Positions 1 to 64,000 of a DNA stretch of 64,000 nucleotides are shown here, piece after piece (within the stretch, counting starts at the first letter, position 1; every line of letters starts with the position of its first letter). The translations under genes and the position numbers were made by a program. The DNA lies in contig NC_037253.1 of the NCBI RefSeq assembly GCF_000002425.4, forward strand, positions 4,839,573-4,903,572. The letters run 5' to 3'. The stretch comes from Physcomitrium patens (taxonomy: Eukaryota; Streptophyta; Bryopsida; Funariales; Funariaceae). The notes beneath the pieces are model-generated. The model was not told the DNA's origin, made no database searches, and was given only the letters and a program-made list of their open reading frames with translations.

Positions 1-491
1 GAAACCCTGGATATACCCTACAATATCACTCTTATGATCATCCTCCTTAACACATTTTGTTATATGTTTTTAAAATTTATGATCTAAAATTCTATCACAT
101 AAATTTAACATATTATAAATCATAGATATCTGAATCATTAATATCACCTTTTCACATCAGATTATTTTATCACATTTAATTAAATACTTTATAGATTATT
201 TCTCAATAGAATCCTTAATTATCTTACATCCCCTACTCCTAACTACTATTTTTTATTTTTTAACATTTTCGTAATTATAATATATATTTAATCTATATTA
301 AATTATCTAAAATATATATCAAAAGTATTTAAATTTTATATATTTTATAAAAAATTTTAATATAAAAATTTACTTATAATATGTATATTATTTAAATTTT
401 ATTTTTAAGTCTTTTAACAAATTTAAATTATAAATTTTTTTAATGATCAGAAAAATTAGGTATATTTTTATTTTAAAAAATAGATAATAAA
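1..491. other. AT-rich spacer
   Basis: Very AT-rich DNA with no reading frame of note. It ends at the target-site copy ATAAA (487-491) of the copia fossil that follows. No gene or structured repeat is visible in it. Confidence 0.6.
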
Positions 492-890
492 TGTCAAAAA
501 ATATGAGATATGTATTGCTATTAGATAGAAGTATAATGAAGGAAAATACATATGGACTTTTTTATCCAACTATTGAAGATTCAAGAGAAATAGTTACTTG
601 AAATGAGCCTTAGGTTTTAGTTTTTATAATACAAGTCTATAGTCTATTGATATGGACTTTCTAATGTGAAAATACTAACAACTAGCTTAGCTACTGAGAT
701 CCAATTGAAATGTAGACACTTGTCTTATTAAGTTGTATGACAGCTTGATAGGTGGAAATAACTATATATTGACTATCAACTAATATAACAGCTATGAATT
801 GTCAATTGATAACATGATTTCAATTGTCTACATAGATAATTATAGAATGTCTAATAAAAATTATATATGTATGTAAATACTTTTATAGCA
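492..890 (-). repeat. copia fossil 3' LTR
   Basis: Left-hand LTR of the 492-5995 element. It runs TG...CA and aligns along its length with 5599-5995, sharing blocks such as GAGCCTTAG and TAGACACTTGTCTT. In the minus-strand sense of the element this is the 3' LTR. Confidence 0.85.
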
Positions 891-3800
891 CTCCTATTTA
901 AAGACATATTAGACTAAATTCAATTTAATAATTTGTATCATGTCTTTGAATTTAAAATGCTTCTCATGAATTAGACCTTTAGTTAAAACATCTACAACCA
1001 TGTCTTTAATCTTGTAAAAAATTAAGTTGATCTTACCATTTTCAATCTTCTTACAAACAAACTAATGTTGAATTTTGACATGTTTTATATGAGCATAGAA
1101 TTTAGGATTCTTTAAAAAAAAAAAAAATCTAATTATAACCAAAAATAGTCATAGGATTATGTTATAAAAACTTAATATCTTTGAAAAACTTATGAAGCCA
1201 AACTACTTCTTTTGTTGCATGAGTAGCTGCTATATACTCTACTTTTGTGCTAAACAAGGCAACTATTGGTTACTTCATACTATTCCAACTAATAACACCA
1301 CTTGCTAATAAAAATGCATAATTAATAGTAGAGTGATAAGTGTCAATATTTCTCATATAATGTACATTGTAATAATTAATTACTTATAAAATTAAAGAGA
1401 TTCTATCATATTATAGTTCATGATCTAATGTGCTTTTCAAATATCAAAAAAAATTCTTAACAACAATCTAATATTATGGGTTAAGATTTGTTATGTATTA
1501 CCTAACAACTTCTACTACATAAGTAATATTGGCTCAAGTACCTATCATTACATAGACTAAGCTATCAATTACACTTTGATATGAAATATCTTCTATTGCT
1601 TTGATTTTCTCATGAGTTTGTAGACTCATGTCTTTTGACAATTTTCTATTAGAATCTAGAAGTATAATTAAAGATTTACAATCTTCTATGCCAAACCTTT
1701 TAACTATATTTTTTAAGTATTTTTGTTGAATAACGTAAATTATATGATTTCTTTGATATCTTATAACCTACATATCCAAAATATAATAGATATTTTTAAA
1801 AATCTTCATTTCAATTTTTTTGGCTAAGTGACTCTTTTTCTTCAAATGAAATTCTTTGTTGTTGTAAACTATAATCAAATCATCTACATATAATGCAATG
1901 ATAATGAATCCATTAATATTCTTTAATTCTATATTGACTCAAGCAATCATCAAGATGATTATGGTATAATCTTGATGATTGCTTGAGTCAATAAAGAATT
2001 TTAGAAAGCTTACAAATCAAAGACTCTTTGCATTTTGATATATAATCTTTAAATTGGTCCATATATATCTCTCTTTCACGATTTCTATTCAAGAATGTCA
2101 TCTTGACATCCATTTGATGAACCTCTAGATCATCAACAATAAAAAGTCTAAGAAGTGTAAAAATTGAGATCATCTTTGCAATTAGAACAAAAGTCTTATT
2201 ATAATCAATATCTTCTTTTTATACACAACCTTTGATAACAAGTCTTACTTTGTAGTACTCCACTAAACTATTTGTATTTTATTTAAATTTAAAAATCGAC
2301 TTACATCCAATAGGTTTTATGCCTACAAATAAAAGTATTAAAGTTAAAGTCTTGTTTTTTTTAAGACTTTTATATTTTAAGTCTATTGCTTCTTTTCACT
2401 TCTAAGTATTATTTATTTTCATAGCTTTAATAATAATAACAAGTTTTTTAGTACTTGTCTAAAAATATGTGCCATAAGAGCTTAAGATATAAATGATTTG
2501 GAAGGCCTTTAAGTCAATGTTAATTCATTAATTACTTATCTTTATGCCAATTCACATGCTTATAAATGAATTAATATAGATAAAGGTAGAGTTGGAGGTA
2601 GAGATGGAGGTGCAATTGTATTGGTTTGCTTATGACTAAGTGTACAATCTTGCAATTGAATCTTCTTTATTAAAAATAAAAGTTCAATAATAAGACATTA
2701 TTGACCATTATCATTGTCTAAATCTCCTCACTTTCACTTTTAAAGTCAAATATAGAGTTTATAGACTCAATTTTAGCCATTATCTTTAAAAGTTCATCAT
2801 TAAAAACTTCTAAAGTCTATCCCATTTTCTTACTATTCTCACATTTAATAAACTTAATATCACAGCTTTTGATAATTGAGCCATTTTCAATATTGTAAAG
2901 ACAATAGTATTTAGTACTATTAACATAGTCTTTATTTATTTATTTTTATTTTATTTTATTTTATTTTTTAAAATTTTGGTGTCAAAATTTGTGTATTTTT
3001 TATCTATAATAAGAGCACAGGCATTATATCCAAATATACAAAGGTATTAGACTAGAAATTTTATACTAGATCACACTTTGTTGGATGCTTTTTCTTTTAT
3101 AATTATAATAGAAGCTCAATTAAGGACATATACTATTTTATTAATAGCCTTTATCTAAAATATATTAGAAAGTTACTTATACTATAATATACATTTTATA
3201 CTTTTAAATAAAGTTATATTTTTTATTTTGTAATTTTTTTTAAAGATAAATAATGTATAGAATTTTTTTGTTCATTCCTATTTTTTTTTTTTAAATCTTT
3301 GGATAAACATTCACCACCATTGTTAATGCATAATTTTTGAATCTCTAAGCCTATTAGCTATTCAATTAGAGCCTTAAATTTTTTGAATTTGTCCAAAATT
3401 TTAGACTTTTAGTTATTGAAGTATATAAAAGTCTTTCTTGAAAAATTGTCAAAGAAGGTATAAAAGTATTCTATCCTTCCATGTGACATTATTTGAATAG
3501 GACTACTTACATTGGAATATATCAATTCTAAAATTTTTGTTGCATGGATACCATCTTTTATTGAAAAAATATCATAATGTTGTTTTTCATAATTATATTC
3601 TTTACAAAAATCTAATTTTTTTATACTTGCCTACATCAAAATACATAACAATATCATTCGTATGGAGTTTCTTTAAGCCGGAAATATCAAAGTGACCAAA
3701 TTGTTGGTAGTATAGATTAGTCTTGTTCAAAATTTATTTTGCCTTAGAAAAAAGTGAAGCCTTATTTTTTTAGAAGAACCTAACGACTTATAAAAGTTTC

Positions 3801-4909
3801 TTAATCTAACACCTTTGATGATAGTATTGTTATATTTTATAAGACAAGTCTCTACTTTGAAACTTACTTCATAATTTTAATCTATTATTTTGTTAATTGA
3901 TAGTAAGTTTTTAGTAAGTCCTTGTACATGCAAAATATCTTTTATATCTTTTAAAATACTTTTTTGAAACTCAAAGAAAATCTTATTATTTTTTTGATGG
4001 TAAGTCTTGTATTATCCTCTAAATAAACTGATTGATTTGACACTCTCTTTCATAGAAACTTCTCTTACTATAATATCTATATTTGATATTCTTTTTATTT
4101 TCATGAAAATTTCTATTATCATTATGATTATAAGAATATAGCATAGATTTTTTACTTGCTACTAATGTTGCCTATAAGATTGATCTTGCATCTTTGTTAT
4201 AACACTATTATTGCAATAGCTGAGTTGTGACCATTTGTAATATCAATTCAATTAGAGGTCTTGTTTCCAATGTCATTGCTAATGTACAATATGATTCCAG
4301 AAGACTTTCTAATAATACCATGATAAGGTTTGTGCCAAAAACTTTCTTACTAATAGAAGAAAGTTTATCAACTATTTCTTATAGTTTGTCTGTATGAATG
4401 ACAATATTATTATCTTAATTTATTTGTGTGGTCTAAAACTTACAAATCAAGTATAATAGGTTCATAGTATTTTTTACTTTGTATATTTCTTCTAGACCCT
4501 TGTATGCAACTTCTATACTTTTTGCTTTGTTTATGGTAAAAAATTCTATATTTCTAAGATATATATATATATATATATTACAAATAATATCCTTTGATCT
4601 ATATTTTTTTATTTTTCTAAATTTGTTGGATCTATAAGTGACTTAAGTAGATTTCTTGTATTTTCTACAAATAACCTTCCATGAATTCTTCTCACTAAAA
4701 ATGAACTTGATTTCTTCCTTCCAAAAATGTCAATTGTCTCTATTATTTTTTTCTATCTTGTAGTATTCTATTACTATGTTATAATGAAAATGACTAAAAT
4801 GAAAAACTTATGAGAAATAAAGAAAGATAGTAGAAGATAGACAGAAATAGGATCTAAATGAGACTAAATATCTACTTATAGTCTTTATATAGAAATTCTT
4901 TAAAAAATC

Positions 4910-4936
4910 TAAATAATAATAATAATAATAATAATA
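4910..4936. repeat. (AAT)n microsatellite
   Basis: About eight to nine uninterrupted AAT units inside the copia fossil. Confidence 0.85.
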
Positions 4937-5598
4937 ACAAGTTAAGTATATGTAGTATTATACCACTCATTCTCCTAAAACAACTTAAGTCCAAACTTCC
5001 AATATTGAGAAAGTTAGAATATCTTAGGCTAGGTATTATTAAAAGAAAAACAAAAAAATTACAAACTTAATTTTTAGAGTTGATGGACCTTTGTTAGATT
5101 CAAATAAAAGTTCTCATGTAAAGTGCTAAAAAAATCTTTGCATTCTTAAAATATGTTCTTTGTTGTTGTTGTTGCTTGGTCCCACTCAAAGCATGTTTCT
5201 TGTTGTCGGCTTATCTTGCTGCTATTATTGTTGTTTGGTTACAATATCATTGCTACCACATTTCCAAACTAATCCTTGATTCTTGATAGAGTATTTTCTT
5301 ATTTTCTATCTTATTTATCCATTGTTGAATAACAAACAAGTTGCAAGCTCTAAGTTAAAAGTTTCTAAAGCCCCAGGGATTATTTCAACAAAGCTTGTAC
5401 TACAATTCTTTCTTCAAAAATCTCATATTGCTTCTAAAAGAGCTACCATGGAATTCTAAAATTTGGATTCAAGTTCTAAAAATCTGATCACCTAAAAATA
5501 GCCTCTTTAAGGTAATTAAAAAATCACATGTTATAAATAACTTCATATAATTTATTTAATCTCTAAAGGATAAGCTAAAGTATCAAGCTTTGATACCA

Positions 5599-5995
5599 TA
5601 TCAAACAATATGAGATATATATTGCTATAGGATATAAATATAATGATGTAAAATATATATGAGCTTATTATCCAACCATCAAGGATTGAAGAAAACTAAT
5701 CATTTAAAATGAGCCTTAGATTTTAGTTCTTATAACACAAGTCTACAATCTATTGATATGGAATTTTTAGTATGAACATACTAATGACTAGTTTAGCTGC
5801 TAAGGTCCAATTGACATATAGACACTTGTCTTGTTAGGTCGCATGATGGCTTGATAGGTAAAAATAACTATATATTGATTACTAGTTAATATGGCACTTG
5901 TAAGTTGTCAATTGATAATACAATTTTAACTATCTACCTAATAATCACATAATATCTAATAGAAATAATTCATATATGTAAATACTCTTTTAACA
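5599..5995 (-). repeat. copia fossil 5' LTR with adjacent primer-binding site
   Basis: Right-hand LTR of the 492-5995 element and the 5' LTR in its own sense. The tRNA-Met-like primer site lies directly inside it at 5587-5598. The outer edge abuts the second ATAAA target copy at 5996-6000. Confidence 0.85.
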
Positions 5996-7130
5996 ATAAA
6001 AACTATTCAATTATCTATAATAATATTTGAATATATTTAATATTTAATAAAATAAATTACCAATATGAGACTAAAATTTTCAACTAACAACCAAAAGACA
6101 TATTTAATTTTGATCCATTAACAAGCTTAAATTTAAATTTTATTAGTCTGATGAATGAAATTATAAGAATTAATACTACTTCTATATTTTGAATACAAAC
6201 TTTGATTGCTACAATACTAAATTAGATGTTATCTTTTTAATCTTTGATTTGAATATTAAGTTAGATAAGAAAATTGTTTTCAAAATACTCTTATAATCAA
6301 TTTAGCTGCTTTATTTAATAGCAATACAAAAGTAAAGTTAAATATTTTATATTAAATGCATATATCTATACAAAATTGTCATTATCTAATACATATATAA
6401 TTCAAAATGATATAGACATTAAAAGATATATTAAATTTTTTAAAAAAACTACTATTTCTATTATCTGATATGAAAGACAAGAAATATAAAATAAAAACAA
6501 ACAAACAAACAAACAAACTCTACATGAATACTAAGATCTAAATGCAAAAAACATACATTTATATTATTAAAAACAGTTGTATATTGGTCTTATTATATAT
6601 TACTTCAAAATTTCTTTATATGTACTAATATTTAATTATAAATGCATCATCATTTATTTCACTTTATAAAAATAAATATTTCAATATACAATAACATTTA
6701 CTTCAATATGGATATTACCATGCACCAACATGTATTTCAACATGATCTTTGACACGTAGAAAAGATGTACTTCAACATGCACATCATGTAAAAATTATGT
6801 ACTTCAAACATAAATACAACACATGTTTGTAAATGTTCAGTTTTAGATAATTTCATATTGTCAAAAGTACAAAAATGTCAACATCATAAATATAAACTAG
6901 TTGTTTTCTTGAGCTTTAAAAAATACACATCCAGCTGTTATGACTTATTAAAAAAAATTGCAAAAAATCTAAAAACATTGCATAATCAAAATCGGTAAAC
7001 AATTAAATGACATTATTTCATCAAAATCTCTATTGACCATGTTTCGTTTATTCATTCACAGAGTTATTAAAACAATCCATTTTATTTTCAAAGTTTTACA
7101 CAAATCAAACAAAAAACATTTAATGCACGA
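5996..7130. other. AT-rich intergenic spacer
   Basis: No convincing gene. A short AAAC tetranucleotide run sits near 6495-6517. The region 6700-6850 repeats phrases such as ACTTCAA and CAACATG irregularly, without a clear unit. Base composition becomes more balanced after about 7130, where a host island begins. Confidence 0.5.
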
Positions 7131-7389
7131 CATGGTATACCGAAAAAGTACAATATGGACATAGCACGATTACCGACGAGACCACTGTAGACCGTGACAA
7201 TTTAATAACGTCGGAGGAATTATGCACAAAAGGACGCACCACACTGCTTTTTCCAGTTGTCGGTTCGGAAGGGAGTGGCCCAAGTTACTGCGGCACTGCC
7301 TGCTTGTGTCAAAACGTGTACCGGGTGAAACTGCATTAATCCGAGAAAGCAGGCATGGCTTATGAAGCAGTTCGCCGGTACCCTCTAAC

Positions 7390-7433
7390 CATCAGCATCT
7401 GTTACATCAGCATCTGTTACATCAGCATCTGCC
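7390..7433. repeat. 15-bp tandem repeat, three units
   Basis: The unit ATCAGCATCTGTTAC occurs twice in full, followed by a third partial copy ATCAGCATCTG. Read in a plus-strand frame it gives the repeated peptide ISICY, but that frame has no recognisable homology and is probably not a gene. Confidence 0.8.
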
Positions 7434-7933
7434 TTGGCTTCGGCGATTATGGCCACGTAACTACTCACGGTTGGCACAGAAAGATTCGATTCAAAACTCG
7501 AGGGATCATAAATGCCTTACTATTGAGTCTGCGACACCGATTAACGTTAAAATCGACGGACCGAAGTTAAAGGAGTTTTCGATGGTGGCAGTTGCTAGAT
7601 TTTCTCTCTTCGTAAAGGCATGTTCTGAGTCTCTTCGCTCCATGTAGTGAACAAAACAAAGTAGCTCTGGCATCGGAGTTTAGAAATACGTGGTGCCATG
7701 ATGAAAATTTCTGCTATGGTGACTTGTTTTCCCCGAAGTGGAACCTATCACCGAGGCTCATCGACCTGACAACCCCAGGAGGGGCAAGGTCTATCTTGTA
7801 ATTTTTTACGCAAGTTAACACCACTACTTTAAAAATAAATAAACAAAATCTCTCTACTAGAAAAATAGATATAGGGGATTCATTTCTCCAATACTGGATC
7901 CAAAACCAAAACCAATGAAATCCAACCACATTC

Positions 7934-8081
7934 ATCATGATTACCATATTCTTCATCATGTGTAAATATCATGGGTAAATATCATATTCACATGTGTATT
8001 TACATGTGTAAATATCATGATGAATATGAAAGATATATACACAATATCTTTTGGATCATGATTACCATATTCTTCATCATG
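7934..8081. repeat. 27-bp direct repeat pair with intervening ATCATG-rich sequence
   Basis: The same 27-bp string, beginning ATCATGATTACC and ending TTCATCATG, is found at 7934-7960 and 8055-8081. Between them are several variants of AAATATCATG and CACATGTGTA. This looks like slippage or a local duplication rather than a transposon end. Confidence 0.75.
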
Positions 8082-8704
8082 ATCTAAAAACCTGCGTCAT
8101 TATGATGCTGTTAAATATAATGCTGTGATGTTGGACTGATCAGTGGAAGCTGAGTCACAGCCGTAGCGGAACCGGTACCCAGCTGGTACCTCATACTGAA
8201 TGAACGGAAAACTGATACGGCTCCTCGCACCAGAACATTACAATAATCCTTTAATCCTGTTCAATTTAAACCTGTATGAAAGTTTGTTGTTTAAAACACT
8301 TAACCCTGCACCCGTCTTACCAACATTATAGAGACTCCCAACAATCCGTTGCGCTCCTTTTACCAATGGGGACTATGAACAATTGCAATTCAGTTATGTC
8401 AACATATACACTTATCTGACGGATCAAGTAAACACGTCACAGTGCGAGCTTGGTGTCTGTTCTGCGAAGTCGGTGAGTCGCTACCTAGCACTAACCTGAT
8501 CCAAAGATAATTTCATAACCAAAAAGTAGGTCACCTTCGTTAATTTGGCTGCGACGTCAAATCTGTAAAGCTTTGAAAGACCACGTTGCAAATTGTCTCC
8601 GCGTGGTGCTATACTGTTGGGCTGAGACTGTAAGCCAGCTTATCTCAAACGAGTACATCCCTTTCTGCGTGAGGCCTAGACTTCGTCCAAGACGGTAAGG
8701 GTTC

Positions 8705-9501
8705 TGGAGCTGCAATATGAAGGAGGTGCTGCTCTACGAGTTTCGTGCTACTGCTTGGTGGGCTTGGTGAGGAGAGATGCGCCGGTGACTCCGTGGACGT
8801 GGAACCGAGTTTGTGGCTGTGTCAACAAAGATTTCTGTGGCATGACAAGATTTGCGTTCGACATCTTATGACAACGTCCAGTTTGTGATGCGGGTCAACT
8901 TTGCCTCTTCTGACGACACTGCTGAGGGTCTCGACGTTTCTCCAGAGATCACTCTTGCTGAAAGGGGTTCATGGGAATCTGGCTACATCTAGGAACCGCA
9001 GCAACTCGCCGTCATCGTACCTCCAGTCTTCTACGCAGCATTGCTTATTCCTTGGCGATATTTTTGTAGGTCAATTGCATTGATCTGGATCAAGAACTCT
9101 AACGCTGAGGAGCCGATGCTGAGTGCCGTCCCGTACCCATGCAAGAGCTGAGCACATGTCGAAAATCCCAAGGTGGTATGCGAATGAACACAAGGTGAGT
9201 TCAATGTGGTACACAGTAGACTAGCAGTCCAAATACTGTTAATATCCTTCCAAAGCACTATCAGTGCTGTGCAAGCTTCTCCCTCTCGTTAGAGAAATTT
9301 GGAAACTCCACTGTATTGAAGTCCAAGGCACTCATCATCCCGCACATTAAATGCGGGAGAGGAGATTCAATTTCAGTAAACTTCACTGCAGGCGGTCGCT
9401 GTTCTGGTAACAGATTTGACCGAATTCGAGGATTAGAATACCACGCCCACTGAGGACGCAGGCTTCTAAGCTCTGAATTTCCGATTCATTTCCAAGCAGA
9501 A
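8705..9501 (+). other. Unrecognised host sequence upstream of the fucosyltransferase, copy 1
   Basis: Balanced-composition DNA immediately 5' of the fucosyltransferase start. It contains short plus-strand open stretches, for example 8888-8992 (34 codons beginning MRVNFASSDDTAEG) and a stretch reading EPQQLAVIVPPVFYAALLIPW just after it. These look like once-coding sequence but match no family I recognise and do not form one frame. A GT-like donor follows at about 9193. It may be a 5' untranslated region with an intron or a decayed neighbour gene. The same sequence lies at 41161-41957. Confidence 0.35.
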
Positions 9502-11534
9502 ATGACGAAAGATGGCGCAAAGGGGGTGTCACTCCCCGGAAATGCCATCTTGCTCGGTACTCTGGGCACCGTGGTCATCTTCGTGTGCTTATTCGCGATG
9601 GACGTTGAAACCGTAATTGGCTGGGCGAAATATTCCTCGCAGAAAGCAGTTGCGGACATCTCGAGCATAAGAAACAACCAACCTGAAAAGTCTTCTTCAG
9701 AATCAGCTTCAGTTCGCCGTGACGCACTGGTGAATATAACTCATGACCCCACATGTCTTGCAAGGACACAACATCTTCTCTACCGGAGGGATCCCGAACG
9801 ATTCCAGCCACTGCCAGAGTTCGACAAAGCATGGGATCGCTACGTCGCCATGCACCAGTCATGCACGCAGGGTAAGAATTGGACGCAGGTATTCCTGCAC
9901 GAGCGGAACATGACAGTCGACTGCAACTATATGATTGTCATGGAGGGCAGCGGCGGGTTGGGGAACAAGCTGCTGTCGCTCACTTCTGCATTCGCTTACG
10001 CACTAGCAACAGACCGCATCGTGTTGGTGGAGAGCAGAAAACACTTCAAGGACCTGTTGTGCGACCCATTTCCGGGATCCTCCTGGTACTTGCCAGAAGG
10101 TTTTCCGTATGATAATGTTTGGGGGAACGCAACGAGAATGAACGTGGCAATCTCTAAGAATTTCACCGACGTCGACAATTTTGTTCGTCTCAGCCTCGAC
10201 CACATCCAGGTACCTGTGCTTCAAATCTGACCTGTAACATTCATCTCATTACTGAAGTCTTCAAAATCTTCATCACTAGGCAACGCTACAGTGTCACGTT
10301 TAGGTTAAATTTTTCATAATGGAAACTGAATTGGTGACTTGGTTAATGGTTGTAGACATGGGCTGATGGCCAGTTCTTCTGCGACCACACACACAACGGC
10401 CTCGCGAAGGTGCGGTGGCTGGCATGGACCAGCAACCAGTACTTCATCACGCGTCTTTTGATGATTCCTCGTGTCTGGGAGCGTCTGAACCCCTTGGCTA
10501 AACCCGGGCAGATTTTCACCATTCTCAGTCATAAGCTTCTGCTTCCCAACAACAAGCTTTGGGCGCACGTTGTCCGTCTGTACTTCGCATACCTTGCAGG
10601 ATCTTCTCGACGAGTTGGGGTGCAGGTTCGCCTTCATGGGCGACCCAACCTTGCTGAATTCGACCCCGTTGTATATGACCGAATCCTGGACTGCCTTCAA
10701 ACCAATCGGGTGATTATCCATAGTTCCTACTTTGTCGTGATATGTGTGTTAAATTTTTCGTAATCTCGTCAACCATTGACCGCATAATTGACACCGTCGT
10801 CCTTGTCCGTTTCAGGCACTGCCAAAGCTACGAGAGGAAGAGGACGTATCAGATCTAATGTCGTTTGCCCGCAACGGATACGAGGGTTCAACGGAGATCT
10901 CGGTATTAGTTACGTCCCTGCAGCTTCGTTACTACGACGAAATGAAGGATTTATATGTAAACAGACCAAATGTGAACGGCACCGTGATTCGCTTCCACAT
11001 GGTTTCTCACTTGGTAAGACATAAATAGTGCTTCTCCGGATAGACCGCGTTCAACATGCTGTTTAAAGCTCAAGTCAAGCGTGGCAACTTTTTCGAATAC
11101 GTTCTCTTCATACTTTTTGGTTCTGTATGCAGGATCGTCAGGACGGGTCCATGCACCAATCCGAGACTGCGTTCGTCGAAATGTGGCTGCTGAGTTTCAG
11201 CGACGTGCTTTTAATCAGCCGTTACTCAACATTTGGGTACATCCCTCAGGGGATTGGCGGGATCATCCCGTCTCACCTCAACACACAAACAGTCCCACCG
11301 GGTCAGGAAAATAATGCCTCATCATGCCACCCAGGTATATCTACCCAGCCTTGCACCCATTTCCCCCAGAAACCCAGATGTGATCCTGGCTCCACCGGAA
11401 ACGAATCGCACAGAGAGTGGATGCGGTGCCACGTCCGAGAATGCGTAGATCATGAAGGTGGGCTGCAACTAGTCCAGGAATCAGAGCAACCTAATGAAAG
11501 CGCAAGACTCTGGGGCGACGTTCTACAGAGTTAG
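9502..11534 (+). CDS. GT37 plant alpha-fucosyltransferase (xyloglucan FUT1-like), copy 1, four exons
   Basis: Predicted exons are 9502-10209, 10356-10709, 10816-11013 and 11133-11534, all joined in phase 0 at GT-AG introns of 146, 106 and 119 bp. The product is 553 residues, close to Arabidopsis FUT1. The start lies in a good context (GCAGAAATGA) and is followed by a hydrophobic signal-anchor at residues 15-33, so the protein should be a type II Golgi membrane enzyme. Family landmarks are EGSGGLGNKLLSLTSAF..ALATDR near residues 147-170, GVQVR near 324-328 (the GDP-fucose motif region), and a C-terminal block FSDVLLISRYSTFGYIPQGIGG near 440-462. Eight N-glycosylation sequons suit a lumenal domain. 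Known family members transfer fucose from GDP-fucose to galactose on xyloglucan or arabinogalactan proteins; which acceptor applies here cannot be told. All four exons encode the same protein as the copy at 41958. Confidence 0.92.
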
Positions 11535-12164
11535 GATTCGGCGATCCTCGACCTAAGATCATGGCCAGCTTTTGCCAACCCCAGGTTCTGATCCAATATT
11601 TCGAAGGATCAGTAGCCTCCAATCTAGTTGTTCAGAAACAGCACATGGGTACGCGGCCTACAGTCCGCATCGACATGATACTGCATCCCTTGGTTTCAAA
11701 CCGGAGACGACGTCCATGGAAGTGCCCGGGGATGGTGTTACTGAAATAGGAATTCATGCATTGGTGATGGAGTTGTAGCTTGTGCGATCGGCAAGGTGAA
11801 GGGCATGAGTGATGCACAAATTAAGTTTGGTGTTTTTGATTTTCAACGCCCCTTCTTTATTTCCTCCTATGTCCCCACTACGTAATGCGCTCACCCATTC
11901 CTTCCTTTGCCTCCAAACCCACCTGAAGCTATGCATGCTCCTCTTGCGCTGTGTTTCAGTAGCGTAATCTCCGTCTACTCGGCTCACAAGCCCACGCGAA
12001 GCTGTGCACGATCCGATTGCGCTCAATCTCCCCGAATTGTGAACAATTGTTAATTCCAAAGAAGTGTTGCCATCTTAGAATCGAGTTTATCAGGGTGAAA
12101 ACCAGAAGTTGTCATATGCAAGTTAGTGAAGGACGGTAAATTTTGCCGCTTTGATGTTGATCCC
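11535..12164 (+). other. 3' flank of fucosyltransferase copy 1, inside the duplication
   Basis: Non-coding sequence downstream of the stop codon, still of host-like composition. It probably includes the 3' untranslated region, though I see no decisive poly(A) signal. It is shared with 43991-44621 and ends abruptly at 12164, where the two copies diverge. Confidence 0.5.
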
Positions 12165-12870
12165 TTCTGTATCCGACAAAATGCAGTGAGACCTTAATTT
12201 CCTTTCTCAGTGCCTGCTAGATGGGGACAATGAGGGGGTGGAGTTTACATATGGTACACTGCTAATATGGATTCTAGAAGAGGATATGCTTTTGTGAGAG
12301 AAAGAAGAAAATTAGGGCAAAATTTACGGAAATTGTTAGATGGAGTTATTTGGAATTGTACAGGGTTGGTACTTGTTATAACTCTTGAATAAGTTTTTTG
12401 AAGACCAGAATTCTTTACCGTAACTTTTTTTTTGATTATTTAGGTTATCAAATGCTCATTGAACCATCATTTTTTATTAGCTATATTAGAATTACTGAGA
12501 GGATTTTTGGGTTACAGATTTTTTGTGCTCACAACTGTTCAAAAGAGATTGTTGTAAAATGATGAATATTTTTTTTGTGGTCTCAAATTATTCAATGTTC
12601 TTGTATTATTTATTATATATGATGCATGCTGCATACTTGTACAAATCAATGATTTCTTGGATTGTCTGTGAGTATCTAATACTATGATAGGTTTTTTTTT
12701 TTTGTTTTTTTTGTTTTATTTATTTATTTATTTAAGCATGAATTTTTATGCAAATAATTGTAATTTTTTTGTAATTTTTTTTACTTTGAAAATAAAACAT
12801 TCTATTTTTAATAAAATATTTGTAATTTTTTTGAACAGAGTGCAACATTTTATTGTCAAAATGATATTTT

Positions 12871-12904
<34 letters not shown>

Positions 12905-13490
12905 GAGTAATTATTATTATCATAAGTAGTACAAATACATTGTAAATCTGCCTTGAAAAAAATACTAATCTTTGTGCGTAAATTGTTTAATTTCATTTCA
13001 ATCTACTGACCAATACGGAAACAGACAACTCATTTTCTGACCACTACGTTGTTAAAGATTATCTTGCTAATATGAATTTTTACATTTCTGAGTTTAAGCA
13101 ATATTTTATAGCACTACATTATTTAAATATTTCTAATGGTAAGGCATACAAATGTTTTTACTTATCGATTTTCCTAACAAGACAATGTTTCACATGTAGA
13201 GCAGCTCTTTGACACAAATCTTCAAACTGCAGTAGAAAAAATGCCTTCCACTACTCCACAAAGTACACAATAATATTGGGATTTTCGGATTTATATACCA
13301 GCAACTCAACACAAGGAACATGATGGGGTGTCGACACAAAAAAAAAAAAATTGCGTGTCAAACAGGCAAAGTGATTAGAAGTTAGACCAAAGAACGATTT
13401 AAGTGACTCAAATGGCTATTTTCCAGTATGAAATGGGTGATATCTTAGGGCTATTCATGAGGCCAAAAACTCTAGAATAGTTGCTTCAGC
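12165..13490. other. AT-rich intergenic sequence
   Basis: No gene supported. It contains long T-rich tracts near 12690-12780 and a (TA)n microsatellite at about 12874-12901. The short ORF over the T-rich tract is low-complexity and not credible. Confidence 0.5.
12874..12901. repeat. (TA)n microsatellite
   Basis: About 13-14 uninterrupted TA units. Confidence 0.9.
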
Positions 13491-13567
13491 AGCCATGCTT
13501 GGCTTCTGACATTGTTCATCTTCTTCTGGAAGCAATGAGCCACTAGAATGCAGCAAGTTGCCACTTG

Positions 13568-13783
13568 GAGGAGCTAACATGGACAGCATCCGCTCTACCG
13601 AATTCCATTGCAGTTCTTTCAAGGACTTGCCTGTACAGAAACAAATCTCATGTTTTGTTTACTCAACTTCAACAATCCAACAGCTACGAGTTCTTTAAGT
13701 TGTCTAGAAGCACAAACACTTTGAAAATCAGGAGTGTAGTTCAGAAGCGCATGAATCTAGGCTCCAAGTCCGAGGTTGAGGTA
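13568..13783 (+). pseudogene. Orphan exon-like open stretch, possibly plastid-targeted; identity unknown
   Basis: A plus-strand open frame of about 72 codons rich in Ser, Arg, Asn and Lys and poor in acidic residues until its end. It reads WTASALPNSIAVLSRTCLY near the start and QKRMNLGSKSEVE at the end, followed at once by a possible splice donor (GAG then GTAAAT). The composition resembles a plastid transit peptide and first exon. No in-frame ATG precedes it after the upstream stop, and no continuing exon is visible before the next repeat. It could be a gene fragment, an internal exon, or chance. I do not recognise the family. Confidence 0.25.
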
Positions 13784-13799
13784 AATTTGTAGCAATTAA

Positions 13800-14520
13800 C
13801 AAATTCTATTAAGAGTGCACAATGTGCCTACATATTCAATATTCAATAATATAGGATAATTCTTTAACTATGAATGCAAGGCCTAAGTGATCTGTACATC
13901 TAGATTAAGTGGATGATAAACATTTGTGACCTTAGATGAAGTAAGCTAACATCCCTTTTCATACAAGGTTGCATGAATTTTATATAGTTTATCATTTCTT
14001 CTTCCTACAACTATGGCACAATACCAAGAGCATCAAGAGAGGTCAAGTAGTTTTCAAGTTATTTAGTATATGATAATAGCATATGCATTAGTACTTGTGT
14101 GCTCATGTGTTGATGCCTTCATAATTTATAGGTGTGTAGATGAAGATTGATGTGGTTTGTAGTAAACCCAAGTTGTTATACAACTTGTTTTATCATATCT
14201 TTAGTCTTTTTGGTAAAACAATTAATTGTTTTTTTGAATAGAAGGTATTGAGAGGCATCATCAAGTTGGATCTAATTAGATTTATTTATTATTTATTATT
14301 TAATTTTATTATATTATTTTATTACTCTTCTTTAGATATGTATTCATGTACTAAGGATTATTTTTATTCTTTAAGCAAGGCATATTAGAAAAGGTAATAG
14401 AAATGTTATTTACAGAGTTCATAGCTCCACCAATTTATGCAACAAGGTTTCCATTGCCTATTGAAGTAAAAATATCTATTTCTTTTTAACAATATCGTTG
14501 GTGCCAAATTGCATCTCATA
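13800..14520. other. AT-rich spacer before a solo-LTR-like element
   Basis: No gene or clear repeat seen. A TTATT-rich low-complexity stretch lies at about 14280-14330. The region ends in the target copy TGCCT (14521-14525). Confidence 0.45.
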
Positions 14521-14525
14521 TGCCT

Positions 14526-16643
14526 TGTGAGGCCAAATTTCACCACTTGATGAAACTTATGCCACACAATAAGTCCAAGAGGTGGAATTGGAGAGCTCCC
14601 AATTGTGTAATTGTTAGATTAATTTAAATCTTTATATTAAAAATTCAATTATTTTTAGGCCTTCCAAGCAATGGTTACCAACATTAAATTAACATGCTAA
14701 ATAAAATTTACTATGCAAACACAATAAAAATAATTAACTAAATTATTACTATTAATTGACTATAAGAATAAAACTTAAGTTTGAATTAAAAGCTAAGTTA
14801 AAAGTTAAGTTAAAAAAAATTAAGTTAAAAATTAAGATTAAATAGTTAAGTTAAAAGTTAAAATTAAAGGTTAAGTAAAAAGTTAAATTTAAAAGTTAAA
14901 GTTAAAAGTTAAAGTTAAAATTAAAAATTAAAGTGAAAATATTAAAGGTTAAAAGTTAAACTTAAAATTTATTAGCCAAAAAGTGAAATGTGGAGCTTAC
15001 AAGTCACTGGGAAGACGATAGTAAAAATAAAGTGAGAGGTGAAAGCAAAGGTACCTTGACAACACGTAAGGATTGAAGGCAGCGACCTCCTTCTACTCTA
15101 AAATTTGCCAAAATTTTTAATGGGCTTCAATTTGAATGACTCTTATCTTGTTGCAAGGCTGACTTGAAGGTGCTTTTGATCCAACAATCCTCGTTGCAAT
15201 CTAATAATCGGGTCGGGAGAATTCCTCCGTTAAAGTTGAGTGATCCAAACTGCCACGGTGACCAATCTTTTTCACTTAGAAATTCACTAAAAATTCAGAT
15301 TGTCTTCAAATTCACCAAAACTTGTGTCTTTCAGAGCTTAGCTTATAAAGATTGATGCTCCCAAAATTTCAAATAAATCCAATCACCAAGCACTGAGAAA
15401 TGCCTTTCCAAACTCGATTGATTTAAACTGCAAAGGCAGTCAACTCCCTCAAATTCAAAAATTTACCAAAACTTCTTTCTTACTCCAAATCAAGCAAGTC
15501 TTATCTTGTTGGAAAGCTAACAAAAAAAGCTACAACTATTAAAAATCTCACATTGAAACAATAGAAATTGAGTGACTGATTGAAGAAAATCCGAGGCCCT
15601 TGAAACCCTTGGGATATTTGAGATATCTACCTCAATGAAACATATTTTAAAACTTAATGACCATCCTTCACAATGCAAAATCCATACATACACAATCACA
15701 AGGTTCACAATGAGAATTAAAAATCGAAATAAAATTAAGATTAGGGTTTCGGCCAAATTTTGGCATGTCTCTACCCTACATCCAAAAGAGGAGAGAGAGA
15801 GGGCTTGGAAAACCAAGCATTTCTTATACAATTGAGTGGAGGCTTGTAGAAGGGTGGCTACATCTCCATCCTTGATTTTTAAGATCCCTAATCTAGATCT
15901 ACGGCCTTCATTCATCCAAGAGCCAATCTCGTTACCGAGGTTGATGGCTCTTGTAAGTGGTCAAGAAAGCATTTTTTTTGTAAATTTAACTTCACTATTG
16001 TGTTCAAAACACCTTTTTAAGCTAATGTTGACTACTCACATGCCTCAATCCATGCTCAATTATAATTTTCATGGAAGTTTTTACTTACAAGGATCTTGGC
16101 TATTTTTGTGAAATTCTTCAAAATGAGAATTTCATTGCTTCTCTTGTATTTTGAAGGAGAGGTTGCTGATCTTGTTTTCTTCACTCCACGAGGTATATCT
16201 GGTACCACCATTGCATTAAAAAGACTCCCATTAAGTAGAAAAACCACCATGCCACTTAAATTTGTTGATTTTGGAGGAAAATCCAAAATTACCATTGCTA
16301 ACTTCCCTAAATCTTTTAGAGAATTATAATTCCAACTCCTAAATCATGTGAATGATTATAGATGCACTCATAGGCTTTTAGTCAACCCTTATAGTAATGA
16401 CTAACAACCTCAAAATTATTAAACTAACTAAGTTGCTATTCTAATTTTTTAACTCTTATCACTTTAGTCCTAATTAATCTAATTCAAGGAATTAGGCTAT
16501 GATTTATACCATCAAGGGTTGTAATCCTAAAAATTCTATAAAACTAAATTCTACTTATATAAATCCTAATCTAACATGTTTAATTATCATAAAATAGGAA
16601 AATAACAAAAATTTAAATTTTAGAGTATAATTGAGAGCTCACA
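14526..16643. mobile_element. Solo-LTR-like element, 2.1 kb (TGTGAG...CTCACA), copy 1
   Basis: The element starts TGTGAGGCC and ends GAGCTCACA, giving a 6-bp terminal inverted repeat and canonical TG...CA ends. An exact 5-bp duplication TGCCT flanks it (14521-14525 and 16644-16648). The whole length aligns with 18782-20929, including a TTAAAAG-type low-complexity zone at about 14790-14965 and a shared block near 15840-15925. It has no retroviral coding sequence, so a solo LTR or a large non-autonomous LTR element fits best. It is unlike the LTRs of the other elements in the window. Confidence 0.75.
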
Positions 16644-16648
16644 TGCCT

Positions 16649-17109
16649 CTAATTCTATCTTCAATCCTATCAATAACAATTGATAATATTGATATTTGCC
16701 ATATTAGATGTGAAGATTTTAATTACAAAAGATCATTTAATTATAATGGAAACTTTTTTTCATGGCATATAATACATCTTACTACCACTTATAATATTTT
16801 TCAGGTCAATGCTACCTATATAATAATATTTATATAATAGAGCTTGAGTGATTGCTTCTACTTTTGATTGATGGAATTCCACTACTTCTATTGGTATAAT
16901 ATTTGCTTCCTGTTCAACCATTTCTGTACCTAATCCATCATGCACATGTAATCTAAGGGCTTGAAGTTGAAATATTTTTAATTCACTTGGATGTTAAAAA
17001 TCTAGCAAATCAAAATTAGTCTATTGTCCATATTTTTTCCAATTTGTTTTTTGAAGAGTTATGAGCTCACCAAGTAATTCATCTTTATTATCAAGAAAAA
17101 TTATATCTT
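16649..17109. other. AT-rich spacer between solo LTR and copia element
   Basis: No gene recognised. It presumably continues the sequence left of 14521, interrupted by the solo-LTR-like element, and it ends just before the GACTA target copy of the copia element. Confidence 0.4.
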
Positions 17110-17114
17110 GACTA

Positions 17115-17502
17115 TATTAAAGCAAATAAATAAATGTGAAAGTAGAATAAGTTATATTGTAGAAGATATTACTTTAAATAAGTTGCTAATGGTTAAAAGA
17201 TTTGGTTCTTGATATGTAAGAAGGCTAAGAAATAAAGTAGATGAATGGATAAAGGATCTTAAGAGTATAAAAAATATAATAAAGACATATTCTTATAGTA
17301 GATAAGATAGCAATAGATAGTCTTGGTAGAATTTTGGATGGATATATTCATCAAAAGATGGAAGTTGTCCATCAGGACAACAACCACCATCTTTAAATAA
17401 TGAGTATTGGAAGTCAGAGATATCTTACTCCATACTCTCTTTATAAGCAATTTTGCTGATGCAATATATTTGTGACTTCAAAGTTTTTTTTTTTTTTCAA
17501 TA
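17115..17502 (+). repeat. copia 5' LTR (388 bp)
   Basis: Aligned with 30464-30848; shared blocks include GGTTCTTG and GACATATTCTTATAGTAG. The outer boundary is set by the GACTA target copy. The termini read TA...TA rather than TG...CA, which suggests mutated ends or a small boundary error. Confidence 0.8.
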
Positions 17503-18781
17503 GATTATAGGCTCACTCACCTTTAGTTGTGAATTTTGAAGTTTTTTGAAGTCTTCGTTGTTGTGAGGAATAGATCTTATGATTATTGTTGATGTTAGGA
17601 TTTGATATCTTCTAAACTCTCTTTTGCATTTAGTTATTGATGTAGTTTTATTCTTATATGTTATTAAGTACATTAGAAGATATCAATCACCTTAGAATGA
17701 TGTTATAGAATACTAGTATTGTGTTTTTTTATTGAGTTACATCAATGTTGCACTAGTATTGTGCTTTTGTGTGGTGAATTTCTTAAGAGCTTTTCTTATA
17801 GTAATAAGAAGATATTTGTAAGATTAGAAGTATTCTTCTGAGATTTTAAAGTGATTAAAGAATGAAATCACTTGTTTATTCACAAAAAGGCATTTGAAGT
17901 TTTTAAGGCAATAAGACCTTTTTATTTATTTGGTGAGCTTTATCTTCTCTTTTCTTGATTTTCTTTGATACACTTCTTCATTAGACATGGCTTCAAGTGA
18001 AGGTGAGGATTTAAGAGTGATTAAGAAGTTTAGAAGTGATAATTTCTACCATTGGAAGAAAAAAATGGAGCTTTTGTTATCTTTACTGGACCTTTTGAAC
18101 ATTGTTAATGAAAGTGATGAGCCTTTAAGAGATGATGCTAATATCAAGATAAAGAAGGAATACAAACATTGTAAAAAGAAGGCTTTTGGCATAATTTCAT
18201 CAAATTTGGATGATGCCAATTTTTCACAAGTAATTGCTTGCAATAGACTAATAGAAGCATAAAAGACTCTTTGCAATATCTATGAAAGTAGAAACCTTAC
18301 CAACATTCTATAGACAAGAAAGAAGTTCTTAATAGTAAAGATAGAAGAAAAAAATGACCTTGTGACTCATATTAATAAGGTAAAAGTACTTGCAAGCCAA
18401 TTAATAATTATTGACAAGCCAATTGATAATAAAGACATTGTGTTGATATTGCTCATGAGCCTTTCCGAGTCCTATAACTACTTCATCATGGCATTCAAGT
18501 CTATCAACATGAAGGAGCTTATGATGAATTATGCCACATTAAGATTTTTCTATGAACTGACTAAGAGGAAAAAAAAAAAAAGAGCTTCAAAGTAATGATT
18601 TGGCTCTATTTTCAAGACAAGACAAAGGTAGCTATTCTCATTAACGTGATAATTCAAAAAGTAATATAAAAATTTATTATATTTGTGAAAAATCAAGTCG
18701 CTTTGCTAGGAATTACTACAAAGCTAAGAAAAGAGATAAGAAAAATACAAAAAATGCTAGTGATAGTTTTAGTGGAGACAA

Positions 18782-20929
18782 TGTGAGCCTAAAATCCACC
18801 ACTCTATGGAATTAGTACTACACAATGAGCTTGAGAAGTAGAATGGAAGAAAACCCAATTGTAAAATTGTTAAGTAAATTTAAATACGGATTTTTATGAT
18901 CAAATAAAATTAGTGTCTTTCAAGCAATGGTTATCAATATTAAATTATAATATTAAATAAAATTCACTATAAAAAAATGATAAAAAAATAATTAATTAAG
19001 TTATTACTATAAACTCACAATAAGAATAAAAACTTAAATTTAAGTTAAAATTAAAAATTTTAAAGTTAAATTTAAAATTTAAAGTTAAAAATTAAATCCA
19101 AAATTTTAACTTAAAAATTAAAGTTAAAAATTAAATTTAAAATTTTAAGTTAAAAATTAAAAGTTAAAATTAAAAATTAAAATTAAAAATTAAAGTAAAA
19201 ATATTAAAGGTTAAAATTTAAAAAGTTAAAAGTTATTAGGTAAAAGTCAAAATGTGGAGATTATGAGTCACTGTGAAGATAAAAGTAAAAATAAAATAAG
19301 AGAGATAAAAGTAAAGGTACCATGACAACGTTCAAGGATTGAAGGTAGCAATCCTCTTCTACTTTAAAATTTGCCAAGAATTGTAACTACCTCTGAATTG
19401 AATGGTTCTTATTTTGTTGCAAGTTTAACTTAAAAGTGATCTTGTTGCAACAAATTTCGTTGCAATATAGTGATTTACTCATGAGAATTGCTCCTTTGAA
19501 GTTGAGTGATTCAAATTGCCTCAGCAATCAATCCCCTTCACTTAGAAATTTTCTAAAAATCCAAATTGTCTTCAAAACTAGAAAAAATTATGTCTTCTAA
19601 AGCTTAGCTTACAAAGCTAAATGCTTTCAAAATTTCAATTGAATCCAATTATAAAGCACTAAGAAATGCCTTCCCAAACTTGATTAATCCAAATTGCAAA
19701 GGCAGTCGACTCCTTCACACTCAAAATTTCACCAAAAATTCAATTCAACTCCAAATTGAGCAAGATTTACCTTTTTAGAAAGCTAAAAAAAAAACTATAA
19801 TCATAAGAAATTTCACATTGAAACTAAAGAAAATTGAATGACTGATTGAGGGAAATCCGAGGCTCTTGAAACCCTTAGAGTACTTGGAAGTCTAAGGGAG
19901 CTATCTACTACAATTAAGTATGTTTTAAAATCCAATGACTATTATTTACAACTAAAAATCCATGCATACCTACCTAAAAAGTTTACAATGAGATTTAAAA
20001 ATCTAAAGAAAATTAAGATTAGGGATTTTGGCCAAATTTTGTCATGGCTTTGCCCTTCACCAAAAGAAAAGAGAGAGAGGGCTTGGAAAACCAAGTCTCT
20101 CTCATAAAATTGAGTGGAGGCTTGTGGAAGGGTTTTTGCATCTCCATCCTTGATTTTTAAGATCTCTAATCTAAATCTACGGCCTTCATTCATCCAAATT
20201 CTAATTTTGTTATCAAAGCTGATGGCTATTGTAAGTGATCAAAAAAGAAATTTTTGATAAATCTAACTTCACCATTGTATTTAAAACACCTTTTTATGCT
20301 AAGATTGACTACTCATATGCCTCTATCTATGTTTATTTGCATTTTTTATGAAAATTTTTAGCTCTAGAGATTTTAGCAATTATTATAAAATCCTTCAAAA
20401 ACAAAAAAAATTCAATGCTCCACTTGTATGTTGGAAGAGAAGGTGCTTATCTTGTTTTCTTCACTCCATAAAGTGATTCCAATGCCACCATTGTATTTGA
20501 AATCCTCCATTAATTGAAAAAACTACTACATACCTTGGATTTGTTGAAGTTGAAGAAAAAACTTCAAAACCATTATTACTAAACTTTACTAAATCTTTTA
20601 GAAAATTCTAATTCTAATTCACTCTAAATCATATGAAATGATTGTAGGTGAATTCATAGGCTCACAATCAACCCTTATAGCAATGACTAACAACCTCTAA
20701 ATTATTAAAAATAACCAAATTACTATTTTAATTTTCTAATCCTTATCATTTTGGTCTTAATTAGCCTAATTCAAGGAATCCGGCTAAGATTTATACCATC
20801 AAATGTTACAACCCTAAAAATTTAATAAAACTAGATTCTACTTATATAAATCCTAATCTACATGCTCAATTATCATAAAATAAGAAAAAATTAAAAAATA
20901 AAATTTTGAATTATAAATAAGAGTTCAGA
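18782..20929. mobile_element. Solo-LTR-like element, 2.1 kb, copy 2, inside copia
   Basis: Starts TGTGAGCCTAAAA and ends AAGAGTTCAGA, aligning end to end with 14526-16643. It sits between the nucleocapsid and protease regions of the copia element. The putative target copies GACAA (18777-18781) and GATGA (20930-20934) match at only three of five positions, so this copy appears older than copy 1 or its flanks have mutated. It carries no retroviral coding sequence. Confidence 0.7.
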
Positions 20930-23424
20930 GATGATTATGCTTTTATGGTAAGTGAAAGAACTTCCATGGCTACCATATCTAAGTGGATTATAAATTCAAG
21001 TACTACTAAGTGCATGACACCATATAAGTATTTATTTGACACTTATGAAGAAATTTCAGCAATAAATGTTTAGTTGGGAGACAATGGTATAGTGCAAGCC
21101 ATTGAAATTGGATTTCTTGTAGTGGAGATCATTATGAAGGACCAAATAAAGAAGATTAGATTAAAAGAAGTCTTATATGTATTAAAGATGAAAAAGAGCC
21201 TCTTTTTGATAAACAAACTTATATCACATGGTTGTAAAGTTCTATTTGATATGAATGGATAGTTTGTAAAGATATTGAAAGGACAATATATTGTCAAAGG
21301 CCTAAGAGATGGCAACATCTACTTCATCAATTATAAGAAGGTGAATGAAGCTGAAGTGATGGCATTTGCTCAATTTTCACAAAATCAAGACAAGTTTGGA
21401 AGTTGGCATCAATGATTTGGTGATTTGAATGCCAAAAGTATGAAGGACCTTCAATCCATGATAAGTGGCTTGAATCTTGGTCAATTCAGCTACAATGCTA
21501 TGACACTTACTTTCAAAGATTGTATTTAAAGAAAACAACAAAGGGCTTCATTTGTAAGAAGAGTTGCAACATGTGCTACTAAATTATTAGAAATTGTACA
21601 TTTTGATGTTTGTAGACCAATGAAGATGCCATCAATTGGAGGAGGAAGGTACTTTGTAATATTTATTGATGATTTTTCAAGAAAAGTATAGATTTACATC
21701 TTTAAAGCTGAGAGTAAATGTTTCTTAAGGTTTAAGGAATTTAAGACTATTATAGAAAAGTAATGTGAATGCAAGATCAAAGTCTTACTCATAGACAATG
21801 AGGATGAATACATGTCAAAGTATTTTGATGATTTTTTAAAGATTCAAGGTATTTCAAGACAAACCTCTATTCTTTACATTCTACAATAAAATAGAGTTGC
21901 TAAAAGAACAAATTGCCTATTGTAGAGATGGTAAGAAATATGCTTCAAGCACAAAATCTTAGGCATAAATATTGTTTGGAAGCCATTGTTACAACACTAT
22001 ACACAAGGAATAGGTACCTTATAAGTATACTTATATCAATGATTCCACAAGAAGCTTGAAGTAGCAAGAAACCTTATGTTTTATACATAAGGATTTTTAA
22101 ATGTATTGCTTATGTAAAAATATTAGATTGTATAAGGTCCAAATTTGATGCAAAAGATACAAAATATGAAGTTTTTGGATATTGTGGAAGTACCAAGGCA
22201 TATAGGCTTATGTCTTTAGAAACCAAGAAAATCATGAAGAATTGTGATGTAGAATTTTTGGAGTATAAAAGTACTTGTGAATACTTGAAGATATGTCTAA
22301 GTAGAAGTAATAGTATGTTTATAGATACATCTCTAATTCCAACAAAAAAAAAAGATGATGACAATGAAGATGGTGGAGGTGTGAGTGAAGATGAAGAGTC
22401 AAAGAAGGTAGATCAATATATGTCTATAATTGCTAGAATAAGCAATAAAGACAATCAAAATATTGAAGATAATGATGATAAAAATTATCAACTATTAATT
22501 GTGAAGAAATAAGCTTTAAAAAAGAAGAAGGTTACAAGAGATCTTAGAGTACAAGAAGGTGAATCTTCATCAAAAGAAAGGAGATATCTTTTGAGAGATA
22601 GAAAATAACTTAGTAATTGATAGATGAATCACATTTTATCTTAAATAAGTGAAGAATATGCCAATGTTATATTTTTTTTTGATCCATTGAATTTGTGTGA
22701 TATAATGAAGTCTACAAATGCTATAAATTGGAAGAATGCTATGAAAGAAGAATATAAATAACTCATAGATAATAGAACATGGAAAATGACTCAACTTCTA
22801 CCAAATCAATCTTCAATTGGTTTTAAGTAGGTATATAAAAACAAAAAGAATGCAATAGATAATATTATGAGATATAAGATTGGATTGATTGCTAAAGGCT
22901 ACTTACAAGTTGCTAATATTGATTTCAATGAGACTTTTCTTCTAATGGTCAAATTCAACACCATTAGAATCATTGTGACTATTGAAGGAAGAATAGACTT
23001 AGAAATGCATCAAATGGATGTGAAGATGGCTTTTTTAAATGGAAGATTAAAAGAAGATATCTTTATAGATCAACCTCAAGGATTTGTTGAAGAAGGCAAA
23101 CAACAACTTGTTTGTAAGTTAAAAAAATCTTTGTATAGGCTCAAGCAATCACTAAGGGCATGGTATCAACATATTGATACATTCTTCTTGAATGAAAGAT
23201 TTGAAAGAAGAAGGGAGTTTTTGAGAGATCATGCTAAGAAGATCATTACAATGAGCCAGAGCAATTAAATTGAAGAAGTATTGAAATGATTCAACATAAA
23301 AGATTGTAAGCCTAAAAATACACCTTTGGAGGCAAATTTGAAGTTAATGAAGCTCACAGATGAAGAGTTTGCTGAAGTTGAAGGTTAAATGCAAGGTGTT
23401 CTATATAAAATAGTAAAGGCTCAC

Positions 23425-23979
23425 TGTCAAGGACAAGAACTCGATGAAAAAGCAATTCAGTCAAGTGAGCCTTCACTCAAAGAAAGGTAACAAAATATAA
23501 ATAAATAAGTATGTATAGAGAAACTAGAATGGCTATTGCCAAAAAACAAGAAAACTAGAGACCCTTGAAACTAGACTAGAAGCAAGAAAGGACTTGACAA
23601 GAGTAAAGAAGCCTTCACTCTTGTCTCTATATATACTATCTAACTAGCGACTACGTGGCAACGTTCTATAGGACCTCCAATATGTGTTGACTTTGTAGGA
23701 CACATGCCTTGACTTACAAGGCAAGTTTTTCTACGTGTGGGCCACATAATTAGCTTGGTCTTCAAGCTAACAACATGTGTGGTACATGGCCAACTTGTTG
23801 ACCACGTTTTTAATCCAAAAAGTCAATTAAAGACACCTATGAAGTCAAAGCAACGTCTATGAAGCTTCTAGGAAGCTTTCATATTAAATACTATAGAATT
23901 AACTTACTTTTACCTACTTTTACTTACTTCCACCTATTTGTATATGTAATTACTAGCTTACATGAGAATATCCATGACA
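23425..23979 (-). repeat. gypsy element 3' LTR (555 bp)
   Basis: Same length as the LTR at 29253-29807. A purine-rich tract (minus-strand AAGGACGGGATAA) lies directly inside it at about 23980-23992 and probably serves as the polypurine tract. Confidence 0.9.
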
Positions 23980-24021
23980 TTATCCCGTCCTTCTAGAGAC
24001 GAGTTCTACGAGGAGCGGTCA

Positions 24022-24444
24022 TCATATGTTGAGAAAATCTATGATGCGACGAATTGTATTCGCAACATACTCTGATCTTTGTTCTCTTCGAAGATGTTTG
24101 ATAGGGCCTCTCAACCATGGGTAGTGTCCCATACTAGAGCGGGAAGACCACCCAGTTATTTGATCATTGTTGAGGCCTTCATAACTTCCTTCAAATAGAA
24201 TATTTAGAACACCATCATGAGTTGTTCCTACCTCTATCAAAATCAACAAACATCGGGAGTTCCTTCCCAAATTGTGATACCAAACACGTTGTATCTCCCC
24301 ATCTATTCGAGGAAGAACATGTCGTTCTTGAAGATCTCCATCTCGATTGCGTCGTCTTGAAGGTTGTGACAATTGTAATGTCTCATCCGACAGGTCAACA
24401 AATGAAGGCTCTTGAGTCAAATCCGCTGGTTGTTGATTCTCCAT
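24022..24444 (-). other. Extra reading frame between pol and 3' LTR of the gypsy element
   Basis: A 140-residue minus-strand frame, in the same sense as the element. It starts MENQQPADLTQEPSFVDLSD and contains an Arg-rich patch SRRRNRDGD and the segment GTTHDGVLNILFEGSYEG. It lies downstream of the chromodomain, where chromoviruses normally have no gene. Related sequence is present at the same place in the 50.8-56.3 kb copy (from 56131) and in the decayed copy (about 60640-60830 and 62085-62200). I recognise no domain. It may be a captured or lineage-specific extra gene, or 3' non-coding sequence that happens to be open. Confidence 0.55.
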
Positions 24445-27400
24445 CTCCTGAGCGTCACTACTACAAAGAAGCTACGAACAAGAATTGAAAGTAGAATGTT
24501 ATCTTGCATAGATGTTGTTTCTTTTATAAAGAAGGTTTTCATCTTGATTTTGATGGATGTTGTCGATGAAAAGCCTCCACCGCCTTTGCTGCATTTTCAA
24601 GATTCTTTATTGGCTCCCATGTGCATTCACTAATACCATATCCACGTCAATGGACAAGATATTCTAATTTATTTCGGCACCGCCTTGAATCTAAGACTTC
24701 TTCTACTTCAAACTCTTCATTATTGTCCACTTCTATAGGAGGAGGTGGAGCTTGTCATCTTCTTGGTATGTCCACTGTCTTGTATGGTTCAAGAAGAGAT
24801 ACATGGAATACTGGATGGATTTTCATTGACTCCGGTAGATATAAACAATATGCAACTGGATTGATTTGAGCAGAAATAGAAAATGGTCCCAGCCTTCGAT
24901 AGTCCAACTTGTCACAAGGACGAGTGGTCTTGATATTGCGATGAAGTAGCCATACCTTATCACTCAAGATGAATGATGGTTGTTCCTTTCGATAGACATC
25001 CGCATTGACCTTTTGTGGTTCTTGAGCCTCTTTTAACTGCACCTTCATCGTTGTATGTAGCTCTAATAAATGAATTGCCAAATCTTTCGCAACAGGATTA
25101 TCAACTTTTGAAAAGTCAAAAGTATCAAGTCGTGGATGATAACCATAATTAGTAAAGAAAGGTGTTTGTTTTGTAAAAGAATGTATCGTGTTATTGTAAG
25201 CAAACTCTGCCAATGACAAAAGAGTTGTCCAATCATCTTGTTGGTAACTAATGGTACATCTTAAATATTGCTCCAAAACTTGATTAACACGCTCTGTTTG
25301 TCCATCAGTTTGAGGATGGAATGTCGAAGATAGTTTTATATCCACTTTAAGAATCTTGAAAAGAGTCCGCCAAAATCTTGATACAAATTGAGTTCCCCTA
25401 TCTGATATAATATCCTTGGGTAATCCATTATAGCGATAGATATTGTCAAGAAAGAGCTTAGCTGTTTCTTCACCTGTGATAGATTTTGTACATGGTACAA
25501 AATGTGCCATCTTGGTAAAACGATCTACTATCACGAATATAGAGTCATAAGAACCTGAGATTGGAAGATCCGTGATGAAGTCCATAGAAACAGAAGACCA
25601 TGGTTGTTCTGGAATGGATAATGGCTGAAGAAGTCCAAAAGGTCGATGACGAGGAGTTTTCGATCTTGAGCAAACATCACATGGTTGTACAAAATCTTTA
25701 ACTGCCTTCCACATTTGAGGCCACCAAAAATCCTTAGATATCAGCTCCAAAGTCTTATTATATCCAAAATGCCCTACTGCTGGGAAGTCGTGACGAGCTT
25801 GAACAACACGTAAACGTGCTTCTCCTTCTAGAACATATAGGCGTCCTTCGAAATAGAGTAGGTTGTTCTTGAATTCAAATTTAGAGGGATCATGAGATTT
25901 AGAAGAATTATTCTTGATATCATGAACAAGAGGGTTTGAAGACATACTTAACTAGACTTGTTTAAGAAAAGTTAAATCAACAGTCAATGTTGATTTTATT
26001 GCTCGAAGGTGAAATTGCTGTGGCTTCAAGAGAACCGTTCTTTGTTGCTCAAAAGCTGCATCTCCTTCTTTTGGTGCAAGATAAGAACATCTAGACAAGG
26101 CATTGGACAAACCTTGTTGTTTTCCAGGCCGATAAGTGATGATGAACTCGAATCTTGATAAAGACATGCTCTAACGAGTTTAGCGACGATTTAATACGCG
26201 TGCTCACATAAAATATTCGAGGTTCTTGTGATCCGTATACACGGTGACTGGACTGGAAGCGCCTTCTAGATAATGACGCCATTCTTGAAAAGAATCCACA
26301 ATTACAAGAAATTCTTTGTTGTGGATCTCATAATTGATTTCTGCTGCTGAGAATTTTCTTGAATGAAAGGTTACTGGATGAAGTTTGTCATTTGTTCCCA
26401 TTTGTGATAAAATTGCACCCAGAGCAAAGTCCGATGCATCTGTTTCCATAAAGAATGCTTTGAAAAAATCAACACGATACAAGATTGGTGCAGAAACAAA
26501 TATTATCTTCAAAGATTCAAAAGCAACTTCCGCTTCTTGATTCCATTGGAGTTTGTCTTTACAAGTCAAACGTATAAGTGGAGCTGCAACTCGAGAGAAG
26601 TCTTTGATGAAGATCCGATAGTAGTTGGCAAATCCCTAAAAACATTGGACATCTCTTACCATTTTTGGGATCTTCCAATCTATAATAGTTTGAATTTTCA
26701 TAGGATCCATCATAAGTCCATCATTTGAAATGATATAACCTAAGAAATCGACTTGAGTAGTATGGAATACACACTTTTCTATCTTGGCATAGAGTCTTGC
26801 ATCTCTTAATTTTTGTAATACATGACGAACATGAAGTTCATGTTCTTCTGGATTCTTAGAATAGATCAAGATGTCGTCTAGATAACAGACCACAAAATCG
26901 TCCAAAAACTCTCGAAAAACATCATTCATTAGATATTGAAAAGCTGCTGGTGCATTTGTAAGTCCAAAAGGCATGACGTTGTATTCAAAATGTCCATACC
27001 TAGTTTGAAACGTAGTCTTCCATTCATCTCCTTCTTTGATGCATACTAGATTGTATGCTCTCCGAAGATCTATTTTTGTATAGATCTTAGTTTGATTCAA
27101 CTGATCAAGAAGTCCAGATATTAAAGGTAGTGGATACCTGTTCTTGATGGTAATCTTGTTGAGTCCTCGATAATCAACACACATCTGCAATGACCCATCT
27201 TTTTTCTTCACAAATAGAATTGGAGCTCCTGCCGGAGATTTAGAATGGCGTATGAAATTCTTGGCTAGATTTTCTTCAATATACTCCTTGAGTGCAGTCA
27301 ACTCATTTTGTGATAAACTGTAGATTGGTTCGAATGGGGGTTGTGATCCTTCTTGAAGGTCAATTGAGTAATCATAGAAACGATGTTTCGGGAGTGTATC

Positions 27401-29252
27401 CACATTCATTTTTTCAAATACATCTTGAAATTCTTGATATTGGCTTGGAATGCCACTTGAAGTCTTTTCACCAGTAGAAATAGATGTGGCATAAATAATA
27501 TATGGTGATTCTTTCATTGCAGCATGCAAGAAAGCTTTTGTACCTATAAATACGGATTTAATTGAACTGGACTTATGACTCTCTATTTGATTAACTACAC
27601 TGTTAGTTATACTTTTAGAAAAAGTAAGAGTTTGGAAAATCCAATCTATTTGAGGGTTGTATTTTTCTAACCATGATAAACCTAAAATGACTGGGTTAGA
27701 GGGAGATCTAATGATATTAAATACTACAAAACTATTATGACCATTGATTATTACTTCTATAAGAAGGGTTTCGTGAGTAATATCTCCAGAAGACAATGGA
27801 TGACCATTTATGACTTCTATATGAATAGGTTTAGTTTTCTTTACTAAAGATATGCTATGTCTTTTAGTAAATTCTTCATCTAAAAAACATGTTGAGGCTC
27901 TTGAATCTAACAAGGCAGAGACTTTGTAATGTTTAGGTCCTAAAATAACATTTAATGTAAAACAAGGAGAGGGCTCTGAGGAGAGAATAGGACCTTCACT
28001 AGATGTTGTGTAAGGTTCCGGCCGCACGGTCCCTATTGTAGCTGAAAAAACTCGTTTTTCGACATATTGTCTTCTTTCACAACCATACTCCTCATTTTGT
28101 GATTGCATCGTTTCTTTGGATAATGTTGAGCAGTGTGCTTTGGTTCTCCACAATATAAATATAATCCTTCTTGACGACGATGAGTCTTTCCTTGCTCACT
28201 AAGAGGTTTGAAACGTACTGCATCAATTTGTATATCCTCTATTTCCGAATACATGAGTTGAAGAGGTGTTGGTGTTGCCATTGAATTATAATAATATTGA
28301 GGTCCACTTGTATGGTTCTCAAATCGGAATTCAAAAAGGCAATTGTCGTACTTCACAACAAAGTCAATTGCTTGACTCAATATTTGAGAATCAGGTAAGT
28401 TGAGCATTAATTTTTTTACATCATATTATAATCCGTAGAGAAATTGGCTAATAAGTGCAGCATCATCTCACTTGATATCAGTTGCAAGTTGTCAAAATTG
28501 TGAAGCATATAACATTACTGATTGATTGTCTTGTCGTAAAATATGGATCTTATTGGTTGCAACACGAATTGTATCATGTTCTCCATACATGGATCGAAAC
28601 TCCGCCAAAAAAGTCTCTAGATTATCCAATATTGGATCTCATCGTTCAAGAAAAGATGAAAACCACGATAGTACTGAAATTGAAAGAAGCGAACCAATGA
28701 ATCTAACTTGCGATCCTGGAGTTGGATAGCTTTGGGGTTGAAGTTCAATCACAAGTTGCACTTGATTGATAAATCCTTGAAACTTGGATCTGGTGCCATC
28801 AAACTTTTCGAGTAGAGTAATTCTTGGTTCTCTAACACTTAAAGGGCGTTCCACCATAGGAGAAAGGACATGGTTTGGAGCAGATGTTGAAGCAGCTCCA
28901 ACCATTTCTATATCTTCACTTCCTACCAATCTTATTGCTCCTTGTGGTGGTAAATTGAGTTGATGCATCGCAAGCATTAACTATCTCAATTGCTTTTACA
29001 TTTGTGCTATTGCATTCTTCATTTCAACAAGTTTTGCCATGATATCACTTAGAAAAGAGAAGATGTCTAATATCGCGCAAGACAAATAGAAGAGAAGACT
29101 TGAGAACAAAGAAAATACTAAGGACAATATCAATTCAAAAGAGGGTAATCCGCAACTTCTAATATGGTTATATCTTATCAAAAAAAAAGGGTAATCCACT
29201 CTTAATCAAGATTAGACAAAGCTCTGATATTATAGGTGTATTCTTATCAATC

Positions 29253-29807
29253 TGTCAAGGACAAGAACTCGATGAAAAAGCAATTCAGACAAGTGAGCCT
29301 TCACTCAAAGAAAGGTAACAAAATATAAATAAATAAGTATGTTTATAGAAACTAGAATGGCTATTGCCAAAAAACAAGAAAACTAGAGACCTTTGAAACT
29401 AGATTGGAAGCAAGAAAGGAGTTGATAAGAGTGAAGAAGGCTTCACTCTTGTCTCTATATATACTATCTTACTAGCGACTACGTGGTGATGTTCTATAGG
29501 ACCTCTAATATGTGTTGACTTTGTAGGACACATGCCTTGACTTACAAGGCAAGTTTTTCTACGTGTGGGCCACATAATTAGCTTGGTCTTCAAGCTAACA
29601 ACATGTGTGGCACATGGCCAACTTGATGACCACGTTTCTAATCCAAAAAGTCAATTAAAGACACCTATGAAGTCAAAGCAGCGTCTATAAAGCTTTTAGG
29701 AAGCTTCCATATTAAATACTATAGAATTAACTTACTTTTACCTATTTTTACTTACTTCCACCTACTTGTATATGTAATTACTAGCTTAGATGAGAATGTC
29801 CGTGACA
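29253..29807 (-). repeat. gypsy element 5' LTR (555 bp)
   Basis: The 5' LTR in the minus-strand sense. About 24 bp inside it the element has ATATCAGAGC, similar to part of an initiator-Met primer site but displaced from the LTR edge; the true primer is uncertain. Confidence 0.9.
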
Positions 29808-30463
29808 CTCAGTTATATACAATGGTTGGTTCTAGGGTAGATCTTGCACATGCAATGAAAGTTGTAAGCCAAGACATGTCAAAGGTTGGAACAATCTATT
29901 GGGTAACCATTAAAAAGATCATGAAGTACTTAAAGATACTTTATATTTCAAATTATGCCTTAGAGGTGATAACATTACTCTGCATGGTTATTTTGATGTG
30001 AATTAAGTTGAAAGTGCAAGGATAGAAAGTCAACAACAAGATATGTATTTTTTTTTGAAATAGGAGCTATCTCATGGAATTACAAGAAATAACCTCAAAT
30101 TGTTAGATCAACAATAGAGGCCAAGTACATGGCAGTAAGCCATGGTGCAATGGAAGCAATATAGCTAAGACAACTTTTAGAAGACATTGGAGTAATACAA
30201 ATAGAAGCAACTTCAATAGAATGTGGCAATCAAAGATGTCTTGCATTTGCAAAGAATCCAAAGTATCATTTAAAGACGAAATACATTGACATTCAATATT
30301 ACTTTATAAGAGAGAAGATTAAAATGGAAGTGATTGATATGAAGTATTATATAACAAAAGACATGCTTGTTGATTTATTAACAAATGTATTAATAAAAGA
30401 TAGACTTCACATGTTGAAAAAAGCATTATAATTGAAAACCTTTGATCAATAGCAAAGTGAGAG

Positions 30464-30848
30464 TTTTAAAGTAAATAAGTAAATGTGAAAGTAGAATAAA
30501 TTATATTATAAAAGATAATATTTTAAAAAAATTGCTATTAGTTAAAGGATTTGGTTCTTGGTATATAAGAAGGCTAAGAGATAAATTAGATGAACAGAAA
30601 AAAGATCTTAAGGATATAAAAAATATACTAAAGACATATTCTTATAGTAGATAAGATAACAATAGATAGTCTTAGTAGAATATTGGATGGATGTATTTAT
30701 CAAAGGATGGAAGTTGTCCATAAGGACAACAACTACCACTTATAAGTAACGGATGTTGAAAATGAGAGATATCTTACTCCATACTTTCTTTGTGAGCAAC
30801 CTTGCTAATATTATATGTTCATGACTTCAAATTTTGTTTTCTTCAATA
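30464..30848 (+). repeat. copia 3' LTR (385 bp)
   Basis: Direct repeat of 17115-17502, preceded by the CAAAGTGAGAG purine tract and followed by the GACTA target copy at 30849-30853. Confidence 0.8.
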
Positions 30849-30853
30849 GACTA

Positions 30854-31189
30854 ATGATCATCTTCTTCTCCTCAAATAAAAAAATTTCATATATTTTTAC
30901 TGCTTTTGAATATTTAACAAAAATATCTTTTTATGAGTCACGAAATTGACTCACTAATGTGTTTTAATACAAAAAATGTGCTTATAGTATTTGAAGTTAC
31001 TAATTTAGTGAATAAATGTAGAAATTTTGAAATAACAAAAAAATAAAAATAAAATTAAAAATATTAGTTGCATGTATAAATATCTTATAGAATTATCTTT
31101 GAAATAAGATTTTAAATTACATATATTTTCTTCAAATAAGCTAATAAAAATTTATAATTTTTTAATAATAGTCTTATCTCTATTAATAA
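30854..31189. other. AT-rich spacer
   Basis: Sequence right of the copia element. No gene or repeat recognised. Confidence 0.4.
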
Positions 31190-32643
31190 TTACAACAAGA
31201 AGTTCTAATAGTTCTAATAGAATCATATATAATTTATAATTAAAGCTTAACAAATATAATCAAATATTGATCAAATCTAATTGAAATTTTAAATAAATCA
31301 AAAAATAAATACAAAAAAATCCTAAATAAATCTTAATTGAACCTTAATCAAATCCTAGAAAAATCCTCAACAAATATTAATCAATTTTAAAAAAATTCTA
31401 ATCAAATTTTTGAAAAATCTTGAATATATCTTAAATATATCCTAATCAAATCCTAAACAAATCTTTAAAAAAATCTTAATCAAATTTTAAATAAATTCTA
31501 ATCAAATCTTAGAATTTTTTTAAAAAAATCCTAATCAAATTTTAGAAAAATCCTAAACAAATCCTAATCAAACCCTAGATCCTAAACCATATCTAAATCT
31601 TAAACAAATTCTTAACAAATCCTATGGCACATTGAAACCTCCATAACTAATAATCAAATTATTAATTTCAATTCAAATTTTATACATCTTTCAAAAAATA
31701 AGGTGGAATTAAATATAAATATTTTTAAGAAGATCAAACTTATCAAATAAAAGCTAAATTCTAAAATTTGCTTGGATCTTGGCCAACTTCCATTTTCAAT
31801 CTTCTTGCCAATCTCTTTGATCCAAAATCTCTTAATTTCACCATTAAATACCTCTAAAAATTTACACATATGTTGGAAATTAAGTCTACTATCTACACAA
31901 AAATTTCATCTCAATCCAACTAGAAGATTGTTGAAGATCTTAGAAACCTTTGGCGACCTTCAAAACTCTATTTCTAAGATCTAAACCCACTTAAACTTTA
32001 ATAACCTTTAATCTAGTCATTCAATCATGCTTAAATTTATAGCATATAATAATAAAAATTATAATCACAAATTTACAAATTTTCACTTATAGATCTACTA
32101 TCAAACTCACAAAATTCTTTTAAATATAAATCTTTTTTTATTTCATAAATCTAAATTTATTGAAAATAATTCTAATTTTACAAAGCTCTTATAGAGTTAT
32201 TATAAACTCAAATTTCTCAAAACTAATATTTAAAGTAACTTTATAAAATCTTCTCCTAAATTTCATTTTTTTATTTACAAAAGAACCCCAAAGTTTTTGT
32301 ACATGTGCAATTTTGTGCCTTAGGATCTGATTTTGACTTAGATTGATAATTGGTCTTCTTTGGATATTAATTTTTAATAATTTGAGGTAATTTTTGCTTT
32401 ATCTTATTATTAATTTTCTTTTAAACATACCTATATTAATTTCTTATTCTATTTTCTTTGATTTAAATTATTTATATCTCTACAAAATAAATTCAAGTTC
32501 CTTCTATAAAAGGCAACATCAAGACTTAATTTTTTACTACCTTTCTATAATTTATCATTATTTTTTTTACTACATCTTTTTATTAGGCTCTTTAATAATA
32601 AAATCTATATTTTTATATTTCACCATATAATCATGTTATTACA
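31190..32643 (-). repeat. TGTAATA-ended repeat, copy A (with degenerate minisatellite)
   Basis: In reverse complement it begins TGTAATAACATGA and matches 62234-63794 over most of its length, for example around the block at 32330-32370 that ends in CAATTATC-type sequence. The 31300-31620 part is a degenerate tandem array of a roughly 20-bp unit (variants of AATCCTAATCAAATC), matching the array at about 63290-63700 in reverse complement. No coding sequence. Boundaries are approximate. A solo LTR of an unidentified element is possible. Confidence 0.6.
31300..31620. repeat. Degenerate ~20-bp minisatellite (AATCCTAATCAAAT-type)
   Basis: Many imperfect copies of a unit built from AATCCTAA, CAAATCC and TAAACAAAT. 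It forms the end part of repeat copy A. Confidence 0.7.
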
Positions 32644-35600
32644 TAATACCATTGTTATATTGTGATTTGACTACCATGTCAAAATAATGCACATATATAT
32701 TTAATATATAATTTACTATACAATGTAGTAAGAGCCATGTTATTAGATTTTAGTTGATTACAAAATATGGTTAGATTACTACTTTAAAGTAGTTAGTTTA
32801 AAAGGATTATTATTGTAATTGATTTTATATTAACAATAGTTTTTATATATTTAGTGACACCTTTATTAGACATTGGTGATTCTTAAAATTTTGTTTTATT
32901 TTTTTATTTGGTGTTTAAGTCACATACTATATAAAACTTATTAGAAAAAAGATTAAAACAAAATTTTTATATAAAAAATGATAGTTAGGCCAATCATATG
33001 AATGAATGGAGATGGATGATGAAAATTTCCATTAGTATTGGCCAAAAGTTATGTCCAATGAGCTTTAAGGAGGCTACTCAAGGCCTTACTAGGAATTAGA
33101 GTTATTTTCTAATGTCATTTGAGAATCAAAGATTAGGGTTGTCAAGTTTAGGATTTTAGATATGATTTTGGTAAATTTTTTGTATGATTTGGAATTTTTA
33201 TGAAAGAGATATAGGTGCTCAAATTCAAGGTGTTGATTCTATTTATGATGTCACTCTTTGTGGCATAGTGCATGCATATGAAGGGCTTTTGAGGATCAAA
33301 TTTTATGGTTGAAAAATTGATTTAAAGGACTACATTTTGCATATAGAAAAAAAATTGAATTTGATTTAAAGGAATAAAAATTGCTTAAAGATAGCACTTC
33401 TAAATTAAGATTTGTAAGTAAATCAATTCAATGAGGGATTTTAATCTAGCCATATCTTGGATATTTGAAAGAAAATTTGGCTAAATATTTTTATAAATAT
33501 GTATTATTATGTTATAAAGCTACATACCAAATTTTATGGTATTTGAATTTTGGATTTTTGAGATATGAAGAAAATAGTACTATAGTGCTTGTGAATTAAA
33601 ATTTAGAGTATTTGCTAGGATTTCTAAGATGTTAAACAAATTGTAGTAAATTTATTGTTCATTATTTTTATGATAAAGATTAAAGATAAATGATATATTA
33701 TCTAGAATTTTTTTAAAAAATTAATATTTTAATCAAGAGATATAAAATTCTAAAGTTTAGAGAAAAAAATTCTTTGTGAGAAAAAAAAATATGTTGAAAG
33801 AGTTTTGTTACAATTTGAATATTTTATACAAAATAAAGGGATTTTTAGGAGCCAAGAATTTATATATATGCTAAAAATAGAGATATAGAGCTATGATAAA
33901 ATTATGATATAAAGATAGATTTTTGATAGGAGATTATGGATTTTTTTTGGAATTATTAAAAATCTAACTTATTACCAAATGATTAATTATGATTTTGTAT
34001 AGCAAAGGATGTTAAAGAATTTCTAGATGCTGTAAAAATCCTTATGTATAAATCTTATTAAATATAAAAGATTTTACTAGTAGAAAATCTTTTAATAATA
34101 TTACATTTATTTATCATTTATAATAAAAATATATCACTTATTAGAACTTGGCCAATAAGTTAAACCTAACTCTTTATAGCTAGATACCTACTATATTTTC
34201 AATTTATAAATCATACCACAAGGCACCATATTCCTAATCTTTTTTTATTTATTTATTTATTTTTTTTGGGATTTATTCCGGAGGCTCCAATTCTCACAGA
34301 GTATTGTTTTTCTTTATTTCTTTTTTCTATAGATTTCTATTTGTATATGGTGGCTATTTTTATTCTTGCTTCATATAGTTGAGGTGCATCAAGGTTTGGC
34401 ATTTGACAATCGAGGTGATGGCACTAGAAATTCTATTTTTGTGGTGTGGAGTTGGTAGTAGTTGATACAGTCTAATTTTTCCTTGTATTGTTCATTCCAT
34501 TGAGATGCTACAAAACAATACTTGTTTTGTTTTGTGATCAACATAGATGCGAGTGGTTCAAGCTAAGTATTCTTTTTTATTGGAGTTTTACGATGGTGTA
34601 GTAATGTCTTTGTTGTTTTTTTCCTCATGTCAATTGGCTATTATGTTTGGATGGTAGATTGGACTTTCATAGTGGTACTGCAATGCAGCTAGTATGTAGT
34701 GGCATCAAGCTAGTCAAAAGTCTTGTCATTAGTGTGCAGGCTCCTATTGCAAGTTGACTCAAGGCCTTGTGGTTAATCAAATCTATCAACTAGTATTTTC
34801 ATTTGTAATTTGATTGGTGATTAATTCTTAAAATTTAACGTAAAAGAAGCTCATCAAGTATAGAATCAGTACATAGAGATTGAATAAAAAAAAAGTGATG
34901 AAATCTAAATTGCTAAAGATGGAATAATAGAACAATTAGTATAGAACACATGAAGGAAGTGAATTTTTCAATTAAGTGTTGACATTTCTCTAGAGATAGC
35001 TTTAGCAATTAACATATTTTCAAGATATTAATTTTTTTGTTTTTGTTTTTTTTCTTTTTTTAGAAAATCAAGAATTTTAGAACTTTTATAGATAACATAG
35101 AATTACTAGGTAGATGTGTAATGTTGAGAGTTAGGAGATCAACTTGTGATGATTATAGAAGTTGTTAAATCTGCAACATCTATAATTCTTGTAATACATA
35201 AGAGATATAAGAAGCTTATTTAGAAGTCGAGTGCCTACATAGGTGACTCACACAAGTGGTTAATTAGAGCACAGAAGTTGATGTGCAAAAGGTAATTGCA
35301 TTGGAAGTTGAAGAAGCCACCCTACAAAAAGTTTATGGATGTTGGCTAAAGCTTGATGATCTTCAAAATCAAAAGAGGCTACTAAAGAATTGAAGAAGAG
35401 TAATTAGTAGTACCAACATTCAACTCTGCCTCTTGACCTCCAAACAAAGTTGAAGGCAACTTCATTATCATTAACAACTCTCATATTTGCAAAATGATCA
35501 GCTTCTAGACAATTAAGTTTAGAGGTAGGAAGTTAAGATTTAACAAAAAATATTATTTAGATAAAAATATTAATTAAAGTTAGAATTTCTTTATAAATGA

Positions 35601-36099
35601 AGTATTATAGACAATAATTTATATTTTGATGATTTTTATTAATGGTTAAAAATTAATATAAAAATAAAATAAATAAAATAAATAAAATAAATAAAATAAA
35701 CAAACATAAACTTAATAAATTTTTAAAATTTTTAAAAATTAATACATGTATTTTATAAAATAATTATTATTATAAGTATGAATTAATAGAATTTATTATT
35801 AGAAGTTGAATTTAATTATTTAAATATTAAAAAAGATTAAAAAGTGATTTAATTAAAATTTAAATAAGAGTTAGAATTTTTGGAATTGTCATAGTTAATT
35901 CACTTATTGTGAACTAGAATAAACTTTCAATTAGCAGAGGTTTATTTTAGCTCACTCCTTTCTTATCTTTGCATCAAACTTTTGTCATTTTTTCTTTGAT
36001 ATATAATACCAAGTAGAAAAAACCAAAAAGATGAATATTTTGAAGAAAAGTTTTTTTACCATAAATAACTCTATATAGTATCTTACTACCAAGTCTTGC
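32644..36099. other. AT-rich decayed repeat sequence, no gene
   Basis: No convincing coding sequence on either strand. The part at about 33380-33660 resembles the reverse complement of about 61130-61480 (for example the phrase ATATCTCAAAAATCCAA). An AAATAAAAT-type array lies at 35661-35701. The stretch at about 35880-35950 matches the right end of the element at 48683-50512. Probably several old LTR fragments. Confidence 0.45.
35661..35701. repeat. (AAATAAAAT)n low-complexity array
   Basis: About four to five units of a nine-base A/T unit. Confidence 0.85.
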
Positions 36100-36779
36100 A
36101 AGTAGAAGGCAATTCCAAGTCTAAGTCACAAATTTTGCTACAAACATCTAATATTAATGATCCAACTTGGTATTATTTAGAAATGTTTGTACTCCTTCAA
36201 AAATAGCCATATGATATGTCTTGCCATATCAACAATTTCATATGTATATGTTGAAGTGATCATATGCCAAATATCTTTAGCTTTGAATTAAAAACTAAAC
36301 TTATTATTTAAGAATTTAGTACCTTAATCAATAAAAAAAAAATTATCTTTCTTCAAGTTCTTCTTTGTGCCTTTTCTTTCCAAGTCTTATAAGCAACATA
36401 TTGCTATTTGTTTGAGGACATTCTTCATCACCTTATCAATATCCTTTTTGTCCACTAGTCCTAGAAGTACTTCTATACTTATCAATCTTAGGCTTTTCAT
36501 TTTATTATAGTTAGTATTTTTTTAATACTTACTTTTTTTACATGCATTGCTAAAGTAAAAAATAGATAATTAATTTTCTCCTTTCTTTGCATCTTGTCCT
36601 CAAAGAAAATAGATTGACCAACTTCTTTTGTGATCTCTTTTTTTTTTATTTTAATACAATCGACTAAACAAGTAGATTTTAAGATTTTGGTAATGTAGTA
36701 AGTATAAAAAATGCCATACTTTGTTTGTCCATTTCACCATTAACTTTAATATATTGATATCTAAGATCAAAAATCTATT

Positions 36780-36811
<32 letters not shown>

Positions 36812-38250
36812 GTTATAAATTCTCCATCTACATATCAAAGATTATGCAATTCCTTCATTAAAAATATCTCAATAATAATTCTTGAGGACTTATGGATCTT
36901 AGCCAATAAATTCTAAATTTCTTTTGCAATATTGCATTTGTGTATATGAGTTAATTACAAAGGCTTAACATTAACTACAATCAATGCTTGTATTTTTGCT
37001 TTGCTTGATTTCCATTTTAATTTTTCATCAATACCTATAAGACATTTTAATGTCCTGTCTACATGCATGTAGAGTTTACAAATGTGTATCAAGTATTTTA
37101 TAATGAATATCCATGTGCCATAGTTTTTTTCATCTAATCGATCAATGTAATGATCTATTAAAGAAGATGTCATTGCCAAATAAAATTAATGAAATAACAA
37201 CAATTAACTATAAAGGAACAATTAAGAAATAGTCTACAAAATACAATATTTTAGAAGTAGTAGTACAAAGCTATATTAGAGCAAAAAAACTTGTTTCATT
37301 GCCAATAGCAAATAGAATTTAATTAAATAAAAATTAACATCAATAGAATTAAACTCTAGCTCCAACTCCAATAGCTCCAACAATTCTAGAAAAACTCTAG
37401 CAACTTCTTGATTTTGGTAGTATTTCAATAGCAATGGAGCTCCAATAGTAAGTAGATCATCTATATAAATTTTCATCTAAATTTTTATCTACAAAAAACA
37501 TCCAATTTTTTCATCTAAATTTTGTCCAATGAATTTTAACTATGGCATTGTCTATCCAGCTCTGATATCATGTTACGAAAACATGATGTATTATGAAAAT
37601 AAAATGGACATCATTTATTGAAAACAAAATGTGCTCAAAGCCAAGAGAAAGATACTTCTCATATCTTAGTTAAGAATTGGATAAGTCATAGCTTTTAGTA
37701 CATAAAATATGAGACATTCAACATTAATGTGATACTAAGATAGTGTTTGTATTAATTTAAGTTGAATATATAAATAATAGGCCAAATTTGTAGATGTTTT
37801 TTAATGTCTTTAGAAGTACATGAAAAGTTGAAGAGCTCCCATACTTGTATTTTGAATAAGCTTGATGAAACCAAATTTTGTTTTGGTTTGAAGATGATAT
37901 TAGTTAATCATATCCATCCATGTATAGAAATTTTACTATCTTTTCTTTTTTGCCAATCACTTGCTATTCCAAGTCCGCTTAGGGTGAATGTAAAATGGAG
38001 ATTTTGAATAACTAGTTTGTATGTCTAGCATACAATACAAGAGTATCTAAGACTTTCAAGGCTATTTATTTGGTTTCTTGAATGTTGATGGGATTTTCTT
38101 ATATTGCAAGACTATTCATAGATTATTCTGTTGCTATTAAAATAATGTATATATAGAGCAAAGTCATTGGTTGTCAATTGGATTTAGTCCTCCGTGATTG
38201 CGAACAAATCTTTTGATGATAGAATGTGGCCTTGTGTTCAAGTTTTAAGA
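36100..38250 (-). mobile_element. Ty1/copia fossil, 5' portion with LTR, primer site and gag
   Basis: Minus-strand order: an LTR whose inner end is TGTTACGAAAACATG in plus-strand reading (from 37571), a primer site at about 37556-37570 whose complement is TGATATCAGAGCTGG (initiator-Met type), then gag at 36955-37179 (MAMTSSLIDHYIDRLDEKNYGTW, KWKSSKAKIQALI), a typical plant copia gag start. Further left the similarity fades and no reverse transcriptase is visible. The outer LTR edge is not defined, so 38250 is a guess. A run of 27 T lies at 36785-36811. Many breaks; old. Confidence 0.7.
36785..36811. repeat. Poly(T) tract, 27 bases
   Basis: An uninterrupted T run inside the copia-derived region. 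No LINE or SINE sequence is recognisable beside it, so it is listed only as a homopolymer. Confidence 0.9.
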
Positions 38251-38842
38251 AGAAGAGGCTCAAGCAAGTAATACTATACTATTCAACCTGAATTTCTACT
38301 TCTTCTAGTATAAATGGTATCAACAATATAATGGATGAAGAGATTTTTTTAATTTTGGATACTAATATATATAATTGGATTGTAGATGATTTTTTAAGGT
38401 AGTTCCTTTGAATTCTCAATCCAACAATCTTCCCAATTTAGAATCAAACTAAGAATAGGATTCTATAGAATATATTGTCAAATTTAGGGAATTGAATCCA
38501 TAAAGAGATTTTGATTCCTATTGACATTTGCAGATGAAAATGAGGTTGCAAATAGAGGAGGTGAGTACTAAAGTATAGAGGGCTTTGGATTAGAGCCTCT
38601 TTTGCACTGATTTTAAAAACAAATGTCAACACAAAACACCCATGTTGGAGCATTTTGATCCATAATGCTACTATGATTAATTCAATAAGATTGATATTGA
38701 TCCAATCTTGAAGTTTGGATCGTGACAGATGTTTTGTTGGAGCAAAACCAATAAGCGGTAATAGTGACATAGCTTGGGCATCTTTCTTTTGTCTCAACAT
38801 GGATCCTGGTCCCCTTCCTTCTCTCCCTTTCCCAACGCAGGT

Positions 38843-39013
38843 TGCTTGGATGAGTTCCTTGTGAAAGTCACTGTCGTCCTCAACAAGCTCACTGGCTGCC
38901 TTGCCCTTCCACTTCTGCAAAGGCTCGCTGATTCTTGGCTCTGCGTAGAAGCCCATGGCAGTAAACTTGGTAGCGAAGTCGATGCCTTCTACATTCACAA
39001 CTTGGGGACCCAT
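38843..39013 (-). pseudogene. Chalcone-isomerase-fold (CHI/CHIL-like) exon, isolated
   Basis: The minus strand encodes 57 residues, [21 protein letters not shown]... through [10 protein letters not shown] and [14 protein letters not shown]. These match the central exon of chalcone isomerase and CHI-like proteins, where known members read KFTAIGVYL...WKGK...EL.ED..FF. The acidic VEDD and the run up to LIQA resemble the non-catalytic CHI-like enhancer type more than true isomerases; this is an inference. Base composition is host-like. The expected C-terminal exon is not found to the left, and the N-terminal exon would lie to the right, toward the assembly gap at 39423. It could be a relic exon or part of a gene broken by the gap. 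The opposite strand is also open here but matches nothing. Confidence 0.6.
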
Positions 39014-39422
39014 CTCGACGCTCGCACTTCACGAATGATCTTCAACAATCAACTCCTCTCTTGGTTCAAAAACTGGGAATAGTTGTGTTTGTCGTGGAAT
39101 TTAATTCCCTGGTTCCGATCCCCACTTTGATTTGGAGTCCTCAGTCCTGAATAGAGAGTGCATTCAATCTTTGTGTCAAGATCTCCACATGCATAAGCCA
39201 GGACCTGAAATATGACCCGTGCAGCATTCAAACAGCTTTTTGATGAAGAATTAGAAGCGTGTGGTGAAGTTTCTCTGGGAATCCGCATGTATGCTCACAT
39301 ACGGTACTGATTGGCATATTGTTGAGAGATTTGGCAGTAGCAGATCGAGATAGAGGATTTGAAAAATTGACAAACCTGTGGTGCTCCGTGTTTGGGCTAA
39401 CATCGCACAATTGATAGTGTGC
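39014..39422. other. Host-like sequence left of the assembly gap
   Basis: Balanced-composition DNA with no recognisable product on either strand. It may hold intron or exon sequence of the CHI-like gene. Confidence 0.35.
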
Positions 39423-39522
39423 NNNNNNNNNNNNNNNNNNNNNNNNNNNNNNNNNNNNNNNNNNNNNNNNNNNNNNNNNNNNNNNNNNNNNNNNNNNNNN
39501 NNNNNNNNNNNNNNNNNNNNNN
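39423..39522. other. Assembly gap, exactly 100 N
   Basis: A run of exactly 100 N, the usual placeholder for a gap of unknown size. Sequence order and distance across it should not be trusted. Confidence 0.99.
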
Positions 39523-41160
39523 CTTGAGCTAAATGAGCAGATGGGGCTCTTGATCCAAGAAACAAAATTCCTCTGATCTCTCCCGGACAACTTCAACTCA
39601 ATTGCCATAACGTGAGGTTGGCTTCATGGGACACACGCAGGACTGCACGACTACCCCATGGCATGCTCAAGTAAAATTTAGTTGACAAAATATGTACTAG
39701 ATTCTTGAGGAAGGTACGCCTTGAAATTGGTCACTGGCTGAGTAATAGACCTACGGAATTCATGTTCTGAGCATGGTCATTCTTTTGGATCTGTCGGTAT
39801 TCGCCTCGGAATGTGCAACCTTGGAAAAACCAGCTAGTGACGTACATGTGAGAGAACATGCGCAGTCATGTTTGCCCCAACTCTTCTTTGTCGTCAACAC
39901 TGGATAGATGCCGATCTTGCCGATTATTTTGCCAGAGATAGCGCCAGGCAGCAGATATGAAGTATGGGGAATAGACCGTCGTGCTGAATGATGTAGTTGT
40001 GAATTTCATAAAGCTTTCGTGAATTGATGTTGACAATAATCTCGGACTCTTGCTGGTTCAGTTGTTTCAGACACGCTGCTTCCAGTACTGTACCTTTTGT
40101 TATGACGTGAGGAGGAATGGAATTGAGAGGGAGGAGGGGACCCGTCCCTCCCTCCACAAAAGAGAGGGGGCTGGGACGCGCGCAGGGTAAAAGGGAGAGA
40201 AGGAATAGGACCGAGACCCACGCAAGGACAAAGGAAAAGGGATTTGAATGAGTGTGTTTAGACATAATGGGGGTGCATAAAGCAACTTGGGGTGTGCTCG
40301 TAACCTGAACCAAGAGAAATATCTCCACCAGTGCATGTGCTTGTAATACTCTTCTGTCTATTACTGATAATAGAGAAATATCTCCAGTGCATGTGCTTGT
40401 ATTACTCTACTGTCTATTACTGATAATTGAGCTATATTGGAAAGAAAACAAGGACAAAAAGCAATAAACAAAGTTATATAAACTGAGTATTCAAAATTAG
40501 GGCTACAGAATACTTCACAAACTTGCATGCTTCCAACGTTCTTTGTCTCCCCGGATGCGCAATCGTCGTCCTAAGCGTGTTCTAGCAATCCGAGCGTCTT
40601 CTGTTCATCAATCTAAACAGCAAAATCATCATCAAGGGTCCCATGCGGGACCTCGACGGCGGGCCAGAGTTCCTGGCCGCGCCCGTATTATGCGGATTAC
40701 CATCCCCTCAGAACCATGTGTATCCACAATATTAAATGGTAATCTGATTCGATCTATTTATATGCAATAACTAAAAATTTATAACTAATCTCCCTCGCAG
40801 AGATTAGGTAAATATAACCTCGGCGGGAGCTAAAATTTGTAATACTTACTATTGGCTGGTTGCATCTTTAGTCTTCACTGTCAACCACAAAGGTAACCAA
40901 CTAGGATTCTCTTCACATGCCTCATATTTCAATCCAAGTATTGAAACAATGTTGAGATGACTAATTAAAAACGTAAAATCGGGAAACTTCGCTCATTCAC
41001 AACCGAAGGTGGAGTCAAATTTGGCGAAAACAAAACAATTTGTGCAGACGGCGCAATTCATCCCTCTACGCTGTACAGTCGCCTCTTCTCCTGGATCAAT
41101 CGTGCGCCATGCTCACATTGACGCTGTACCGACAAACCTGGCCCGAGATGGTGAAGGTGC
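39523..41160. other. Host-like island between the gap and fucosyltransferase copy 2, no gene recognised
   Basis: Mostly balanced composition. Several open stretches exist on the minus strand at about 39924-40336 and on the plus strand at about 40543-40770 and 41040-41160, but none matches a family I know. A purine-rich tract lies near 40120-40210 and a tandem duplication at 40314-40428. A plus-strand frame runs from 41040 into the duplicated segment and stops at 41327. Confidence 0.35.
40314..40428. repeat. Tandem duplication of a 56-59 bp unit
   Basis: The unit starts GAGAAATATCTCCA and ends CTATTACTGATAAT. It occurs at 40314-40372 and 40373-40428; the second copy lacks three bases (CAC-type difference after CTCCA) and differs at a few sites. 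Confidence 0.85.
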
Positions 41161-41957
41161 TGGAGCTGCAATATGAAGGAGGTGCTGCTCTACGAGTTTC
41201 GTACTACTGCTTGGTGGGCTTGGTGAGGAGAGATGCGCCGGTGACTCCGTGGACGTGGAACCGAGTTTGTGGCTGTGTCAACAAAGATTTCTGTGGCATG
41301 ACAAGATTTGCGTTCGACATCTTATGACAACGTCCAGTTTGTGATGCGGGTCAACTTTGCCTCTTCTGACGACACTGCTGAGGGTCTCGACGTTTCTCCA
41401 GAGATCACTCTTGCTGAAAGGGGTTCATGGGAATCTGGCTACATCTAGGAACCGCAGCAACTCGCCGTCATCGTACCTCCAGTCTTCTACGCAGCATTGC
41501 TTATTCCTTGGCGATATTTTTGTAGGTCAATTGCATTGATCTGGATCAAGAACTCTAACGCTGAGGAGCCGATGCTGAGTGCCGTCCCGTACCCATGCAA
41601 GAGCTGAGCACATGTCGAAAATCCCAAGGTGGTATGCGAATGAACACAAGGTGAGTTCAATGTGGTACACAGTAGACTAGCAGTCCAAATACTGTTAATA
41701 TCCTTCCAAAGCACTATCAGTGCTGTGCAAGCTTCTCCCTCTCGTTAGAGAAATTTGGAAACTCCACTGTATTGAAGTCCAAGGCACTCATCATCCCGCA
41801 CATTAAATGCGGGAGAGGAGATTCAATTTCAGTAAACTTCACTGCAGGCGGTCGCTGTTCTGGTAACAGATTTGACCGAATTCGAGGATTAGAATACCAC
41901 GCCCACTGAGGACGCAGGCTTCTAAGCTCTGAATTTCCGATTCATTTCCAAGCAGAA
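41161..41957 (+). other. Unrecognised host sequence upstream of the fucosyltransferase, copy 2
   Basis: Same sequence as 8705-9501 with one substitution. Here a plus-strand frame enters from the left and continues to 41327 with the text MVKVLELQYEGGAALRVSYYCLVG through VTPWTWNRV, ending TRFAFDIL. It looks coding in composition but I do not recognise it. The frame is different left of the breakpoint in copy 1, so at most one of the two loci keeps the original context. Confidence 0.35.
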
Positions 41958-43990
41958 ATGACGAAAGATGGCGCAAAGGGGGTGTCACTCCCCGGAAATG
42001 CCATCTTGCTCGGTACTCTGGGCACCGTGGTCATCTTCGTGTGCTTATTCGCGATGGACGTTGAAACCGTAATTGGCTGGGCGAAATATTCCTCGCAGAA
42101 AGCAGTTGCGGACATCTCGAGCATAAGAAACAACCAACCTGAAAAGTCTTCTTCAGAATCAGCTTCAGTTCGCCGTGACGCACTGGTGAATATAACTCAT
42201 GACCCCACATGTCTTGCAAGGACACAACATCTTCTCTACCGGAGGGATCCCGAACGATTCCAGCCACTGCCAGAGTTCGACAAAGCATGGGATCGCTACG
42301 TCGCCATGCACCAGTCATGCACGCAGGGTAAGAATTGGACGCAGGTATTCCTGCACGAGCGGAACATGACAGTCGACTGCAACTATATGATTGTCATGGA
42401 GGGCAGCGGCGGGTTGGGGAACAAGCTGCTGTCGCTCACTTCTGCATTCGCTTACGCACTAGCAACAGACCGCATCGTGTTGGTGGAGAGCAGAAAACAC
42501 TTCAAGGACCTGTTGTGCGACCCATTTCCGGGATCCTCCTGGTACTTGCCAGAAGGTTTTCCGTATGATAATGTTTGGGGGAACGCAACGAGAATGAACG
42601 TGGCAATCTCTAAGAATTTCACCGACGTCGACAATTTTGTTCGTCTCAGCCTCGACCACATCCAGGTACCTGTGCTTCAAATCTGACCTGTAACATTCAT
42701 CTCATTACTGAAGTCTTCAAAATCTTCATCACTAGGCAACGCTACAGTGTCACGTTTAGGTTAAATTTTTCATAATGGAAACTGAATTGGTGACTTGGTT
42801 AATGGTTATAGACATGGGCTGATGGCCAGTTCTTCTGCGACCACACACACAACGGCCTCGCGAAGGTGCGGTGGCTGGCATGGACCAGCAACCAGTACTT
42901 CATCACGCGTCTTTTGATGATTCCTCGTGTCTGGGAGCGTCTGAACCCCTTGGCTAAACCCGGGCAGATTTTCACCATTCTCAGTCATAAGCTTCTGCTT
43001 CCCAACAACAAGCTTTGGGCGCACGTTGTCCGTCTGTACTTCGCATACCTTGCAGGATCTTCTCGACGAGTTGGGGTGCAGGTTCGCCTTCATGGGCGAC
43101 CCAACCTTGCTGAATTCGACCCCGTTGTATATGACCGAATCCTGGACTGCCTTCAAACCAATCGGGTGATTATCCATAGTTCCTACTTTGTCGTGATATG
43201 TGTGTTAAATTTTTCGTAATCTCGTCAACCATTGACCGCATAATTGACACCGTCGTCCTTGTCCGTTTCAGGCACTGCCAAAGCTACGAGAGGAAGAGGA
43301 CGTATCAGATCTAATGTCGTTTGCCCGCAACGGATACGAGGGTTCAACGGAGATCTCGGTATTAGTTACGTCCCTGCAGCTTCGTTACTACGACGAAATG
43401 AAGGATTTATATGTAAACAGACCAAATGTGAACGGCACCGTGATTCGCTTCCACATGGTTTCTCACTTGGTAAGACATAAATAGTGCTTCTCCGGATAGA
43501 CCGCGTTCAACATGCTGTTTAAAGCTCAAGTCAAGCGTGGCAACTTTTTCGAATACGTTCTCTTCATACTTTTTGGTTCTGTATGCAGGATCGTCAGGAC
43601 GGGTCCATGCACCAATCCGAGACTGCGTTCGTCGAAATGTGGCTGCTGAGTTTCAGCGACGTGCTTTTAATCAGCCGTTACTCAACATTTGGGTACATCC
43701 CTCAGGGGATTGGCGGGATCATCCCGTCTCACCTCAACACACAAACAGTCCCACCGGGTCAGGAAAATAATGCCTCATCATGCCACCCAGGTATATCTAC
43801 CCAGCCTTGCACCCATTTCCCCCAGAAACCCAGATGTGATCCTGGCTCCACCGGAAACGAATCGCACAGAGAGTGGATGCGGTGCCACGTCCGAGAATGC
43901 GTAGATCATGAAGGTGGGCTGCAACTAGTCCAGGAATCAGAGCAACCTAATGAAAGCGCAAGACTCTGGGGCGACGTTCTACAGAGTTAG
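41958..43990 (+). CDS. GT37 plant alpha-fucosyltransferase (xyloglucan FUT1-like), copy 2, four exons
   Basis: Predicted exons are 41958-42665, 42812-43165, 43272-43469 and 43589-43990, joined in phase 0 by GT-AG introns of 146, 106 and 119 bp. The 553-residue product is identical to that of the gene at 9502-11534: signal-anchor at residues 15-33, SGGLGNKLLSL motif in the N-terminal half of the lumenal domain, GVQVR near 324-328, and the STFGYIPQGIGG block in the last exon. The single base difference inside the gene is in intron 1 just before the acceptor (A42808) and leaves the AG intact. It should be a Golgi GDP-fucose-dependent glycosyltransferase of cell-wall polymer synthesis. Whether this is a real second gene or the same locus assembled twice is discussed in the findings. 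Confidence 0.92.
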
Positions 43991-44621
43991 GATTCGGCGA
44001 TCCTCGACCTAAGATCATGGCCAGCTTTTGCCAACCCCAGGTTCTGATCCAATATTTCGAAGGATCAGTAGCCTCCAATCTAGTTGTTCAGAAACAGCAC
44101 ATGGGTACGCGGCCTACAGTCCGCATCGACATGATACTGCATCCCTTGGTTTCAAACCGGAGACGACGTCCATGGAAGTGCCCGGGGATGGTGTTACTGA
44201 AATAGGAATTCATGCATTGGTGATGGAGTTGTAGCTTGTGCGATCGGCAAGGTGAAGGGCATGAGTGATGCACAAATTAAGTTTGGTGTTTTTGATTTTC
44301 AACGCCCCTTCTTTATTTCCTCCTATGTCCCCACTACGTAATGCGCTCACCCATTCCTTCCTTTGCCTCCAAACCCACCTGAAGCTATGCATGCTCCTCT
44401 TGCGCTGTGTTTCAGTAGCGTAATCTCCGTCTACTCGGCTCACAAGCCCACGCGAAGCTGTGCACGATCCGATTGCGCTCAATCTCCCCGAATTGTGAAC
44501 AATTGTTAATTCCAAAGAAGTGTTGCCATCTTAGAATCGAGTTTATCAGGGTGAAAACCAGAAGTTGTCATATGCAAGTTAGTGAAGGACGGTTAAATTT
44601 TGCCGCTTTGATGTTGATCCC
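43991..44621 (+). other. 3' flank of fucosyltransferase copy 2
   Basis: Non-coding sequence equal to 11535-12164 except for one extra T near 44593. Probably includes the 3' untranslated region. Confidence 0.5.
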
Positions 44622-46694
44622 ACCTATATATTGTTTGTTTTTCTTGAGTAATAATAGAACCTTGCTTCCCTTGACATTGGTGTTACCCTAGTACTATTGT
44701 ATCACTACAAAAGTGTTGTGCATTGGCAACATTAAGTTTTCAAATGATGCAATGAGCCAGTGCAATTGTTCCACTATGCAATGATGTGTTTCTAAATATG
44801 ACAATCAAAGGTCACACTCATAATAGAAAAAATAATATTGAACTTCTTAGTACAATTAGAATTAGAGCTAATGCAAATTGGACAACCAATTCCATCTACC
44901 ACCAATAAATCATACATATCTAAATTGGATGAAAAGATAATTTCATACAAAATACTAAATTCAAAAAATCCATGTACATTGTAGAGCAAGTAGATGCATT
45001 TGTCACGGTGTCAATGGTGGTTTCTTTCTCTTTATGCTCTTAAGCATGACTTTTAAAATAAAATGGCTTTCATAAGACCATGAAGTTTTATAGATGTCAT
45101 TCACTAATATGGAGGTGAAAGCTTTGCCAAAATTCCTATTGATTCTACAAAAAGTGCCAATAGGGAAGCTCTTTTAAGAACAAAAAAATCCAAGTTGTGC
45201 AAGCACTTAATTCATGTAGGAACTTGCAACTTCAAATTTTGTCTTTTACAAATTAACCTCCCACTTATCTTAACTTTAGTTATATACTCTATTTTCCAAT
45301 ACATGTACATTCTTAAGATAGACTTTGCCACTTTGAAGTTTAATGACATTCAAATAGACATACAAAAACTAGTATTCTTTAAATCACTTTTAATCACATA
45401 ATAAACTTTGCTTCTAGATTTTTTGTGAATCAATTTATTTAAAGAATCATCAAATGTTCTTTGTAAAAATAAAAATAAATTTACAATAGAGACTAATTTA
45501 ATTTTTTGAAGATCCTTCAATGACCAACAAAACTAGCCACAACTTTAAATGTAAAATAGTAATTGAGGTATAAGTCTATTTAGATTTTTATTCCAAAAGG
45601 TAATTTAGATTGCATAGTAATCTATTCTTCAATGTAAAGAGATTTATTAAGAGCTTCAAATTTTTTTAATTTTTAATTCTAAAAAAATAATATTTTTTAT
45701 ATTTTGTATAATATAATTTTATATTCCAATAAAAATAACTTTTTATGGTTTAATAAATTGCATTGTAATAAATTTATGTTTAATTTTTAATTGAAATAAA
45801 TTTTAATCATATAATACAGAAGTTGAATATTTTATTAAAATATTTTATAGATACATTTAAATATACGGATCTTAATACAAGATGATGTAACTTTAAACTA
45901 TTTCATATAATTATAGCTTATTAAGTTAGAATTTTCAACATATAAACATAAATATATATATATATATATATGTATATCTGACTCCCAATTTATTTTTTAA
46001 TGAAGAATAATCTTATAATTTATTTTTTTCATAGTCTAAATTCATATTTTTTTAAAATCATGTTTTACAATCTAATAAATTAAAAATATATATATTTTTT
46101 AAATTTATGAATTCACAAAAAATTATAATGAATATATTTTTTAAATTTTTTAATGACTTTTTTTATATAAATATTTGAAATATAATAGTACATATATAAA
46201 AATAAATTATAGTGTGTTTCTAAAAGAATAAAAATTAAATATCGATTAAGACTAAGTATCTTATTTTTTAAATATATATATTGGTTGATTGATAAGTTTT
46301 CGATTAAATAATATAACAAAGAAGCTATCTATTTTATTTTATTTTTATAATATTTATGATTATAATTTTTTTTATATTAATTATTTTTATTAATTATTTA
46401 ATGAGACCATAATTCATTTTTAAATCAAAATATATTAATAGAAGTAAATAATAAACTATAAAAATTAAAATATAAATATATTAACAAACTATATAAATTA
46501 CTTGAAATATAAAAAATTTAAAATTAATTAATAATAATAAAATAATAATATTTTTTTATTATTATTATTCTTATTATTATTTTATTAAAAGATAAAAATA
46601 ATATATTTTTATTATTAAAAAATAAAAATAATATTTTTTTATTATTCAATAATCTATAATATATATATAATATAAACTTAAAAATTAACAAATC
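44622..46694. other. AT-rich spacer, increasingly low complexity
   Basis: No gene supported. An (AT)n run lies at about 45951-45972. From 45,650 to 46,690 the sequence is almost only A and T, with ATAATA and TTATTATT tracts. It ends where gypsy integrase similarity begins. Confidence 0.5.
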
Positions 46695-49600
46695 TTTTAT
46701 TAACTTTCAAAAGGTCAAAAGTATCAAATTATAGATAATAATTATAATTAGAAAAAAATTAATAATGAAATATATTGTGTTATTATAAGCAAAATTTGTC
46801 AATGGCAAAAGACTTGTCAAATCGTTTTGATGGTAATTCATGGTACATCTCAAATATTGCTCTAAAACTTGATTCTTACGTTTTATTAGTCCATCAATTT
46901 GAAAATGGAAGGCCAAAGCTAATTTTATGCCTATCTTTAATATTTTAAAAAGAAATATTAATAACTTAGATATAATTTCAATTCTTCTATTCAATATAAT
47001 ATCATGATAGCAATAAATATTTTTAATTTTTTTTAGTTATTTCTCTACTTGTGATATTTTTTGTACATGGTACAAAATATGACATATTAGTAAAACAATC
47101 TACTATCACAAATATAGAGTCATAAAATTTTGAGGTTGTAATATCATTAATAAAATTTATAAAAACCAAAGATCATACTTATGTTGGTATATGTAATATC
47201 TAAAGAAGTTTATATGGACAATAATAAGGAATTTTTTATCTTAAGCAAATGTCACATGATTGTACAAAGTTTTTAACTATCCTCTAAATTTGAAATCACT
47301 AAAAGTCTCTAAATATTAACTTTAGGATCTTATTTTATCCAAAATGTTTAACAACTAAAAAAATTGTAATAAGCTTGAAAAGCAAGTAGTCATATTTTAC
47401 TTTTTAAAATGTATAAGCATCCTCCAAAATAAAATAGATTATTCTTGAATTTAAACTTAGAATTATCATAAGATTTAGATAGATTTTCTTTAATATCATA
47501 AACAAGAAGATTTAAAGACATATTTGATTGAATTTTCTAACTTCAAAAAAGTTAAATCAATAATTAATATTGATTTCATTCATTAAAAATGAACTTGCTC
47601 TTGTCTCAAAAGAATCATTTTTTGTAGATTAAAAGTTGAATCTTTGTCTATTGATGCAAGATAAGAATATCTAAAAAGCACATTTAAAAAAATCTTATTA
47701 TTTTTTTAGTCAATATATGATCTTCAATTCAAATCTTTATAAAGATATACTCCAATAAATTTAGCAATAATTAAGAATAGATACTAATATAAATTACTTG
47801 AGGTTCTTATTATTTATATATAGGATAATTAGACTTGAAGCATCTTTAGATAATGACAACATTCTTTAAATAAATCTACAATTACAAGTAGTAAATTTTT
47901 GTAGAGCTTATAGTTGGTTTTGATTGCTAAAAGTTTTCTTGAATGGAAAGCTATTCAATGAATTTTGTCATCTTCTCCCATTTATAAAAATATCACACCT
48001 AAAACAAAGCTTTGTATTTTTGTTTTTATAAAAAAATACATTGAAGAAGTTGATACAATACAATATTGGAGTAAAAGTAAAAATTGACTTCAAAGTTTCA
48101 AATGTTGCTTGTACATCTTTCTTCTACTTAAATTTGTCTTTACAAGTCAAATATATAAGTAAAGATGTAACTTTAAAATTTTCTTAATAAAGATTTGATA
48201 ATAACTAAAAAAACCTAAAAAATATTGGACATCTTTTGTAATTTTTGGAATCTTCTAATCTATGATAGTTTGAACTTTTTTAAGATCTATCATAAGGCCA
48301 TCTTTTAAAATGATATATTTTAAGAAGTCAACTTGAATTGTATAAAATATAATTTTTTTTATCTTAACGTAAAGTTGTATATTTTTAAGTTTTTATAATA
48401 TACAATAAACATGAAATTTATATTCTTTTGTATTTAGAATAGATTAAAATATTCTCTAAATAATAAATAATAAATAATAAAATCATCTAAAAATTCTTAA
48501 AAACATCATTATTAAGATATTAAAAAGTAATTGGTGCATTTGTGAATTCAAAAGATATGAAATTATATTCAAAATGTCTTTACTTGGTTTAAAATATAGA
48601 CTTTAATTCATCTCCGTCTTTATGGTATATTAAGTTGAATGCTCCTCATATATCTATTGTATATAGATCTTGGCTCAATTTATGTGAGTCATTAAATTAA
48701 TTCATTGATTTTTTAAAAACAAAAAGATGCATTTAAAGTGTCAAATTATAATTATTAGATGAAGGTTAGTTTAGAAGATTTTAGATAAAAACAATTAGTG
48801 TTCTTATAAGAGATTAGCAATTGTAGTAATCTAAAAGATATATAAGCTCTAAAAGCTTAAAATTAGTTTTCTTATTATGAAAAAAATATATTGATACTAA
48901 TTTTTAGTTCTTAGTTATTTTATTCATTTATTTTAATTCTTTTTTATTCTTTCTTCTTTTATTAGATAGGTTCAAGCTTATATTCTCAATCAAAAATACT
49001 AGCTTTTAGAATTCTCTTAACCTCTTTGAATTACTAAAATTTCCAAAGATTATTAGAATCATAATTTCTTGAAGTCCATTATCTTTTAACTTAAATTTTC
49101 TTGAAGTCCATAATTTTAAGTTTAATTTGGTAGTACAACTTCTCCAAATTCTTTAATAAAATCATAACACCAATTGATAACTAATTTTGATATTTAAATA
49201 GTCAATTAGCTTTGGATCATAATTCTTTAAAACCACATAAATATTAAATTTTGGCATAGATTTGAATGATTAAGGAGGTGGATTTGAAATAAAAATATAT
49301 TTTAAATATAATGGTGGTATTAATTTTACTAAGAATATATTTATTAGATAGGTATAAGAGCTTCTAGCCCTAAAATCGGATTTAAATCTAAAAGGTCTTG
49401 TGAACTATAGATCTTGATTAGATTTATGAAATTTCAATAGTAGAAATGTGGCTATTATTCTTAGGACTTTAGATAGTTATATAAATAGATTAGATGGCCA
49501 AGCTTTCTCTTTCTTTCTTCCTTAAGTTGAGGAAAAAAACAATGCTAAATTTGTCCTAAGTTTTATAAGTAGCTGGTTGTTGTAGTTTGTTTCTTTTATT

Positions 49601-50760
49601 TTTTAAAATAAGTTTATGAAATTTCAGATAGAAGTAGTACCTTTTGTTGCAGTTCTCAAGAAATAAAACTTTTAGAATTTAGATTTTTTATAAAAAAAAA
49701 ACCTCTAATTTAGAAAAGGATAGTATTCTATCTTCATAATTTGGTAGCTCTATTTTAGAAGGCTTTTTTTCATTACTCACAAGTCTTAAATCCACAAGAA
49801 TTAATTTTCTAGAGAATTAATAAAATGTAGATTCCAAAAAGCTAGGATTCAATCATATTAGAGCAAGGGCATGGTAGGAGTATTGATTTTTATAGAAAGT
49901 GATTTGTTGTCTTTAAATTCAAGTGGGTGAATGAATATCTGACTTTAGAAGGTAAGAATAAGAGGATTGATCATGTTGACAAAAATTAATTATGAAATTT
50001 AACTCTATTGGATAAAAAAATGTATGGATGAAGCTATATCAAATTGGATGAATTTTATTAAATAAAAATTTATTTTAATTAGATAAATTCTTATTTATAG
50101 ATGAAAAATTATTCTTAGATGAAGTTTTAAATTTGGATGATAACTAATACTAAAAAGATTAAAATAAAAATTATATAAATATTCCTTCTTTTAATTTTAA
50201 TATTGATGAATTATTTAAGTGTTGATATTATTTTTTATGGTTGTTTGAGTGTGAGTTTAATTAGCCAAATAAATTAAGTTTTTTTATAAAGAAGTAAGAA
50301 AGAATTTACGTAATCAATTCATATATTAATTAATAGTTATGAACTAGAATAAAACACCTAAACTAAGGATTTGTTTAATTCACAATTGGGAGGTTATTAG
50401 ACTTATTGGACATAAATCAAACACTTAGGAAGAATTGTTAGAATCATTAGATAATCAAATCATTGTGAATTACAATAGGCTCTCAATTAATGGAAGTTTA
50501 TTTTAATTCATAATTTAGTTAAATAAGAACTTATGAAATCAAAAGTATAGGATATCAATTTTTGATGATGATCTTGTTGAATATTCAATAATCGACACAT
50601 ATCTATAAGGATCCAAATTTTTTTTATAAATATAATAGAAGCTCCAACTAGAAATTAAGATTATCATATAAAATTCTTAATCAAGTTCGTATCAATATAT
50701 TCTTTTAATACATCTAACTCATTCTGTAATAAGTTATAGATTGGTTTAAATGGCAGTTAA
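46695..50760 (-). mobile_element. Old Ty3/gypsy fossil, minus strand, with a 1.8-kb inner insertion
   Basis: Diverged relative of the 23.4-29.8 kb element. Minus-strand parts: integrase remnant about 46700-47420 (NQVLEQYLRCT is still readable), RNase H about 47780-48130, reverse transcriptase 48180-48682 resuming at 50513-50760. The region between is a separate insertion with clean target copies. No LTR of its own is seen. It carries dozens of breaks and is clearly old. Its right edge is the start of the younger gypsy copy. Confidence 0.8.
48683..50512. mobile_element. Solo-LTR-like insertion, 1.8 kb, inside the old gypsy fossil
   Basis: The old gypsy reverse-transcriptase similarity stops at 48682 and resumes at 50513, with an exact 5-bp duplication ATTTA on both sides (48678-48682 and 50513-50517). 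The insert begins TGTGAGTCATT and ends TTTTAATTCATA, close to a TGTGAG...CTCACA inverted terminus. No coding sequence recognised. Its last 60-70 bases resemble about 35880-35950, which suggests a second copy there. A weak primer-site-like GGTATAAGAGC lies at about 49353. Confidence 0.7.
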
Positions 50761-50761
50761 G

Positions 50762-51322
50762 TGTCACGGACATAATCATGTAAGCTAGTAATTATATATA
50801 CAAATAGATAGAAGTAAGTAAAAGTTGGTAAAAGTAAGTTAATTCTATAGTATTTAATATGAAAGCTTCCTAGAAGCTTCATAGACGTTGCTTTGACTTC
50901 ATAGGTGTCTTTAATTGACTATTTGGATTAGAAACGTAGTCAACAAGTTGGCCATGTGCCACACATGTTGTTAGCTTGAAGATCAAGCTAATAATGTGGC
51001 CCACACGTAGAAAAACTTGCCTAGTAAGTCAAGGCATGTGTCCTACAAAGTCAACACATATTGGAGGTCCTATAGAACATCGCCACATAGCCCCTAGTTA
51101 GATAGTATATATAGAAACAAGAGCGAAGGCTTCTTCACTCTTATCAACTCCTTTCTTGCTTCTAGTCTAGTTTCAAGGATCTTTAATTTTCTTGTCTTTT
51201 GGCAATAGCCATTCCAGTTTCTCTTTCAATATATATACTTGTTTATATATATTTTGTTACCTCTTTTTGAGTGAAGGATCACTTGTCTGAATTACTTTTT
51301 CATCGAGTTCTTGTCCTTGATA
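50762..51322 (+). repeat. gypsy copy 2 5' LTR (561 bp)
   Basis: Reverse-complement match to the 555-bp LTRs at 23425 and 29253, differing at roughly one site in twenty. About 24 bp inside, AATATCAGAG (51345-51354) partly resembles a tRNA-Met primer site. Confidence 0.88.
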
Positions 51323-54300
51323 GATTGATAAGAGTACACCTACAATATCAGAGTTTTGTCTAATCTTGATTAAGAGTGGATTACCCTTTTTTCTTGATAA
51401 GACATAAGCATATTAGAAGTTGCGGATTACCCTCTTCTAAACTGATATTGTCCTTAGTATTTTCTTTGTTTTCAAGACCTTTCTTCTATTTGTCTTGAGC
51501 GATATTAGACATCTTCTCCCTTCTAAGTGTTATCATGGCAGAATTTGTTGAAATGAAGAGTGCAATGGCACAAATGCAAGAACAATTGAGGGAATTAATG
51601 CTTGCGATGCATCAACTCAATTTACCACCACAAAGAGCAACAAGATTGGCAAGAAGTGAAGATATAGAAATGGTTGGAGCTGCTTTAACATCTGCATCAA
51701 ACCATGTCATTTCTCCTATGGTGGAACACCCTTCAAGTGTTAGAGAACCAAGAATTATCCTACCCAAAAAGTTTGATGGCACCAGATGTAAGTTTCGACG
51801 ATTTATCAATCAAGTACAATTTTTGATTGAACTTCAACCCCAAAGCTATCCAACTCCAGGATCACAAGTTAGATTCATTGGTTCGCTTCTTTCAAGTTCA
51901 GCACTATCATGGTTTTCATCTTTTCTTGAACGATGAGATCCAATATTGGATAATCTAGAGGCTTTTTTGGCGGAGTTTCGATCCATGTATGGAGAACATG
52001 ATACAATTCGTGTTGCAACCAATAAGATCCATATTTTATGACAAGACAATCGATCAGTAACGTTATATGCTTCACAATTTTGACAACTTGCAACTGATAT
52101 CAAGTGGGATGATGCTGCACTTATTAGCCAATTTCTCTATGGATTATAATATGAGGTAAAAAAATTAATGCTCAACTTATCTGATCCTCAAATATTGAGT
52201 CAAGCAATTGACTTTGTTGTGAAGTGCGACAATTGCCTTTTTGAATTCCGATCTGAGAACCATATAAGTGGACCTCAATATTATTATAATTCAATGGCAA
52301 CACTAACACCTCTTCAACTCATATATTCGGAAATTGAGGATATACAAATTGATGCAGTACGTTTCAAACATCTTAGTGAGCAAGGAAAGACTCATCGTCG
52401 TCAAGAAGGATTATATTTATATTGTGGAGAACCAAAGCACACTGCTCAACATTATCCAAAGAAACGATGCAATCACAAAATGAGGAGTATGGTTGTGAAA
52501 GAAGACAATATGTCGAAAAACGAGTTTCTTCAGCTACAATAGGGACCGTGCGGCCGGAACCTTACACAACATCTAGTGAAGGTCCTATTCTCTCCTCAGA
52601 GCCCTCTCCTTGTTTTACATTAAATGTTATTTTAGGACCTAAACATTACAAAGTCTCTGCCTTGTTAGATTCAAGAGCCTCAACATGTTTTTTAGATGAA
52701 GAATTTACTAAAAGACATAGCATATCTTTAGTAAAGAAAACTAAACCTATTCATGTAGAAGTCATAGATAGTCGTCCATTGTCTTTTGGAGATATTACTC
52801 ACGAAACCCTTCTTATAGAAGTAATAATCAATGGTCATAATAGTTTTGTAGTATTTAATATCATTAGATCTTTCTCTAACCCAGTCATTTTAGGTTTATC
52901 ATGGTTAGAAAAATACAACCCTCAAATAGATTGGATTTCCCAAACTCTTATTTTTTCTAAAAGTATAACTAACAGTGTAGTTAATCAAATAGAGAGTCAT
53001 AAATCCAGTTAAATTAAATCCGTATTTATAGGTGCAAAAGCTTTCTTGCATGCTGCAATGAAAGAATCACCATATATTATTTATGCCACATCTATTTCTA
53101 CTGGTGAAAAGACTTCAAGTGGCATTCCAAGCCAATATCAAGAATTTCAAGATGTATTTGAAAAAATGAATGTGGATACACTCCCGAAACATCGTTCCTA
53201 TGATTACTCAATTGACCTTCAAGAAGGATCACAACCCCCATTCGAACCAATCTACAGTTTATCACAAAATGAGTTGACTGCACTCAAGAAGTATATTGAA
53301 GAAAATCTAGCCAAGAATTTCATACGCCATTCTAAATCTCCGACAGGAGCTCCAATTCTATTTGTGAAGAAAAAAGATGGGTCATTGCAGATGTATGTTG
53401 ATTATCGAGGACTCAACAAGATTACCATCAAGAACAGGTATCCACTACCTTTAATATCTGGACTTCTTGATCAGTTGAATCAAACTAAGATCTATACAAA
53501 AATAGATCTTCGGAGAGCATACAATCTAGTATGCATCAAAGAAGGAGATGAATGGAAGACTACGTTTCAAACTAGGTATGGACATTTTGAATACAACGTC
53601 ATGCCTTTTGGACTTACAAATGCACCAGCAGCTTTTCAATATCTAATGAATGATGTTTTTCGAGAGTTTTTGGACGATTTTGTGGTCTGTTATCTAGACG
53701 ACATCTTGATCTATTCTAAGAATCCAGAAGAACATGAACTTCATGTTCGTCATGTATTACAAAAATTAAGAGATGCAAGACTCTATGCCAAGATAGAAAA
53801 GTGTGTATTCCATACTACTCAAGTCGATTTCTTAGGTTATATCATTTCAAATGATGGACTTATGATGGATCCTATGAAAATTCAAACTATTATAGATTGG
53901 AAGATCCCAAAAATGGTAAGAGATGTCCAATGTTTTTAGGGATTTGCCAACTACTATCGGATCTTCATCAAAGACTTCTCTCGAGTTGCAGCTCCACTTA
54001 TACGTTTGACTTGTAAAGACAAACTCCAATGGAATCAAGAAGCGGAAGTTGCTTTTGAATCTTTGAAGATAATATTTGTTTCTGCACCAATCTTGTATCG
54101 TGTTGATTTTTTCAAAGCATTCTTTATGGAAACAGATGCATCGAACTTTGCTCTGGGTGCAATTTTATCACAAATGGGAACAAATGACAAACTTCATCCA
54201 GTAGCCTTTCATTCAAGAAAATTCTCAGCAGCAGAAATCAATTATGAGATCCACAACAAAGAATTTCTTGTAATTGTGGATTCTTTTCAAGAATGGCGTC

Positions 54301-56340
54301 ATTATCTAGAAGGCGCTTCCAGTCCAGTCACCGTGTATACGGATCACAAGAACCTCGAATATTTTATGTGAGCACGCGTATTAAATCGTCGCTAAACTCG
54401 TTAGAGCATGTCTTTATCAAGATTCGAGTTCATCATCACTTATCGGCCTGGAAAACAACAAGGTTTGTCCAATGCCTTGTCTAGATGTTCTTATCTTGCA
54501 CCAAAAGAAGGAGATGCAGCTTTTGAGCAACAAAGAACGGTTCTCTTGAAGCCACAGCAATTTCACCTTCGAGCAATAAAATCAACATTGACTGTTGATT
54601 TAACTTTTCTTAAACAAGTCTAGTTAAGTATGTCTTCAAACCCTCTTGTTCATGATATCAAGAATAATTCTTCTAAATCTCATGATCCCTCTAAATTTGA
54701 ATTCAAGAACAACCTACTCTATTTCGAAGGACGCCTATATGTTCTAGAAGGAGAAGCACGTTTACGTGTTGTTCAAGCTCGTCACGACTTCCCAGCAGTA
54801 GGGCATTTTGGATATAATAAGACTTTGGAGCTGATATCTAAGGATTTTTGGTGGCCTCAAATGTGGAAGGCAGTTAAAGATTTTGTACAACCATGTGATG
54901 TTTGCTCAAGATCGAAAACTCCTCGTCATCGACCTTTTGGACTTCTTCAGCCATTATCCATTCCAGAACAACCATGGTCTTCTGTTTCTATGGACTTCAT
55001 CACGGATCTTCCAATCTCAGGTTCTTATGACTCTATATTCGTGATAGTAGATCGTTTTACCAAGATGGCACATTTTGTACCATGTACAAAATCTATCACA
55101 GGTGAAGAAACAGCTAAGCTCTTTCTTGACAATATCTATCGCTATAATGGATTACCCAAGGATATTATATCAGATAGGGGAACTCAATTTGTATCAAGAT
55201 TTTGGCGGACTCTTTTCAAGATTCTTAAAGTGGATATAAAACTATCTTCGACATTCCATCCTCAAACTGATGGACAAACAGAGCGTGTTAATCAAGTTTT
55301 GGAGCAATATTTAAGATGTACCATTAGTTACCAACAAGATGATTGGACAACTCTTTTGCCATTGGCAGAGTTTGCTTACAATAACACGATACATTCTTTT
55401 ACAAAACAAACACCTTTCTTTACTAATTATGGTTATCATCCACGACTTGATACTTTTGACTTTTCAAAAGTTGATAATCCTGTTGCGAAAGATTTGGCAA
55501 TTCATTTATTAGAGCTACATACAACGATGAAGGTGCAGTTAAAAGAGGCTCAAGAACCACAAAAGGTCAATGCGGATGTCTATCGAAAGGAACAACCATC
55601 ATTCATCTTGAGTGATAAGGTATGGCTACTTCATCGCAATATCAAGACCACTCGTCCTTGTGACAAGTTGGACTATCGAAGGCTGGGACCATTTTCTATT
55701 TCTGCTCAAATCAATCCAGTTGCATATTGTTTATATCTACCGGAGTCAATGAAAATCCATCCAGTATTCCATGTATCTCTTCTTGAACCATACAAGACAG
55801 TGGACATACCAAGAAGATGACAAGCTCCACCTCCTCCTATAGAAGTGGACAATAATGAAGAGTTTGAAGTAGAAGAAGTCTTAGATTCAAGGCGGTGCCG
55901 AAATAAATTAGAATATCTTGTCCATTGACGTGGATATGGTATTAGTGAATGCACATGGGAGCCAATAAAGAATCTTGCAAATGCAGCAAAGGCGGTGGAG
56001 GCTTTTCATCGACAACATCCATCAAAATCAAGATAAAAACCTTCTTTATAAAAGAAACAACATCTATGCAAGATAACATTCTACTTTCAATTCTTGTTCG
56101 TAGCTTCTTTGTAGTAGTGACGCTCAACAGATGGAGAATCAACAACCAGCGGATTCGACTCAAGAGCCTTCATTTGTTGACCTGTCGGATGAGACATTAT
56201 GATTGTCACAACCTTCAAGACGACGCAATCGAGATGAAGATCTTCAAGAACGACATGTTCTTCCTCGAATATATGGCGAGATACAACATGTTTGGTATCA
56301 CGATTTGGGAAGGGACTCCCGATGTTTGGTGATTATGGTC
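50762..56340 (+). mobile_element. Ty3/gypsy chromovirus, younger copy 2, plus strand
   Basis: Close relative of 23425-29807. One LTR is seen at 50762-51322 (starts TGTCACGG, 561 bp). Parts in order: gag about 51535-52330, zinc-knuckle remnant near 52420-52470, protease near 52650-52720 (ALLDSRAST), reverse transcriptase about 53250-53940 (YLDDILIYS), RNase H 54006-54371, integrase about 54750-55720 (DRGTQF; HVSLLEPYK at its end), chromodomain about 55865-56030, and the start of the extra 3' reading frame from 56131. No second LTR is found; at about 56340 it abuts an older gypsy element. A handful of breaks, shared in pattern with the other young copy. Inactive. Confidence 0.92.
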
Positions 56341-56589
56341 AGCGACTAAATATGTTGCTAAATTTTAAAACCTTGCTTGCAAAATGGATTGAAATAACAA
56401 AGCCCTTATCAATGAATTTTGATATGGATTAAAAAACAAGATCAAAGATTTGTTATTGACAATACCAAAAGCAAATTCTTTAGAATAATTTATAGTTCAA
56501 GCCATTGCATATAATAATCACCTATTTAAAAGACATTAAGAATAAAAATTTGACTAAAGAGAATAATTCAAGTAATGATAGTGTCATGA

Positions 56590-57582
56590 TGTAATACAAC
56601 TAATAGGTGAAAATAATGAAAAATTATCATATTATATTATAGAAGATCTTTCTTCAAATATTTTAGTAAATTATCTTAAAAAATAAATAATAATCCAAAA
56701 GAAATTAAAATTAAAGGTGTAAATGCTATCTTTTTTCAAAGTATACTTCTACTTATTTTGAAAGGCCATAAATAAGGCAAAACAAGGTAGATTAGAAAAA
56801 TAAAAGATATGAACATATGTAGAAAGAAATTAGAAATTTATTTTAATAAAAATTAATTCAAAAGGGTAAAATTTGATACTCAAAAAGAACCAATTATCAA
56901 CTTGGATCGAAATCAGACCTTGAGGCACAAAACTAGGCACCTATGGCAACTCTAGGGTTCTTTTGCAAATCAAAGAGTAAGATTTGAGAGCAAACTTGAT
57001 AGAGTTTCTTTAAGTATTAATTTTGAGGGACTTGAGTATGTAATGACTTTGTAAGAGCTTTGCAAATTCATAGTTGTTTTGGATGATTTTGGAATTTGTG
57101 ATTTAAAAAGAATATTATGTTTTAGAGAATTTTGTGACTTTGATAGTAGATCTACAATTCAAATTTTGAGGACTTATAAAAATTGTTGTTTAAAGTATAT
57201 ATTGTAAGTTTGAGCTTGATCAAATAGTTGAATTGAAGGTTATTGAATCTCAAGTAGGTTGAAGTATTAGAAATTGAAATTTGATAGGCAATTAGGATTT
57301 TTTAAGATTTTTAATAATCTACTAGTTGGATTGAAGTGAAATTTTTGTGTAAAGGTAATAGACTTGATTTGCTACATGTATGTAAAATTTAAAAATAATT
57401 AAATGATTTAAAAAGATATATTGGCACTAGAAGTTTAATATTTAGATTGGAATAGGAGGCTGGCCAATATCTGAGTAAGTTTTAGGATTTTTCTTCTATT
57501 TGAATTATGTTCTTGTAATTTCTATTCTACCTTCCATAGCTAAGTGCTTGATGCATTCTCAAGCAAGAATTCACATATTACA
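56590..57582 (+). repeat. TGTAATA-ended repeat, copy B, inside old gypsy
   Basis: Begins TGTAATAC and ends ATATTACA, a 7-bp inverted terminus. It aligns with 62234-63794 over both ends (for example AGATTAGAAAAATAAA near 56790 and CATTCTCAAG near 57555) but lacks most of the minisatellite section. It interrupts gag-like sequence of the old gypsy element. No target duplication could be confirmed. Confidence 0.65.
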
Positions 57583-60500
57583 ATAATGGTAGCTCTTAAG
57601 TTTTCATAAACATATTCATTAAAGTCAGAACTTATTCGAATTGATGCAATATATTTTAAATTGATCACTAAGTAGAAAAAGACTTAATGTCATTAAGAAG
57701 ATTTGTGCCTATATTATAGAGAAGCTAAGTATATTATTCAACATTATCTAAGAATCAATGCAATTACAATATGAAGAGTATGTTTGCCAAAAAAGATAAT
57801 GTGTTGAAAAAGAAGTTTTTTTAATTATAATAGGGACCATGTAGCTAGAATCATATACAATATCTTGTAAGGATCTTATTTTTTTTTCACATCCTTCATC
57901 TTATTTTATAATAGATGTATGTTCAAAACCTAAAAATCAAAAAAAATTAGTTTATTTTGTAGATAAAGACTTTATTAAAAAAAAAAAACTTTAATCAAAA
58001 AAACTTTAATCAAAAAAACTAAATCTATACATGTAAAAGTCATAGATCATCATTTGTTGTTTTTTGAAGATATTACGTATAAATTTCTTCTTTTAGATGT
58101 AATATTTAATGGTCGTAATAATATAATAATGTTTAATGTAATAAGAGCTTCTTCCAACTTAGTTATTTTAAGAATATCATGGTAAAAAAAATATAATCTT
58201 TAGATGAATTGGATTTTTCATAACCTTTATTTTTCTTATAATTTAATTTAAAATTCCTTTAGTCAAGTAGAAATACATAAGTCTAGTACATCCAAACTTT
58301 TATTGAAAGGTGAAAAAGCTTTTATGCATGTGGCAAAAAGAAGGTTAACTTTTGCTATATATTCTACACATATTTTTTATGATAGAAAGACATCAAATGG
58401 CATTCTTAGCCAATATCAAAATTTCCAAGATATTTTTGAAAAGAATAACATAGATATTCTATCTAAGCATTGGCCTTATAATTGTTAAATTGATCTTCAA
58501 GAATGAATTCAACCACCATTTGGACCAATCTAAAACTTATCATGAGATAAGTTGGCTATATTAAAAAAAATACATTAATAAGATTGGCTAAAAAAATCAT
58601 ATACCATTCAAAATCTCAAATAGAAGCTCTTATCTTTTTTGTAAAGAAAAATAATGAATCTCTATGGATGTCCATAGACTATTAAAGATTTAATAAGATC
58701 ACCATTAAGAATAGGTATCTTTTATCTTTGATTTCAAGACTTCTTCACTAATTCAATCAAATAAAGATTTATACAAAAATAGATCTATAAAGAGCAAATA
58801 ATATGATTTGTATTATAAAAAGAAATAAATAGAAGAATATTTTTTGGACTAAGTATGAACATTTCAAATATAATATCATACCTTTTGGACTTACAACTAC
58901 ACTAATCACTTTTTAACATCTTATAAATGATATTTTTTATGAATTCTTTAATGATTTTATTTATATCATTTAGAAAATATTCTAATCTATTCTAATAGTA
59001 CAAAAGAATATAAATTTTATATTTTTTGTATATTATAAAAATTTAAAAATATAAGATTACATATCAAGATGAAAAAGTATATATTCCATACTATTCAAGT
59101 TGACTTCTTAGGGCACATTATTTCCAACAAAGGCCTCATGATAGATGCCAAGAAGATCCAAACTATCATAGATTGGAATATTTCAAGAATAATAAAAGAT
59201 GTATAATGCTTTTTAGGCTTTGTCAATTACTACCAAATCTTCATTAAGAACTTTTCTTAAGTTGCAGCTCCGCTTACACATTTAATTTATAAAGACAAAC
59301 TTAAATGGAATAAAGAAGCTAAAGTATTATTTGATGCTTTAAAAAATAAATTAATTTCTATACCAATCTTTTATTTTGTTGAATTTTTAATTTATTTTTT
59401 ATAGAAAAAGATATATTAGACTTTATCTTGGATGCAATATTGTCACAAATAGGCACAGATGACAAATTCTATTTAATAGCTTTTATTCAAAGAAATTTTT
59501 AGCAACAAAGATCAACTACAAAATTTACAATAAAAAACTTTTTATAATTAAAGATTCTTTTTAAGAATAGCATCACTATCTAGAAGGCGCTTTTAATTTA
59601 GTCACTATATATAAAAACTATTTCAAGTGAAAAAACAACTAAAGTTTTTCTTTACAATATTGATCACTATTATGGATTGCTAAAGGATATTATATCAAAT
59701 AGAAAGACATAATATGTATCAAGTTTTTAGAAAACTTTTTAAGATATTAAAGGTAGATATAAAATTATCTTCAGTCTTTTATTTCCAAACTAATGGATAA
59801 AAAAAATGGGTATATCAAGTTCTGGAGTAGTATTTGAGGTGTACCATCAACTATCATTAAGATAATTAGATAATTCTTTTACCATTGGTAGAGTTTACAA
59901 ATATTAATTTGGTATATTTTTCCACTCAATAAACACCTTTCTTCACCAATTATAATTATCATCTACAATTAGATACTTGTAACTATTCAAATGTTGATAA
60001 TCATACAACAAAAGATTTAACAAATTATTTATTATAGCTATATGTAATAATAAAGGCATTCTTAAAAAAAAACTCAAGAACCAAAAAAGATTAATATGGA
60101 TGCCTATTGCAAGAAATAACCACAATTTAATATAAGTGATAAGGTATAATTACTTTGTCACAATATCAAGACTATTTATCCTTCTGATAACTTAGATAAT
60201 TGTATGGATGGGCCTTTTCTTATTTTTTAAAAAATAAATTTAATTAATTATTAATTATATTTATCTAAGTTAATGAAGATCTATCCTATTTTATACATGT
60301 CTCTTTTTAAGTCATATAAGACAATAAATATTCTAAAAAGACAAATACTATTGCCTCATATAGAAGTAAATAATTATTAAGAATTCGAGGTCGAAGAAAA
60401 CTTAAATTTAAAGCAACACCAAAATAAGTTAGAATATCTTTTTCATTGATATAAATATAATATTAGTAAACATATATGGAAGCTAGCAAAGAATCTCGCA

Positions 60501-60829
60501 AATGTAGTTGAGAAGGTTAAAACTTTTTATTAATGACATCTTTTAAAATTAAGGTGAAGAGTCAAATAATTTTTTATTATAAAAGAAAAGATATTCAATG
60601 ATGATTGCATCCTATCTTCTATCCTTCATTTAAAATTCTTTGTATTTTAGTAATATCAACGAGATAGAAAATCTATAATAAGTATATTCAATTCAAAAAC
60701 CATCATTTGTTGACATACTGAATGAGACATTGTGATTGTTATAGCCTTCAAGATGATATAATTAAGACGAATATCCTTAAAAATGACATATTCTTACTCA
60801 AATAGATGGTAAAATATAACACTATTGTA

Positions 60830-62080
60830 CTAGAAAGCGTTTGCTTCAAAAAAAAGTTGAGCCTTTGACTATCACTAATTGCTCAAATAACTTGCAAGTT
60901 TATAAAAGGCAAATATTATTTTTAACTTATCTTCAAAAAGATAATTATATAAAATATACATATTTAAAATGCACAAGAATATCCAAGATATAATTATATA
61001 TCTTAAAATCACTTCTATTCCTATGGAGATTCTTTTTGTATATATATCACTCAATAACTTCTAATCTAATTGTCTAGTTGGATTCAAAATTTTCTACAAG
61101 TTAACTTATATTTTTTATAACTTTTATACAAAAAATAAACTATAAATTTGTTATAGATCTTTAGATATGATTTTATTTCTAACATGTACTAAATATGTCA
61201 ATTTTCAAGGACTTATCTACTAAATCCACCATATCTCAAAAATCCAATACTCAAGTACTATGAATTTTTCATATCCAACTTCTTAACATAATTTTCTATA
61301 TTTGTGAAAATTTTGACTCAAAGTTTCATCCAAAAAGTCAAGATATAGTCCAAATTAAAACTTCTATGAAAAGAACTCACTTACAAACTCCAATTTTTTA
61401 AGTACTAACTTCCAATAGTTTATTTTTCCTTGTTCTAAATTGAAAGATATCAATTTCTTGGCATAAAATTTATCTTTTTAAATCAACTTTTGAATCTCAC
61501 TTTTTGATTCTTAAATGCCTTCTTACAACTCTATATATGCTTAAAAGAGTAATAGTAGATACAAAGTTTATATCCTAACTTCAAACAATCATATTTCTCT
61601 CATCAGAATCTCAATCACATATTTCTTTCATTTTATTTTTAGCTTAGAATACAAGCTTTTTGAATCCAACTTCCAAACTTTGAATACATTATCTTGCCTC
61701 AAATGGTCTGCCTTGTCTCAAATATGTTACTTTAAAGTAGTCTCAAACTCTAGTATGATCCTAAACAACATCTTGAAGCCTATTGGGTACTACTTTCAAC
61801 CCATAGAAAATAAAGTCCTTTATCACTCATCTTATCCATCTACATGGAATGGCTTAGGAGTCAAAATATTATACTTTTGACATCAAAGCTCCTCTAAATT
61901 CTTTATTAATAAATCCTAAAATTTCTATTTTTAATTACAAAATTTAAACTACAAACTTAAAAAAATTAGATAAGAATATTATTCTATTTATTCTTTATTT
62001 TATTTTATTTTATTTTTAATTATAATTCAAAATTTTATAATATTTCATATTATTTTTATATATTATATTACTTTCCAACA
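60830..62080. repeat. Insertion of about 1.25 kb in the extra-frame region of old gypsy
   Basis: Gypsy similarity stops near 60830 and resumes at about 62085. The inserted sequence has no coding potential. Part of it (about 61130-61480) resembles about 33380-33660 in reverse complement, so it is a dispersed repeat. The edges read TGTACTAG and CTTTCCAACA, which could be LTR termini, but no clear target duplication was seen. Confidence 0.5.
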
Positions 62081-62233
62081 TGACAACACATTTGTTATCA
62101 CAACCTTAGAAGAAACTTCCAATATTTGGTGATTTTATTCGAGGTAGAAATGACTTTTGATGGTATATCCAATATTTTAAACATCTAAGGATATATCCAA
62201 TATTTTAACCTTTCTTCATGGAACTTATTGTTG

Positions 62234-63794
62234 TGTAATAACATGACTAATAGGTAAAAAGATAAAAAAAATATTATATTTTAAAAGATCTTATTTCAAA
62301 TTATTGTAGCAAATTATCTTAGAAATATAGAGAATAGTCAAAGGATAGTAAACTAAAACTATAAATATTGCTTTTTTGCAAAGTGAGCGTCTACTTACTT
62401 TGTAAAAATATAAATAAAGAAAAACAAGCTAGATTAGAAAAATAAAGGATATAAGCATATTTAGAAGAGAATTAGGAGTTGATTTTAGCAAAAATTACCT
62501 TAAGAAGACTAAAATTGGTATCTAAAGAGGACCAATTATCAACCTAGATTGAAATCAAATCCTAAGGTATAAAACCACACACCTTTGATGATTCTAGGAT
62601 TCTTTTGCAAATTGGAGAGTATAATTTGGAAGAAGACTTTATAAGATTTTTTATTGCATTGATTTTAAGTAATTTGAGTTTGTAATGACTTTATAAGAGC
62701 TTTACAAAGTCAAATGTTGTTTTAGATGACTCTAGCTTTTATGAAATAAAATAAGATTTACAATTTGAACAATTTTATAAGTTTTGTAGTAAATCTAGAA
62801 GTAAAATTTTGTAAGATTGTGAGTATAGTTGTTTTAAAGATTATGAGTATAGTTTTTGTAAATTTTAGCTTAGTCAAAAAATCGAATTGAAGATTATTGA
62901 AGTTTAAGTGGATTTAGGTCTTAAAAATTGGATTTTAAGATCTAATAAGATTATCTAAGGTTTATAATAATTTTCTAATTAGATTGGAGTGATTTTTATT
63001 AAAGCTAATAATTGACTTGAATTTCAATACTTGTGCAAAACTTAAGAGTAAATTAATATTTCAATTAGAAGTTATTATTCTTGGAAGATCAATATTAAGG
63101 TCGAAGATAGAGGCTAGTCAACACCCGAATGAATTATGATGTTTTTTTTTCCATTTTTTATGTTCAAATTTGTAATTTTTATTAATTATTAGATTGTATG
63201 ATGTGTAAAATTTTAAGTAAGATCAATAGTTTAGTCAATAGATATTAAAGTTCTAAAATTGGCCTAAGGTTGGATTGAATTGGTTAGATTTCAATTAAGG
63301 TTTGTTTAAGAATTGATTAGGATTTGATTTAGGATTCAAGATTTGATTAAGATTTGGTTTAGGATTTAGAATCTAAAAAGGATTAATTTAGGATTTAAGA
63401 TCTAATAAAGGTTTATTTAGGATTTAAAGTTTAAAGTTTCTTTAGGATTTTTTTAAAATTTATTTAAGGTTCTTGTAGATTTTTTTTATATTTCTTTAGG
63501 ATTTCTTTAAGAATTGTTATTTTTTTATTTTGAATTTCTTTTAGATTTCTTTAGGATTTATTTAAGGATTTTTATTTTTATTTTTATTTTAGATTTCTTT
63601 AAGATTTCTTTAGAATTTCTTTAAGATTTCATAAAAGAAAATTAAGATTCTTTTGGATTTCTTTTAGATTTTTTAAGCTTTTATTGTATTTTATATATGA
63701 TTCTATGAATTATTAAGACTTGTTGTTGCAAATTTCTTTTACCTTCTATAGCCAAATGGCTAGTACATTCTCAAGGAAGACTTTACATAATATA
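62234..63794 (+). repeat. TGTAATA-ended repeat, copy C (with degenerate minisatellite)
   Basis: Begins TGTAATAACATGACTAATAG and aligns with copies A (inverted) and B. Its 63290-63700 part is a degenerate array of units like AGGATTTGATTTAGGATT, the reverse complement of the array in copy A. No coding sequence. Both edges are approximate. Confidence 0.62.
63290..63700. repeat. Degenerate ~20-bp minisatellite (TTTAGGATT-type)
   Basis: Imperfect copies of units built from AGGATTT and TTTAAG, grading into a TTTCTTTAGGA-type array at the right. Part of repeat copy C. Confidence 0.7.
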
Positions 63795-64000
63795 ATGTAT
63801 TTGGTAAATTTGATGTGAAAAGCTTACAACAAAAGATTAAAGATTGCAAAGAGAATATGACAAACAAAGCATTATAAGTAATTGTAAAAAAAATTGATCA
63901 ATAAGAAGGAAAGAATATTATAAAATATTGAAGATATTATATTAAAAAAATTAGAACTAAAGCATATTTTAGAGAATGAGATGGTTCAATTATTTGAATT
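63795..64000. other. AT-rich end of window
   Basis: Short stretch with nothing recognisable; the repeat context probably continues beyond the window. Confidence 0.4.

Follow-up and report, generated by a model that had tools for sequence, protein, structure and literature searches.

Two copies of a GT37 gene

We analysed a window of 64,000 nucleotides from Physcomitrium patens (contig NC_037253.1), in which self-BLAST returned a direct pair, 8687-12172 versus 41143-44629, with 99.7% identity. Base-by-base alignment placed within it a near-identical core of about 3.46 kb (8704-12164 vs. 41160-44621; offset 32,456 bp) with exactly three differences: a substitution at 8747 (G) versus 41203 (A), a second at 10352 (G) versus 42808 (A), which lies in intron 1 four bases 5′ of exon 2, and an additional T at 44593 in copy 2, after position 12136 of copy 1. 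A 3.46-kb match with three differences is not chance. Under our splice model the gene in each copy has four exons, its three introns all bounded by GT..AG, and encodes 553 amino acids; the coding sequence is identical between copies, and each copy includes 798 bp upstream of the gene and about 630 bp past the stop codon. The original prediction of a near-perfect duplication of whole four-exon genes with about three differences and identical predicted proteins, in direct orientation 32 kb apart, is therefore borne out. The segments and exons are as follows.

8704..12164, + strand: copy 1 segment with the complete GT37 gene and its upstream and downstream DNA; probable parental locus (base-by-base alignment, genome search)
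9502..10209, + strand: copy 1 exon 1, with the start ATG and an N-terminal membrane helix recognised by eye (splice model, PF03254 match)
10356..10709, + strand: copy 1 exon 2, carrying the VQVR motif (splice model, PF03254 match, structure-chain alignment)
10816..11013, + strand: copy 1 exon 3 (splice model; no separate PF03254 match, but within the 82-500 match of the spliced protein)
11133..11534, + strand: copy 1 exon 4 and stop codon (splice model, PF03254 match)
41160..44621, + strand: copy 2 segment; probable daughter copy (alignment, genome search; the one polarised substitution is derived here)
41958..42665, + strand: copy 2 exon 1 (coding sequence identical to copy 1 at the 32,456-bp offset)
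42812..43165, + strand: copy 2 exon 2 (splice model)
43272..43469, + strand: copy 2 exon 3 (splice model)
43589..43990, + strand: copy 2 exon 4 and stop codon (splice model)

The spliced protein matched the Pfam family XG_FTase (PF03254) over residues 82-500 (253.9 bits, cut-off 23.4; 3.5e-75) and, judged by its sequence, the predicted protein is a clear GT37 member. It aligned over 81-534 to the structure chain 5KOE, with GVQVR opposite GIQVR, STFGYIPQG opposite STFGYVAQG, and the C-terminal cysteines aligned. Its matches in the structure database were FUT1 chains (5KOE, 5KOP, and 5KWK) and a “probable fucosyltransferase 4” (9NQH), all of which we take to be from Arabidopsis. The VQVR-type arginine motif binds GDP-fucose, and the cysteines are conserved in GT37. 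With this motif and the C-terminal cysteines intact, the two copies appear functional.

The family search of the genome gave 26 profile matches, grouped into 13 GT37 loci, each copy being represented among the matches by three of its four exons. No close relative of the pair was present among the 13 loci: the nearest, at 23.95 Mb on contig C1, has 35% identity, and the tree joins the pair to this gene with support of 92/88, below the starred level. When the GT37 segment itself was searched against the genome, three candidates came up and were all scored, namely both copies plus a 115-bp piece on contig C10. No third full copy was found among these best candidates, and a genome-wide search found no third copy of the 798-bp upstream DNA.

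By self-BLAST of the window, the long pair ranking next in similarity (24238-29809 vs. 56337-50760, inverted, 97.2% over 5.6 kb) is about 30 times more diverged than the GT37 gene pair, in agreement with the claim that all other repeats of the window are far more diverged. Its frames carry reverse transcriptase and integrase domains and identify it as an LTR retrotransposon. The two retrotransposon copies, in opposite directions, span 23424-29809 and 50760-56337, and the first copy’s own two LTRs are only 95.1% identical. Between the two gene copies lies a direct repeat of about 2.1 kb with 77% identity (14526-16641 and 18782-20927).

Edges, flanks, and neighbouring gene fragments

Similarity is lost sharply at both ends of the core, and the flanks of the two copies are unrelated to each other on both sides. 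Outside the core, self-BLAST and base-by-base alignment found no flank homology beyond 17 bp. The features at the left edges, and those to the left of copy 2, are listed here.

8687..8703, + strand: left shoulder of copy 1, agreeing with the copy 2 shoulder at 12 of 17 bases, followed by no similarity (self-BLAST, alignment)
38845..39101, − strand: chalcone-isomerase-like gene fragment (94-97% to two pieces of C4:17221758-17222192; profile 24.4 bits, below the 27-bit cut-off)
39122..40108, − strand: fragment homologous to C15:7659700-7660860 (87-90%), with the gap inside (strand from the frames of the C15 gene)
39423..39522, no strand: assembly gap of 100 N, the sole gap, 1.64 kb left of copy 2 (bridged by the homologous C15 stretch)
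41143..41159, + strand: left shoulder of copy 2 (self-BLAST, alignment)

At the left edge, the short imperfect match exceeds what chance would give (P about 0.0014 ungapped, 0.003 gapped). At the right edge five of eight bases match before similarity stops, which is not significant (P = 0.10 and 0.13, respectively). Self-BLAST showed no other repeat pair of the window overlapping the core edges and no long repeat at them. A 5-bp TTCTG repeat flanks copy 1 (P about 0.19) and no flanking repeat of four or more bases was found at copy 2; a target-site duplication was rejected on these grounds.

In the 2 kb to the left of copy 1, the best 40 of 823 candidates fell mostly on a single short high-copy element (7877-7964), with one weak match besides, so that further repeats may be hidden there. 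No match was listed for the 830 bp to the left of copy 2 (23 of 23 candidates scored), and the first 170 bp to its right gave only one weak match (70%) among the best 40 of 281 candidates. The expectation of host-like flanks on both sides holds only in part, given that both right flanks become AT-rich within 100 bp and that the left side of copy 2 holds fragments of other genes.

The assembly gap had gone unmentioned in the original prediction. Its two sides, 39122-39382 and 39523-40108, match C15:7659700-7659948 (87%) and C15:7660269-7660860 (90%). Order and direction are kept, and hence the two sides belong together; by the spacing on C15, roughly 280 bases are missing in the gap. The C15 gene looks by eye like a cyclic-nucleotide-gated ion channel, for which Pfam gave only a weak IQ motif. 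The chalcone-isomerase-like fragment lacks the 172 bp that separate its two pieces on C4, and the pieces overlap by a few bases where they meet. Because the pieces abut, a spliced cDNA copy was considered; it was rejected since the missing 172 bp include apparent exon parts as well as intron, which indicates a deletion and not splicing. The chalcone-isomerase family search listed only the genes on C4 and C26 and not the window fragment. Neither fragment is more than about 2.3 kb from copy 2. The left end of the interval 36900-39422 holds a repeat that dominates its matches (best 40 of 203 candidates).

Near-identical pairs elsewhere in the genome

The pair had been treated as unusual, a view that does not seem to hold against the rest of the genome, in which similar near-identical local pairs recur. 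In the light-harvesting family, with all 85 matches used, 36 belong to groups of equal score within 120 kb of one contig, forming 24 pairs; some of these matches are exons of the same gene pair, so that 36 overstates the number of genes. The groups lie on C2, C3, C4, C5, C12, C14, C16, C20, C23, C26, and C27, often on opposite strands. One light-harvesting protein encoded on C27 agrees with chains of 6L35 and 7XQP at 174 of 174 residues, and 7KSQ/7KUX and 8HTU score almost as high; these are photosystem I structures of P. patens, in keeping with the species. Among the 104 P450 matches, inspection by eye singled out three local pairs (6 matches) whose scores were equal or nearly so; the grouping was computed on 8 of the 104, and the near-identical local pattern is there a minority. 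A counter-example comes from GT37 itself, where a local pair of genes on C6 is only 68% alike.

Equal scores alone are no proof of identity, and we therefore compared the sequences of three pairs. The P450 pair on C27 is direct and 37 kb apart, with two differences in the first 2,132 aligned bases; the light-harvesting pair on C27 is inverted and 6.6 kb apart, with two differences in a core of about 960 bases; and the light-harvesting pair on C20 is inverted and 24.5 kb apart, with seven differences over at least 3,375 bases (99.8%). The edges, seen for two of the three pairs, are sharp apart from short shoulders. Having been chosen for their agreeing scores, the three pairs show that this kind exists and not how frequent it is. 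Measured against them, the GT37 duplication seems ordinary in kind for P. patens.

Origin of the pair and comparison with known systems

The original prediction had left a recent duplication, gene conversion, and double assembly of one locus open. A recent duplication is the best supported of these and double assembly is disfavoured; judging from the sequence, the pair probably represents a recent dispersed duplication, nearby and not adjacent, of one whole GT37 gene. In such an event a second site, 32 kb off along the chromosome, would have received a direct-orientation copy of about 3.46 kb of genomic DNA, introns included. The copying would be DNA-templated, by break repair or by replication with template switching, and the short imperfect match at the left edge would help the template switch. 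Several other origins were rejected. All three introns are present in both copies, which excludes a retrocopy. The core edges lie outside the window’s other repeat pairs, so that an LTR-mediated origin or unequal crossing-over is unlikely. An adjacent tandem array does not fit copies that are 32 kb apart and have no long edge repeats, and an old duplicate with visible flank homology does not fit flanks in which none extends beyond the 17-bp shoulder. The failure to find a third copy argues against a transposon family.

The gap close to copy 2 raises the question of whether one locus was assembled twice or a chimeric scaffold was built, and the assembly may indeed hold some redundancy, as a P450 match on the chromosome-sized contig C22 (C22:12951706) is repeated at equal score on contig C38 (C38:20992). 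We nevertheless consider such an artefact very unlikely because all four edges lie in unbroken sequence with differing flanks, three sites distinguish the copies, and the two halves of one C15-homologous stretch stand in correct order on either side of the gap. Nor would a haploid, selfing moss be expected to yield redundant haplotype contigs. The gene fragments beside the gap bear on a further alternative, that copy 2 was carried by a gene-capturing transposon, such as a Helitron, together with the C4-like and C15-like pieces. Such elements typically carry mosaics of gene fragments, and pieces of two other genes do lie close to copy 2. Their identities, however, differ from each other and from that of the GT37 pair (94-97%, 87-90%, and 99.9%), so that they probably did not arrive together, and the DNA next to copy 2 is almost free of matches on both sides among the candidates scored. 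This makes transposon capture very unlikely.

Gene conversion calls for closer weighing. An older duplication could have been kept identical in its interior by conversion, with the outermost bases, beyond the reach of conversion, drifting into the diverged shoulders. The significant left shoulder could mean such older shared ancestry, and concerted evolution of tandem genes in P. patens has been proposed, according to a passage of PMC3045890 that cites Lang et al. (2008). Five edges were tested (two of GT37, two of the C27 light-harvesting pair, and one of the P450 pair), the null for all five being random places of the window. A diverged shoulder at P < 0.01 appeared in three of the five; two of these are among the three control edges (P about 0.008), and one of those two is a simple AT repeat and is to be discounted. 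The remaining control edge has no shoulder, the right shoulder of the GT37 pair is not significant, and template switching could use the same short imperfect match. Moreover, with no similarity left beyond 17 bp, conversion would need a tract whose limits fall on the two ends of the old duplication. We regard conversion of an older duplicate as unlikely; the diverged rims themselves fit it and imperfect microhomology alike and do not separate the two.

A broader form of the same idea is that P. patens keeps dispersed local duplicates identical by frequent conversion over their whole length, and that a rim of 15-20 diverged edge bases is the sole trace of their age. The GT37 pair, with its left rim, and the C27 light-harvesting pair, with a left rim at P about 0.008, would then be examples. 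This generalisation is doubtful; if it were true, rims could separate old converted pairs from truly young ones genome-wide.

Returning to a recent duplication, substitution rates of 7e-9 to 1e-8 per site and year were used for dating. Two substitutions in about 3,460 bp then give about 29,000 to 41,000 years (Poisson limits roughly 3,500 to 150,000), and on this clock the duplication would be tens of thousands of years old; if gene conversion is acting, this age dates the last conversion and not the duplication. The LTR pair 23424-23979 and 29252-29807 gives about 2.7 million years at 9.4e-9.

As to direction, copy 1 (at 8.7 kb) is likely the parent and copy 2 (at 41 kb) the daughter. The stray piece on C10 (C10:17068766-17068880), around which no other pieces of the GT37 gene were found in 6 kb, comprises the end of intron 1 and the start of exon 2 (87% over 116 aligned bases). 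It has G at the position of 10352, like copy 1, so that the A at 42808 in copy 2 is derived. Only this one of the two substitutions can be polarised; the other likewise has G in copy 1 against A in copy 2, with nothing to polarise it. A derived base in copy 2 does not alone make copy 2 the daughter. We also counted for this status the neighbourhood of copy 2, where the C4-like and C15-like fragments point to a site that took in copied DNA before. The TTCTG repeat, should it be real, would point the other way and make copy 1, not copy 2, the insert.

The locus offers a clean, apparently intact, and very young whole-gene duplicate in a model plant in which gene targeting is easy, so that removing one or both copies could test how dose acts and what becomes of a fresh duplicate. 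Because the coding sequences at the two loci are identical, knock-out or expression studies must handle both. Whether the recurrent near-identical local pairs of P. patens are young or are kept identical by conversion is likewise a testable question.

Literature searches without a locus identifier gave no paper that treats the GT37 pair itself. Tandemly arrayed genes of P. patens are noted as highly similar, perhaps through gene conversion, in a passage of PMC3045890 (2011, citing Lang et al. 2008), and tandem and near-identical genes in this species are mentioned in part of PMC3729371. The GT37 pair resembles such known tandem or nearby pairs in being local, on the same chromosome, and near-identical with introns included. 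It differs in that its copies are 32 kb apart with retrotransposons between them, and are thus nearby and not adjacent.

Both copies are predicted to encode one and the same fucosyltransferase, which by its family would be a type II enzyme of the Golgi. With the same protein from both, the immediate effect would be a doubled dose and not a new function. Of the proposed second cell-wall fucosyltransferase, the membership in GT37 stands clearly and the cell-wall role less so: “cell-wall fucosyltransferase” is a fair guess, from sequence, for the predicted enzyme. Passages in PMC8211770 and PMC3342304 report that the xyloglucan of moss is without fucose and describe a clade of GT37 proteins from moss and Selaginella that is apart from those of later plants, for which D-chain fucosylation is suggested in the former (PMC8211770). 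Bryophyte arabinogalactan proteins carry no fucose or only traces of it, according to part of PMC12209756, where GT37 members are suggested to act mainly on other polysaccharides. The moss protein shares the GT37 family with Arabidopsis FUT1 and FUT4: it has the PF03254 domain, and its VQVR motif and C-terminal cysteines align with their counterparts in 5KOE. It differs from AtFUT1 in that xyloglucan fucosylation is not expected of it: with fucosylated xyloglucan reported absent in moss in those passages, fucosylation of the L side chain of xyloglucan, the function of AtFUT1, is unlikely for the moss enzyme.
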